This document shows, piece by piece, positions 1 through 64,000 of a stretch of DNA of 64,000 nt. The position numbers were made by a program, and so were the translations under genes. Numbering within the stretch: the stretch's first letter is position 1; the number at the start of each line of letters is the position of its first letter. The DNA comes from Tilletia caries (taxonomy: Eukaryota; Basidiomycota; Exobasidiomycetes; Tilletiales; Tilletiaceae), in the NCBI GenBank assembly GCA_032718865.1, contig JALUTQ010000024.1, positions 1,137,314 to 1,201,313 of the forward strand, written 5' to 3'. The notes under the pieces were generated by a model that was not told the origin of the DNA, made no database searches, and was given only the letters and a program-made list of their open reading frames with translations.

Positions 1-199
1 ACCACAGAAAGTCAGCGGAGCGCCCCGGAGTATGGGCCCCGGAGTACGGAGCACTCCGGGGCGCTCCGGGCTAATCCTTAGATCTCGGACTCTGCACCTG
101 TTTGGTAGATCACTCGTGCATCGAAGCACCCAAGAAGATCCCACCGGCCTGGCTTTTGAGCCAGAGTGTTCCCCAGATTTTTTAAGGCCAGGGAGTAAA
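1..199. other. GGAGCGC/CTCCGG-rich DNA, no gene
   Basis: Opens with repeated CCCCGGAG / CTCCGGGG words (about 15-75), related in style to the GCGGAG element family but without its recognisable ends. The rest shows no coding signal that I can support. Confidence 0.4.
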
Positions 200-515
200 G
201 GGTGTGGAAAATGTATCTAATAAAGGCTGCATTGCAAAAGGGAGAGAGGAAGGGAATCGAGTCGCTATATACCTACAATGTGCTTGGTAGCTTCGGGGAG
301 GTAGATATAGAAAGCTCGCAATGAGAGAGGAGTGAGAGAGAACTAGGAGAGTGGCAGGTCGTTGCGCAACGAATAGGAGGTCGTGAAGTGGAGAAACGTG
401 GAGCGAGAGAGAGGAGAGCGGAACGGATCGGAACGGAATGAATCGGAACAAAGGAGAAAGGGAAACTTAAGTGATCATCAAGGTGATCATCATTCATACC
501 TCTGCCAGCACAGGA
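200..515 (-). mobile_element. gypsy LTR-like fragment
   Basis: Resembles the LTR-like DNA of the spacer (34375-34690), including a CGCTATATAC segment, GTGCTTGGTAGCTTCGGGG, and a purine-rich stretch with repeated GGAACGGA. On the minus strand GTATATAGCG could be the TATA region. It ends at about 515 where CCCCGGAG-rich DNA begins. No target duplication identified. Confidence 0.5.
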
Positions 516-564
516 GCACCGCCCCGGAGTCCGGGCTCCGGGGATCTACTCCAGGAAGATCCTT

Positions 565-865
565 AGTTTGAACAGTTTGGGGCCCGAAAAAATTCCAACT
601 TAATCAACTGTACAGTTGACTGTACCCGGGCCCTACAGTTAAATTCAACTGATTTTTTTTTGCGACTCCGCCGCCTACAGTACAGTTACAGTTATGACTT
701 ATTAAGTCAACTTACCTACAGTCACAGTGGGCACAGTTATACAGTCGCCGAGCTTTGGGCATGGGTACAGTCTTGGGTATTCGACCAACGATACTGTACT
801 CTTGGGTACAAGTATTTTTTCCGACGAGATCGATACTCATACTATGTAGGCGCGGAGTGAGTTAT
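565..865. repeat. ACAGT word block
   Basis: A short region dense in ACAGT / ACTGT words on both strands (CTACAGTACAGTTACAGTT near 676-695, CTGTACAGTTGACTGTAC near 608-626, others to about 805). Same style as the other word-saturated elements of this window, but using a different word. It may begin at CAGTTTGGGGCCCG (about 574). Its ends and target duplication were not established. Confidence 0.5.
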
Positions 866-1045
866 TCACCTGAGACAAGCCAATAAGTCTGTGATGTTCT
901 AGTGGAAAAGGCTATGTGAATTCGCTAATGAGGTACAAAGGGAACTCGGCTATTTATGGAAACGAGAGAAGCAGAAGGAAGAAGAGAGAAGCCGAGGCGT
1001 GAGAAGAAGAAGAAAGAGAAGAGCCGGATGCGATGCCGTTGCGCA

Positions 1046-1715
1046 TAACGTTGTCCCCGGAGTTGACGCGGAACTGGGGTTTTGCGGACTCCGTACTCCT
1101 CCGACGGAGGGCTCGCCGGAGGCGGAGCGCGGAGCTCACTTTTGAGAAATTTTTGATCTTGAAAAAGCACGGAGTCCGCCTGGAGGACTCCGCCGGAATT
1201 TACGCGGAGCGCGGAGCCCAATCCTGGGCCCACCAGCCAAAAGTGCGGAGCGCGGAGTCGTCAAAATTGTGTAAAAATTGCGGCGGAATTTCCGCGAAAT
1301 TCCGAGAAAATAGGCATCGTCGAGACACGCTCATTGGATAGAACAGGAATCATCATCCGTTGAGAACTTCAAAATAGGACTGGAGTCAATACCGCAACAA
1401 TGTCGGACGGTGAATGTATAGCTCTGATTGTATTAGAGTCATTCTGAGAGCATCTTGTACCACAACTGCGCTCCGACGGAATTCCGAGCTCCGCATACAC
1501 GGAGCACGGAGGAGCATTATGAAAACGCACAGAAAAAACGCGGAGCGCGGAGCTGGAATTTCAATTTTTGCATAATTCCGTCGGAACGCGGAGCTGGTTT
1601 TTTTTCAGCTCTGTCTTAGTCTGCGGAGGCGGAGCTCGCCTCAAAAAGTCAAAATTCTGGCGGAATTTGGAAGCGCGGAGGCGGAGCCTTCCGCGTTACT
1701 CCGGGGACAACCTTA
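1046..1715 (+). mobile_element. hAT-type MITE, GCGGAG family (left-flank copy)
   Basis: A 670-bp element. It starts TAACGTTGTCCCCGGAGT and ends ACTCCGGGGACAACCTTA, imperfect terminal inverted repeats. It is flanked by a perfect 8-bp target duplication GTTGCGCA (1038-1045 and 1716-1723). The 8-bp duplication is the hAT hallmark. The interior is packed with GCGGAG/CTCCGC and GGCGGAATT words and has no plausible gene. It interrupts DNA resembling the gypsy LTR: the duplicated site GTTGCGCAAC also occurs at 361-370. Same family as 29493-30282 and 39036-39832. Confidence 0.88.
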
Positions 1716-1850
1716 GTTGCGCAACGATCTGAAGGCAGGAAGGGAACGAGGAGTGATCGATCGAGAAAGAGAGAGAGAGAGAGAGCGGAACGGGAATGGA
1801 GTGATCGTGGTAATACTACTTGTCGACAATTACCTGGCTCACCAGCACAT
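1716..1850 (-). mobile_element. gypsy LTR-like DNA beside the RNase H end
   Basis: Continues gypsy LTR-like sequence after the hAT insertion (GAGTGATCG, GGAACGG words shared with 200-515 and the spacer) and abuts, on the minus strand, a purine tract AGCGGTGGGGATGTG (about 1846-1860) after the RNase H stop codon. Confidence 0.5.
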
Positions 1851-2543
1851 CCCCACCGCTAGAAGCTGACCGTCCCTGGTCGGGATGAGGCGAGAAAGGG
1901 CGTCCGCATTGGTGTGCCGGGGCCCGGGGCGGTAGACGAATCTAATGTTGCCCAGATGGGGCATTAGGAATGCCCGACAGCGAGTGACGGTCGACCCATA
2001 GGTGATGTTCGTCGTGGACCGCAACACTCGTTCCATAGGCGCGTGATCGGTGACAACCGTGAGATCGGCCCCCTCCAACAAGTGGGCGAACTTGTGGAAG
2101 GCCCAAGCCAGACACACGAGCTCCAGTTACGCCGCCACCAGCTTCTCCTCAGCGGGGGAGGTAAGCCGAGAGAGAAAAGCGACCGGCCGCTCGGTCAGGA
2201 CAAGGAGATCAGGTCCCTCTTGGAAAGAACGTGGCCGAGGCAGGGGCCCACGCAGCAAGTCCTGAAGCTCCAGCGACGGAGCGGGGCAGACGGTGCCAAC
2301 TTGAAAGTCCCGAAGACTCTCGGGAAGGTTTCGAACGCGGCGTGACGGAACCGGAACGACCGCGGCGTCGACCTCGGAGAAGTCGGGCACCTTCAATTCT
2401 GCAGGAAGCGGCAAGGCCGATGACCCACTCTCCTCCTCCTGCCCCCACGACGATCCTGCGTCCGATACCCGAGCTCGCGTCTTTGTGTAACGAGTACTCG
2501 GTTGAGCCTCCTCCATGGCCTCATTTGAGACCTTCATACGCAT
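1839..2543 (-). pseudogene. gypsy RNase H domain located next to the LTR (decayed)
   Basis: Minus-strand translation reads RPVAFLSRLTSPAEEK, one in-frame stop near 2125, then WAFHKFAHLLEGADLTVVTDH and FVYRPGPRHTNADALSRL, the full second half of a Ty3/gypsy RNase H. The reading frame is the same on both sides of the stop. About 100 linker residues lie upstream, and upstream of those comes an integrase C-terminus (2580-2830). No reverse transcriptase lies between. So RNase H follows integrase and directly precedes the LTR, unlike the usual RT-RNase H-integrase order. Not functional as it stands. Confidence 0.75.
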
Positions 2544-2574
2544 GTAGACCCATCCTCACTCTCCTTTCTTGCAA

Positions 2575-2830
2575 TATGACGACCATCAGACATCTCAGAC
2601 ACGGTAATCCTTACACTTTGGTACCGCCGACGTGGGGCGATCAGCCGCAAAAGGATCGGTGTCAACGGAGCCGAAGTCGAGCTGCTCGATACTGAAGATG
2701 GGTTAGATGTCAAGGTGGGCGGGGAGACGGAGACGAACGCGATGAGGAGAGAGGACTTCCTCCACGACGAAAGGTTCGAGCTTCCGAGCGTCACGCTTGT
2801 CGCCGACGGTTCACGGTACCGGCGCGGTTG
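2575..2830 (-). pseudogene. gypsy integrase C-terminal (GPF-like) fragment
   Basis: Minus-strand translation gives DARKLEPFVVEEVL, RVRLRLPAHLDI, a stop codon (TAA at 2697-2699), then PIFSIEQLDFGS. This matches the conserved integrase C-terminal module of Ty3/gypsy elements (kl-GPF-v-e-v ... y-L-LP ... i-HP-vF-v-s-L). More stops follow toward 2580, where a degraded chromodomain-like tail could lie. A relic of the same element as 1839-2543. Confidence 0.7.
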
Positions 2831-2974
2831 TAATTTGTGTCCAAGTACGCTGTTGAGTTCCAGACCGGCTCCGATTCCAGTTCCGCGTACATCAGCTTCC
2901 AAAAACTCCTTGGCCAGAAGAATGGCACCAAATATTCTCTTTTCTTCTTGTTTTTCAATTTGGCAACCTGGGAA

Positions 2975-3262
2975 CAGGGCTCGGCACGACTATGGGATTT
3001 TACGACTATTACGACTATAGTCATAGTCGCTGATAGTCACAGTTACGACTATGACTATGACTACGCTCCAGAAAATGTAAGACAATAGTCGTCATAGTCG
3101 CTCAAAATCCGGTCTAAAACTGATTTTGCAACTATAGTCGGACAATAGCTGGATGTCAAGGCTATGGTCGCAGCAAACAATCTGGCTATAGTCCGACCAT
3201 AGTATGTCATGGTCTGACTATAGTTTGAAGTTGCGACTATAGCCGCAGGCCCGACCGCCATT
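2975..3262 (+). mobile_element. Truncated GACTATA hAT-like element
   Basis: Begins CAGGGCTCGGCACGACTATG, the terminus of the 721-724 bp GACTATA elements at 33625 and 34933, and follows them through dense GACTATAG words to CGCAGGCCCGACCGCC (about 3260). The distal 430 bp and second terminus are missing. No target duplication can be checked. The sequence differs at many positions from the other two copies, so it is an older insertion. Confidence 0.8.
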
Positions 3263-4164
3263 GAAGAGATTTTCCAAGGTCCGAATCGCTTCCAGAATTA
3301 CAGCATCGGACCACATACCACCTTCCACATCGACAGCGCGATCTCGATCACGTCAGCAACTGTGGACCAGGATTCCGGTCGCCCTACGTACGGAGGCCGT
3401 CCTCCACTTTAGCAAGCTAGGCCACGCCTTCAATCTCAACGACCAGGCAATTGACGCCTGACGTACGCGCTCTGGCAGCAGCCGAGGGCTGGAATGCTCG
3501 AACAGTGCAGACCAAGCGCGACTAATGCATCATTGGGTCGCGTCAACAAGAGCTGCCCCTTCTTCGTTTGTCTGAGCACCACGAACTAAAAAGGGCGAGT
3601 TCGTAGTCACCAACTACAGACATATTCAAAACCATCTTGGACAGGTGGCTGAAGTCAAGCGTTCTGCCGCGGGAAATCATGAGCTACTGGCGGACACCAA
3701 GAGTTTTCTTCTGCCCAGTGCCCTATCACCTCCCTACCTTCATTTGCTTATTTATTTTGTACCTGCAGATCAACAGCAGCATGGTTGTAGATCAACAGCA
3801 GCATGGTTTTAGATCAAAGCAGCTCTGTCAAAGCAATCAAACGCCAATTGAAGCACAGCACCGGTCTGGATCCGAGCAACAGTGCGGTCTACAAGTCCAA
3901 GGCGTCATAATAATGCAGCTATTGGCGACAAGATCGACAGCTGCCAGAGTTTGCCTACGAATGTCAAGACATTGATCGATGTCGACGAGAAATAAGGACA
4001 CTCGTACTGTGCTGGAGCTCAATCATGGCAAATTTCGTCGCATTTTGTCTCTCCTGGTGCCTTCTCTTATCTCTAAGGCGTGGCGACTGGAAATGCTCGA
4101 CAGTGCCTGCGGTCAACACCACCTTCATGAAGACTAAACATCAGCTCAGCCTGCATTTGGCGGT
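3263..4164. other. No recognisable gene
   Basis: Short open frames on both strands only. There is a local tandem of ATCAACAGCAGCATGGTT (about 3770-3810, two imperfect units). I see no domain or repeat that I can name. Confidence 0.4.
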
Positions 4165-4870
4165 TGAATGAAGCAGGCGGTAAACTGGGAAGTCAGGCTG
4201 TAAAACTGCTGAATGTGTCGAAGGACAGCGCACTTTTACCGCAATGAACAGCATTTTTACAGTGGCTGTACAAGACTTGCTGTAAAATTCGGCGTTTGAC
4301 GCTGCAAAACGGAGGGTAGCACTGTAAACAGTATACCTTTTTTTGTTACATTTCTATGAAATATGAATTGCGAGCAATCAGAGGCAGGCCAGTCCATTTT
4401 TAAAAATGCAAAAAGGAGCGGAAGAAGGCGAACAGAAAGGAAAGGGAAAGCCTGGATGATCTGGAAAGGGGATGGCACGAACATTGACCGGGAGACTTGG
4501 GAGTTTGAGACTTTGGGAGCCCATTCAGGCGGCTCACAAGTCACAATAGGCTTGGGCTGACTTTTACAGGGAGTCTCACAGCTTTTATCGCCGCGCGCTA
4601 AAATCCTGAGTGTAAAATTCTGTACGCTCGGATAAAAGTTTCAACCCTATCGGTGAAATTTCTCCTTTACAGCGGCAATAAAAGTTGCAAATGTGCTGTA
4701 ACTTCACAGTAAACATGGGATATTAAGATGGTTGTGGCCGTCGGCCGAATCACTTTTTGGCTGTGGCCGAATCAACTTCCCCAAACATGACCAAGACTTT
4801 TACCGCATGACCTTTACATGGCGTCCTGGAATTTGGCCCCGGGTGTGTTTTACCCCCGGAGCAATTTGCG
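4165..4870. repeat. CTGTAAA word block
   Basis: Region dense in CTGTAAA / TTTACAG / TTTTACCG words on both strands (for example about 4198, 4255, 4279, 4321, 4562, 4609, 4672, 4698). It resembles the other word-saturated blocks in organisation. No inverted terminal repeats or target duplication were identified, so it is described as a repeat block only. Confidence 0.45.
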
Positions 4871-5912
4871 AGGCAAGTTTCTTAAAAAAAAAAAAGGCCG
4901 CGACCAATTGTTAAACTGGCAAGGCCAATAGGAAAGCTCTAAACTGGCCAAGTAGAGTAAGAAGAGTGAAGTACATGTGAATGGGTAAAGAGAAAGATAA
5001 CTATTACACGGATGAGCTCGAGGGAAAAGTGTGTCGTGGGAAAGTGGAAGTAAGGATGTTGCTATGCGGAGAAGCGAGGGAGTGTGAGTCTGAGAGTGAG
5101 AAGAAGTGGAGTAGAGAAAGTGGACAGATTAAATAATTTATAGTAATGCCACGTGGAGTGGGCGAGTGGCCATGAGCTGCCTGCCTGCACAATTGTACCT
5201 CACTTTGAGCCTATTTGCCCCGGTTCGGCGGCGGTTTCCCCTATACTTGCCCTTGCCCAGTTGGCCTGGGGCAGATTAAGAGAAAGTGGGGCACATTTGT
5301 ATTTCTGGAACACTCGACGATGAGTTTTGCCCGGGCAAAAATTAAATTACCTGCCCCTACATGGCTATATTGGACATGACAGTCACCAAGGCATCTGTCG
5401 TGATGACTAAATGAGTTGGCCAGCTGATGCTTGTCTCCGGGTGCGAGGTGGATGTGGGCGTCATGTCGCAGGGACTATTTCTGTTGCCTTCGTGCTTTGA
5501 CAGGAAAAGATCTCGTTGGAGCTCAGTGCGAGATCGGTCTCTTTTTTTGCTGTTCAAACGTGCGAAGGACTCACCAAGGATCCTAAGGCAAATAGAATTC
5601 TGAATTCTGATTACTGACGCTGGTCAAATTCCTAACCCACAAGATTTCTAGGATTTTCGACTGTTTGAATACATCACCCGTAAACAGATCGATTCGGGGG
5701 GGAGGCAGGCTGCATCGTCCTCAGCCTCGTTCCAGCATCGCATGAGACTCCCCAATGCTCAAAGACTACCAGAATGATGACGTCCAGCAGTGTACTGCGT
5801 TCCGTTTGAATTTCAAGACAAGCTGAAGCGTTGCAGCAGTGTGTGACAGATCAGGCGTTCAGGTAGTGGGAAAGGAAATGCTGTACAGGTTCTTGATGAA
5901 AGGAGTTGTGAT
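4871..5912. other. Intergenic DNA across the outer visible arm edge
   Basis: No recognisable gene. TTGCCCCGG / GGGGCA words cluster at 5210-5370, with a GCCCGGGC palindrome near 5329. From 5315 the sequence is also present at the right end of the window. A 66-residue open frame (5357-5557, minus) is mirrored with a one-codon difference, but I see no other coding evidence. Confidence 0.4.
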
Positions 5913-7519
5913 CAGTGTTTCGACATACTACATACTGTATACTGTCGCAGTATACTGTTGCAGTACTACTTTTTGCAAAAACATACTGTATCCTGTCGGA
6001 AAATTTGGGCGGTTTCAAAAAAGGTAATGTATCCTGTTTGGATCCTCCGGCGCGGTCCTGCAATATACTGCAGTATGTAAAAGGAGCGCGATGCCGTAAA
6101 CCTCCTTTTTGTATGCTGCAGCATACTTGAAGGATACTGGCTTGAGCTACTGCAGTATACCTCGGTAATGATCGGCATCTGCCGACCTTTAGAGCTCAAA
6201 ATCGTTCCCGAGGAATGGGAAGTCAGTCGAAGCGCGCTTCTTGAGTGATTAGAGCTTCATCGAGGAGCATATCTGCGAAAATCGTATGGCGGGTGTTCGT
6301 GGCACCTACGCAGCGCCGAAGGGAGATGGGCTCGCCTACGTAGATGACGGACTGCGGGGCAGCTTTTGGTCGGAACGCAAATTTGATCACCTCCTCGTCC
6401 GCATCCCAAAGTGGAGAGATCCACCCGTCCGCCTTATTCCCGTTCGGGAGGGACGATCGATTGTAATGTATCGTGGTAAACTCGCTTGCCGTCCTATAGT
6501 ACTTGACAACTTCGGTTTCGAATCCCCCTTTCTTCTTCCCGACGGGTTTTGGATTTATTCGATGCCACTGAAGCGCCTTGACGTAGTTCATTCCGAGAAC
6601 TTCCGACCGGTTGAGTACTGTGTCCGTTCGCTGCCGCGAAGCAAGCAATATCCCAGCTTTGGCGAGGATAGATTTCATGCGCTCATCTTCCATTGCTGCA
6701 GCAGCGGTAGACGCGGCGGCCAAGCGCTGGGCGATGGCGAGCGCAATAACGCCTTCCGCATTGACTTGTTGCTCTCGGTCAACGCCAGGGGCGTAAACGG
6801 TCCTGCCGATGATCGGAATGGCGAAGTGCGTTGTACCCTGGTAATCAAACTGGAAGATAATCCAGGGCCGACGTTGCGAGTCATCAACATGGCGTCGACA
6901 AGCGTCTTCGTTGAAAGTTGGCCGTTTTCGTACATCCGAAAGCTGTCGGCATCCACCTCGTTGATCAGTGCCATCAAGGCCAAGATCGATACTCGAGTTG
7001 GAACGATGATGATGTGAGACCTGTTGAGCTGATTGATGAGGGTGCGTGCCTCTTCAGCTGCTTCATTCCACACCTGCCGATCCTCCTTGTCTTCCTGCCC
7101 ACGGAGCACTCGTTCGGATACTGCCAGCAATCCTGCAATATGTTTAGGGACATATTTTTCTGTGAAATGTAATGTGTACATACTGCAGTAGTACTGCGAC
7201 ACACGGTGCTGCAGTATACTGGGACTATCCTGCAGTATGTTTTCGGACACATCGACCTGTAAAGTATGATGTGAACATACTGCAGTACTACACTGCGTAT
7301 ACTTGAATTATGATTTCTTTGACAAATACTACTGCAGTAGTACTGCAGTATAATGTAAGTACCCGAAAATTTGCCAGTATGTCGCCAGTATACTTGAAGG
7401 AAACAGTACTACTTTTTCCATACTGTCGCAGTACTCAGACCTTCCGGACCAAAAACATACTGTATACTGTAGTATGTTTTGAAAAATTTCTGGTCCTTCA
7501 AGTATACTTCGAAACACTG
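5913..7519 (-). mobile_element. hAT-type element, TACTGCAG family, with gene-like cargo (left arm)
   Basis: A 1,607-bp element with terminal inverted repeats CAGTGTTTCGA / TCGAAACACTG and a perfect 8-bp target duplication GTTGTGAT (5905-5912 and 7520-7527), the hAT signature. Both subterminal zones (5913-6170 and 7135-7519) are packed with TACTGCAGTA, AGTATACT and ATACTGTA words. The middle (6223-7130) carries coding-like sequence on the minus strand that I do not recognise as a transposase. The overall layout is that of a non-autonomous element carrying captured DNA. Mirrored at 61796-63406. Confidence 0.9.
6223..7145 (-). pseudogene. Cargo ORF inside the TACTGCAG element (left arm)
   Basis: The downstream part (6223-6723) is one open frame of 166 codons with an alanine-rich start, ending in ADMLLDEALITQEARFD. 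Upstream coding-like sequence (RGQEDKEDRQVWNEAAEEA, SHIIIVPTRVSILALMAL) lies in another frame, so the cargo is either spliced or frameshifted near 6890. I do not recognise the family: no hAT dimerisation motif, no zinc finger, no membrane segment. In the right arm the same ORF is broken by an extra G in a G run near 62790. Confidence 0.5.
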
Positions 7520-7527
7520 GTTGTGAT

Positions 7528-8718
7528 AGAACGAAGGCAAAAGTCAGATATGAGTAGAAGAGCCAGGGGACCCGAGGGGCTACTAACCAGAGGAGCGTCC
7601 TCATCCTCATCTTCTTCCCAGAGAAATGCTTCTACGTCTGAATCCCAGTCGATCCCCTCTTCTTTTTCCACTGTAGTAGCAGTACGCGCCTGGAAGAAAG
7701 ATCGTTGGCCGTGGAAGCCAGATCTGCCCGATCTTTGCTGCCTTATGTTCACAACCGAGATCGACATATCTCGTTGCCTCCTTCAACACAGATCGCCATG
7801 TGCCGTGTAGGTCGGTGCTCGAGGCGGATAATGAGATCGATGCGGTCGATGCGCCTTCTTCGTCGTCCATGTCCCTCGGCTTACGGGTCAGCATGCGATA
7901 TATCTGGGCGAGAAGGACTGCCGTCCCTTTCTTCTCCTTGTCCTTCAGCAGCTGAACAATGGTCTTGATGTGCTCGGGCACCCCTTACGGAGGCGCTTCC
8001 TGGCGCTGGAGAAGCGGACTAGGAATCTGGCGTAAACGCGCGGAAGGCACTCCGTTTGTGATGCATCCTAACAACTGCCCGCGTTGTCGTCCCTTCTTCT
8101 GTCCGTACCACGAAGCCTTTGCCTTCTTGGGATGTGGGTGGGGCGCGACATCGTTTTTGACCGGAGATCAAGGGGCGTCTCCGGTAGACGAGGTCAAGGC
8201 CAGCCGCCAGGCCGGCGACACGCAGTCGACAGGGGGCGGAATTGTCTCGAGCGCTGAGCAGGTTGACGATTGAGAAGAACTGAACGTTTTTCGAGAGACG
8301 TCAAGGTCGGTTTTGAAACCGAAAGGTTTGTTGAAGGGAGTGGATTTCCGGGGCACGGCCGCACGGGTATCTGTCGATCATCCGCGATTTCGACCTCGAG
8401 CGGGGGTCGTCTTCACGGCGCAGACTGCGACGGGCGAAGGACGTCTGATTTGGGTCGTGGGATCATTGAGTTTGGTTGCCGGATGAGGGGTGTCAACGGC
8501 AGGAAGAGACGCTTGACTGTCGCAGGACGAGCTCCCTGTTGCGGTGGAATCGTTGTCGCAGGCATCGGTATGAGTCCGGTTCGTTTTTGATGACGGTTTT
8601 CCTTGATCTCGGCTACCTTCGCCGCCCTATCCCCCGAGGCCGCACGATGGGTTCCGAGCTCGGAGAGCAAAGTTAGGTGAGCCGGGCCAAGGTCACTGAC
8701 TCGGCGCAGTGATCTCAC
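7528..8718 (-). pseudogene. Decayed unrecognised gene (left arm)
   Basis: On the minus strand a long coding-like frame starts at MRSLRRVSDLGPAHL (8718) and can be followed through a Ser/Thr/Pro-rich part, a basic part (HPHPKKAKASWYGQKKG), an EHIKTIVQLLKDKEKKG segment and an acidic end (DWDSDVEAFLWEEDEDED, about 7650-7600). It is interrupted by in-frame stops, including TGA at 8168-8170, each one C-to-T change from a sense codon. The TACTGCAG element sits just past the acidic part. Function unknown. The left arm keeps the frame near 8290 better than the right arm, and the right arm keeps it better near 8590. Confidence 0.45.
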
Positions 8719-9039
8719 TTGACTACACTATTTCCCGCCGAGGTGACCACTCACTATAACTTGACTATACTATTTCGCAGAAAAGTGGTAACTCTAGTAG
8801 CTTGCCGAGCCTTGGCATACATACAGCTTCGATTAGAGATGCAGCATGCATTTGGTGGAAAGATGGACGCATGCCTGATTTATTGTGGCTACGCCATAAA
8901 CCTTGTAATGCGCCTTCCGGGATCAATATTCAAAGAAAAAACCGAATCAAGGGTTCCTGTCACATTCAAAAGGACTGCGCATCTTAACCGGAACATTTTG
9001 TGATGTCCGGTAACATTCTTTTTGTGATGCGAGCATTTT
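8719..9039. other. Intergenic DNA with a repeated TTGACTAYACTATTTC word
   Basis: Contains CTTGACTACACTATTTCCC (about 8719) and CTTGACTATACTATTTCGC (about 8760). No gene seen. It may hold the promoter region of the decayed gene that starts at 8718 on the minus strand, but no core promoter motif is clear. Confidence 0.35.
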
Positions 9040-9395
9040 CGACGGTAAAATCTGCCTCAATACCAGCGCTCGGCTCCGTTATGAAGATGTTGGACGGTTT
9101 GATGTCGAAGTAAATGATTCCAGCCTGTAAAGAGTGATTTTTGTTTAGTAACAGAAGCGGAGGAATTGCATAACATTCAAAGGATCACCTAGTGAATGGC
9201 CCTGAGGCCACGCAGTGCCTTTCACGCCCAAGTCTTGAGGACTTCCGCTGATAGGTCGCGCCGCGGGGTGGTACGGAAAAATTGCTCCAGATCCGGTTCG
9301 GATTACTCTACCACCATGTGCATCGCAGGTGCGCCGTCTTTGTGGCTCAGCACTGCGTCCCTGAGGCCTGAGCGCCACGACGCTGTCATCTCGAA
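9040..9395 (-). pseudogene. Protein-kinase fragment (left arm)
   Basis: Mirror of 59925-60275. Minus-strand exons encode DLEQFFRTTPRRDLSAEVLK, KALRGLRAIH and, after a short intron, AGIIYFDIKPSNIFIT, the kinase alpha-E helix and catalytic loop (HRDxKPxN type, here YFDIKPSN). In-frame stops interrupt it in both arms. Nothing of the C-lobe follows; a kinase C-lobe end lies separately at 13720-13900. Fused on its upstream side to the broken 3' part of the LINE. Confidence 0.65.
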
Positions 9396-12012
9396 TCCGA
9401 GAGAGTGCGCCGATCTACCTGAGTTCCCAGTATCGGGATCGGCACACCAATGTTCAGCTGTGCGAGAAGGTCGAACAGGGGTTGGAGGGTGAGGTTATAG
9501 AGGAAGCAGGAGGCGGGATCTCCTTGTAAGACCCCGGAGAGAAGGGAGATGATCGGGCCTAACGTACCTAGGGCAGAGATGCGGGTGGACGGCGAAGAAT
9601 AGATGGCCCGGAGCACGCCCAGGAGCAAAGGAGGGAAGCGTATTGCAGTAAGCACCGCAAAGAGCCAGTCGCGATGGACACGATCATAGGCCTTTTTCTG
9701 ATCGATGGAGATAACGAACATGGGAGGGGGGGGGTCAGCGGGTTTGGGGGGGAAGCTGTTGAAGATCGTGAATAGCGTGGAGCGTACCCGCGATGAGAGA
9801 TGAGCGACGACCTGGGAGAAAGGCGGACTGTGTCCAGGGCAATAGCTTCTCCCCTAAGGAGAGGAACCGACCAGACAGAAGGCGAGAGATGACGCGCACA
9901 TAGGCGTTGGTAATGGTGATCGGGCGGTAGTTCGAAATGTTGGCAGGGTCGCCAGATTTTGGGAGGAGGATGGTTCGAGCAGTAACAGGCCATTGTGGGC
10001 CGTCACCCAACGCGTTTGCGAGGGCCTGAAGTAGAGGGCCAGAGGATTCAAAGGTCGCCAGGTCCACCCGGTAGGGGATGCCGTCGGGGCCGGAAGAGGA
10101 GTGGCGATTTGCGGTGCGCAAGGCTCTATGCACTTCCTGGAGTGTGAATGGTGCATTGGCGGTCCGCGCGGCGGTGTAGATTAGTGGAGAGGGAGAGGCT
10201 GTGGAAACTAGGCGATCGGAGAAAAGATCAGCATAAAAAGAAGTGAGGGCCTGGAGCTTGTCAGCGGAAGAGACTGCCAGGCCGAGGTCGGTCGTGAGAG
10301 GAGGAATGGCCCGAGAGGCGGCCGATGCATAGGATGAAAAGAGCCAGGAACCTTCACGTAGAGCTGAGGCGGACGAGCTCCCACCCGGACGTAGGCTCGC
10401 AGAGGAGGCAGCAGCAGAGCAGGAGGACCGCCACTGCCGGAGCAAGGAGGGAAGTCGTGTAGCATCTGTAGGGTCACGAAGGTCGAGCCCATCGAGATCT
10501 CGTTTGGCGTGGTCCAAGTTCGAACGGGCACGTTGCTGAGTAGCGCTGACGGATCGAGCTAGGGGCTGAAGAAAGGTGAAGAGGGCCCCATGGTAGAGGG
10601 CCCAGTCGTCTATTCCTGAGGGTGTGGCGAGATGAGGGGGGTTATAGAAGGACGCGAAGGCAGATAGTTCGCGAGTGAAGATAGGGTCATTCCACAGCCC
10701 CGGGTGTAGTGACCACGGCCGGTGCGGTGGAAGGCGCCCGTCAGAAAAAGGTGCCGCAGGCGCGCCAGGGGAAGGAGCCTGGAGGAACGTGACGCGGACG
10801 GCGCGGTGGTCGGAGCGGCAGCTTGCCACGTCCGTGCTGGCGACGTGGGGGAGAAGTTCCGGAGACGCCCAGATGCTGTCAAGGCGACGCGCAGAGGTGG
10901 GGCTGGCGAACGTCCATGAGAAGCTGTCCGGGCGCAAGACCCGAAACACATCTACCGCGTATGTAGGGGCGATGGCAGCGGCAGGCGCGCGCCAGGGAAT
11001 GCTCGTTGGGTCGCCGTTGAGCGAGTCGAGGTTGGGGTCCGGAACGGAGTTCCAGTCCGCGCCGATCAGGGTTGGAGTCTGCGGAGGGGGTGGGTAGATG
11101 ACATCTGAAAGCTTCAGCAATAGTATCCCAGGCCTGAATCTGGAAGGGGCCGTGTATGGACCATACGCTTACAGAGTGAGCGGTACCACAGATGGGGTCG
11201 GGGGAAGAAAGGCGAACGTGAGTCCAGTGATCGCCGTGAGCGAAGGAGTCGATGCGGAGATTTGGGTCTCGCAGAAGGATGCCGGTATCGCGGCCAAGGA
11301 TGGCGCGGAATGGTGGAGTGACGGAGACGCGAAGAGCGTCTTGGAGGGCCTTAGTATCATCCCAATCCACGGGGGCAGGGAGATGGCATTCTTGAAGGCA
11401 GACGATGGCCGCAGAAGCCAGAAAGCGGGACGACTCATGGCTCAGTTCGAACAGGCGTGCACGCAGTCCGCCGGCACCGCAGTTGAGAGAGATGATGGAC
11501 AAGGATGAGACTGGATTTGAAACTAGGGAGGAAGGAGTACAGGGAGAAGAGCCCGCAGAGCGCGCTGCGCCAGGAGTACGAAAGGGCGTACGCACGGATT
11601 GGCCAGAAGGAGGTGAAGGAGATGGGGGAAGCGGCAGAGAAGGCCCTGGAGGCGGCGCGGGAGACGGTTCGGGACGGTGAGGAACAGAGAGGGGAGAGCT
11701 GACCGGGTCCTGTGGGGCAGAGGTAGCTGGTTCAAGATGGACGGTCGAAGTGAAGAAGGCGAGCTTGACCAGCAGCAGCACCGGAAGCGCGAGAAGGGCG
11801 AGGAGAAACGGGCGAGATCGAGAGGGGCGAGACTGAGGACCGGCGGGGTAAGGAGAAAGCTGAAGGTTGTGCGCAGGGCGTAGGAAGGCATGAGTGAAAA
11901 GGGGAGGGGGAATCTGGTCAGGCAGGGAAACAGGATCCGGATGAAACCGGGCAAAGAGCAGCCCAAGATGGGACTCACATGGAGCGATGGTATCAGGTAT
12001 GGGTGGCTTCAT
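9396..12012 (-). pseudogene. LINE ORF2: endonuclease and reverse transcriptase (left arm)
   Basis: Endonuclease residues: SIISLNCGAGGLRARL and CLQECHLP (catalytic Glu) near 11400-11480, GADWNSVPDP near 11040-11060, SDHRAV near 10800. Reverse transcriptase: LLPKSGDPANISNYRPITIT near 9900-9970, SIDQKKAYDRVHRDWL near 9670-9715, GVLQGDPASCFLYNLTLQPL near 9480-9540. The second fingers/palm block is intact here (LFDLLAQLNIGVPIPI) but broken in the right arm. No YxDD motif, thumb or RNase H follows. Confidence 0.8.
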
Positions 12013-13262
12013 CGCGTGTGCGCTTGCGTGATGAAGAGCTTGGGGACGGCTGAGGGGCAGGTGGGCGAGCGATGCCACCAGTGGGAGTGATGATTGCTTG
12101 TTTGAACGCTGTGCGGGTGGGACCTTGGCCACGACCATGGCCACGGCCCCGGCCCCGGTCGCGAGGGCTACCGGTGGACCGGGACGGTCCGGCAATTGGG
12201 ACAACATTGGCTGTGGCTGTGCGGCGAGGGGCTGGATAGGCAGAGGCAGGGGGTTGGTCCTGAGGGGGTGTATTCGGGGGCGTCCTGGGCTGTCCCCCGA
12301 GAGGAGGAGGAGATGATTGTGAAGTCTTCCTCTTCGTCAACCACCGACGAGAGAGGGTCTGCGGTCTTGTTGGAGCGAGAGGGGGTGGCAGAGGAAGCGG
12401 AGGTGCGATGGTTCTTTGGGCAAGTGGCACCGGTGTGGTCACGGTCGAAGCAGACGGCACACGGGATGGTGGTGTTAGTGCATTTTTCGGAGGGGTGGAA
12501 GTTGTCGTGAGCATCGTCCTTGCATCCCCTGCACGATCGGGGTTTGCCAGGAAAGTTGGCGCTATGGCCCAGGAGCCAACCCGGAACGCAACGGTTCTCT
12601 TCTTCCGTGCGAGGAGTTGAGTGGTTGCCGCCTTTGGGAGGAATGACGTAGAAGAGAGCGTACATGGTGTTAGTGGGGAGCCTTGGGGGCGGGGGGGGGA
12701 GGACCCATGTGGTAATGCTGGGCCCAGACCTCGATGAGGCGCAAGTTGAGTTGGCGCTTAGTGGCGACCTGCAGAGCGCGCAAGGCTGCGTGAGGAGATG
12801 TCCCGGGGTGTCGGACCTGCCAAGCAACGTATCGGGTGCTGAGGGCCTCTCCAAAAAGCCAAGAGTCCAGAACAAAACCAACGTGGTCTTCGATCGCGCC
12901 TACGGGGATAATGAGATCACGCATTGCTGCCATTGCCTCGGGTTCGGCAAAGCTGATTTGGACGCACCGGCGGCGACCGCCCATGAGCTCGATGTGGAAA
13001 ACTTGATTGCACGTAAGAGGCGCAAGTCGAGGAAGAATTGCATCGGAGATAGCGCCGTAGAGCTCGAAGGCGTGAATCGGAATAGCTGGCTGAACCCAGT
13101 CGGGGAGCACGCTGCGGATTGTGCAGTTGGGAGGGTGGGCAGTGGTCTCAGAGATCTGGGAGACGGTGGTCCAGTCCGGGTCGGGATGGTTGCCTTTTTC
13201 CCATCGCCAGAGGGATTCTCCGTTGAAAAAGTGTCCGGGCCGAAGCGTCTGCTGGAAGGAGT
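11993..13262 (-). pseudogene. LINE ORF1 with CCHC knuckles, frame-broken (left arm)
   Basis: Same protein as 56100-57329. The frame is broken near 12680-12700, where runs of five and nine G replace four and six in the right arm, so the N-terminal and zinc-knuckle parts fall in different frames. The knuckle CAVCFDRDHTGATC is encoded near 12410-12460. Its end overlaps the ORF2 start. Confidence 0.75.
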
Positions 13263-13267
13263 GGGGG

Positions 13268-13715
13268 GGTTGCTACCTGACTTAAAGTCAAAGTCTAGAC
13301 TTTTTTGTGACTTTGACTTTGTGACTTATAATGTGACTTAGACTTAGACTTTTTTTTGGTCGGCGCAGACTTAAAGTCCAAAAAGTCTACTAAGTCTCGA
13401 CCGAAAATCACATTTAAAACTGACCTACCACGGCCAAACATGAATCTGTCATCTGCAAATGGCCATCGATAACCATTTTCGACATCTACGAGCGATACGT
13501 GGTGTTTAAATTTCGCGTGAAAATAAGTCGTCAATAAGTCGCTTAGTCCGACTAAAGTCAGACTGTAAGTCTTCAGAATGACTTAAGTCAGGACTTATGT
13601 CAGACTGTAAGTCTTCAGAATGACTTAAGTCAGGACTTATGTCAGACTTTATGTCACATTTAGTCCTTTATCAGACTTTAAGTCTGACAATAAGTCAGTA
13701 AGTCGCATTACAGAT
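13268..13715. repeat. AAGTC word block A (left arm)
   Basis: Dense GACTTA / AAGTC / TAAGTC words on both strands, including two tandem units containing ATGACTTAAGTCAGGACTTA (about 13580-13641). Abuts LINE ORF1 on one side and the kinase C-lobe fragment on the other. Mirrored at 55615-56055. Confidence 0.85.
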
Positions 13716-13905
13716 GTAAGAGTGGCAGTGCATTGAGGCTTCTCATCACTGTGATGCTCGGGAAACAAGGGTAGGGGGTCCGCATCTTTCCTGTCGAGGC
13801 CATAGAATCGATCATTCAAGACCTGATCCATAGTTGGTCGCCGATCCGGATCCAGAACCAGCACGAATCCCAGAAAGCGGATGAGTCTGTATGGAGATGC
13901 GATCC
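13716..13905 (-). pseudogene. Protein-kinase C-lobe end fragment (left arm)
   Basis: Minus-strand translation gives RLIRFLGFVLVLDPDRRPTM followed by DQVLNDRFYG, the subdomain XI signature of protein kinases (DPxxRPT ... L ... F). In the right-arm orientation it is preceded by a splice acceptor (CATACAG). It sits between two AAGTC blocks and is not collinear with the catalytic-loop fragment at 9040-9395. Confidence 0.6.
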
Positions 13906-14650
13906 AGGAGATGCGATCCAAGGGGGTCAGAGAGACCGAAGCAATGCATGAAACGACAGCGGCAGATAGAGCGACTCACCGGTGCTCGTGTTGTGACGGA
14001 TGCGGAGGTAGCCTGCAGCGACCGTGCCGTGGGACGCTTGGAAGGTCCGAGAGCGGCGGAAACATTCGTGGAAGTCGGAGCGGAGCTGCGAACGACAGCT
14101 TGGCCAGTGGATTGCTGAGATGCGTGCTTGCCTTCGACGAGCGCTTTCCACGTGTGGGCCGTCGGGTCGTTGATGAGCTCTTCCCAGCACAGACGCGTTG
14201 TCGGATCCTGGACTGTGGGCTGGATTACGTGTGACAAAGGAGTTAGAGGGACGTACTGCTGGGAGCGGAGGAGGGGAAGGGTGTGTCTGCTCACGAGTCG
14301 CTTGAGGATTTCGCCCGGGACCTGCGGGGATTCGGGGTCGTCCCGGTTCAGGGACTGCTGACATTCTTGTGAGAATTCCGACCATCGCTAGCTCTGGTTC
14401 GGAGGAAGGCCAAGCTCTTCTAACTGCAGCTGGAAGGGACCAACTCCAAGATCTCCAAAGGTGTGTTGTCCGAAGATGTCGAAAATGACGGGGTCTGTTT
14501 CCCTTGGGTTCGGTGGTCGTTGAGGGGTGGGTGGGGCTGTGGGAAGAAAGGGATAGTGGTGGAAGGGTGCACGGGAAGAGGGAAGTGACTGGTTGCTGGT
14601 GAGGAAGATGATGGGGCTGCCTATTCAGGAGCTGCTGGAACCGGCGTGAG
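13906..14650 (-). pseudogene. Unrecognised exon between the AAGTC blocks (left arm)
   Basis: Mirror of 54672-55400. A minus-strand open frame includes SRHTLPLLRSQQYVPLTPL, TRLCWEELINDPTAHTWKAL and a Ser/Ala/Thr-rich end before a GTGAGT donor. Together with the kinase piece this is gene-like DNA sandwiched between word blocks. Family not recognised. Confidence 0.4.
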
Positions 14651-15047
14651 AAGCAGACGTGTGAAAAAAACGACCTTGTGACTTACACTTTTTACCGTTG
14701 AAAGTCACATGATCGGAGACTTGGGGAACTTAAAGTCTGGAAAAAGTCAAGTGACCGTGAGACTTTGAGAAATGAGACTTTCAGTCGTGACTGTAAGTCT
14801 GACTTTTTTGACTTTAAGTCGGAACATTAGATCATCCGGGATATGTGACTTTTGCTACGACTTTAAGTCTGACTTTAAGTCGGAAAGTCTCTGCTTCTCG
14901 CTCGAGAAAAAAAACGATGTGACTTAAGTCAGACTTGGCAACTTAAGTCCGACTTAGACTTGACTTTCTGAAAATTTCTAAAATGTGACTTAGACTTAGA
15001 CTTGACTTTTTGAAAAAATGGCGACTTAAAGTCAGTGCCGACCACTG
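14651..15047. repeat. AAGTC word block B (left arm)
   Basis: Dense AAGTC / GACTT words, ending in AAAGTCAGTGCCGACCACTG, a hAT-like terminus (CAGTGGTCGGCAC read from the other strand). It cuts the copia polyprotein just after the RNase H domain. No 8-bp target duplication found beside it. Mirrored at 54280-54671. Confidence 0.8.
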
Positions 15048-18000
15048 CTTCCAGCTTCCCGCGCGGCAGCACCTTTGTGAAGATGTCCGCAAGGTTGTTG
15101 TCGGTATCCACCCGGCTGACTGTGAGTTGTCCGCGTCGCATTCGATCGCGTGTGAAATGATACTTGAGATCGAAGTGCTTGCTTTTTCCCGAATGCCGCA
15201 GGCTTATTCGCGATTGTGGTTGCTGCTTCGTTGTCGCAGTAGAGTGGTGTCGCTGCCTTCTGCTGCATGCCGAGTTCGCCGAGGAAGTTGCGGATCCACA
15301 GTGCCTCGCGTGCGGCCTCGAACAGAGCCATGTACTCTGCCTCGGTCGTCGACCACGCTGGCGTCTTCTGCAACTGGGACTTCCAAGACACCGCGCATCC
15401 GTAGACGAGGAACACGGCGAACACCCATCCGGTGGTACTCTTCATGTCCACGCGATCTCCGCCATGGTCGGCATCGGCCGATCGGCGTAGCCTTCCAGCA
15501 CGATGTCCGACGACGGCTTGTATGTGAGTTTGAGATCCGATGTCTTGCGCAAGTGCCGAAGCAACTGCTGAGCGTCCTGTGCTGCTTCCTCATCCGGATT
15601 CCGGTGATCCCATCTTCCTTGCCAGAACTCCCACCGGAAAGGTGAAGTCTGGTCGTGTGCATTGCCCCAACCACATCAAGCTCCCCACCCTTGCGGCTTA
15701 GTCGCCGGGCACACTCGGTGAGTCTGATGTGTCGCCCTTGCCGCGTTCGGGGAGAGGAAGGTTGCGTCCCTTGGCGTTGTCCATGCCGTAGCGCTGCAGA
15801 GTCGCGTTCGCGTATACTTGCTGACTGAGTGTGATTGTTCCCGCAGCTTCGTCTCGCAGGACCTGCACGCCAAGGAAGTGATGAACCGCGCCGTTCTCCT
15901 TGATCTCGAACTCGTCGCGTAAGTGTTTTTTGACTTGCTCGCATTCTTCTCGGCTGGGGGTGAAGATGAGGATGTCATCGACGTATACCCCGAGGACAAC
16001 GATGTGCTTCCAGTCTTTCGGGTTCCGGACAAAGATGCAGGGCTCAGAGTCAAGTTGGGCGAACCCAGCCTTGATCAGTGCAGCAACTAACACCTCGTTC
16101 CATTCCCTACCACTCTGCTTCAGCCCGTATAGAGCTCGCCGCAGCAGAAGCACGTCGCTTGTTTCGTCCTCGAAGCCGGGGGGGCTGCTCCATGTACACG
16201 ATGTCGTGCAGCACGCCGTTGAGGTAGGCAGTGACGACATCGGACTGTTCGACGATCCAGCCAAACTTGGCTGCAAGGACGAGCAAGATGCGCAGACTGG
16301 CCATGCGAGCCACCGGGGAGAACGTCTCTCCATAATCGATGCCGGCTCGTTGCGTGTTTCCCATGGCTACCAGTCTCGCCTTGTGCCGGAGCGCCCTTCC
16401 CATTGCGTCCAACTTCAACTTGTAGACCCACCGACTCCGAATTAGCCTCTTCGCCTGACGCCTCGAGACCTTCTCCCAAGTCTTCTTCTTCACTAGTGAG
16501 TCATACTCCTCCTGCATGGCGCTTCTCCACTTGTCCCACTCTGGGCGTGATCTTGCCTCGCTTAGAGTCTTGGGCTCAAGTGGTACACCATCGGCGCTGA
16601 CCCTTCCTCCCACCAACAGCGCACCCCGGACCGCCATCGCGTACGCTCGCACCAGCTTGGCTTGGCCGTGTTGCTGTTGTAAGCGCGGTGATCGCCGCGT
16701 CGGTTCGCGGCTCTCCCGGATGCGCCTGATGTGCGCGCGCTCCGCCTCCGGGATTCGGTCGGGTGGTGCTGCTGTTGCCGTCGGTGCCGGTGGTGAGTCC
16801 TGAGGTTGCGTCTGTGGGTCGCTCGGTGCTTGCCGGTTTGGGTCGCTGATCGCTGGCGCCATCGCCTCTTCGACCTCCTCAGAACTGGGAAGGCCGTCGA
16901 TTTGGGCGCGCAGCAGTAGCTGCTCGAGGTGAGCTGTCTCGTCGGGCTCTTCGTCCTCCTCCATCTCACCTCCATCTCCCACTCCTTCCGCATCCGCATC
17001 CAGCTCCGCCACATCTCCCGCATCCGTCTCCGCCGACTCCACCACCCTCCGGTCATCCACCTGCCGCTCCTCCTGAGCGCCGTCCTTGGTGAGTCCTCCC
17101 TCACCCTCTACTCCCACCGGTCCTGCCGCCTCTTCCGCTCCTGCTGCTCCAACTCCTTCTCCCGACCACTGATCTCCCCGCTCCTCATCCCTGTCCTCCA
17201 CCAGACTCCACTCATCGTGCCACTCGAGCACGTCATCCAGGGAGCCCGTCTTCCGGGGGGGACCGGAAGGTCCTGGTACCGACGATCTTCGTCGAAGATG
17301 ACGTCCCGGCTGGTGCCCATCCGGTGGGTGGACTTGCTCGGTATGTACACCTTCCATCCCTTTGTCGTCTCTCCGTAACCCAGGAACACAGCTGGGACTC
17401 TCCGCAACGCAAGCTTACCCTTTCTCTGCGCACTCTGCACCAGAGGCCAGCACAGGCAGCCGAACACGCGAAGGTTCGAGAGGTCTACCTTGCGCCCTGT
17501 CCATATCTCCTCGGGTATGCGCCCTCCGTCCTTCAGCCGTGGAGTACGGTTCAGAACGTAAGCAGCTGCTCGCATTGCGTGTGGCCAGTACGAGCTGTCC
17601 AGTCCTGACGTCAGGAGCATGGCTCTCATTCTGTCCTGCAGTGTCCGGTTCCATCTCTCGGCGACTCCGTTTTGCTGGCTGGTGTATGGGTTAGTATCTC
17701 CCACCAAACCTCGAGTTCCTTGGCCCAGTCTTGGGATTGTCGGTTGATGAACTCTCCCCCGTTGTCTGACCGAACCACCACCAGCTGCTCGCCCGTCTCC
17801 TTCTGTGCGCGGCGCACCCAATCGAGGAACACCGTCAGTGCGTTCCCCTTTGCCGCCATGGGATACGCCCACACCTCCCGGCTTGCGCTATCGACAATGG
17901 TGAGTGTGTATTTCTCCCCATCTCCACCGGTTCCCTCCTCCATAGGACCGATGACGTCCACATGGACCAGGCTCAGCCGACGATGCGAAACCGTCTCTGA

Positions 18001-18690
18001 GTGGGGGAACGGTGCGCGCACGCCTTTTTCCTTGCTTGCAGTCGTCACAGTCGTGACTGGCCTTGATTAAGGCACTCTTGCTGACTGCTGTTCCCTTCGC
18101 GCAGCCCTTGTCCCACATTACGCCCGCGACCTTGGGAGAGGAGTGTCCCGTCCGTTGATGAAGCAGACGAGCTTCCAGGCTCGCGCCTCCCGTGCGCACG
18201 TGTTGCGCCGTCGCTTGCCGTTCCTTGATTTCCGTGGTGAGTATGCACCCACCCCGCTCCTTGACATGTGGGGCCAATACTGACATGTCTCCCTCACAAC
18301 CCATCCGCATCCCTCCAGGTGCCAGCTCAAACCTGATGTCTCCCTCCACAGCCCGCATGACGGACAGCAGATTCGACGTGAGGTCGGGCACCCAGAGCAC
18401 GTCGTGCAGTCGCAGCACGCGCTCCCCATCTTCCCCAGCTACCTTGAGAGTGAGTTTCCCCATTCCCTTGATAGCAAGCTCGCTATCGTCAGCTAGACTG
18501 ACGCTTCCGAACTCTCCCTCGTCCAACTCATCGAACAGGGCTTTGCACCAAGTCATGTGGTGTGATGCAGCCGTGTCGAGTATCCATTGGTACCAAAGGT
18601 GAGCTCTCAGACCGGGCGGAACCTCCGCTGCTAAGCATGCACGAGAGAAAGAAGCTGACGCTCGTATATTGCTAGCAGTGAGAGGCACCG
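15048..18690 (-). pseudogene. copia pol: protease, integrase, RT, RNase H (left arm)
   Basis: Protease WILDTAASHHM near 18560-18590. Integrase HVDVIGP, VVRSDNGGEF and NGVAERWNRTL between 17960 and 17640. Reverse transcriptase GETFSPVARMASLRILL and VYVDDILIF near 16340 and 15990. RNase H SKSTTGW-like start, STTEAEYMALFEAAREALW and LADIFTKVLP to 15060. Left-only frame breaks occur at 18025 (T run), 17260 and 16185 (G runs). Frame changes shared by both arms occur near 17690 and 15190, so the element was already dead before the arms separated. Confidence 0.85.
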
Positions 18691-19800
18691 CCCCGAGTCC
18701 CTATTGGCGAGAAATGGAGTCTCGGCCCTTGTTGGCTCGGGCCTCGGTGTTGTGAGTGTTTGTGTTGTCGGTGCCGACAGCCGACTTGTCGAGCTTCGGG
18801 CAATTTCGCTTGATGTGCCCCTTTTTCCTGGCACTCGTAGCAGATCGGGCCACCTTTGCCACGACGACCACCACCTCCGCCGCCAGAGTTTCCGTTCCCT
18901 TTCTTGTGAGTATTCGCTGCCTTTGCCGTCGCCGACACATCCGCCTTGGTGCGATCGTTGAACATCTGCTCTTCTTGCTTGAACTTCTCCAGAGCCGAGT
19001 GGAATGTAATAGGTTCGTGCCTGTCGAGTGCTTCCAGGATTGCCGACCGACGTGACGCGTAGCGCTCGGTGACAGCCCTCACCAGATAGACTACCTGCTG
19101 ACGCTCTGACAACTCTATTCCCGCATTCTCTGCGCGCTCGAACAGCCCTAGCAGCTTGTCTCCGAGCTTCTGAATAGATTCGCTCTGTTGTCGAACACCA
19201 GTCAGCTCGTCCTGAATGCGTATCTGGGAGGCCGTGTCACTGGACGAAACATGTCCCTTGAGCGCCTGGTGAAGGTATGAGATACGACTTCCCCCTTTCC
19301 GAATCAGACGCATAGTGACATTGGTTAGCGTCGGACCCACAGTGTTGACAAACAGGGTACCGAGCGCAGCGTCGAGTTCGGGGTCGTAGCCGTCGGATTG
19401 CGTCGGTGCGGGGAAATCGTCGCCGTGTCGTTGGAAGCCCTTCGGATATTCATCGCCGTCGAAACGTGCCAAGGCACCGGGGATCGACTGAATGTGAGTG
19501 CGGAACCGATAGTGCCATGTGGCATAGGTGTCGTGATCAAGCTTGGGGACGAGGGTAACCGTTCTTGCTGCAGTGTGATACATCGATGTTTCGAGCGGCG
19601 AAACTTTCTTTTTCAGGTGCACGAGGCGGGTCACTCAGGGCTCGCTCAACACGCTCACCCGTCGCAACCACCATCACCTCACGGAGGGCATCTTCCAGCG
19701 GCGTTCCCTCGCGGGTCTTCCGGGCAAGCTCCTCCAGCACCTGCTTCGTGCGGTCGTCGTGATCGTGCTCCATACTCTCGGATCGAGTAACTGAGCTCAT
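18690..19800 (-). pseudogene. copia gag (left arm)
   Basis: Two frames joined near 19610 as in the right arm: an N-terminal part starting MSSVTRSESMEHDHDDRTKQ and a body with HDTYATWHYRFRTHI and the zinc knuckle CYECQEKG. Here an extra T in a T run (about 18830) also breaks the frame inside the knuckle (right arm reads CYECQEKGHIKRNCPK). Nucleocapsid and capsid of the element. Confidence 0.8.
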
Positions 19801-19804
19801 AACC

Positions 19805-20068
19805 TGTTGGACTTTTGACTAAGGCAAGCCACGCGGTCCAATGTATTCGTATCGAGGCCTTGGTAATCTCGCGGAGAGATGCTGAGAAGGTAATACGAAT
19901 GCCTGATGTTCTCTTTCGATTGAGCGGTGGTCTGGGTCTGCTAAGGGTCTCTTATATACTGTGTGTGCTAGTGGTCTGTGCGTCTTTCCAGAGGTTTCCA
20001 CCGCCCACGCCGTGTGAGAGTCCGGCGCCATATGAGATTTCCATACCATTCGCCGATGGTCTCCAACA
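19805..20068 (-). repeat. copia 5' LTR (left arm)
   Basis: 264 bp, bounded by TGTTGGA and TCCAACA (inverted 7-mers with TG...CA ends). Contains a TATATAA box (minus strand, 19952-19958). Identical in layout to 49262-49525. The partner 3' LTR is missing from the window. Confidence 0.85.
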
Positions 20069-20205
20069 CGGCTGAGAGGCGGCATGGGCGGTTCAGACGC
20101 GGCAGAGACGCTGCAGCTCAGGAACGAAGTTTTCTCTGAAAAGTCTGAAAACAGAGTCTCGGCTCAGACGCGGTTCAGACGCGGTTCCATCAGGTTGCCC
20201 AGCAT
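20069..20205. repeat. CAGACGCGG subterminal block (left arm, transposase side)
   Basis: Repeats GGTTCAGACGCGG and related words four times just before the Plavaka transposase. The same words occur in opposite orientation (CCGCGTCTGA, GTACCGCGTC) at 32110-32390. Inverted subterminal repeats on the two sides are typical of CACTA-type elements. The copia LTR is inserted at its outer edge. Confidence 0.6.
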
Positions 20206-20225
20206 GACGTTCGAAGAACGAGAAC

Positions 20226-23200
20226 TTGGAGAAATTTGAGGATCTGCCCCGCTACCGGCTACACCCAGCGGCCCAGCACACTCATTCCTCCTCACTCGCC
20301 ATGAAGCGCAGAGATCAGCGCGTCCTCTGCTGGTGTCACGGCCGCTGCGCAAGGCAGGGGGACGAGTCCCGCACGATCACATCTCGTTCAAGAGACCGCC
20401 ACATTGCGGCCGACAAGGACGAGGTCAGCCGCGCGGAGGCTCTCGGGTACCCGCCAGCAAGAGCGCTTCTTCTTGCTCTGCAGCGGAACGAGGGGCAGAT
20501 TGCAGTGGAGACAGAAGCGGAGCAGGGGGCGGCGGAGGAGAAGGAGGAGCAGGAACAAGAGGAGGAGGAAGAGGACCAGGAGGAGCAGAAGGAGGAGGGG
20601 GAGGAGCAGCAGCAGCAGGAGGAGGAAGCTTATGGCGAAAACCTCGGACCATCCTCAGATGACGGCTTCGACAACGGTTTTTCCCTTGCCGACGATGTGG
20701 ACATGTCTGGGAGCGAGGACGAAGGACAAGGAGCTGAGCCCGTCGCCTCAGATTTGCTTCTTTTCCTTGGAGACAGTGCTCCGAGTGACGGCGACGATGA
20801 CGAGGAGAACGACGGCAATTTGGAACGGTATCGGGATCACAGCAATTCTGATAGCGACGGAGAAGAAGAGGGACGCGCAAGACAGCCAGCGGCAGCAGCC
20901 GGAGGAGCGAGAGATCGATACACGCGCTCGACTCATGCGCAAGACCGCTTTAACGAGCTAGTAGACGATTACGATCCAGGTCCGATGCCCAGGCGACAGG
21001 GAAGAGGACTCCGATTCCAAGACCTTACCCCCAGCGAGCAGGAAACGGTTCGACACCTTCAAACTTGGGTCGAGGTGGACGGGACGGAGCGGGTCTACAG
21101 CGGCTTCGCAAAACGCTACAACGATCGAAATCCGACTATCAATATCCTCAGCAAGAAGCGGGCTCTGACTTTGGTAAAGTCAGTGACGGGCATCGAGCAG
21201 AACGAGCACGATATGTGCGTCAACTCTTGCATTGCCTACGTCGGCCCGAACGCAGATTTGGATCATTGCCCACATGTGAGAGATGGAGAGGTTTGTGGCG
21301 AGCCTCGCTTTGATCGAACCGGAAAGCCGCGGCGCAGATACATCACTCTTCCTCTCCTTCCCAGAATTCTTCGCGCTCAGTTTCGATCTCAACAGACGAG
21401 CTCATACCTTTTCGACCGCGGTCTACAGTCGAAGAACACGTTTGGAACAGCAGGACACGTCTTCCAGGACTGGCCAGACGGCGAGATTCACCAACACTTG
21501 CTTGAAACAGGTCTCTTTGACGACCCACGATATGACCTGTTCATGCTGAGCACGGACGGCGCGCAGATGTTGAACAAAGCAGACTCGGACGGTTGGATAG
21601 TTCTTCTCATTCCACTCAACACCCCGCTCTCCTCACGCTTCAAAAGGTCCAGCACATTTGTCAGCACCATCATTTCCGGTCCGAAGTCTCCAGGAGACAT
21701 CGAGTCGTTTCTGTGGCCGATCATGCAGGAACTGGCACGCGCAGCTTTGGGGTACTGGATCTGGGACGAGGCGAAACAGGAATGGTTCTTGTGGCGGGCT
21801 TGGTTGGTTGCTGGGCGTGCCGATCAGCCAGGATCGACGAAGATCAATGGCATGACAGGATATCAGGGCTAATCGGGCTGCAAGACCTGCCTGATGGTAG
21901 CAAACTATCCTGCGAGCAGGCAGGTGGTCGGGTACTTCCCACTGCGTACGGTGGGTAAGTATGCGGAGGCGAGCTGGGGAAGGACGAGGCGGCAGCGCAA
22001 CATCGACCGACCGGAGCTCTACGACCCCTTCAACCTCACATTGCGCACCAACGAGTCGTTTGCCGAAGCCCTTCAAGAGCTCAGAGAGGCATTGACCGAT
22101 GCAGAAAGCGCGGAAGTGCAGCGCAGGACTGGTATCGCACAATTGCCCTTGCTTGCCTTCTCTCCATGCTTCATTCACCCTTCTTTCTTCCCTCCCGACA
22201 TCTTCCATCTTTTTCGGATCCAACATCTCCTCCATCATCTGGACGACCCTCAACGAGAACTTACCCGGCGACCCTTTCTCGTTCACGGTCGAGCAGGAAT
22301 CCTTGTTCGGTCAGCTGGTCGAAGATGCAGGGATTGACCTCCCCAGTTGCTTCGCTGCTTCCGCTCCCCGAAACCCCTTTGAGCATGCAGCCAACTACAA
22401 GTTTCACGAGTGGTCATCGATGACCTACTACTACCTCCTTCCTTTCTTGCTGTCCGTCGGAGCAACAATCGCGGTGGTAGAGATGATCGGCCATCTCGTC
22501 CAGGGCGTACGGCTGACGATGTCCAACAACGGGGTATCCACCCGACAGCTTGCCTTCATTCAAGAACACTTCTCAGGATTTGTCCATGCTTGGGAGCGGC
22601 TCTTCGTGAGCGATGATCTCTCCAGGATTCACCGGTCAAGGTATGTCTCCCTGCTCTCGCTCTGCTGCCATCGCATCTTCTTGGTTCTTGAATCAACAAC
22701 TCATACAGCACACTTCCTTGCAGCATTTACGTCCATCAACTGCTGCACATTGCCACGTTCATCTATTGGCACGGAAGCTTGCGGACCTCTTCTCAAGCGC
22801 GATGCGAACGAGAGATTGGGCTTGCCAAACGCTCCGTGCGTTCCAAGAAAGCTCCGTTCCCTAACATTGCCAACAACATCGTTCAGCGCGAACACATGCG
22901 TGTCCTCAGCATCATGACCGAGAGCAACCTTGCTCCTCCTGGCGATGAAGAGCAGCGCCTGACTTTGTCCGTGCGGCCCAATGACAATCATCGACCCAGT
23001 GAGGAGGTTGACGATATCGTGATGCCGCTCCTTGAACGACTCGTCCGCGACCGTATCGTCACCGTCGAAAACCCCTTTGCGCAACCGCGATGCAAGCTCA
23101 CTCTTCCTTCCGGCCAGTCAATCAGGGGAACGCAGATGGACGAGAACGCCAAGCGAAGGTGCTCTCGCTTTGCTGCATCAGGCGGAGTGTATGCTGAAGC

Positions 23201-23351
23201 ATACTGTTTTGTTGTGATCGGGAACAAAGAGGATGAACTGCCAACAAAGGTCATTTCACCCAATCAGGCCTATGCACTGGCTCGAGAAATTGGCAACATC
23301 GAGAGAACCGCTCTCTCCTCAACTGGACCATCACATCATCACTACTCATAA
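20226..23351 (+). pseudogene. Tnp2/Plavaka-like (CACTA-type) transposase (left arm)
   Basis: The N-terminus has a short Cys/His motif (CWCHGRCA) followed by a very acidic Glu-rich stretch. The core (about 20980-21900) has CPHVRDGEVCGEPRFDRTGK, YLFDRG, LFMLSTDGAQML (likely catalytic Asp region), ISGPKSPGDIESFLWPIMQE and GCKTCLM, all features of Tnp2-type transposases of fungi. The last exon (22734-23351, after an intron with GTATGT...TTGCAG) has VHQLLHIATFIYWHGSLR, resembling the DUF4218 region that follows Tnp2. Inactivated by TAA at 21870-21872 (one C-to-T change from CAA) and a frame change at a T run near 22210, both shared by the arms. Start could be 20226 or Met at 20301. Confidence 0.8.
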
Positions 23352-24030
23352 ACATGCATCAGCAATCAGCGTAGCAGGAGTCCGTGAGTTGTACTGCTCT
23401 GCTCGTTGATCTCTGAAAGTCTGAAGCATGTACTGACATTCCCGTCTTCTCTTCTCATCACGAACCAGCCCGCACCTTCGCATCAGCAGCAGTGACCATC
23501 GTTATCGGTCAATGGTCATCCACATAACACATTGCACTCATGAGTCATGACTCAGGCTCGGACAACCATATCGACTCGCGACCCCCACGGCACCACGAGC
23601 TGTCCGCCATTCCCGACGCCATCGAAGTCCAGGATACCCTCGTCATTGCATTCCGTCATCATTTGCATCACCGCATACAGATCACTCCTTCCTGCGCTCG
23701 CTCCTTCCCCTGTTCCGGGTCTCGACCCGCATACATGCACCTCTCTCTGGTCTCCCATCCCTGTAGCGTCCCCATTCCACCGCAGATCGTTCCTCATCGC
23801 TTCAGCGCGCTCCAGACTTCAAAACCACAATCCAGCCATCGCATCGTACTCTTGTCTTTCGTCTTACTAGCCTGAGGTAGTCTGGTCACTGGTGATTGAG
23901 TTGTCCGGGATGCGAGTATGTTTTTGAAAGTCGATCACATTACCGCCCCTTCCCTCTCCTAACCATCATCACTACCACCACAGCTCCTTCCGAACACTCT
24001 CAACCTCACTCTCAACCTCACTCTCTCATC
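23352..24030. other. Spacer between Plavaka ORFs, no gene supported
   Basis: Contains short Pro/Ser-rich frames in a pyrimidine-rich stretch (23540-23880) and CAACCTCACTCT tandems just before the next ORF. The poly-C run near 23581 differs by four bases between the arms. Probably promoter and leader DNA for the accessory ORF. Confidence 0.4.
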
Positions 24031-26639
24031 ATGACAGGCTATCAATCGATTTATCAAGGCGACGGCTTCCTGCCGGAACGCAGCTCGTCTCGCAGCCCCT
24101 ACATACCCTCAATTCAGCACAATGAGCATTTCGACCCTCATCGTCGCTCCCTTCCGACTCTGTTCTGGGGAGAGCACAACGTTGGCGACATCCCCCACCG
24201 CATCATCATCACTCATCCTCACATACAGTCGCTCATGGAACAGCTGAGTCGGACTTCGGAACGTGTCGCTACCTTGGAGGCCACGAATACAGACCTTGCC
24301 AGATCGAACTCTAGTCTCACTACTCTGCTTAACAAGCCTCAGAGCACGATCAGCACTTCCAACGCCGACAAAGACTCCGGCGGCAGTGCAGCTGTGCTAC
24401 ATGGCGTTGATATGGCGATGATCCCATCTATTCCATTGGAGGAATTCCTGAACGCCGAGCTGATGATGTGGACGCAAGCTGATGCCCAGAAGCTACACAA
24501 GAACCGCAAGTACGGCAAAGAGGAGATCACTCGCGATATGGACGGAAATCCGATCGACGAGGACATGATAGACGAGATTGAAACAGCTGTACAAATCGCC
24601 GCGGCCGCGTTGGACGACATTGAGCTCCCCGCGTGGCTAAGAAACAAGCCACGCAACTACGAGCTGTACCGGACCCACTACCTCCGAGATCTCATCGTCA
24701 TCTGTCAAGGACTGGAAAAGCGGTCCCCCGTCCTCTCCTGGTGCACCCAGCACTACAAGGCGCTGTTCTGGATCCAGAAACATCTGAAGTCAAAGTGCGA
24801 GACGGTCTCGAGAGCCAAGCGGAATGCATTACCTGTCGAAGTTGCCAGCAAACAAACGAAACGAAGCCACAACAGAACCGGGCAACGCAATCGAATCTTC
24901 GGCACGACCGTCTCCAAGCAAGAAGCAGAACGCATCGGCTCGATCGTCAACTAATGCTGGGAAGGGAAAGCAAAATGCGAGGGAGAAGGGTACAGAGAGC
25001 GACGATTCGATGACAAGCGACGAGGAGGAGAAGGACTCCATCACCTTCCGAACAAAGGCCAATGCTTTGTTCACCAACAGTAAGTAGTACGCTTCAGACG
25101 ATACCAACATGCATATATGCGTACCAGCGTACTCAGTACTCACAACATTCTTCGCCCACAGGCTCTCGAACCACTGCTCCTGCTCTTACAGATTCCAGTG
25201 TCTCTAACTCGGCTCGGACCGCAGCTCCTGCTTCTAGCAGTGCCTCACGTCCCGTCGCTCGCTCTCTCAATGCTGCTGGTTCGAGTCGAACCACTCCACA
25301 GGCTTTTGCGTCTGGTACCGGTAACTTGAACCGTACGATCGCTCAAGGTCGGTATATCCTCAGGATTTGGCATACATTCAAGATCCCACATCGTCAATCT
25401 GACCCTTCTCTTCTCTTCTATACAGGATTGCCTGCATCTCCACGTCGTGGTCTTAACATACCCACACGAACGTCTGCCGCTTTGGACCTCCTTGTTGATG
25501 CCGCTTCGAACCGCCTAGTGGCTCCAACTAGTTTTGCCGACTCAAGACGCTCCGTGGACCCACCAGCCTCCCACACTCACTCCTCCCATGTGCGCCGGTC
25601 CTCGAGCGGGAGCATACCACCGCTGTCACTCTCCAAACGCTCCGCTGCCGACATTCGAGCCGGAGACAACGACCGCCTCACTGATCCAACAATATCCGCC
25701 CTTCTATCCGCCCTCAAGACAAAGTACTTCGGACTAGAAGAGCGCGTGAGCGTGCTCAGGGCTCTGCATGCGTTGGAAAATGCTGAAGAATATGGCTTTG
25801 ATCCCGAGCAAGACGGCAATACAGGGTTTTTGAAGTGGCTGGCTCGTTTGGAAGGAGCTGTTCCTGATGTCGAGGACCCAGCAAGAGTGGCATTTCGTTT
25901 GGCCACGACGAGATCGGCACATGGAGATACCACGATGCCCTCAAGAATCACATTACCTTTGAATCGGTTCGAAATGCCTGCCGTCTGTTGGCAGCACTAC
26001 TACGGATTTGGGCGATTGCGAAGGAGGAAAGGGACAAGACGGGGATGGGACCGCAGCCTGTGATAAAGCTTCACATCCAGAGAATCAGCGAATACATCGA
26101 GGACGCCTTCAAGACCGATCTTTCCTCCTCTCAGGCCGTGCGTCAATCAACTCCCCTCGCTGTTGCCGGTCAAGGCCGCTCCGAGACTGTTGAGGATGGA
26201 AACACCGGTGATATCGCCCAGAACAGGGCTGCTCCACTCCCTTTGACCGACACCCAGCTCACCGACACTCAGCTCCCACAAAATGCAATCAACGCACCCT
26301 CGACCTCCAACACCCACGGTGATCCAGCTAGTCAGAAGATCATGCCGGCCGGATCTTCATCTCGGAGCAGAGGAGCGGTGGAGCTGAAGAACGGAATCGT
26401 AACGGAGGCAAGCTTGAAGGTGAGTCTGAATCTGATACACCTATGCTGAATGCACGAGCAAAGCTGCCTAAGGACGTGGACTGTTGATGACAATGTTTGC
26501 TAATCGATCACAGAGCCTCGGTAAAGCTTCCCTTGTGGAGATCCTCGGTCATGCCTCCAAGCCGTTTGAAAAGGGCGAGAAGAAAGAGGCCCTTCTGAAC
26601 AAGCTCAAAGCCGGCATCGAGACGGAACCGTGGTCCTGA
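24031..26639 (+). pseudogene. Accessory ORF of the Plavaka-like element with SAP-like C-terminus (left arm)
   Basis: Begins MTGYQSIYQGDGFLPERSSS. A coiled-coil-like segment (LMEQLSRTSERVATLEAT) follows, then a helical region (ELYRTHYLRDLIVICQGLEK). Ser-rich acidic linkers cross introns at about 25084-25162 and 25350-25425. A second helical region has FESVRNACRLLAALLRIWAIA. The last exon (26516-26639, after TCACAG) reads SLGKASLVEILGHASKPFEK and then KKEALLNKLKAGI, resembling a SAP DNA-binding helix pair. Frame changes near 24800 and 25900 are shared by both arms. CACTA elements often encode a second, DNA-binding protein; by position and the SAP-like end this could be one, which is inference. 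Confidence 0.55.
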
Positions 26640-26814
26640 CATCGACTCAGATTAAATGCGCGAAGGCCGGTCTGCCCATTCCCGATATCAAAGACATCAA
26701 AGGAACCAAGAAGAACAAGTCACAGTGAAGTAAGTTCCCAACTGGCATACATTCAATCATAATGCAACGCTGACATCAAGCATCGAATTTCCATCAACAG
26801 CAAGTTTTTGTGAG
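26640..26814. other. Tail of the accessory ORF region
   Basis: An alternative frame continues past the stop as TQIKCAKAGLPIPDIKDIKG and TKKNKSQ, ending at about 26727, and is open in the right arm. Whether it is the real C-terminus depends on one base in an A run near 26570. Confidence 0.4.
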
Positions 26815-27560
26815 CCATCTTCCTAGTCGTTTCTCTTCCGTGCTCGCGACCCTGCTTTTCCGTCTTGATCTTCTCCTCTCCCCCTTCTTTTTCCCCTTCT
26901 CGTCTGCTTCCTTTTCCCTTCCTCTCCATTCTCACCTGCTTCCGTTTCTCCTCCTCGCACGCTCCTCTTTGACTTTACCATCTTCCCGCTCCTCTTCCCC
27001 CTTTTCTTCCCCCTTCTCCTTATCGACACAGTTCCTTCCTAGCTTCCTGCTTCTCGTCGTTTCGTTCGCCTCCTCCGTTTGCTCGGCTCGTCTGGTCGTC
27101 CTCCCTTGGTTCTCTGCAGTCTGCACGCCTCCCTCTTGCCCATTTCTCCCTACCTTCTTATCGGTACCCGCCCCTCTCGCTATCCTGTCGCGCGCATTTC
27201 TCCTTCTCTTTCATCTGCTCCCTACTCCACTCCCCCAGATTCCCGCCTTGCTGCTTCCGTTCCCATTCCATCGTCTAGGTTCACTCGCTATGGTCTTCCC
27301 TTGCTGTCCTGACGTCTCGTCCGGTCGTTCTTCGCATCATCCCCCTGTTCTCCCACACCCACAACCACACCTCTCCTTCCTCCCCCACTTTTTCTCTCTT
27401 TTCTTCCAATCACCGCGCCTTGTTTTTGATCCGCTCATCACTCTCTTCTTCCCGCCACTCTGTCTCGCCCTCCCGTCGATTCCTTTCAGCTTCGCTTTTT
27501 GCTGACCACCCTCCCAATTCCTTTTTCTGCCTCCATGCCCTCAGTTCTCTTTATCTCCAG
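26815..27560. repeat. Pyrimidine-rich tract (left arm)
   Basis: About 750 bases almost purely C and T on the plus strand (TCTTCTCC, CCCTTC words). It makes long Ser/Phe/Leu/Pro frames on one strand and Glu/Lys/Arg/Gly frames on the other, which I take as composition effects and not genes. Mirrored at 41770-42510 with run-length differences. Confidence 0.7.
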
Positions 27561-28535
27561 CTTCGACTCTTTTTACTCTCTGTGAGTTGCTTCTCTGACG
27601 ATGTTGATTACGTGCATACGCGACTCTTATATTCTTCTATCTTGCTCTCCGCTCTCCTACCTTACAGCATTTCGTTGGCGCCAAGTGAGGCCTTGCTACA
27701 GTCTACACCTGCTCATGTTGCGTCGCGCCGACTCTGACATTCTTCCCCTCTGCTACAGATCCAGAATTACTTCAAAGCCTTCCCAAATCCCATGTGAGTA
27801 GAGACGTAGAGTGCATTTGTCTCGGATCCACCTTTTTTTTTGCACGGCCCTGACAAGTGGCAATGCCTTCTCTCTCCCGCCTCACGATTTCCGGATTCAT
27901 GCATCAGATCACCACTCGTCAATCATGTGAGCAGTCTCGAATCTCAATGGTCCCGATGTCTAGATTTATTCCTTATGCACACTTTGCTGATCCTGCTCTG
28001 CTTGTTTTCACAGTGTCCCAGTCCGATATGCTCTCCTTTTTCCGGCGCGAACGCGAAACGAACTCGGCCCTCGAGCTCTTCCCTGACTTGCGCATCAGCG
28101 CGTCCAAGAGGGCGCCCAGATGGCCAAGGAGGACTACAGCGGTAAGTGAGTGCACCGGACTGCCAAGCGTGCTAGATGATCCGTTTCATAACTGACTGGT
28201 GCGTTGCTTCTGGCGCCCACAGCTACGAGTTCCATCTGCTCGTTACTTGGGAGAGCGGGATCCCCCTCTCGTGTGCTTTGACCTTCTGATTTAGGCGGAC
28301 GCCTGACGTTGACTTACTTGTTGCTAACTGTTCTCTTCACGTTGATCTCTCCTTGCTGACTCTCTCCTTCATTGATTGCTGACGGTTTAACGCTACGTAA
28401 GCCCCTCCCAGCAGCAGCCCACCGACGAGCTCGCGTCTGGTGCGTCCTGTCTAACCTTCCTGTCAGTCCCTTGCGCATGCTCTCACTCTGCCCTTCGTTT
28501 GACGCGCTGCTGATCTTCCTATACATTCCGCACAG
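27561..28535 (+). other. Exon-like DNA upstream of the GDH pseudogene, unrecognised
   Basis: Several GTGAGT/GTAAGT donors and TTTCACAG/CCACAG acceptors (for example about 27795, 28015, 28142, 28222) delimit short exon-like pieces. None could be matched to the N-terminus of glutamate dehydrogenase or another family. Confidence 0.35.
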
Positions 28536-30492
28536 CGTTGTCTGGGGAGACAACAAGGGCGAATACCATCGTTAACCGCGGTTACCGCGTTCAGGTAGGT
28601 CATTAACCGCGTAGACGCGTGGCAAGAGGGACGCGCGACGCATATCACCCTCCGTGCTGACCATGATACTTCTTCATCATCGCTTCTAGTTCAACTCCTC
28701 TCTCAGTCCTTACAAGCGTGAGCTCCCAGTAGACACGAGACGCGTTCCATCGACCGCGAGCTGACCGTCTTTTTCCTCCTAACTTCCGACGCTTCTAGGT
28801 AGTAGGTGGTCTCGGCTTCCATCCCACGGTGAGTCCATCCTCAAGTGAGCTGTCAACCTGAGCGCATCTTCTCTTCCTTCTGCCCTGATTGCATGGCTAA
28901 CCGAGTTCGTTATTCCTTCTCAGGGTACGCGTCTATCTGACGAGCAATATCGGTCTTGTGGAAAGTACTGGCTTAGCTCACTGTGTTCATCTTCGTGTCA
29001 TTTTTGAACAGTTCCTTGGCTTCGATCAAATCTTCAAGAACGCTCTCACTGGCCTGCCCATGGGCGGCGCTAAGGGTAAGTACGCGTGACGATATCTCTT
29101 CTCTGGCTCCTTGTTCCACGTCGCCCAGAAGCTCTTTCAATCACAGGTGGTGCCGACTTTGACCCCAAGGGAAAGACCGATGCCGAGCTCCGTCGCTTCA
29201 CCAAGGTGAGTGTTCGGTCTATCCTTCTACGCGTTAACCCTCCTCCTAATGATGCGTTAAATCTCTCCAGGCCTTCGCCACCGAACTCCAACGTCACATC
29301 GGACCCAACACAGACGTTCCCGCTGGTGACATTGGTGAGCATTCAATCTTCATAGTGTCCAGCAACGCGTCTCATACTTATTCTCACGCGTTTCTTCCCT
29401 CTGCCCCTCTTTCTGATCAGGCTTCACCGGTCGTGAGGCTGGTGTCTTCCTCGGCACTGCCACGCTACGTGGCTGAGGGTAGCAAGTGAGTATAAGGTTG
29501 TCCCCGGAGTTGACGCGGAGCTGGGGTTTTGCGGACTCCGCACTCCTCCGACGGAGGGCTCCGCCGGAGGCGGAGCGCGGAGCTCACTTTTGAGAAATTT
29601 TTGATCTTAAAAAAGCACGGAGTCCGCTTGGAGGACTCCGCCGGAATTTGTGCGGAGGCGGAGCCCAATCCTGGGCCCACTTGCCAAAAGTGCGGAGCGC
29701 GGAGTCGTCAAAATTGTGTGAAAATTCCGGCGGAATTTCCGCGGAATTCCGACGGAGCTATGAGGTCACGTGATAGTTGAAAATAAGGGTCACGTGACCT
29801 CATTTTGGGTGCGCTCCGCCGGAATTCCGCAAAAATTTCCGCGGAAAGTGCGGAATTTCGAGAAAATAGGCATCCTCGAGACACCCGCAGGGGATAAAAC
29901 AGGCACCATCATCCGTTGAGAGCTTCAAAAATAGCACTGGAGTCAATACCGCAACAATGTCGGATGGTGAATGTATAGCTCTGAGTGTATTAGAGTCATT
30001 CTGAGAGCAACTTATACCACCACTGCGCTCCGACGGAATTCCGCGGAATTCCGAGCTCCGCATACACGGAGCACGGAGGAGCATTACGAAAAACGCACAG
30101 AAAAAAACGCGGAGCGCGGAGCTGGGATTTCAACTTTTTGTATAATTCCGTCGGAACGCGGAGCTGGTTTTTCCGCTCTGTCTTAGTCTGCGGAGGCGGA
30201 GCTCGCCTCAGAAAGTCAAAATTCCGGCGGAATTTGGAAGTGCGGAGGCGGAGCCCTCCGCGTTACTCCGGGGACAACCTTAAGTGAGTATGGTACGCGA
30301 TTCTATTAAGTTGACACCATTCAATCGAGGCTAAACAACTCTTCTTCACCTCATCGCAGCATTGGGTCTGGAGCAATCTGCCATTGACGTACTTGAGAAG
30401 ACTCGTATGGCGAAGGGAAAGAACTACGGTCCCGGTAAGGCGGCGAACAGCGGCGGTGTTACCGTGTCTGGTCTGGAGATGGCTCAGAATAG
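28536..30492 (+). pseudogene. NADP-glutamate dehydrogenase pseudogene (left arm)
   Basis: A chain of exons matches fungal NADP-dependent glutamate dehydrogenase: VVWGDNKGEYH then, one base out of frame, VNRGYRVQ (28536-28594); FNSSLSPYK (28690-28716); GGLGFHPT (28800-28829); FLGFDQIFKNALTGLPMGGAKG, including the active-site GGAKG region (29012-29075); GADFDPKGKTDAELRRFTK (29147-29205); [20 protein letters not shown] (29271-29334); [12 protein letters not shown] fused directly to YVAEGS (29421-29485); and NIGLEQSAIDVLEKTR ... SGGVTVSGLEMAQN (30360-30492). Most of the nucleotide-binding domain between GFTGRE and YVAEGS is deleted, and the N-terminus and true C-terminus are not recognisable. A hAT element sits at the donor site after YVAEGS. 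The enzyme normally makes glutamate from 2-oxoglutarate and ammonium; this copy cannot. Confidence 0.82.
29493..30282 (+). mobile_element. hAT-type MITE, GCGGAG family (left arm)
   Basis: 790 bp, starting TAAGGTTGTCCCCGGAGT and ending ACTCCGGGGACAACCTTA. Perfect 8-bp target duplication AGTGAGTA (29485-29492 and 30283-30290), which contains the GTGAGTA splice donor of the GDH pseudogene. The interior is GCGGAG/CTCCGC-saturated, with palindromes such as CCGCGGAATTCCG, and has no transposase. Close relative of 1046-1715. Confidence 0.92.
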
Positions 30493-32109
30493 GTGAGAGA
30501 AAGAGCCCCGCCCCGTGGCTTGCACCGCAACGCACGCGAACGCTTCTTCTTCTCTTCTTCTTTGCAGTACATCAACCACCTAAGTCCCAAGGTGAGTGAG
30601 TATGTTGCTACTCACCCCTCTTCCCACCTTCTTCCTCATGGCCTCGTTTCTGTTACTCTCTTCTCCTTCTTCTTCTCCAGGCTCCAGCACGTCTTTCAAT
30701 CATGGAACAGGTACGTATGTCATCACTCGTGACCAGATCGCGCGTCTGTAGTTCTGTGCTTCGTGCTGACCCCGTTCCTCGTCCTCCGCGAGCTCGGAAC
30801 ACTGTTCATCAGTCCGGCACCCTTATGAGGGCTCTTCCATCCTTTTCTCCTCCCTGACGGATGTTCCATCCCTGATATATGCGCTCCACCATTTTCCGGC
30901 GGTTTCCGCAAGTCGCTGATGGCTATCCTTTCTTTCCTTTTTGATTCTTCCCAGTTCCCATCACTGACCCTGGATCCTTGTCGACTAGCTTGACGATCTT
31001 TTGCTTTATACCGCTACTGCTCATCTACTGCTCACAATGCTGACAGCTCTTTCACCCTTGCCTTCCATACCCACTTCTTCTTTGTTGTGAAATGTGATTG
31101 CAGATGTGATTTACTGTTGCTTGTGCACACTGATATTCTCGCTCTCAAGCGTCTCCGAGGCGCCCATCAACACTCCAGGCTCGAGATGGACATGGTTTCG
31201 GCATGCATGTTCATTCGTGGGTGAGTCCGAGTGTGGATCTTGCCTTTCCCCTTTGACACCACTTCCCTCGACTGACGATTCGCCTTTAACATATGGACTC
31301 ATACTTTCCTGTCGCCCCTCAACTTGGATGAGTGTTAAAGCTCATGAATCATGGTACTACCCTTAACCACCTACTCATCGTGCCAGTCCTTTTTCTTTAC
31401 AGTGCAGGCCCATACAGCATACATTGGTGGAGACAATCAGGGGAGCGTCACAGGTCACTGAACACGGAGTGCATGCTAACATTTCCTTTCCCGTTCGTCT
31501 CTGTCCCCGCTGGGCGCTGATCTCCATTGATACTTCATCTGCACTGTTACGATTGATGTTGGATGCTGACTGCTGACCCACTTAAGCGTCACCCTCTCAT
31601 CAGCAGGTGAAGCTTGATTGACAGTGATGATTGATGCTCCTCTGTTCTCCAAGTTTGATCAACAACAGCGCTCACACACTTCCTCCCTTTGCTTTCTTAT
31701 TTTGCCTTACTCCTCTCATACTTATTCTGAAGTCTGCAGCGTATAGGTCCTCCATCTCTCTGTCCGCTGCTGGCCTGTGCATCAAGTATCAACAATGAAG
31801 GCACAACGTGACGATACAAGGTCATTAATTCTGATCGTCGTCTTGCTGACGCTATTATGCTCCTCCCTCTTCTACTCGCAGTCTTCTCATTGTCATTCAG
31901 GTCACAGGTGACAGGTGTAGTACATATGCGCCATATCGCTGTCACTGACTCATCTTCGTTTGCATTACAGATATCTGATCAGTGGGAGGTTGGAGATGGA
32001 AGCTGGATTGATGGGAGAGGTGCGACTGTGCGAGGTTGGGACTTGGGAGTGGGGGGGATGAGGAGGTGGCAGGCAGAGCAGGGGAGGTGGGAGAGGACTG
32101 CTGGAATAC
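30493..32109 (+). other. Exon-like DNA downstream of the GDH pseudogene, unrecognised
   Basis: Splice-like motifs continue (TTTGCAG near 30567, TTCTCCAG near 30679, GTGAGTCC near 31220, TTTACAG near 31402). Pieces such as DILALKRLRGAHQHSRLEMD (about 31128-31190) look coding but match nothing I can name. No intact frame over 100 residues. Confidence 0.35.
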
Positions 32110-32395
32110 AAGACCGTGACCGAATCGTGAATGCAACGTGTCTGAGCCGCACCTGAAGGGAAACCTGAGGAGCAGCTGCGTAAGATAATCAGTCATCGCT
32201 CCTCAATCGCGTCTGAACCGTGACTGAGCCGAGCGCTGGACGCGGTTGAGCGTCGAATTCCTGACCACCGCGCCTGTACCGCGTCCAAAGCACGGCCGAG
32301 TCATGGCTGGGCGGCAACCGAGCGGCGTCTGGCCCTCTCGCGTCTGTACCGCGTCTCAGCCGCGGATCAGGGTTTACTGTGTGGCAGCTGGCAGC
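32110..32395. repeat. CCGCGTCTGA subterminal block (left arm, distal side)
   Basis: Repeats CGCGTCTGAACCG, GTACCGCGTC and ACGCGGTTGAG, the reverse orientation of the CAGACGCGG block at 20069-20205. If both belong to one Plavaka-like element, it spans at least 12 kb and contains the GDH pseudogene. This is inference. Confidence 0.5.
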
Positions 32396-32464
32396 ACTAT
32401 GTACTATGGGACGCCGTTCGACTCACCTTTCGATTCTCTCTCTTCTTCTTTTTTATCAGGAAAT

Positions 32465-32715
32465 AGGGATCCGCACCGGTTCCGCACCTGTTCCGCACCT
32501 GGTGGTGCTGCCGTTCACTATGACGCCAGGTGCGTAACAGGTGCGTCTCAGGTGCGTCTGACACGCTGCTGGGAAGAATACAGCGTCTGACCCGCACCGC
32601 ACACGCGCCCGTGCGGCACTGGGGTCGCACTCAGGCCACGGCTTTGGCGCTGCTTCCCACGCTCCTCACCCGCAGCTCACCCGCACATCACACGCACATC
32701 ACGCGCACATGTCAC
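32465..32715. repeat. GGTGCG / CGCACC word block (left arm)
   Basis: Dense CCGCACC, AGGTGCGTC, CCCGCA and CACGCACAT words. It shares GCGTCTGAC with the neighbouring block, so it may be the outermost subterminal zone of the same element. No terminal repeat was identified. Confidence 0.5.
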
Positions 32716-33624
32716 ATAGAGAATGATATCAATCCATGGGCGATGCACGCCGCTACTTAGAGCCTGGGACTCTGGGAGTGCTGCTGGAGTCTGCACCGAG
32801 AGGAGGAACACCAGAAGTGGCCGGAACAGTCAGCAACTCAGCATGTATGCGCAGAAGGAGACGTTGGACGCGTCACGACTCACGCACACCGAGATGGGAG
32901 GGCGGGGACCAGGAGAGGATCGGCGATTGTGTGCTCGCACTGCCGGGGAAGGGGGAACTCACCGTGAGGGTGCCTATACTTGAGCTGCGGAGTCCGGGAA
33001 AAATGCTGTGGGATGGCGAGGCTGCGAGGGGGATAGTGTCGACGAAAGAAAGGCTGGAGGGAAGAGTTTGGGCATGGTCAGTTGCGGGAGGGAGTAGACA
33101 AGACCGCAAGAGTCAGGGCTCAGACGGCAACGGTGCGAAACTGACCTGAGGGCTGAGTCACTGTATGATTTGGTAGGCTGGGAGATGGGCACGATGATGC
33201 TGCGGGGAGAGCGAAACTGCGCAGAATCAGCATACATGCGCATACCATTACCAGTGCACCGGACAAGAATTGTGTACGCACCGAGGCTGTGGTCGGGACC
33301 TAGGCGGCGTGCACTGTGTAACAAGAGAGCAGTCAGTAGTGAATGCGTGCTGAGGCCGCCTAATGGATGGACTCACCTGAACGATGGTTCGGGCTGTGGA
33401 GGAGATAGCAATGCTGCAGGGAGTAGGCTCTTCTCTTTATTTTTTTCTTTTTTTCTGGGCCGTTCAGGCTTCAGGCAAAGAAGGCCTCATCCCAATCACT
33501 GTGATACTCTTCCACCACCATCGCCGTGACTTGTGATACGATGAAAGACACCGCAAGCGTGTGTTGGCAAGACTAGAAGTGATAAGTACCTGTGTGAGAA
33601 TTCTAGAGGACTGGAAGACTAGTG
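32716..33624 (-). other. Exon-like DNA, unrecognised (left arm)
   Basis: Read on the minus strand it has donors and acceptors (GTGAGTCC, TTACACAG) around segments such as LGPDHSLGAYTILV and FRSPRSIIVPISQPT. A 137-residue plus-strand frame (32736-33149) is probably the shadow. A T-rich run near 33430-33455 is much shorter than its mirror. Confidence 0.35.
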
Positions 33625-34345
33625 CAGGGCTCGGCTCCGACTATAGTCGCACGTTTTTTGGCATAGTCATAGTCGTAGTCGTAGGCGTTTTTTGAAAATC
33701 CAAAATAGTCATAGTCGTAAGTCTGACTATAGTGTCATAGTCGACTATAGTCGCAGGCTTTTGCGCAGCCAAATTTTGCACTATAGTGCGACTATAGCCA
33801 AAATTGTGACGCCTGTGCGCCACTATAGTCGGACTTTGGGACAATAATTTTGGCACTATAGTTGCATATCAAATTTCAGACTATAAATAATGATAGTGTA
33901 GGTCGCCTTCCATTGTCCAAAATCGGATATAGTCAGGCTATGGTTCGACTATCAAACGATAATATTCGCACTATGACTGGCTATAGTGTTTCATGGGCAA
34001 TGGATGTCATAGTCTGACTATAGCGGGGGCGGTCGGGCCTGCGGCTATAGTCGCAACTCCAAGCTATAGTCAGACCATGGCATGCTATAGTCGGACTATA
34101 GCCGAATTGTTTGCTGCGACTATAGCCTTGACGTCCAGCTATTGTCCGACTATAGTCGCAAAATCAATTTTAGACCAGATTTTTGACGACTATGGCGACT
34201 ATTGTCTTACGTTTTCTGGAGCATAGTCATAGTCATAGTCGTAAGTGCGACTATCAGCGGCTATGACTATAGTCGCTCATGCCTCATAGTCGTATGAGGC
34301 TATAGTCGTAATAGTCGTCAAATCCCATAGTCGTGCCGAGCCCTG
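33625..34345 (+). mobile_element. hAT-like element, GACTATA family, copy A (inner edge of left arm)
   Basis: 721 bp, starting CAGGGCTCGGCTCCGACTAT and ending CATAGTCGTGCCGAGCCCTG. Flanks are GACTAGTG (33617-33624) and CACTAGTG (34346-34353), a 7/8 match expected for a hAT target duplication. The whole element is packed with CTATAGTCG / CGACTATAG words and codes for nothing. Its last base is the last base of the left arm. Confidence 0.87.
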
Positions 34346-34932
34346 CACTAGTGAGGAGCAAAAGGAACGAAGAAGATGTGTGTGGAAGTCTGCAACTCTG
34401 CATTGCAAAGGAAGAAATTAAAGAAAAGCGAGCCGCTATATACATTCGGTGTGCTTGGTTGCTTCGGGGAGGATTATAAGGGTTTGTCGCAATGAGGGAG
34501 GAGTGAGAGGGAGCGAGGGATGTGCAAGCCGCCAGGTCATTGCGTAACGTTTTGGAAGGTGTGAAAGGCGAGAAGAGCCGAGAGTGAGAAACGGAAAGAA
34601 AGCGAAACGGGTCGGAGCGGAACGGAATGGAACAAAGGGAAGTGATCATGAGAAAGGAAAGAGGAAGTGATCATTGTACTACCTGGCCTATTGCCAGCAC
34701 ATCCCCACCGCGGGAAGCTGACCGTCCCTGGTCAGGAATGAGTCGGGACAACGCGTCCACGTTGGTGTGCCGAGGGCCGGGTCGGTAAATGAAACGCAGA
34801 TTGGCCAGATGTGGCAGAATCAGAGCCCGGCAGCGAGTGATGGTCGGGCCGTACACGCCACACGGTCGCGGCGTTGGATCGAAGCATTCTTTCCATGGGC
34901 GAGTGATCGGTGATGATAGTGACCTCTGCGCC
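34346..34932 (-). mobile_element. Unique spacer of the inverted repeat: Ty3/gypsy 3' fragment
   Basis: The only part of the palindrome centre not present in both arms. On the minus strand it reads the end of a gypsy RNase H domain and then LTR-like DNA (about 34375-34690) that resembles 200-510 in the left flank (shared stretches such as GTGCTTGG and GCTTCGGGGAGG). A purine-rich tract (GCGGTGGGGATGTG, minus strand, about 34700) sits between coding end and LTR, as expected for a polypurine tract. The inner edge at 34932 falls inside RNase H codons, where a GACTATA element interrupts the gene. Confidence 0.75.
34671..34932 (-). pseudogene. gypsy RNase H C-terminal fragment (spacer copy)
   Basis: Minus-strand translation gives VTIITDHSPMERMLRS near 34870-34932, then in another frame ITRCRALILPHLANLRF and YRPGPRHTNVDALSRL, the RNase H end typical of Ty3/gypsy polyproteins (TDH motif and DALSRL ending). 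The frame changes near 34860, and the upstream part is cut by the GACTATA element at 34933. The protein ends about 60 bases before LTR-like DNA. It is a separate copy from 1839-2200, because the residues differ throughout. Inactive relic. Confidence 0.75.
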
Positions 34933-35656
34933 CAGGGCTCGGCACGACTATGGGATTTTACGACTATTACGACTATAGCCTCATACGACTATGAGGCATG
35001 AGCGACTATAGTCATAGCCGCTGATAGTCGCACTTACGACTATGACTATGACTATGCTCCAGAAAACGTAAGACAATAGTCGCCATAGTCGTCAAAAATC
35101 TGGTCTAAAAATTGATTTTGCGACTATAGTCGGACAATAGCTGGACGTCAAGGCTATAGTCGCAGCAAACAATTCGGCTATAGTCCGACTATAGCATGCC
35201 ATGGTCTGACTATAGCTTGGAGTTGCGACTATAGCCGCAGGCCCGACCGCCCCCGCTATAGTCAGACTATGACATCCATTGCCCATGAAACACTATAGCC
35301 AGTCATAGTGCGAATATTATCGTTTGATAGTCGAACCATAGCCTGACTATATCCGATTTTGGACAATGGAAGGCGACCTACACTATCATTATTTATAGTC
35401 TGAAATTTGATATGCAACTATAGTGCCAAAATTATTGTCCCAAAGTCCGACTATAGTGGCGCACAGGCGTCACAATTTTGGCTATAGTCGCACTATAGTG
35501 CAAAATTTGGCTGCGCAAAAGCCTGCGACTATAGTCGACTATGACACTATAGTCAGACTTACGACTATGACTATTTTTGGATTTTTCAAAAAAACGCCTA
35601 CGACTACGACTATGACTATGCCAAAAACGTGCGACTATAGTCGGAGCCGAGCCCTG
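34933..35656 (-). mobile_element. hAT-like element, GACTATA family, copy B (inner edge of right arm)
   Basis: 724 bp inverted copy of A. The outer flank CACTAGTC (35657-35664) is the exact complement of the outer flank of copy A, but the inner flank is TCTGCGCC (34925-34932), inside gypsy RNase H codons. So copy B has no target duplication. Its two ends appear to come from two different insertions, as expected if a crossover or mis-join lies inside it. Confidence 0.87.
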
Positions 35657-36589
35657 CACTAGTCTTCCAGTCCTCTAGAATTCTCACACAGGTACTTATC
35701 ACTTCTAGTCTTGCCAACACACGCTTGCGGTGTCTTTCATCGTATCACAAGTCACGGCGATGGTGGTGGAAGAGTATCACAGTGATTGGGATGAGGCCTT
35801 CTTTGCCTGAAGCCTGAACGGCCCAAAAAAAAAGAAAAAAGAAAAATAAAGAAAAAAAAAAGAAGAAAAAAAAGCCTACTCCCTGCAGCATTGCTATCTC
35901 CTCCACAGCCCGAACCATCGTTCAGGTGAGTCCATCCATTAGGCGGCCTCAGCACGCATTCACTACTGACTGCTCTCTTGTTACACAGTGCACGCCGCCT
36001 AGGTCCCGACCACAGCCTCGGTGCGTACACAATTCTTGTCCGGTGCACTGGTAATGGTATGCGCATGTATGCTGATTCTGCGCAGTTTCGCTCTCCCCGC
36101 AGCATCATCGTGCCCATCTCCCAGCCTACCAAATCATACAGTGACTCAGCCCTCAGGTCAGTTTCGCACCGTTGCCGTCTGAGCCCTGACTCTTGCGGTC
36201 TTGTCTACTCCCTCCCGCAACTGACCATGCCCAAACTCTTCCCTCCAGCCTTTCTTTCGTCGACACTATCCCCCTCGCAGCCTCGCCATCCCACAGCATT
36301 TTTCCCGGACTCCGCAGCTCAAGTATAGGCACCCTCACGGTGAGTTCCCCCTTCCCCGGCAGTGCGAGCACACAATCGCCGATCCTCTCCTGGTCCCCGC
36401 CCTCCCATCTCGGTGTGCGTGAGTCGTGACGCGTCCAACGTCTCCTTCTGCGCATACATGCTGAGTTGCTGACTGTTCCGGCCACTTCTGGTGTTCCTCC
36501 TCTCGGTGCAGACTCCAGCAGCACTCCCAGAGTCCCAGGCTCTAAGTAGCGGCGTGCATCGCCCATGGATTGATATCATTCTCTATGTG
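35657..36589 (+). other. Exon-like DNA, unrecognised (right arm)
   Basis: Mirror of 32716-33624. Contains a 50-base A-rich run (35825-35873) that is longer than in the left arm. The exon-like piece at 35989-36150 lies between TTACACAG and GTCAGT and reads LGPDHSLGAYTILVRCTGNG in one frame. No family recognised. Confidence 0.35.
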
Positions 36590-36840
36590 ACATGTGCGCG
36601 TGATGTGCGTGTGATGTGCGGGTGAGCTGCGGGTGAGGAGCGTGGGAAGCAGCGCCAAAGCCGTGGCCTGAGTGCGACCCCAGTGCCGCACGGGCGCGTG
36701 TGCGGTGCGGGTCAGACGCTGTATTCTTCCCAGCAGCGTGTCAGACGCACCTGAGACGCACCTGTTACGCACCTGGCGTCATAGTGAACGGCAGCACCAC
36801 CAGGTGCGGAACAGGTGCGGAACCGGTGCGGATCCCTATT
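36590..36840. repeat. GGTGCG / CGCACC word block (right arm)
   Basis: Mirror of 32465-32715, followed by an A/G-rich run (36848-36890) that is longer than in the left arm. Confidence 0.5.
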
Positions 36841-36929
36841 TCCTGATAAAAAAGAAGAAAAAAAAGGAGAAAAAAAAAGAATCGAAAGGTGAGTCGAACG
36901 GCGTCCCATAGTACATAGTGCTGCCAGCT

Positions 36930-37205
36930 GCCACACAGTAAACCCTGATCCGCGGCTGAGACGCGGTACAGACGCGAGAGGGCCAGACGCCGCTCGGTTG
37001 CCGCCCAGCCATGACTCGGCCGTGCTTTGGACGCGGTACAGGCGCGGTGGTCAGGAATTCGACGCTCAACCGCGTCCAGCGCTCGGCTCAGTCACGGTTC
37101 AGACGCGATTGAGGAGCGATGACTGATTATCTTACGCAGCTGCTCCTCAGGTTTCCCTTCAGGTGCGGCTCAGACACGTTGCATTCACGATTCGGTCACG
37201 GTCTT
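36930..37205. repeat. CAGACGCGG subterminal block (right arm, distal side)
   Basis: Mirror of 32110-32395, with ACGCGGTACAGACGCG and GGTTCAGACGCG words. Confidence 0.5.
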
Positions 37206-38825
37206 GTATTCCAGCAGTCCTCTCCCACCTCCCCTGCTCTGCCTGCCACCTCCTCATCCCCCCCACTCCCAAGTCCCAACCTCGCACAGTCGCACCTCTC
37301 CCATCAATCCAGCTTCCATCTCCAACCTCCCACTGATCAGATATCTGTAATGCAAACGAAGATGAGTCAGTGACAGCGATATGGCGCATATGTACTACAC
37401 CTGTCACCTGTGACCTGAATGACAATGAGAAGACTGCGAGTAGAAGAGGGAGGAGCATAATAGCGTCAGCAAGACGACGATCAGAATTAATGACCTTGTA
37501 TCGTCACGTTGTGCCTTCATTGTTGATACTTGATGCACAGGCCAGCAGCGGACAGAGAGATGGAGGACCTATACGCTGCAGACTTCAGAATAAGTATGAG
37601 AGGAGTAAGGCAAAATAAGAAAGCAAAGGGAGGAAGTGTGTGAGCGCTGTTGTTGATCAAACTTGGAGAACAGAGGAGCATCAATCATCACTGTCAATCA
37701 AGCTTCACCTGCTGATGAGAGGGTGACGCTTAAGTGGGTCAGCAGTCAGCATCCAACATCAATCGTAACAGTGCAGATGAAGTATCAATGGAGATCAGCG
37801 CCCAGCGGGGACAGAGACGAACGGGAAAGGAAATGTTAGCATGCACTCCGTGTTCAGTGACCTGTGACGCTCCCCTGATTGTCTCCACCAATGTATGCTG
37901 TATGGGCCTGCACTGTAAAGAAAAAGGACTGGCACGATGAGTAGGTGGTTAAGGGTAGTACCATGATTCATGAGCTTTAACACTCATCCAAGTTGAGGGG
38001 CGACAGGAAAGTATGAGTCCATATGTTAAAGGCGAATCGTCAGTCGAGGGAAGTGGTGTCAAAGGGGAAAGGCAAGATCCACACTCGGACTCACCCACGA
38101 ATGAACATGCATGCCGAAACCATGTCCATCTCGAGCCTGGAGTGTTGATGGGCGCCTCGGAGACGCTTGAGAGCGAGAATATCAGTGTGCACAAGCAACA
38201 GTAAATCACATCTGCAATCACATTTCACAACAAAGAAGAAGTGGGTATGGAAGGCAAGGGTGAAAGAGCTGTCAGCATTGTGAGCAGTAGATGAGCAGTA
38301 GCGGTATAAAGCAAAAGATCGTCAAGCTAGTCGACAAGGATCCAGGGTCAGTGATGGGAACTGGGAAGAATCAAAAAAGGAAAGAAAGGTTAGCCATCAG
38401 CGACTTGCGGAAACCGCCGGAAAATGGTGGAGCGCATATATCAGGGATGGAACATCCGTCAGGGAGGAGAAAAGGATGGAAGAGCCCTCATAAGGGTGCC
38501 GGACTGATGAACAGTGTTCCGAGCTCGCGGAGGACGAGGAACGGGGTCAGCACGAAGCACAGAACTACAGACGCGCGATCTGGTCACGAGTGATGACATA
38601 CGTACCTGTTCCATGATTGAAAGACGTGCTGGAGCCTGGAGAAGAAGAAGGAGAAGAGAGTAACAAAAAAACGAGGCCATGAGGAAGAAGGTGGGAAGAG
38701 GGGTGAGTAGCAACATACTCACTCACCTTGGGACTTAGGTGGTTGATGTACTGCAAAGAAGAAGAGAAGAAGAAGCGTTCGCGTGCGTTGCGGTGCAAGC
38801 CACGGGGCGGGGCTCTTTCTCTCAC
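37206..38825 (-). other. Exon-like DNA, unrecognised (right arm)
   Basis: Mirror of 30493-32109. Nothing new is visible compared with the left arm. A T/A run near 38665 differs in length. Confidence 0.35.
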
Positions 38826-40788
38826 CTATTCTGAGCCATCTCCAGACCAGACACGGTAACACCGCCGCTGTTCGCCGCCTTACCGGGACCGTAGTTCTTT
38901 CCCTTCGCCATACGAGTCTTCTCAAGTACGTCAATGGCAGATTGCTCCAGACCCAATGCTGCGATGAGGTGAAGAAGAGTTGTTTAGCCTCGATTGAATG
39001 GTGTCAACTTAATAGAATCGCGTACCATACTCACTTAAGGTTGTCCCCGGAGTAACGCGGAGGGCTCCGCCTCCGCACTTCCAAATTCCGCCGGAATTTT
39101 TGACTTTCTGAGGCGAGCTCCGCCTCCGCAGACTAAGACAGAGCGGAAAAAACCAGCTCCGCGTTCCGACGGAATTATACAAAAAGTTGAAATCCCAGCT
39201 CCGCGCTCCGCGTTTTTTTCTGTGCGTTTTTCGTAATGCTCCTCCGTGCTCCGTGTATGCGGAGCTCGGAATTCCGCGGAATTCCGTCGGAGCGCAGTGG
39301 TGGTATAAGTTGCTCTCAGAATGACTCTAATACACTCAGAGCTATACATTCACCATCCGACATTGTTGCGGTATTGACTCCAGTGCTATTTTTGAAGCTC
39401 TCAACGGATGATGGTGCCTGTTTTTATCCCCTGCGGGTGTCTCGAGGATGCCTTTTTTCTCGAAATTCCGCACTTTCCGCGGAAATTTTTGCGGAATTCC
39501 GGCGGAGCGCACCCAAAAATGAGGTCACGTGACCCTTATTTTTCAACTATCACGTGACCTCATAGCTCCGTCGGAATTCCGCGGAAATTCCGCCGGAATT
39601 TTTCACACAATTTTGACGACTCCGCGCTCCGCACTTTTTGGCAAGTGGGCCCAGGATTGGGCTCCGCCTCCGCACAAATTCCGGCGGAGTCCTCCAAGCG
39701 GACTCCGTGCTTGTTTAAGATCAAAAATTTCTCAAAAGTGAGCTCCGCGCTCCGCCTCCGGCGGAGCCCTCCGTCGGAGGAGTGCGGAGTCCGCAAAACC
39801 CCAGCTCCGCGTCAACTCCGGGGACAACCTTATACTCACTTGCTACCCTCAGCCACGTAGCGTGGCAGTGCCGAGGAAGACACCAGCCTCACGACCGGTG
39901 AAGCCTGATCAGAAAGAGGGGCAGAGGGAAGAAACGCGTGAGAATAAGTATGAGACGCGTTGCTGGACACTATGAAGATTGAATGCTCACCAATGTCACC
40001 AGCGGGAACGTCTGTGTTGGGTCCGATGTGACGTTGGAGTTCGGTGGCGAAGGCCTGGAGAGATTTAACGCATCATTAGGAGGAGGGTTAACGCGTAGAA
40101 GGATAGACCGAACACTCACCTTGGTGAAGCGACGGAGCTCGGCATCGGTCTTTCCCTTGGGGTCAAAGTCGGCACCACCTGTGATTGAAAGAGCTTCTGG
40201 GCGACGTGGAACAAGGAGCCAGAGAAGAGATATCGTCACGCGTACTTACCCTTAGCGCCGCCCATGGGCAGGCCAGTGAGAGCGTTCTTGAAGATTTGAT
40301 CGAAGCCAAGGAACTGTTCAAAAATGACACGAAGATGAACACAGTGAGCTAAGCCAGTACTTTCCACAAGACCGATATTGCTCGTCAGATAGACGCGTAC
40401 CCTGAGAAGGAATAACGAACTCGGTTAGCCATGCAATCAGGGCAGAAGGAAGAGAAGATGCGCTCAGGTTGACAGCTCACTTGAGGATGGACTCACCGTG
40501 GGATGGAAGCCGAGACCACCTACTACCTAGAAGCGTCGGAAGTTAGGAGGAAAAGACGGTCAGCTCGCGGTCGATGGAACGCGTCTCGTGTCTACTGGGA
40601 GCTCACGCTTGTAAGGACTGAGAGAGGAGTTGAACTAGAAGCGATGATGAAGAAGTATCATGGTCAGCACGGAGGGTGATATGCGTCGCGCGTCCCTCTT
40701 GCCACGCGTCTACGCGGTTAATGACCTACCTGAACGCGGTAACCGCGGTTAACGATGGTATTCGCCCTTGTTGTCTCCCCAGACAACG
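38826..40788 (-). pseudogene. NADP-glutamate dehydrogenase pseudogene (right arm)
   Basis: Mirror of 28536-30492 with the same exons, the same one-base frame change after GEYH (exon 40730-40788), the same internal deletion and the same hAT insertion. The lesions therefore predate the arm duplication. The N-terminus, the bulk of the nucleotide-binding domain and the C-terminus are missing, so no enzyme can be made. Confidence 0.82.
39036..39832 (-). mobile_element. hAT-type MITE, GCGGAG family (right arm)
   Basis: 797 bp, mirror of 29493-30282 with the same TAAGGTTGTCCCC / GGGGACAACCTTA ends and the target duplication TACTCACT on both sides (39028-39035 and 39833-39840). Length differs by seven bases, seen in homopolymers (for example the T run near 39465 and A run near 39515). 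Confidence 0.92.
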
Positions 40789-41769
40789 CTGTGCGGAATG
40801 TATAGGAAGATCAGCAGCGCGTCAAACGAAGGGCAGAGTGAGAGCATGCGCAAGGGACTGACAGGAAGGTTAGACAGGACGCACCAGACGCGAGCTCGTC
40901 GGTGGGCTGCTGCTGGGAGGGGCTTACGTAGCGTTAAACCGTCAGCAATCAATGAAGGAGAGAGTCAGCAAGGAGAGATCAACGTGAAGAGAACAGTTAG
41001 CAACAAGTAAGTCAACGTCAGGCGTCCGCCTAAATCAGAAGGTCAAAGCACACGAGAGGGGGGGATCCCGCTCTCCCAAGTAACGAGCAGATGGAACTCG
41101 TAGCTGTGGGCGCCAGAAGCAACGCACCAGTCAGTTATGAAACGGATCATCTAGCACGCTTGGCAGTCCGGTGCACTCACTTACCGCTGTAGTCCTCCTT
41201 GGCCATCTGGGCGCCCTCTTGGACGCGCTGATGCGCAAGTCAGGGAAGAGCTCGAGGGCCGAGTTCGTTTCGCGTTCGCGCCGGAAAAAGGAGAGCATAT
41301 CGGACTGGGACACTGTGAAAACAAGCAGAGCAGGATCAGCAAAGTGTGCATAAGGAATAAATCTAGACATCGGGACCATTGAGATTCGAGACTGCTCACA
41401 TGATTGACGAGTGGTGATCTGATGCATGAATCCGGAAATCGTGAGGCGGGAGAGAGAAGGCATTGCCACTTGTCAGGGCCGTGCAGGTGGATCCGAGACA
41501 AATGCACTCTACGTCTCTACTCACATGGGATTTGGGAAGGCTTTGAAGTAATTCTGGATCTGTAGCAGAGGGGAAGAATGTCAGAGTCGGCGCGACGCAA
41601 CATGAGCAGGTGTAGACTGTAGCAAGGCCTCACTTGGCGCCAACGAAATGCTGTAAGGTAGGAGAGCGGAGAGCAAGATAGAAGAATATAAGAGTCGCGT
41701 ATGCACGTAATCAACATCGTCAGAGAAGCAACTCACAGAGAGTAAAAAGAGTCGAAGCTGGAGATAAAG
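40789..41769 (-). other. Exon-like DNA upstream of the GDH pseudogene (right arm)
   Basis: Mirror of 27561-28535. Splice-like motifs present, no recognised product. Confidence 0.35.
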
Positions 41770-42510
41770 AGAACTGAGGGCATGGAGGCAGAAAAGGAAT
41801 TGGGAGGGTGGTCAGCAAAAAGCGAAGCTGAAAGGAATCGACGGGAGGGCGAGACAGAGTGGCGGGAAGAAGAGAGTGATGAGCGGATCAAAACAAGGCG
41901 CGGTGATTGGAAGAAAAGAGAGAGAAAAGTGGGGGAGGAAGGAGAGGTGTGGTTGTGGGTGTGGGAGAACAGGGGGATGATGCGAAGAACGACCGGACGA
42001 GACGTCAGGACAGCAAGGGAAGACCATAGCGAGTGAACCTAGACGATGGAATGGGAACGGAAGCAGCAAGGCGGGAATCTGGGGGAGTGGAGTAGGGAGC
42101 AGATGAAAGAGAAGGAGAAATGCGCGCGACAGGATAGCGAGAGGGGCGGGTACCGATAAGAAGGTAGGGAGAAATGGGCAAGAGGGAGGCGTGCAGACTG
42201 CAGAGAACCAAGGGAGGACGACCAGACGAGCCGAGCAAACGGAGGAGGCGAACGAAACGACGAGAAGCAGGAAGCTAGGAAGGAACTGTGTCGATAAGGA
42301 GAAGGGGGGGAAGAAAAGGGGGAAGAGGAGCGGGAAGATGGTAAAGTCAAAGAGGAGCGTGCGAGGAGGAGAAACGGAAGCAGGTGAGAATGGAGAGGAA
42401 GGGAAAAGGAAGCAGACGAGAAGGGGAAAAAGAAGGGGGAGAGGAGAAGATCAAGACGGAAAAGCAGGGTCGCGAGCACGGAAGAGAAACGACTAGGAAG
42501 ATGGCTCACA
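41770..42510. repeat. Purine-rich tract (right arm)
   Basis: Mirror of 26815-27560, read here as an A/G-rich strand. Open frames over it are composition artefacts. Confidence 0.7.
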
Positions 42511-42678
42511 AAACTTGCTGTTGATGGAAATTCGATGCTTGATGTCAGCGTTGCATTATGATTGAATGTATGCCAGTTGGGAACTTACTTCACTGTGACT
42601 TGTTCTTCTTGGTTCCTTTGATGTCTTTGATATCGGGAATGGGCAGACCGGCCTTCGCGCATTTAATCTGAGTCGATG

Positions 42679-45290
42679 TCAGGACCACGGTTCCGTCTCG
42701 ATGCCGGCTTTGAGCTTGTTCAGAAGGGCCTCTTTCTTCTCGCCCTTTTTCAAACGGCTTGGAGGCATGACCGAGGATCTCCACAAGGGAAGCTTTACCG
42801 AGGCTCTGTGATCGATTAGCAAACATTGTCATCAACAGTCCACGTCCTTAGGCAGCTTTGCTCGTGCATTCAGCATAGGTGTATCAGATTCAGACTCACC
42901 TTCAAGCTTGCCTCCGTTACGATTCCGTTCTTCAGCTCCACCGCTCCTCTGCTCCGAGATGAAGATCCGGCCGGCATGATCTTCTGACTAGCTGGATCAC
43001 CGTGGGTGTTGGAGGTCGAGGGTGCGTTGATTGCATTTTGTGGGAGCTGAGTGTCGGTGAGCTGGGTGTCGGTCAAAGGGAGTGGAGCAGCCCTGTTCTG
43101 GGCGATATCACCGGTGTTTCCATCCTCAACAGTCTCGGAGCGGCCTTGACCGGCAACAGCGAGGGGAGTTGATTGACGCACGGCCTGAGAGGAGGAAAGA
43201 TCGGTCTTGAAGGCGTCCTCGATGTATTCGCTGATTCTCTGGATGTGAAGCTTTATCACAGGCTGCGGTCCCATCCCCGTCTTGTCCCTTTCCTCCTTCG
43301 CAATCGCCCAAATCCGTAGTAGTGCTGCCAACAGACGGCAGGCATTTCGAACCGATTCAAAGGTAATGTGATTCTTGAGGGCATCGTGGTATCTCCATGT
43401 GCCGATCTCGTCGTGGCCAAACGAAATGCCACTCTTGCTGGGTCCTCGACATCAGGAACAGCTCCTTCCAAACGAGCCAGCCACTTCAAAAACCCTGTAT
43501 TGCCGTCTTGCTCGGGATCAAAGCCATATTCTTCAGCATTTTTCCAACGCATGCAGAGCCCTGAGCACGCTCACGCGCTCTTCTAGTCCGAAGTACTTTG
43601 TCTTGAGGGCGGATAGAAGGGCGGATATTGTTGGATCAGTGAGGCGGTCGTTGTCTCCGGCTCGAATGTCGGCAGCGGAGCGTTTGGAGAGTGACAGCGG
43701 TGGTATGCTCCCGCTCGAGGACCGGCGCACATGGGAGGAGTGAGTGTGGGAGGCTGGTGGGTCCACGGAGCGTCTTGAGTCGGCAAAACTAGTTGGAGCC
43801 ACTAGGCGGTTCGAAGCGGCATCAACAAGGAGGTCCAAAGCGGCAGACGTTCGTGTGGGTATGTTAAGACCACGACGTGGAGATGCAGGCAATCCTGTAT
43901 AGAAGAGAAGAGAAGGGTCAGATTGACGATGTGGGATCTTGAATGTATGCCAAATCCTGAGGATATACCGACCTTGAGCGATCGTACGGTTCAAGTTACC
44001 GGTACCAGACGCAAAAGCCTGTGGAGTGGTTCGACTCGAACCAGCAGCATTGAGAGAGCGAGCGACGGGACGTGAGGCACTGCTAGAAGCAGGAGCTGCG
44101 GTCCGAGCCGAGTTAGAGACACTGGAATCTGTAAGAGCAGGAGCAGTGGTTCGAGAGCCTGTGGGCGAAGAATGTTGTGAGTACTGAGTACGCTGGTACG
44201 CATATATGCATGTTGGTATCGTCTGAAGCGTACTACTTACTGTTGGTGAACAAAGCATTGGCCTTTGTTCGGAAGGTGATGGAGTCCTTCTCCTCCTCGT
44301 CGCTTGTCATCGAATCGTCGCTCTCTGTACCCTTCTCCCTCGCATTTTTGCTTTCCCTTCCCAGCATTAGTTGACGATCGAGCCGATGCGTTCTGCTTCT
44401 TGCTTGGAGACGGTCGTGCCGAAGATTCGATTGCGTTGCCCGGTTCTGTTGTGGCTTCGTTTCGTTTGTTTGCTGGCAACTTCGACAGGTAATGCATTCC
44501 GCTTGGCTCTCGAGACCGTCTCGCACTTTGACTTCAGATGTTTCTGGATCCAGAACAGCGCCTTGTAGTGCTGGGTGCACCAGGAGAGGACGGGGGACCG
44601 CTTTTCCAGTCCTTGACAGATGACGATGAGATCTCGGAGGTAGTGGGTCCGGTACAGCTCGTAGTTGCGTGGCTTGTTTCTTAGCCACGCGGGGAGCTCA
44701 ATGTCGTCCAACGCGGCCGCGGCGATTTGTACAGCTGTTTCAATCTCGTCTATCATGTCCTCGTCGATCGGATTTCCGTCCATATCGCGAGTGATCTCCT
44801 CTTTGCCGTACTTGCGGTTCTTGTGTAGCTTCTGGGCATCAGCTTGCGTCCACATCATCAGCTCGGCGTTCAGGAATTCCTCCAATGGAATAGATGGGAT
44901 CATCGCCATATCAACGCCATGTAGCACAGCTGCACTGCCGCCGGAGTCTTTGTCGGCGTTGGAAGTGCTGATCGTGCTCTGAGGCTTGTTAAGCAGAGTA
45001 GTGAGACTAGAGTTCGATCTGGCAAGGTCTGTATTCGTGGCCTCCAAGGTAGCGACACGTTCCGAAGTCCGACTCAGCTGTTCCATGAGCGACTGTATGT
45101 GAGGATGAGTGATGATGATGCGGTGGGGGATGTCGCCAACGTTGTGCTCTCCCCAGAACAGAGTCGGAAGGGAGCGACGATGAGGGTCGAAATGCTCATT
45201 GTGCTGAATTGAGGGTATGTAGGGGCTGCGAGACGAGCTGCGTTCCGGCAGGAAGCCGTCGCCTTGATAAATCGATTGATAGCCTGTCAT
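42679..45290 (-). pseudogene. Accessory ORF of the Plavaka-like element with SAP-like C-terminus (right arm)
   Basis: Mirror of 24031-26639, start Met at 45290 in MTGYQSIYQGDG. The body is the same, with the shared frame change near 44530. Right-only run-length differences occur near 44345 (T run), 43540 (T run before CATGCAGAG) and 42750 (T run), the last of which moves the SAP-like exon out of frame and opens the tail ending KGTKKNKSQ at 42590. The product could bind the element's subterminal repeats; that role is inferred from position only. Confidence 0.55.
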
Positions 45291-45971
45291 GATGAGAGAG
45301 TGAGGTTGAGAGTGAGGTTGAGAGTGTTCGGAAGGAGCTGTGGTGGTAGTGATGATGGTTAGGAGAGGGAAGGGGCGGTAATGTGATCGACTTTCAAAAC
45401 ATACTCGCATCCCGGACAACTCAATCACCAGTGACCAGACTACCTCAGGCTAGTAAGACGAAAGACAAGAGTACGATGCGATGGCTGGATTGTGGTTTTG
45501 AAGTCTGGAGCGCGCTGAAGCGATGAGGAACGATCTGCGGTGGAATGGGGACGCTACAGGGATGGGAGACCAGAGAGAGGTGCATGTATGCGGGTCGAGA
45601 CCCGGAACAGGGAAGGAGCGAGCGCAGGAAGGAGTGATCTGTATGCGGTGATGCAAATGATGACGGAATGCAATGACGAGGGTATCCTGGACTTCGATGG
45701 CGTCGGGAATGGCGGACAGCTCGTGGTGCCGTGGGGGGGGGTCGCGAGTCGATATGGTTGTCCGAGCCTGAGTCATGACTCATGAGTGCAATGTGTTATG
45801 TGGATGACCATTGACCGATAACGATGGTCACTGCTGCTGATGCGAAGGTGCGGGCTGGTTCGTGATGAGAAGAGAAGACGGGAATGTCAGTACATGCTTC
45901 AGACTTTCAGAGATCAACGAGCAGAGCAGTACAACTCACGGACTCCTGCTACGCTGATTGCTGATGCATGT
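45291..45971. other. Spacer between Plavaka ORFs (right arm)
   Basis: Mirror of 23352-24030, no gene supported. A nine-G run at about 45734-45742 replaces five C in the left arm. Confidence 0.4.
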
Positions 45972-48900
45972 TTATGAGTAGTGATGATGTGATGGTCCAG
46001 TTGAGGAGAGAGCGGTTCTCTCGATGTTGCCAATTTCTCGAGCCAGTGCATAGGCCTGATTGGGTGAAATGACCTTTGTTGGCAGTTCATCCTCTTTGTT
46101 CCCGATCACAACAAAACAGTATGCTTCAGCATACACTCCGCCTGATGCAGCAAAGCGAGAGCACCTTCGCTTGGCGTTCTCGTCCATCTGCGTTCCCCTG
46201 ATTGACTGGCCGGAAGGAAGAGTGAGCTTGCATCGCGGTTGCGCAAAGGGGTTTTCGACGGTGACGATACGGTCGCGGACGAGTCGTTCAAGGAGCGGCA
46301 TCACGATATCGTCAACCTCCTCACTGGGTCGATGATTGTCATTGGGCCGCACGGACAAAGTCAGGCGCTGCTCTTCATCGCCAGGAGGAGCAAGGTTGCT
46401 CTCGGTCATGATGCTGAGGACACGCATGTGTTCGCGCTGAACGATGTTGTTGGCAATGTTAGGGAACGGAGCTTTCTTGGAACGCACGGAGCGTTTGGCA
46501 AGCCCAATCTCTCGTTCGCATCGCGCTTGAGAAGAGGTCCGCAAGCTTCCGTGCCAATAGATGAACGTGGCAATGTGCAGCAGTTGATGGACGTAAATGC
46601 TGCAAGGAAGTGTGCTGTATGAGTTGTTGATTCAAGAACCAAGAAGATGCGATGGCAGCAGAGCGAGAGCAGGGAGACATACCTTGACCGGTGAATCCTG
46701 GAGAGATCATCGCTCACGAAGAGCCGCTCCCAAGCATGGACAAATCCTGAGAAGTGTTCTTGAATGAAGGCAAGCTGTCGGGTGGATACCCCGTTGTTGG
46801 ACATCGTCAGCCGTACGCCCTGGACGAGATGGCCGATCATCTCTACCACCGCGATTGTTGCTCCGACGGACAGCAAGAAAGGAAGGAGGTAGTAGTAGGT
46901 CATCGATGACCACTCGTGAAACTTGTAGTTGGCTGCATGCTCAAAGGGGTTTCGGGGAGCGGAAGCAGCGAAGCAACTGGGGAGGTCAATCCCTGCATCT
47001 TCGACCAGCTGACCGAACAAGGATTCCTGCTCGACCGTGAACGAGAAAGGGTCGCCGGGTAAGTTCTCGTTGAGGGTCGTCCAGATGATGGAGGAGATGT
47101 TGGATCCGAAAAAGATGGAAGATGTCGGGAGGGAAGAAAGAAGGGTGAATGAAGCATGGAGAGAAGGCAAGCAAGGGCAATTGTGCGATACCAGTCCTGC
47201 GCTGCACTTCCGCGCTTTCTGCATCGGTCAATGCCTCTCTGAGCTCTTGAAGGGCTTCGGCAAACGACTCGTTGGTGCGCAATGTGAGGTTGAAGGGGTC
47301 GTAGAGCTCCGGTCGGTCGATGTTGCGCTGCCGCCTCGTCCTTCCCCAGCTCGCCTCCGCATACTTACCCACCGTACGCAGTGGGAAGTACCCGACCACC
47401 TGCCTGCTCGCAGGATAGTTTGCTACCATCAGGCAGGTCTTGCAGCCCGATTAGCCCTGATATCCTGTCATGCCATTGATCTTCGTCGATCCTGGCTGAT
47501 CGGCACGCCCAGCAACCAACCAAGCCCGCCACAAGAACCATTCCTGTTTCGCCTCGTCCCAGATCCAGTACCCCAAAGCTGCGCGTGCCAGTTCCTGCAT
47601 GATCGGCCACAGAAACGACTCGATGTCTCCTGGAGACTTCGGACCGGAAATGATGGTGCTGACAAATGTGCTGGACCTTTTGAAGCGTGAGGAGAGCGGG
47701 GTGTTGAGTGGAATGAGAAGAACTATCCAACCGTCCGAGTCTGCTTTGTTCAACATCTGCGCGCCGTCCGTGCTCAGCATGAACAGGTCATATCGTGGGT
47801 CGTCAAAGAGACCTGTTTCAAGCAAGTGTTGGTGAATCTCGCCGTCTGGCCAGTCCTGGAAGACGTGTCCTGCTGTTCCAAACGTGTTCTTCGACTGTAG
47901 ACCGCGGTCGAAAAGGTATGAGCTCGTCTGTTGAGATCGAAACTGAGCGCGAAGAATTCTGGGAAGGAGAGGAAGAGTGATGTATCTGCGCCGCGGCTTT
48001 CCGGTTCGATCAAAGCGAGGCTCGCCACAAACCTCTCCATCTCTCACATGTGGGCAATGATCCAAATCTGCGTTCGGGCCGACGTAGGCAATGCAAGAGT
48101 TGACGCACATATCGTGCTCGTTCTGCTCGATGCCCGTCACTGACTTTACCAAAGTCAGAGCCCGCTTCTTGCTGAGGATATTGATAGTCGGATTTCGATC
48201 GTTGTAGCGTTTTGCGAAGCCGCTGTAGACCCGCTCCGTCCCGTCCACCTCGACCCAAGTTTGAAGGTGTCGAACCGTTTCCTGCTCGCTGGGGGTAAGG
48301 TCTTGGAATCGGAGTCCTCTTCCCTGTCGCCTGGGCATCGGACCTGGATCGTAATCGTCTACTAGCTCGTTAAAGCGGTCTTGCGCATGAGTCGAGCGCG
48401 TGTATCGATCTCTCGCTCCTCCGGCTGCTGCCGCTGGCTGTCTTGCGCGTCCCTCTTCTTCTCCGTCGCTATCAGAATTGCTGTGATCCCGATACCGTTC
48501 CAAATTGCCGTCGTTCTCCTCGTCATCGTCGCCGTCACTCGGAGCACTGTCTCCAAGGAAAAGAAGCAAATCTGAGGCGACGGGCTCAGCTCCTTGTCCT
48601 TCGTCCTCGCTCCCAGACATGTCCACATCGTCGGCAAGGGAAAAACCGTTGTCGAAGCCGTCATCTGAGGATGGTCCGAGGTTTTTCGCCATAAGCTTCC
48701 TCCTCCTGCTGCTGCTGCTCCTCCCCCCTCCTCCTTCTGCTCCTCCTGGTCCTCTTCCTCCTCCTCTTGTTCCTGCTCCTCCTTCTCCTCCGCCGCCCCC
48801 CCTGCTCCGCTTCTGTCTCCACTGCAATCTGCCCCTCGTTCCGCTGCAGAGCAAGAAGAAGCGCTCTTGCTGGCGGGTACCCGAGAGCCTCCGCGCGGCT

Positions 48901-49102
48901 GACCTCGTCCTTGTCGGCCGCAATGTGGCGGTCTCTTGAACGAGATGTGATCGTGCGGGACTCGTCCCCCCTGCCTTGCGCAGCGGCCGTGACACCAGCA
49001 GAGGACGCGCTGATCTCTGCGCTTCATGGCGAGTGAGGAGGAATGAGTGTGCTGGGCCGCTGGGTGTAGCCGGTAGCGGGGCAGATCCTCAAATTTCTCC
49101 AA
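45972..49102 (-). pseudogene. Tnp2/Plavaka-like (CACTA-type) transposase (right arm)
   Basis: Mirror of 20226-23351. The same TAA stop (after GMTGYQG, near 47452) and the same homopolymer frame change near 47110 are present. The Glu-rich N-terminal repeat (GAGGAG/CAGCAG codons, about 48690-48830) varies in length from the left arm, so the Cys/His N-terminus and the core fall in different frames. The core motifs CGEPRFDRTGK, STDGAQML and ISGPKSPGDIESF are intact. Confidence 0.8.
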
Positions 49103-49124
49103 GTTCTCGTTCTTCGAACGTCAT

Positions 49125-49261
49125 GCTGGGCAACCTGATGGAACCGCGTCTGAACCGCGTCTGAGCCGAGACTCTGTTTTCAGACTTTTTCAGAGAAAAA
49201 CTTCGTTCCTGAGCTGCAGCGTCTCTGCCGCGTCTGAACCGCCCATGCCGCCTCTCAGCCG
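49125..49261. repeat. CCGCGTCTGA subterminal block (right arm, transposase side)
   Basis: Mirror of 20069-20205. The copia LTR begins at 49262, directly after CTCAGCCG. Confidence 0.6.
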
Positions 49262-49525
49262 TGTTGGAGACCATCGGCGAATGGTATGGAAATCTCATAT
49301 GGCGCCGGACTCTCACACGGCGTGGGCGGTGGAAACCTCTGGAAAGACGCACAGACCACTAGCACACACAGTATATAAGAGACCCTTAGCAGACCCAGAC
49401 CACCGCTCAATCGAAAGAGAACATCAGGCATTCGTATTACCTTCTCAGCATCTCTCCGCGAGATTACCAAGGCCTCGATACGAATACATTGGACCGCGTG
49501 GCTTGCCTTAGTCAAAAGTCCAACA
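49262..49525 (+). repeat. copia 5' LTR (right arm)
   Basis: 264 bp from TGTTGGAGACC to AAAGTCCAACA, with 7-bp inverted ends. TATA box at 49372-49378. The region between TATA box and LTR end contains CTTCTCAGCATC and would hold the transcript start and R region. Confidence 0.87.
49372..49378 (+). promoter_or_regulatory. TATA box of the copia LTR
   Basis: TATATAA lies 148 bp before the LTR end, the usual place for the U3 core promoter. The left-arm counterpart is 19952-19958 on the minus strand. Confidence 0.55.
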
Positions 49526-49537
49526 GGTTATGAGCTC
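49526..49537 (+). other. Putative primer binding site, overlapping the gag ATG
   Basis: GGTTATGAGCTC directly follows the LTR end, where the tRNA primer of a copia element anneals. The first in-frame ATG of gag (49530) lies within it. Which tRNA would prime was not determined. Left counterpart 19793-19804. Confidence 0.45.
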
Positions 49538-50628
49538 AGTTACTCGATCCGAGAGTATGGAGCACGATCACGACGACCGCACGAAGCAGGTGCTGGAGGA
49601 GCTTGCCCGGAAGACCCGCGAGGGAACGCCGCTGGAAGATGCCCTCCGTGAGGTGATGGTGGTTGCGACGGGTGAGCGTGTTGAGCGAGCCCTGAGTGAC
49701 CCGCCTCGTGCACCTGAAAAAGAAAGTTTCGCCGCTCGAAACATCGATGTATCACACTGCAGCAAGAACGGTTACCCTCGTCCCCAAGCTTGATCACGAC
49801 ACCTATGCCACATGGCACTATCGGTTCCGCACTCACATTCAGTCGATCCCCGGTGCCTTGGCACGTTTCGACGGCGATGAATATCCGAAGGGCTTCCAAC
49901 GACACGGCGACGATTTCCCCGCACCGACGCAATCCGACGGCTACGACCCCGAACTCGACGCTGCGCTCGGTACCCTGTTTGTCAACACTGTGGGTCCGAC
50001 GCTAACCAATGTCACTATGCGTCTGATTCGGAAAGGGGGAAGTCGTATCTCATACCTTCACCAGGCGCTCAAGGGACATGTTTCGTCCAGTGACACGGCC
50101 TCCCAGATACGCATTCAGGACGAGCTGACTGGTGTTCGACAACAGAGCGAATCTATTCAGAAGCTCGGAGACAAGCTGCTAGGGCTGTTCGAGCGCGCAG
50201 AGAATGCGGGAATAGAGTTGTCAGAGCGTCAGCAGGTAGTCTATCTGGTGAGGGCTGTCACCGAGCGCTACGCGTCACGTCGGTCGGCAATCCTGGAAGC
50301 ACTCGACAGGCACGAACCTATTACATTCCACTCGGCTCTGGAGAAGTTCAAGCAAGAAGAGCAGATGTTCAACGATCGCACCAAGGCGGATGTGTCGGCG
50401 ACGGCAAAGGCAGCGAATACTCACAAGAAAGGGAACGGAAACTCTGGCGGCGGAGGTGGTGGTCGTCGTGGCAAAGGTGGCCCGATCTGCTACGAGTGCC
50501 AGGAAAAGGGGCACATCAAGCGAAATTGCCCGAAGCTCGACAAGTCGGCTGTCGGCACCGACAACACAAACACTCACAACACCGAGGCCCGAGCCAACAA
50601 GGGCCGAGACTCCATTTCTCGCCAATAG
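49530..50628 (+). pseudogene. copia gag (right arm)
   Basis: The first frame (49530-49793) starts MSSVTRSESMEHDHDD. The main frame (from about 49720) carries VTLVPKLDHDTYATW, WHYRFRTHIQSIPGAL and a helical body, then a Gly/Arg-rich linker and one zinc knuckle CYECQEKGHIKRNCPK (CX2CX4HX4C) near 50488-50535, ending at 50628. The frame change lies near the A run at 49720 and is the same in both arms. The knuckle is intact here and broken in the left arm. Encodes the particle and nucleocapsid protein. Confidence 0.85.
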
Positions 50629-50640
50629 GGACTCGGGGCG

Positions 50641-53600
50641 GTGCCTCTCACTGCTAGCAATATACGAGCGTCAGCTTCTTTCTCTCGTGCATGCTTAGCA
50701 GCGGAGGTTCCGCCCGGTCTGAGAGCTCACCTTTGGTACCAATGGATACTCGACACGGCTGCATCACACCACATGACTTGGTGCAAAGCCCTGTTCGATG
50801 AGTTGGACGAGGGAGAGTTCGGAAGCGTCAGTCTAGCTGACGATAGCGAGCTTGCTATCAAGGGAATGGGGAAACTCACTCTCAAGGTAGCTGGGGAAGA
50901 TGGGGAGCGCGTGCTGCGACTGCACGACGTGCTCTGGGTGCCCGACCTCACGTCGAATCTGCTGTCCGTCATGCGGGCTGTGGAGGGAGACATCAGGTTT
51001 GAGCTGGCACCTGGAGGGATGCGGATGGGTTGTGAGGGAGACATGTCAGTATTGGCCCCACATGTCAAGGAGCGGGGTGGGTGCATACTCACCACGGAAA
51101 TCAAGGAACGGCAAGCGACGGCGCAACACGTGCGCACGGGAGGCGCGAGCCTGGAAGCTCGTCTGCTTCATCAACGGACGGGACACTCCTCTCCCAAGGT
51201 CGCGGGCGTAATGTGGGACAAGGGCTGCGCGAAGGGAACAGCAGTCAGCAAGAGTGCCTTAATCAAGGCCAGTCACGACTGTGACGACTGCAAGCAAGGA
51301 AAAGGCGTGCGCGCACCGTTCCCCCACTCAGAGACGGTTTCGCATCGTCGGCTGAGCCTGGTCCATGTGGACGTCATCGGTCCTATGGAGGAGGGAACCG
51401 GTGGAGATGGGGAGAAATACACACTCACCATTGTCGATAGCGCAAGCCGGGAGGTGTGGGCGTATCCCATGGCGGCAAAGGGGAACGCACTGACGGTGTT
51501 CCTCGATTGGGTGCGCCGCGCACAGAAGGAGACGGGCGAGCAGCTGGTGGTGGTTCGGTCAGACAACGGGGGAGAGTTCATCAACCGACAATCCCAAGAC
51601 TGGGCCAAGGAACTCGAGGTTTGGTGGGAGATACTAACCCATACACCAGCCAGCAAAACGGAGTCGCCGAGAGATGGAACCGGACACTGCAGGACAGAAT
51701 GAGAGCCATGCTCCTGACGTCAGGACTGGACAGCTCGTACTGGCCACACGCAATGCGAGCAGCTGCTTACGTTCTGAACCGTACTCCACGGCTGAAGGAC
51801 GGAGGGCGCATACCCGAGGAGATATGGACAGGGCGCAAGGTAGACCTCTCGAACCTTCGCGTGTTCGGCTGCCTGTGCTGGCCTCTGGTGCAGAGTGCGC
51901 AGAGAAAGGGTAAGCTTGCGTTGCGGAGAGTCCCAGCTGTGTTCCTGGGTTACGGAGAGACGACAAAGGGATGGAAGGTGTACATACCGAGCAAGTCCAC
52001 CCACCGGATGGGCACCAGCCGGGACGTCATCTTCGACGAAGATCGTCGGTACCAGGACCTTCCGGTCCCCCCGGAAGACGGGCTCCCTGGATGACGTGCT
52101 CGAGTGGCACGATGAGTGGAGTCTGGTGGAGGACAGGGATGAGGAGCGGGGAGATCAGTGGTCGGGAGAAGGAGTTGGAGCAGCAGGAGCGGAAGAGGCG
52201 GCAGGACCGGTGGGAGTAGAGGGTGAGGGAGGACTCACCAAGGACGGCGCTCAGGAGGAGCGGCAGGTGGATGACCGGAGGGTGGTGGAGTCGGCGGAGA
52301 CGGATGCGGGAGATGTGGCGGAGCTGGATGCGGATGCGGAAGGAGTGGGAGATGGAGGTGAGATGGAGGAGGACGAAGAGCCCGACGAGACAGCTCACCT
52401 CGAGCAGCTACTGCTGCGCGCCCAAATCGACGGCCTTCCCAGTTCTGAGGAGGTCGAAGAGGCGATGGCGCCAGCGATCAGCGACCCAAACCGGCAAGCA
52501 CCGAGCGACCCACAGACGCAACCTCAGGACTCACCACCGGCACCGACGGCAACAGCAGCACCACCCGACCGAATCCCGGAGGCGGAGCGCGCGCACATCA
52601 GGCGCATCCGGGAGAGCCGCGAACCGACGCGGCGATCACCGCGCTTACAACAGCAACACGGCCAAGCCAAGCTGGTGCGAGCGTACGCGATGGCGGTCCG
52701 GGGTGCGCTGTTGGTGGGAGGAAGGGTCAGCGCCGATGGTGTACCACTTGAGCCCAAGACTCTAAGCGAGGCAAGATCACGCCCAGAGTGGGACAAGTGG
52801 AGAAGCGCCATGCAGGAGGAGTATGACTCACTAGTGAAGAAGAAGACTTGGGAGAAGGTCTCGAGGCGTCAGGCGAAGAGGCTAATTCGGAGTCGGTGGG
52901 TCTACAAGTTGAAGTTGGACGCAATGGGAAGGGCGCTCCGGCACAAGGCGAGACTGGTAGCCATGGGAAACACGCAACGAGCCGGCATCGATTATGGAGA
53001 GACGTTCTCCCCGGTGGCTCGCATGGCCAGTCTGCGCATCTTGCTCGTCCTTGCAGCCAAGTTTGGCTGGATCGTCGAACAGTCCGATGTCGTCACTGCC
53101 TACCTCAACGGCGTGCTGCACGACATCGTGTACATGGAGCAGCCCCCCGGCTTCGAGGACGAAACAAGCGACGTGCTTCTGCTGCGGCGAGCTCTATACG
53201 GGCTGAAGCAGAGTGGTAGGGAATGGAACGAGGTGTTAGTTGCTGCACTGATCAAGGCTGGGTTCGCCCAACTTGACTCTGAGCCCTGCATCTTTGTCCG
53301 GAACCCGAAAGACTGGAAGCACATCGTTGTCCTCGGGGTATACGTCGATGACATCCTCATCTTCACCCCCAGCCGAGAAGAATGCGAGCAAGTCAAAAAA
53401 ACACTTACGCGACGAGTTCGAGATCAAGGAGAACGGCGCGGTTCATCACTTCCTTGGCGTGCAGGTCCTGCGAGACGAAGCTGCGGGAACAATCACACTC
53501 AGTCAGCAAGTATACGCGAACGCGACTCTGCAGCGCTACGGCATGGACAACGCCAAGGGACGCAACCTTCCTCTCCCCGAACGCGGCAAGGGCGACACAT

Positions 53601-54279
53601 CAGACTCACCGAGTGTGCCCGGCGACTAAGCCGCAAGGGTGGGGAGCTTGATGTGGTTGGGGCAATGCACACGACCAGACTTCACCTTTCCGGTGGGAGT
53701 TCTGGCAAGGAAGATGGGATCACCGGAATCCGGATGAGGAAGCAGCACAGGACGCTCAGCAGTTGCTTCGGCACTTGCGCAAGACATCGGATCTCAAACT
53801 CACATACAAGCCGTCGTCGGACATCGTGCTGGAAGGCTACGCCGATCGGCCGATGCCGACCATGGCGGAGATCGCGTGGACATGAAGAGTACCACCGGAT
53901 GGGTGTTCGCCGTGTTCCTCGTCTACGGATGCGCGGTGTCTTGGAAGTCCCAGTTGCAGAAGACGCCAGCGTGGTCGACGACCGAGGCAGAGTACATGGC
54001 TCTGTTCGAGGCCGCACGCGAGGCACTGTGGATCCGCAACTTCCTCGGCGAACTCGGCATGCAGCAGAAGGCAGCGACACCACTCTACTGCGACAACGAA
54101 GCAGCAACCACAATCGCGAATAAGCCTGCGGCATTCGGGAAAAAGCAAGCACTTCGATCTCAAGTATCATTTCACACGCGATCGAATGCGACGCGGACAA
54201 CTCACAGTCAGCCGGGTGGATACCGACAACAACCTTGCGGACATCTTCACAAAGGTGCTGCCGCGCGGGAAGCTGGAAG
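50641..54279 (+). pseudogene. copia pol: protease, integrase, RT, RNase H (right arm)
   Basis: Protease: WILDTAASHHM near 50745 (D-T-A in place of the common D-S-G). Integrase: zinc region with LLHQRTGH and CDDCKQGK, catalytic Asp in HVDVIGPM (51369), Asp in RSDNGGEF (51555) and Glu in NGVAERWNRT, which lies in another frame (near 51665, shared by both arms). Reverse transcriptase: WVYKLKLDAMGRALRHKARL, GETFSPVARMASLRILL, YLNGVLHDIVYMEQPPGF, LYGLKQSGREWNEVL and VYVDDILIF near 53340. RNase H: STTGWVFAVFL, STTEAEYMALFEA, LYCDNEAATTIANKP and LADIFTKVLP. The frame breaks in the A run at 53395-53401 (right arm only) and near 54140 (both arms). Confidence 0.88.
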
Positions 54280-54671
54280 CAGTGGTCGGCACTGACTTTA
54301 AGTCGCCATTTTTCAAAAAAAGTCAAGTCTAAGTCTAAGTCACATTTTTAGAAATTTTTCAGAAAGTCAAGTCTAAGTCGGACTTAAGTTGCCAAGTCTG
54401 ACTTAAGTCACATCGTTTTTTCTCGAGCGAGAAGCAGAGACTTTCCGACTTAAAGTCAGACTTAAAGTCGTAGCAAAAAGTCACATATCCCGGATGATCT
54501 AATGTTCCGACTTAAAGTCAAAAAGTCAGACTTACAGTCACGACTGAAAGTCTCATTTCTCAAAGTCCCACGGTCACCTGACTTTTTCCAGACTTTAAGT
54601 TCCCCAAGTCTCCGATCATGTGACTTTCAACGGTAAAAAGTGTAAGTCACAAGGTCGTTTTTTTCACACGT
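54280..54671. repeat. AAGTC word block B (right arm)
   Basis: Starts CAGTGGTCGGCACTGACTTT, a hAT-like terminus, then dense GACTTAAGTC words to about 54671. It cuts copia after LEAVVG. With block A (55615-56055) it frames gene-like DNA, the same layout as the TACTGCAG element, but no target duplication supports treating the pair as one element. Confidence 0.8.
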
Positions 54672-55400
54672 CTGCTTCTCACGCCGGTTCCAGCAGCTCC
54701 TGAATAGGCAGCCCCATCATCTTCCTCACCAGCAACCAGTCACTTCCCTCTTCCCGTGCACCCTTCCACCACTATCCCTTTCTTCCCACAGCCCCACCCA
54801 CCCCTCAACGACCACCGAACCCAAGGGAAACAGACCCCGTCATTTTCGACATCTTCGGACAACACACCTTTGGAGATCTTGGAGTTGGTCCCTTCCAGCT
54901 GCAGTTAGAAGAGCTTGGCCTTCCTCCGAACCAGAGCTAGCGATGGTCGGAATTCTCACAAGAATGTCAGCAGTCCCTGAACCGGGACGACCCCGAATCC
55001 CCGCAGGTCCCGGGCGAAATCCTCAAGCGACTCGTGAGCAGACACACCCTTCCCCTCCTCCGCTCCCAGCAGTACGTCCCTCTAACTCCTTTGTCACACG
55101 TAATCCAGCCCACAGTCCAGGATCCGACAACGCGTCTGTGCTGGGAAGAGCTCATCAACGACCCGACGGCCCACACGTGGAAAGCGCTCGTCGAAGGCAA
55201 GCACGCATCTCAGCAATCCACTGGCCAAGCTGTCGTTCGCAGCTCCGCTCCGACTTCCACGAATGTTTCCGCCGCTCTCGGACCTTCCAAGCGTCCCACG
55301 GCACGGTCGCTGCAGGCTACCTCCGCATCCGTCACAACACGAGCACCGGTGAGTCGCTCTATCTGCCGCTGTCGTTTCATGCATTGCTTCGGTCTCTCTG
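54672..55400 (+). pseudogene. Unrecognised exon between the AAGTC blocks (right arm)
   Basis: Frame includes FDIFGQHTFGDLGVGPFQLQ and LEELGLPPNQS, a stop, then in the same region RLVSRHTLPLLRSQQYVPLT, RLCWEELINDPTAHTWKALV and a Ser/Thr/Ala-rich end before a GTGAGTCGC donor near 55349. It could be an N-terminal part of a host gene or of LINE ORF1; I cannot decide. Mirror of 13906-14650. Confidence 0.4.
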
Positions 55401-55429
55401 ACCCCCTTGGATCGCATCTCCTGGATCGC

Positions 55430-55614
55430 ATCTCCATACAGACTCATCCGCTTTCTGGGATTCGTGCTGGTTCTGGATCCGGATCGGCGACCAACTATGG
55501 ATCAGGTCTTGAATGATCGATTCTATGGCCTCGACAGGAAAGATGCGGACCCCCCTACCCTTGTTTCCCGAGCATCACAGTGATGAGAAGCCTCAATGCA
55601 CTGCCACTCTTACA
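55430..55614 (+). pseudogene. Protein-kinase C-lobe end fragment (right arm)
   Basis: After the acceptor CATACAG (55441), the exon reads LIRFLGFVLVLDPDRRPTM, then DQVLNDRFYGLDRKDAD, the final helix region of a protein kinase domain. A run of C near 55553 differs from the left arm. Ends at AAGTC block A. Confidence 0.6.
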
Positions 55615-56055
55615 TCTGTAATGCGACTTACTGACTTATTGTCAGACTTAAAGTCTGATAAAGGACTAAATGTGACATAAAGTCTGACATAAGTCCTGAC
55701 TTAAGTCATTCTGAAGACTTACAGTCTGACATAAGTCCTGACTTAAGTCATTCTGAAGACTTACAGTCTGACTTTAGTCGGACTAAGCGACTTATTGACG
55801 ACTTATTTTCACGCGAAATTTAAACACCACGTATCGCTCGTAGATGTCGAAAATGGTTATCGATGGCCATTTGCAGATGACAGATTCATGTTTGGCCGTG
55901 GTAGGTCAGTTTTAAATGTGATTTTCGGTCGAGACTTAGTAGACTTTTTGGACTTTAAGTCTGCGCCGACCAAAAAAAAGTCTAAGTCTAAGTCACATTA
56001 TAAGTCACAAAGTCAAAGTCACAAAAAAGTCTAGACTTTGACTTTAAGTCAGGTA
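55615..56055. repeat. AAGTC word block A (right arm)
   Basis: GACTTATTGTCAGACTTAAA and similar words through CTAGACTTTGACTTTAAGTC, with two tandem units containing AAGTCCTGACTTAAGTCATT (about 55694-55755). Mirror of 13268-13715. Confidence 0.85.
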
Positions 56056-56079
56056 GCAACCCCCACTCCTTCCAGCAGA

Positions 56080-57329
56080 CGCTTCGGCCCGGACACTTTT
56101 TCAACGGAGAATCCCTCTGGCGATGGGAAAAAGGCAACCATCCCGACCCGGACTGGACCACCGTCTCCCAGATCTCTGAGACCACTGCCCACCCTCCCAA
56201 CTGCACAATCCGCAGCGTGCTCCCCGACTGGGTTCAGCCAGCTATTCCGATTCACGCCTTCGAGCTCTACGGCGCTATCTCCGATGCAATTCTTCCTCGA
56301 CTTGCGCCTCTTACGTGCAATCAAGTTTTCCACATCGAGCTCATGGGCGGTCGCCGCCGGTGCGTCCAAATCAGCTTTGCCGAACCCGAGGCAATGGCAG
56401 CAATGCGTGATCTCATTATCCCCGTAGGCGCGATCGAAGACCACGTTGGTTTTGTTCTGGACTCTTGGCTTTTTGGAGAGGCCCTCAGCACCCGATACGT
56501 TGCTTGGCAGGTCCGACACCCCGGGACATCTCCTCACGCAGCCTTGCGCGCTCTGCAGGTCGCCACTAAGCGCCAACTCAACTTGCGCCTCATCGAGGTC
56601 TGGGCCCAGCATTACCACATGGGTCCTCCCCCCGCCCCAAGGCTCCCCACTAACACCATGTACGCTCTCTTCTACGTCATTCCTCCCAAAGGCGGCAACC
56701 ACTCAACTCCTCGCACGGAAGAAGAGAACCGTTGCGTTCCGGGTTGGCTCCTGGGCCATAGCGCCAACTTTCCTGGCAAACCCCGATCGTGCAGGGGATG
56801 CAAGGACGATGCTCACGACAACTTCCACCCCTCCGAAAAATGCACTAACACCACCATCCCGTGTGCCGTCTGCTTCGACCGTGACCACACCGGTGCCACT
56901 TGCCCAAAGAACCATCGCACCTCCGCTTCCTCTGCCACCCCCTCTCGCTCCAACAAGACCGCAGACCCTCTCTCGTCGGTGGTTGACGAAGAGGAAGACT
57001 TCACGATCATCTCCTCCTCCTCTCGGGGGACAGCCCAGGACGCCCCCGAATACACCCCCTCAGGACCAACCCCTGCCTCTGCCTATCCAGCCCCTCGCCG
57101 CACAGCCACAGCCAATGTTGTCCCAATTGCCGGACCGTCCCGGTCCACCGGTAGCCCTCGCGACCGGGGCCGGGGCCGTGGCCATGGTCGTGGCCAAGGT
57201 CCCACCCGCACAGCGTTCAAACAAGCAATCATCACTCCCACTGGTGGCATCGCTCGCCCACCTGCCCCTCAGCCGTCCCCAAGCTCTTCATCACGCAAGC
57301 GCACACGCGATGAAGCCACCCATACCTGA
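56080..57329 (+). CDS. LINE ORF1 protein with two Cys-His knuckles (right arm)
   Basis: Open to the TGA at 57327-57329. The clear frame begins in QQTLRPGHFFNGESLWRW (about 56085); the first Met in frame is at 56217 (MLPDWVQPAIPIHAF) but the protein probably starts earlier. The N-terminal half has VFHIELMGGRRRCVQISFA and a region like an RNA-binding fold (FVLDSWLFGEALSTRYVAW). Knuckles: CRGCKDDAHDNFHPSEKC (CX2CX8HX4C) and CAVCFDRDHTGATC (CX2CX4HX4C) near 56790-56905. A Ser/Pro-rich tail with an RGRGRGHGRGQG segment follows. It is thought to coat the LINE RNA. This arm carries the intact frame; the left arm is broken by G runs. Confidence 0.78.
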
Positions 57330-59925
57330 TACCATCGCTCCATGTGAGTCCCATCTTGGGCTGCTCTTTGCCCGGTTTCATCCGGATCCTGTTTCCCTGC
57401 CTGACCAGATTCCCCCTCCCCTTTTCACTCATGCCTTCCTACGCCCTGCGCACAACCTTCAGCTTTCTCCTTACCCCGCCGGTCCTCAGTCTCGCCCCTC
57501 TCGATCTCGCCCGTTTCTCCTCGCCCTTCTCGCGCTTCCGGTGCTGCTGCTGGTCAAGCTCGCCTTCTTCACTTCGACCGTCCATCTTGAACCAGCTACC
57601 TCTGCCCCACAGGACCCGGTCAGCTCTCCCCTCTCTGTTCCTCACCGTCCCGAACCGTCTCCCGCGCCGCCTCCAGGGCCTTCTCTGCCGCTTCCCCCAT
57701 CTCCTTCACCTCCTTCTGGCCAATCCGTGCGTACGCCCTTTCGTACTCCTGGCGCAGCGCGCTCTGCGGGCTCTTCTCCCTGTACTCCTTCCTCCCTAGT
57801 TTCAAATCCAGTCTCATCCTTGTCCATCATCTCTCTCAACTGCGGTGCCGGCGGACTGCGTGCACGCCTGTTCGAACTGAGCCATGAGTCGTCCCGCTTT
57901 CTGGCTTCTGCGGCCATCGTCTGCCTTCAAGAATGCCATCTCCCTGCCCCCGTGGATTGGGATGATACTAAGGCCCTCCAAGACGCTCTTCGCGTCTCCG
58001 TCACTCCACCATTCCGCGCCATCCTTGGCCGCGATACCGGCATCCTTCTGCGAGACCCAAATCTCCGCATCGACTCCTTCGCTCACGGCGATCACTGGAC
58101 TCACGTTCGCCTTTCTTCCCCCGACCCCATCTGTGGTACCGCTCACTCTGTAAGCGTATGGTCCATACACGGCCCCTTCCAGATTCAGGCCTGGGATACT
58201 ATTGCTGAAGCTTTCAGATGTCATCTACCCCCCTCCGCAGACTCCAACCCTGATCGGCGCGGACTGGAACTCCGTTCCGGACCCCAACCTCAACTCGCTC
58301 AACGGCGACCCAACGAGCATTCCCTGGCGCGCGCCTGCCGCTGCCATCGCCCCTACATACGCGGTAGATGTGTTTCGGGTCTTGCGCCCGGACAGCTTCT
58401 CATGGACGTTCGCCAGCCCCACCTCTGCGCGTCGCCTTGACAGCATCTGGGCGTCTCCGGAACTTCTCCCCCACGTCGCCAGCACGGACGTGGCAAGCTG
58501 CCGCTCCGACCACCGCGCCGTCCGCGTCACGTTCCTCCAGGCTCCTTCCCCTGGCGCGCCTGCGGCACCTTTTTCTGACGGGCGCCTTCCACCGCACCGG
58601 CCGTGGTCACTACACCCGGGGCTGTGGAATGACCCTATCTTCACTCGCGAACTATCTGCCTTCGCGTCCTTCTATAACCCCCCTCATCTCGCCACACCCT
58701 CAGGAATAGACGACTGGGCCCTCTACCATGGGGCCCTCTTCACCTTTCTTCAGCCCCTAGCTCGATCCGTCAGCGCTACTCAGCAACGTGCCCGTTCGAA
58801 CTTGGACCACGCCAAACGAGATCTCGATGGGCTCGACCTTCGTGACCCTACAGATGCTACACGACTTCCCTCCTTGCTCCGGCAGTGGCGGTCCTCCTGC
58901 TCTGCTGCTGCCTCCTCTGCGAGCCTACGTCCGGGTGGGAGCTCGTCCGCCTCAGCTCTACGTGAAGGTTCCTGGCTCTTTTCATCCTATGCATCGGCCG
59001 CCTCTCGGGCCATTCCTCCTCTCACGACCGACCTCGGCCTGGCAGTCTCTTCCGCTGACAAGCTCCAGGCCCTCACTTCTTTTTATGCTGATCTTTTCTC
59101 CGATCGCCCAGTTTCCACAGCCTCTCCCTCTCCACTAATCTACACCGCCGCGCGGACCGCCAATGCACCATTCACACTCCAGGAAGTGCATAGAGCCTTG
59201 CGCACCGCAAATCGCCACTCCTCTTCCGGCCCCGACGGCATCCCCTACCGGGTGGACCTGGCGACCTTTGAATCCTCTGGCCCTCTACTTCAGGCCCTCG
59301 CAAACGCGTTGGGTGACGGCCCACAATGGCCTGTTACTGCTCGAACCATCCTCCTCCCAAAATCTGGCGACCCTGCCAACATTTCGAACTACCGCCCGAT
59401 CACCATTACCAACGCCTATGTGCGCGTCATCTCTCGCCTTCTGTCTGGTCGGTTCCTCTCCTTAGGGGAGAAGCTATTGCCCTGGACACAGTCCGCCTTT
59501 CTCCCAGGTCGTCGCTCATCTCTCATCGCGGGTACGCTCCACGCTATTCACGATCTTCAACAGCTTCCCCCCAAACCCGCTGACCCCCTCCCATGTTCGT
59601 TATCTCCATCGATCAGAAAAAGGCCTATGATCGTGTCCATCGCGACTGGCTCTTTGCGGTGCTTACTGCAATACGCTTCCCTCCTTTGCTCCTGGGCGTG
59701 CTCCGGGCCATCTATTCTTCGCCGTCCACCCGCATCTCTGCCCTAGGTACGTTAGGCCCGATCATCTCCCTTCTCTCCGGGGTCTTACAAGGAGATCCCG
59801 CCTCCTGCTTCCTCTATAACCTCACCCTCCAACCCCCTGTTCGACCTTCTCGCACAGCTGAACATTGGTGTGCCGATCCCGATACTGGGAACTCAGGTAG
59901 ATCGGCGCACTCTCTCGGATTCGAG
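57310..59925 (+). pseudogene. LINE ORF2: endonuclease and reverse transcriptase (right arm)
   Basis: Its ATG (57310-57312) overlaps the ORF1 stop by 20 bases, which suggests translation by re-initiation. A Pro-rich leader contains a hydrophobic stretch (FLLALLALPVLLLVKLAF). Endonuclease: SLSIISLNCGAGGLRARL, VCLQECHLP, GADWNSVPDP and SDHRAV. The frame changes near 58225 in both arms. Reverse transcriptase: SSSGPDGIPYRVDL, LLPKSGDPANISNYRPITIT, SAFLPGRRSSLIAGTLHAI, then after a frame break in the C runs near 59575, SIDQKKAYDRVHRDWL and LQGDPASCFLYNLTLQP. It ends before YxDD. Confidence 0.82.
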
Positions 59926-60300
59926 ATGACAGCGTCGTGGCGCTCAGGCCTCAGGGACGCAGTGCTGAGCCACAAAGACGGCGCACCTGCGATGCACATG
60001 GTGGTAGAGTAATCCGAACCGGATCTGGAGCAATTTTTCCGTACCACCCCGCGGCGCGACCTATCAGCGGAAGTCCTCAAGACTTGGGCGTGAAAGGCAC
60101 TGCGTGGCCTCAGGGCCATTCACTAGGTGATCCTTTGAATGTTATGCAATTCCTCCGCTTCTGTTACTAAACAAAATCACTCTTTACAGGCTGGAATCAT
60201 TTACTTCGACATCAAACCGTCCAACATCTTCATAACGGAGCCGAGCGCTGGTATTGAGGCAGATTTTACCGTCGAAAATGCTCGCATCACAAAAAGAATG
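59925..60300 (+). pseudogene. Protein-kinase fragment: alpha-E helix and catalytic loop (right arm)
   Basis: Frame: MTASWRSGLRDAVLSHKDGA, MHMVVE, TAA (60010-60012), SEPDLEQFFRTTPRRDLSAE, VLKTWA, TGA (60091-60093), KALRGLRAIH, TAG (60124-60126). An intron of about 60 bases (GTGATC...TTTACAG) follows, then AGIIYFDIKPSNIFITEPSA. This is the C-terminal N-lobe to catalytic-loop region of a Ser/Thr kinase; catalytic Asp is in YFDIKPSN, where the usual HR is replaced by YF. TGA and TAG are each one C-to-T change from CGA and CAG. The rest of the C-lobe is absent. Family within the kinases not determined. Confidence 0.68.
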
Positions 60301-60595
60301 TTACCGGACATCACAAAATGTTCCGGTTAAGATGCGCAGTCCTTTTGAATGTGACAGGAACCCTTGATTCGGTTTTTCCTTTGAATATTGATCCCGGAAG
60401 GCGCATTACAAGGTTTATGGCGTAGCCACAATAAATCAGGCATGCGTCCATCTTTCCACCAAATGCATGCTGCATCTCTAATCGAAGCTGTATGTATGCC
60501 AAGGCTCGGCAAGCTACTAGAGTTACCACTTTTCTGCGAAATAGTATAGTCAAGTTATAGTGAGTGGTCACCTCGGCGGGAAATAGTGTAGTCAA
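60301..60595. other. Intergenic DNA (right arm)
   Basis: Mirror of 8719-9039. Two GAAATAGTRTAGTCAAG words at 60538-60555 and 60581-60597. No gene seen. Confidence 0.35.
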
Positions 60596-61795
60596 GTGAG
60601 ATCACTGCGCCGAGTCAGTGACCTTGGCCCGGCTCACCTAACTTTGCTCTCCGAGCTCGGAACCCATCGTGCGGCCTCGGGGGATAGGGCGGCGAAGGTA
60701 GCCGAGATCAAGGAAAACGTCATCAAAACGAACCGGACTCATACCGATGCCTGCGACAACGATTCCACCGCAACAGGGAGCTCGTCCTGCGACAGTCAAG
60801 CGTCTCTTCCTGCCGTTGACACCCCTCATCCGGCAACCAAACTCAATGATCCCACGACCCAAATCAGACGTCCTTCGCCCGTCGCAGTCTGCGCCGTGAA
60901 GACGACCCCCGCTCGAGGTCGAAATCGCGGATGATCGACAGATACCCGTGCGGCCGTGCCCCGGAAATCCACTCCCTTCAACAAACCTTTCGGTTTCAAA
61001 ACCGACCTTGACGTCTCTCGAAAACGTTCAGTTCTTCTCAATCGTCAACCTGCTCAGCGCTCGAGACAATTCCGCCCCCTGTCGACTGCGTGTCGCCGGC
61101 CTGGCGGCTGGCCTTGACCTCGTCTACCGGAGACGCCCCTTGATCTCCGGTCAAAAACGATGTCGCGCCCCACCCACATCCCAAGAAGGCAAAGGCTTCG
61201 TGGTACGGACAGAAGAAGGGACGACAACGCGGGCAGTTGTTAGGATGCATCACAAACGGAGTGCCTTCCGCGCGTTTACGCCAGATTCCTAGTCCGCTTC
61301 TCCAGCGCCAGGAAGCGCCTCCGTAAGGGGTGCCCGAGCACATCAAGACCATTGTTCAGCTGCTGAAGGACAAGGAGAAGAAAGGGACGGCAGTCCTTCT
61401 CGCCCAGATATATCGCATGCTGACCCGTAAGCCGAGGGACATGGACGACGAAGAAGGCGCATCGACCGCATCGATCTCATTATCCGCCTCGAGCACCGAC
61501 CTACACGGCACATGGCGATCTGTGTTGAAGGAGGCAACGAGATATGTCGATCTCGGTTGTGAACATAAGGCAGCAAAGATCGGGCAGATCTGGCTTCCAC
61601 GGCCAACGATCTTTCTTCCAGGCGCGTACTGCTACTACAGTGGAAAAAAAAGAAGAGGGGATCGACTGGGATTCAGACGTAGAAGCATTTCTCTGGGAAG
61701 AAGATGAGGATGAGGACGCTCCTCTGGTTAGTAGCCCCTCGGGTCCCCTGGCTCTTCTACTCATATCTGACCTTTTGCCTTCGTTCTATCACAAC
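60596..61795 (+). pseudogene. Decayed unrecognised gene (right arm)
   Basis: Starts MRSLRRVSDLGPAHLTLLSE. Open for 112 codons through a Thr/Ser/Pro-rich region to TGA at 60932-60934, continuing in frame as STDTRAAVPRKSTPFNKPFG. A four-A run at 61020 (five in the left arm) shifts the frame. Later parts are HPHPKKAKASWYGQKKG, a stop TAA at 61324-61326, VPEHIKTIVQLLKDKEKKG, LAQIYRMLTRKPRDMDDEEG and the acidic WDSDVEAFLWEEDEDEDAPL before a GTTAGT donor-like site. The TACTGCAG element follows immediately and may lie in its last intron. Function unknown. Confidence 0.45.
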
Positions 61796-63406
61796 CAGTG
61801 TTTCGAAGTATACTTGAAGGACCAGAAATTTTTCAAAACATACTACAGTATACAGTATGTTTTTGGTCCGGAAGGTCTGAGTACTGCGACAGTATGGAAA
61901 AAGTAGTACTGTTTCCTTCAAGTATACTGGCGACATACTGGCAAATTTTCGGGTACTTACATTATACTGCAGTACTACTGCAGTAGTATTTGTCAAAGAA
62001 ATCATAATTCAAGTATACGCAGTGTAGTACTGCAGTATGTTCACATCATACTTTACAGGTCGATGTGTCCGAAAACATACTGCAGGATAGTCCCAGTATA
62101 CTGCAGCACCGTGTGTCGCAGTACTACTGCAGTATGTACACATTACATTTCACAGAAAAATATGTCCCTAAACATATTGCAGGATTGCTGGCAGTATCCG
62201 AACGAGTGCTCCGTGGGCAGGAAGACAAGGAGGATCGGCAGGTGTGGAATGAAGCAGCTGAAGAGGCACGCACCCTCATCAATCAGCTCAACAGGTCTCA
62301 CATCATCATCGTTCCAACTCGAGTATCGATCTTGGCCTTGATGGCACTGATCAACGAGGTGGATGCCGACAGCTTTCGGATGTACGAAAACGGCCAACTT
62401 TCAACGAAGACGCTTGTCGACGCCATGTTGATGACTCGCAACGTCGGCCCTGGATTATCTTCCAGTTTGATTACCAGGGTACAACGCACTTCGCCATTCC
62501 GATCATCGGCAGGACCGTTTACGCCCCTGGCGTTGACCGAGAGCAACAAGTCAATGCGGAAGGCGTTATTGCGCTCGCCATCGCCCAGCGCTTGGCCGCC
62601 GCGTCTACCGCTGCTGCAGCAATGGAAGATGAGCGCATGAAATCTATCCTCGCCAAAGCTGGGATATTGCTTGCTTCGCGGCAGCGAACGGACACAGTAC
62701 TCAACCGGTCGGAAGTTCTCGGAATGAACTACGTCAAGGCGCTTCAGTGGCATCGAATAAATCCAAAACCCGTCGGGAAGAAGAAAGGGGGGGATTCGAA
62801 ACCGAAGTTGTCAAGTACTATAGGACGGCAAGCGAGTTTACCACGATACATTACAATCGATCGTCCCTCCCGAACGGGAATAAGGCGGACGGGTGGATCT
62901 CTCCACTTTGGGATGCGGACGAGGAGGTGATCAAATTTGCGTTCCGACCAAAAGCTGCCCCGCAGTCCGTCATCTACGTAGGCGAGCCCATCTCCCTTCG
63001 GCGCTGCGTAGGTGCCACGAACACCCGCCATACGATTTTCGCAGATATGCTCCTCGATGAAGCTCTAATCACTCAAGAAGCGCGCTTCGACTGACTTCCC
63101 ATTCCTCGGGAACGATTTTTGAGCTCTAAAGGTCGGCAGATGCCGATCATTACCGAGGTATACTGCAGTAGCTCAAGCCAGTATCCTTCAAGTATGCTGC
63201 AGCATACAAAAAGGAGGTTTACGGCATCGCGCTCCTTTTACATACTGCAGTATATTGCAGGACCGCGCCGGAGGATCCAAACAGGATACATTACCTTTTT
63301 TGAAACCGCCCAAATTTTTCCGACAGGATACAGTATGTTTTTGCAAAAAGTAGTACTGCAACAGTATACTGCGACAGTATACAGTATGTAGTATGTCGAA
63401 ACACTG
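61796..63406 (+). mobile_element. hAT-type element, TACTGCAG family, with gene-like cargo (right arm)
   Basis: 1,611 bp from CAGTGTTTCGAAGTATAC to GTATGTCGAAACACTG. Perfect 8-bp target duplication ATCACAAC (61788-61795 and 63407-63414). Left subterminal zone 61796-62160 and right subterminal zone 63155-63406 are saturated with TACTGCAGTA, AGTATACT and ATACAGTAT words; the centre is coding-like and word-free. No transposase domain seen, so it would depend on one supplied elsewhere. Confidence 0.9.
62160..63094 (+). pseudogene. Cargo ORF inside the TACTGCAG element (right arm)
   Basis: First part reads KYVPKHIAGLLAVSERVLRG, EDRQVWNEAAEEARTLINQL and SHIIIVPTRVSILALMALIN. In a second frame from about 62430 it reads RRPWIIFQFDYQGTTHFAIP, IGRTVYAPGVDREQQVNAEG and VIALAIAQRLAAASTAAAAM. 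A seven-G run at 62787-62793 breaks the frame here, after which ETEVVKYYRTASEFTTIHYN and the end ITQEARFD (stop 63092-63094) follow. Well-kept coding character and absence of word repeats inside suggest captured host sequence. No family recognised. Confidence 0.5.
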
Positions 63407-64000
63407 ATCACAACTCCTTTCATCAAGAACCTGTACAGCATTTCCTTTCCCACTACCTGAACGCCTGATCTGTCACACACTGCTGCAACGCTTCAGCTTG
63501 TCTTGAAATTCAAACGGAACGCAGTACACTGCTGGACGTCATCATTCTGGTAGTCTTTGAGCATTGGGGAGTCTCATGCGATGCTGGAACGAGGCTGAGG
63601 ACGATGCAGCCTGCCTCCCCCCGAATCGATCTGTTTACGGGTGATGTATTCAAACAGTCGAAAATCCTAGAAATCTTGTGGGTTAGGAATTTGACCAGCG
63701 TCAGTAATCAGAATTCAGAATTCTATTTGCCTTAGGATCCTTGGTGAGTCCTTCGCACGTTTGAACAGCAAAAGAGACCGATCTCGCACTGAGCTCCAAC
63801 GAGATCTTTTCCTGTCAAAGCACGAAGGCAACGGAAATAGTCCCTGCGACATGACGCCCACATCCACCTCGCACCCGGAGACAAGCATCAGCTGGCCAAC
63901 TCATTTAGTCATCACGACAGATGCCTTGGTGACTGTCATGTCCAATATAGCCATGTAGGGGCAGGTAATTTAATTTTTGCCCGGGCAAAACTCATCGTCG
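63407..64000. other. Outermost visible DNA of the right arm
   Basis: Mirror of 5315-5912, no gene supported. A 65-residue open frame (63761-63958) lacks other support. The arm still matches at the last base. Confidence 0.4.

Follow-up and report, generated by a model that had tools for sequence, protein, structure and literature searches.

The window analysed here, a stretch of 64,000 nucleotides from the Tilletia caries TC1_MSG assembly (Nanopore R9.4.1, Flye, POLCA), is largely occupied by a near-perfect palindrome. Its left arm (5284..34345, + strand) returns as an inverted copy (34933..64000, - strand) on the other side of a 587-bp centre (34346..34932) that is not mirrored. Position 5284 marks the outer end of the left arm as defined by its homology with contig C32, and 5315 the end recovered within the window itself, whose final base is also the final base of contig C19 (1,201,313 bp), so that the right arm is cut off there. 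The palindrome reported in the earlier note, running from 5315 to 34345 and returning inverted from 34933 to 64000, was borne out by self-BLAST, with 99.51% identity over 29,113 columns (16 mismatches and 70 gap openings), far beyond chance. Each arm ends precisely where one of two inverted hAT-type MITEs of about 721 bp ends; the arms diverge at the first base beyond, so that the boundary of the duplication coincides with a transposon end to the base.

Once homopolymers were collapsed, the arms were 99.91% identical, with 0 mismatches and 13 gap openings. Most of the differences between them are homopolymer gaps, many of which track the orientation of the contig. Among single-base A/T length differences, 28 out of 37 (16 + 12) run one way relative to contig orientation and 9 the opposite way, a one-sidedness that looks like consensus error rather than mutation. 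Because so many of the gaps track contig orientation, their use for dating the duplication was dropped.

The Pfam search covered 30 of the 151 listed open frames, including one outside the arms and some that are mirror images of each other, and four of these 30 gave matches above the cut-off, all to reverse transcriptase, gag-like or tnp2 transposase domains. The left arm carries a stretch with a tnp2-type transposase frame (20067..32383, +), parts of which recur in the same order in contigs C36 and C40 at 97-70% identity, two searched pieces being also found in C39 and C21. It further contains a copia-type gag-like frame (18672..19634, -) and a copia-type reverse transcriptase frame (RVT_2; 16107..17357, -), whose mirror image in the right arm (51895..54123, +) has a longer open frame. 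A weak Exo_endo_phos_2 match (E 0.025, below the cut-off) was left unused. Since no host gene was recognised by Pfam among the 30 frames, we propose no function for the arms.

The centre, which had been described as unique, belongs instead to a dispersed retroelement, with at least 40 matches including itself (40 of 70 candidates scored); among those scored, its best other match reaches 89% over positions 2-587. The homologous copy in contig C1 carries RNase H coding sequence on its reverse strand. The start of the same retroelement piece lies at 33560..33624, split from the centre by the left hinge element, hereafter MITE-L. The MITE-L site is empty in all seven other readable retroelement copies, where the 7 shared target bases are present once.

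MITE-L (33625..34345, +) is 721 bp long with ends CAGGGCTCGGC...GCCGAGCCCTG, and its inverted counterpart MITE-R (34933..35656, -) is 724 bp long. The two elements have short terminal inverted repeats, with CAGGGCTCGGC at both ends, and hAT ends often begin CAG. The 8-bp target duplication, the terminal inverted repeats, the short length and the multiple copies all agree with what defines hAT-superfamily MITEs, to which both elements are assigned on these sequence traits. A total of 74 hAT dimerisation-domain matches were detected in the genome; this presence of hAT transposase domains favours the transposition reading developed below, whereas none of them being linked to these MITE ends counts against it. 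At least 40 copies, including both hinge elements, are near full length (40 of 171 candidates scored), and the closest other relatives among those scored are 95% identical. By comparison, MITE-R and MITE-L are 99.0% identical to each other, with one substitution outside homopolymer tracts, and have 21 alignment columns in common (7 of them forming one insertion) that are absent from three other full copies read. These private variants, the last of which lies about 63 bp from the hinge end, place both elements in one lineage; an origin from two unrelated MITEs through an arbitrary crossover was not upheld for the same reason. At position 34319, MITE-R carries the family state and MITE-L a private one, a difference that can equally represent a later mutation in MITE-L.

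The target duplications of the two elements are different. MITE-L is flanked by GACTAGTG on its outer side (33617..33624, +) and by CACTAGTG, matching at 7 of 8 positions, on its inner side (34346..34353, +); in three further full-length members of the family, the flanking octamers agree at 8/8, 8/8 and 7/8 positions. On the outer side of MITE-R, the octamer of MITE-L is found again, inverted (GACTAGTG; 35657..35664, -), whereas its inner end abuts the unrelated octamer TCTGCGCC (34925..34932, +), the two flanks matching at only 2 of 8 positions. In two other retroelement copies, the position of TCTGCGCC continues into TTCCAGC without any MITE. A second element with a one-sided target duplication of this kind is the hallmark reported for maize hAT elements that underwent alternative transposition.

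An independent view of the arm is provided by contig C32, which overlaps it over C32:1-27341 and then leads into other DNA. Arm copies with two different outer flanks therefore exist. C19 ends 31 bp before the outer end of the arm, and C32 begins within the arm, in the matching direction. Fifteen differences were informative among the left arm, the right arm and C32: nine group the right arm with C32, five the right arm with the left arm (two SNVs and three multi-base indels), and one the left arm with C32. At nine clean SNVs, the right arm differs from the left arm and matches C32, and one of these is polarised as derived in the right arm and C32. Strand-specific miscalling was considered as a source of these SNVs. 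It is made improbable at three sites by dispersed copies that show either the left-arm or the right-arm state. For 29612 (A in the left arm, C in the right) and 34319, these copies lie in either orientation, and for 30926 (T in the left arm, A in the right) only in that of the left arm itself. The fourth copy, located at 11027 and only 72% identical, has the left-arm state and was left out of the polarisation.

These observations bear on whether the mirror image is in the chromosome at all. It could be an artefact produced by fold-back Nanopore reads, or by a path of the Flye graph through an unresolved repeat, and the type of data, the extension of the palindrome to the contig end and the identity of the right and left arms at three multi-base indels are all consistent with this explanation, as is the frequency of fold-back reads, estimated in one survey at about 0.55-0.6% of Nanopore genomic reads and able to tangle assembly graphs (available text of PMC12870357). 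An artefact would nevertheless have to turn exactly at a transposon end beside a sensible target, leave the 587-bp centre unmirrored and account for nine clean SNVs that the right arm has in common with C32, while C32 independently shows the arm followed by different outer DNA; we consider it improbable. The earlier note had left the choice between an inverted duplication and a mis-join. The base-exact hinge, the empty MITE-L sites (7/7), the one-sided target duplication and the nine SNVs toward C32 favour a real duplication, against which stand five of the 15 differences, in which the right arm sides with the left. This grouping and the coincidence of the palindrome end with the contig end are both counted against our best reading.

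If the palindrome is real, the right arm need not continue into C32, whose initial arm segment could be a separate third copy. A 12-bp expansion private to C32 is missing from four paralogues as well as from both arms; C32 lacks 15 bp at 13138 and has two clean SNVs of its own, away from clusters and homopolymers; it also keeps a 17-bp segment at 14509 whose loss is a derived state common to the left and right arms. This three-copy arrangement would have to accommodate the clean SNVs that split the left arm from C32, of which 9 of 11 place the right arm with C32, and the way C19 stops 31 bp short where C32 starts inside the arm, like the two ends of one unresolved repeat. We judge it to be a minor possibility, on a par with an artefact.

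Our best reading, which we hold tentatively and at somewhat less than an even chance, is a real and recent inverted duplication hinged on a hAT-type MITE, generated by alternative transposition, with the second arm then joined to the C32-side DNA. A MITE first inserted into a retroelement copy, as the empty sites and the target duplication show. During or after replication, transposase would have acted on the inner end of the MITE on one sister chromatid, its outer end still holding the 29-kb flank, and attached this inner end to the other sister chromatid at TCTGCGCC, an octamer 587 bp away. In this alternative, sister-chromatid-type transposition, the partner end would have come from another linked MITE, and the arm - MITE - 587 bp - MITE - arm structure would result in one step. 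The second arm would then have broken, or its copying stopped, 29 kb out, before fusing with the sequence found beyond the arm in C32. A dicentric intermediate in the formation of the palindrome is possible.

The reciprocal junction predicted by this mechanism, with its matching target copy, had no exact occurrence in the assembly, which counts against the transposition reading; allowing up to 2 mismatches, 11 matches were obtained vs 8 in a control, and none of the 8 fetched fits. As the reciprocal product can be lost, the missing junction is still compatible with alternative transposition. A real palindrome could also have arisen from a pair of inverted MITE copies, through recombination or template switching between them. 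A MITE, probably a daughter of MITE-L, would have inserted in inverted orientation 587 bp away at TCTGCGCC, and crossing-over or fork switching of the inverted pair on sister chromatids would have followed, the outer target copy of MITE-R being lost with the distal DNA. The same sequence would be obtained, one-sided target duplication included, and the family state of MITE-R at 34319 would fit an origin of its final bases in another copy, although a later mutation in MITE-L would explain it equally well. With an unrelated MITE-R (about 95% identical), the crossover would have to be confined to the final ~63 bp of the 721-bp element; any other origin of MITE-R calls for an earlier local transposition, hence two steps vs one. 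We regard this route as unlikely.

Because the palindrome hinge keeps transposition scars, the start of an inverted duplication can be read from sequence. If reads bear this out, C19 and C32 may form one piece of about 2.63 Mb, each gene and repeat in the arms is counted twice, and hAT MITEs belong among the factors that change chromosomes in this crop pathogen, a wheat bunt fungus. More broadly, and as a rather doubtful proposal, non-autonomous hAT MITEs might drive sister-chromatid alternative transposition in this bunt fungus, creating large palindromes in one step that are then rearranged by breakage and joining, with the one-sided target duplication as a readable scar in fungi. In the literature searched, partly by title, no report of palindromes in T. 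caries or of hAT alternative transposition in fungi was found, and work on palindromes in fungal genomes contained nothing on this case; rearrangement is mentioned for impala elements in Fusarium.

Palindromes can form by recombination between inverted repeats, and such palindromes display the same succession of arm, inverted repeat, short spacer, inverted repeat and arm; unlike them, the repeats here are two transposons from a single lineage, and the target duplication is one-sided. Mirror-image sequence in Nanopore-derived data is also produced by fold-back artefacts, but the locus differs from those described in the available text (PMC12870357) by its unmirrored 587-bp centre, its base-exact transposon-end hinge and its allelic arm differences. 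Transposition-mediated re-replication, known with composite insertions of 14-24 kb from reversed Ac ends in maize (PMC4270019), would account for the limited length of the second copy, here 29 kb, and for its end at a break joined to other DNA, and is a candidate process here; the accessible part of that article does not report inverted duplications, nor contains the word "inverted", a point against our best reading. Another likeness is with maize Ac/Ds and dhAT elements, for which reversed-ends and sister-chromatid transposition are described, the sister-chromatid type being reported, in the available sections, to yield inverted duplications (PMC3744419, PMC8225341). As in these systems, the duplicated DNA begins at a transposon end, and only one of the two flanks of MITE-R is the target octamer of MITE-L, the other not matching, like the second element of a maize hAT duplication (PMC3744419). 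The one-sided maize cases are, in the text available, direct duplications (PMC3744419), which also counts against our best reading, unlike the near-perfect palindrome found here, in a fungus and at a non-autonomous MITE.

Self-comparison of the window was dominated by one feature, the inverted pair 5315–34345 / 64000–34933, whose left (L) and right (R) arms aligned at 99.51% identity over 29,113 columns, with 16 mismatches and 70 gap openings. This confirmed and extended the near-perfect palindrome described in an earlier note; its right limit, given as at least 64000, held in that the match reaches this position, but 64000 is also where the data end. The window (C19:1137314-1201313) belongs to a 38.10 Mb genome in 40 contigs, and the last base of its contig, C19, is 1201313, so that the right arm is truncated by the contig end. 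Among the 12 contig ends examined, four carried TTAGGG-type repeats and one, the start of C19, read N. An assembly artefact is possible, given that the palindrome stops at a contig end and that the data are of Nanopore origin; one survey, as excerpted, put the share of fold-back reads in genomic Nanopore data at ~0.55–0.6% (PMC12870357). Excerpts of the T. caries TC1_MSG paper describe an assembly of 38.18 Mb in 46 contigs (N50 1,798,756), for which Nanopore R9.4.1 data were assembled by Flye 2.9 and the result polished by POLCA using Illumina reads. The differences between arms fit this origin: with homopolymers collapsed, 0 mismatches and 13 gap openings were left, and 28 of the 37 single-base A/T length differences shared one direction relative to contig orientation. 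In contig orientation, A runs thus often fall one base short of T runs (5315-34345 vs 34933-64000). Such a consensus bias, dependent on orientation, could also lead frame or indel analyses astray elsewhere in the assembly.

Arm sequence is repeated a third time at C32:1-27341, at the start of another contig, where C32:1-27310 aligns with window 36705-64000 in the same direction at 99.48% identity, and C32:27341-1 with window 5284-32597 in reverse at 99.41%. Past the arm, the first 2,059 bases of C32 had no other match among 40 of 104 candidates scored, except short repeats confined to the last 66 bases. Given these arm matches and the different DNA beyond them, the end of C19 and the start of C32 overlap like the two ends of a single unresolved repeat; joined, both contigs would total 2,631,503 bp. 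The far end of C32 leads into small-subunit rRNA, then a spacer, then the start of a putative 5.8S gene, which we take to be fungal.

Judging from their predicted domains, the arms seem to consist for the most part of nested mobile elements. Four of the 30 open frames scanned exceeded the cut-off, all with mobile-element domains: a copia RVT_2 domain in each arm, a gag-like domain in one frame and a tnp2-type transposase within 20067-32383. The three best protein matches of the copia reverse transcriptase came from Tilletia caries and T. indica, with 27–34% of the query aligned at 72, 81 and 88% identity. Parts of 20067-32383 are found again, in unchanged order, in C36 and C40, and the two pieces searched recur also in C39 and C21. 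A short tandem repeat, with copies ~42 bp apart, was also observed at 13542-13655 and mirrored at 55674-55787.

The 587 bp between the arms (34346-34932), previously held to be a unique centre, are in fact dispersed: scoring of 40 of 70 candidates gave at least 40 matches, the centre itself counted, and the best of the others, in C1, is 89% identical over positions 2-587. On its reverse strand, this C1 copy encodes RNase H and Tf2-type SH3 domains. In the retroelement frame at locus L036:1788-3104 (C1 around 1,279,000), the RNase H domain follows the Tf2-type SH3 domain, the reverse of the Ty3/Gypsy order. In all seven other copies read of the retroelement hosting the centre, the sequence of 33560-33624 is directly joined to that of the centre, with seven bases shared once, and these copies therefore represent the empty site of the 721-bp element (MITE-L, 33625-34345, ends CAGGGCTCGGC...GCCGAGCCCTG) that splits the two in the window. 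On sequence grounds, this element is a hAT-type MITE; its flanking octamers GACTAGTG/CACTAGTG agree at 7/8 positions, those of three other full copies at 8/8, 8/8 and 7/8, and at least 40 near-full copies, both hinge elements included, were found (40 of 171 candidates scored). The hAT transposase domain has 74 matches in the genome, loci that may be candidate sources of transposase. Five such matches lie near the end of C21 (C21:1100331-1140290; contig of 1,152,380 bp) in two series spaced by 19,852 and 19,859 bp, and by 19,854 bp, the scores within each series being the same or nearly so; the pattern resembles tandemly arrayed units of ~19.85 kb that the assembly did not resolve at this contig end. 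In sequence searches apart from that of the hAT domain, three match pairs on opposite strands, with equal or near-equal scores, link C4 (~97–119 kb) and C35 (~59–70 kb), which seem to have a segment in common with different spacing.

The inverted copy, MITE-R, starts at 34933 immediately after TCTGCGCC, from which two other host-element copies read on into TTCCAGC. Its outer flank is the outer octamer of MITE-L and not TCTGCGCC (inner and outer octamers match at 2/8), and the arms diverge from the first base past the MITE ends. In 21 of 735 alignment columns, both MITEs agree on states that the three other full copies lack; a single insertion ending ~63 bp from the hinge end accounts for seven of these columns. 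Their next closest relatives are 95% identical (40 of 171 candidates scored). MITE-R thus belongs to the MITE-L lineage, save at most its last ~63 bp. Outside homopolymer tracts, the two differ by one substitution, at 34319, where the private state is that of MITE-L. Recombination between an inverted MITE pair would yield identical sequence, but if MITE-R was an unrelated family member, the crossover would have to fall within the final ~63 bp of the 721-bp element.

Alignment of L, R and the C32 copy (C) over 27,214 comparable columns yielded nine L-private, one R-private and four C-private clean SNVs (one-sided binomial P 0.017 vs equal thirds); given the nine, R is not a simple mirror of L. 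Events were compiled by hand from these differences, merging the C-private SNV 14495 with an adjacent indel cluster, dropping the C-private 32451 (homopolymer tract) and omitting length differences in homopolymer/poly-pyrimidine tracts and other small gaps. The 15 resulting events grouped R with C in nine cases, R with L in five (2 SNVs, 3 multi-base indels) and L with C in one. Polarised by dispersed copies, the derived state lies in R and C at 29612, and in L at 30926 and at 34319, a position that C32 does not cover. At 14509, L and R lack 17 bp that four paralogues have with one mismatch, so that this loss is a derived state common to both arms; at 14858, C alone has a 12-bp expansion, which neither arm and none of four paralogues shows. 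C32:18121-18144 is a short hairpin-forming stretch, GTCGGGCTGAGAGCCCGAC, that also occurs in four paralogues and that both arms lack (window 14509, 54819). All informative sites together are not explained by any single tree. We read R as a partly mixed consensus, in which the SNVs follow the reads of R itself and the large indels were carried over from a common draft; three separate copies, or two nuclei, are possible sources of these differences.

The earlier note had left the choice between inverted duplication and mis-join, an interpretation that the analysis supports in part. A hinge base-exact at a transposon, an unmirrored centre and arm-specific alleles argue against a possible artefact, and we consider the palindrome most likely to be a real inverted duplication begun by hAT MITE transposition, a kind of rearrangement already known. 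In a model consistent with the sequence, the inner end of MITE-L on one sister would have acted jointly with an end of a second, linked MITE on the other sister. Attachment of the former to TCTGCGCC, next to the sister MITE still in place, would have produced arm - MITE - 587 bp - MITE - arm, of which the second arm would have terminated 29 kb out and been joined to C32-side DNA. The predicted reciprocal junction (MITE end, TCTGCGCC, TTCCAGC) had no exact match in the assembly; with up to two mismatches, 11 matches were obtained (control: 8), and not one of eight matches read further led into the element.

Among the titles listed in our literature searches, none reported such a rearrangement in fungi or Tilletia; one paper names the impala element of Fusarium as related. 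When transposition takes place during replication, flanks can be copied again up to fork abort, followed by break repair (PMC4270019, in excerpts whose text on re-replication does not use the word "inverted"), and sister-chromatid transposition has been reported to yield inverted duplications. In maize hAT duplications by alternative transposition, the first element has both target copies, and the second shows that target on a single side (PMC3744419, excerpts); those cases are direct duplications, whereas the window carries this one-sided target signature in inverted form.
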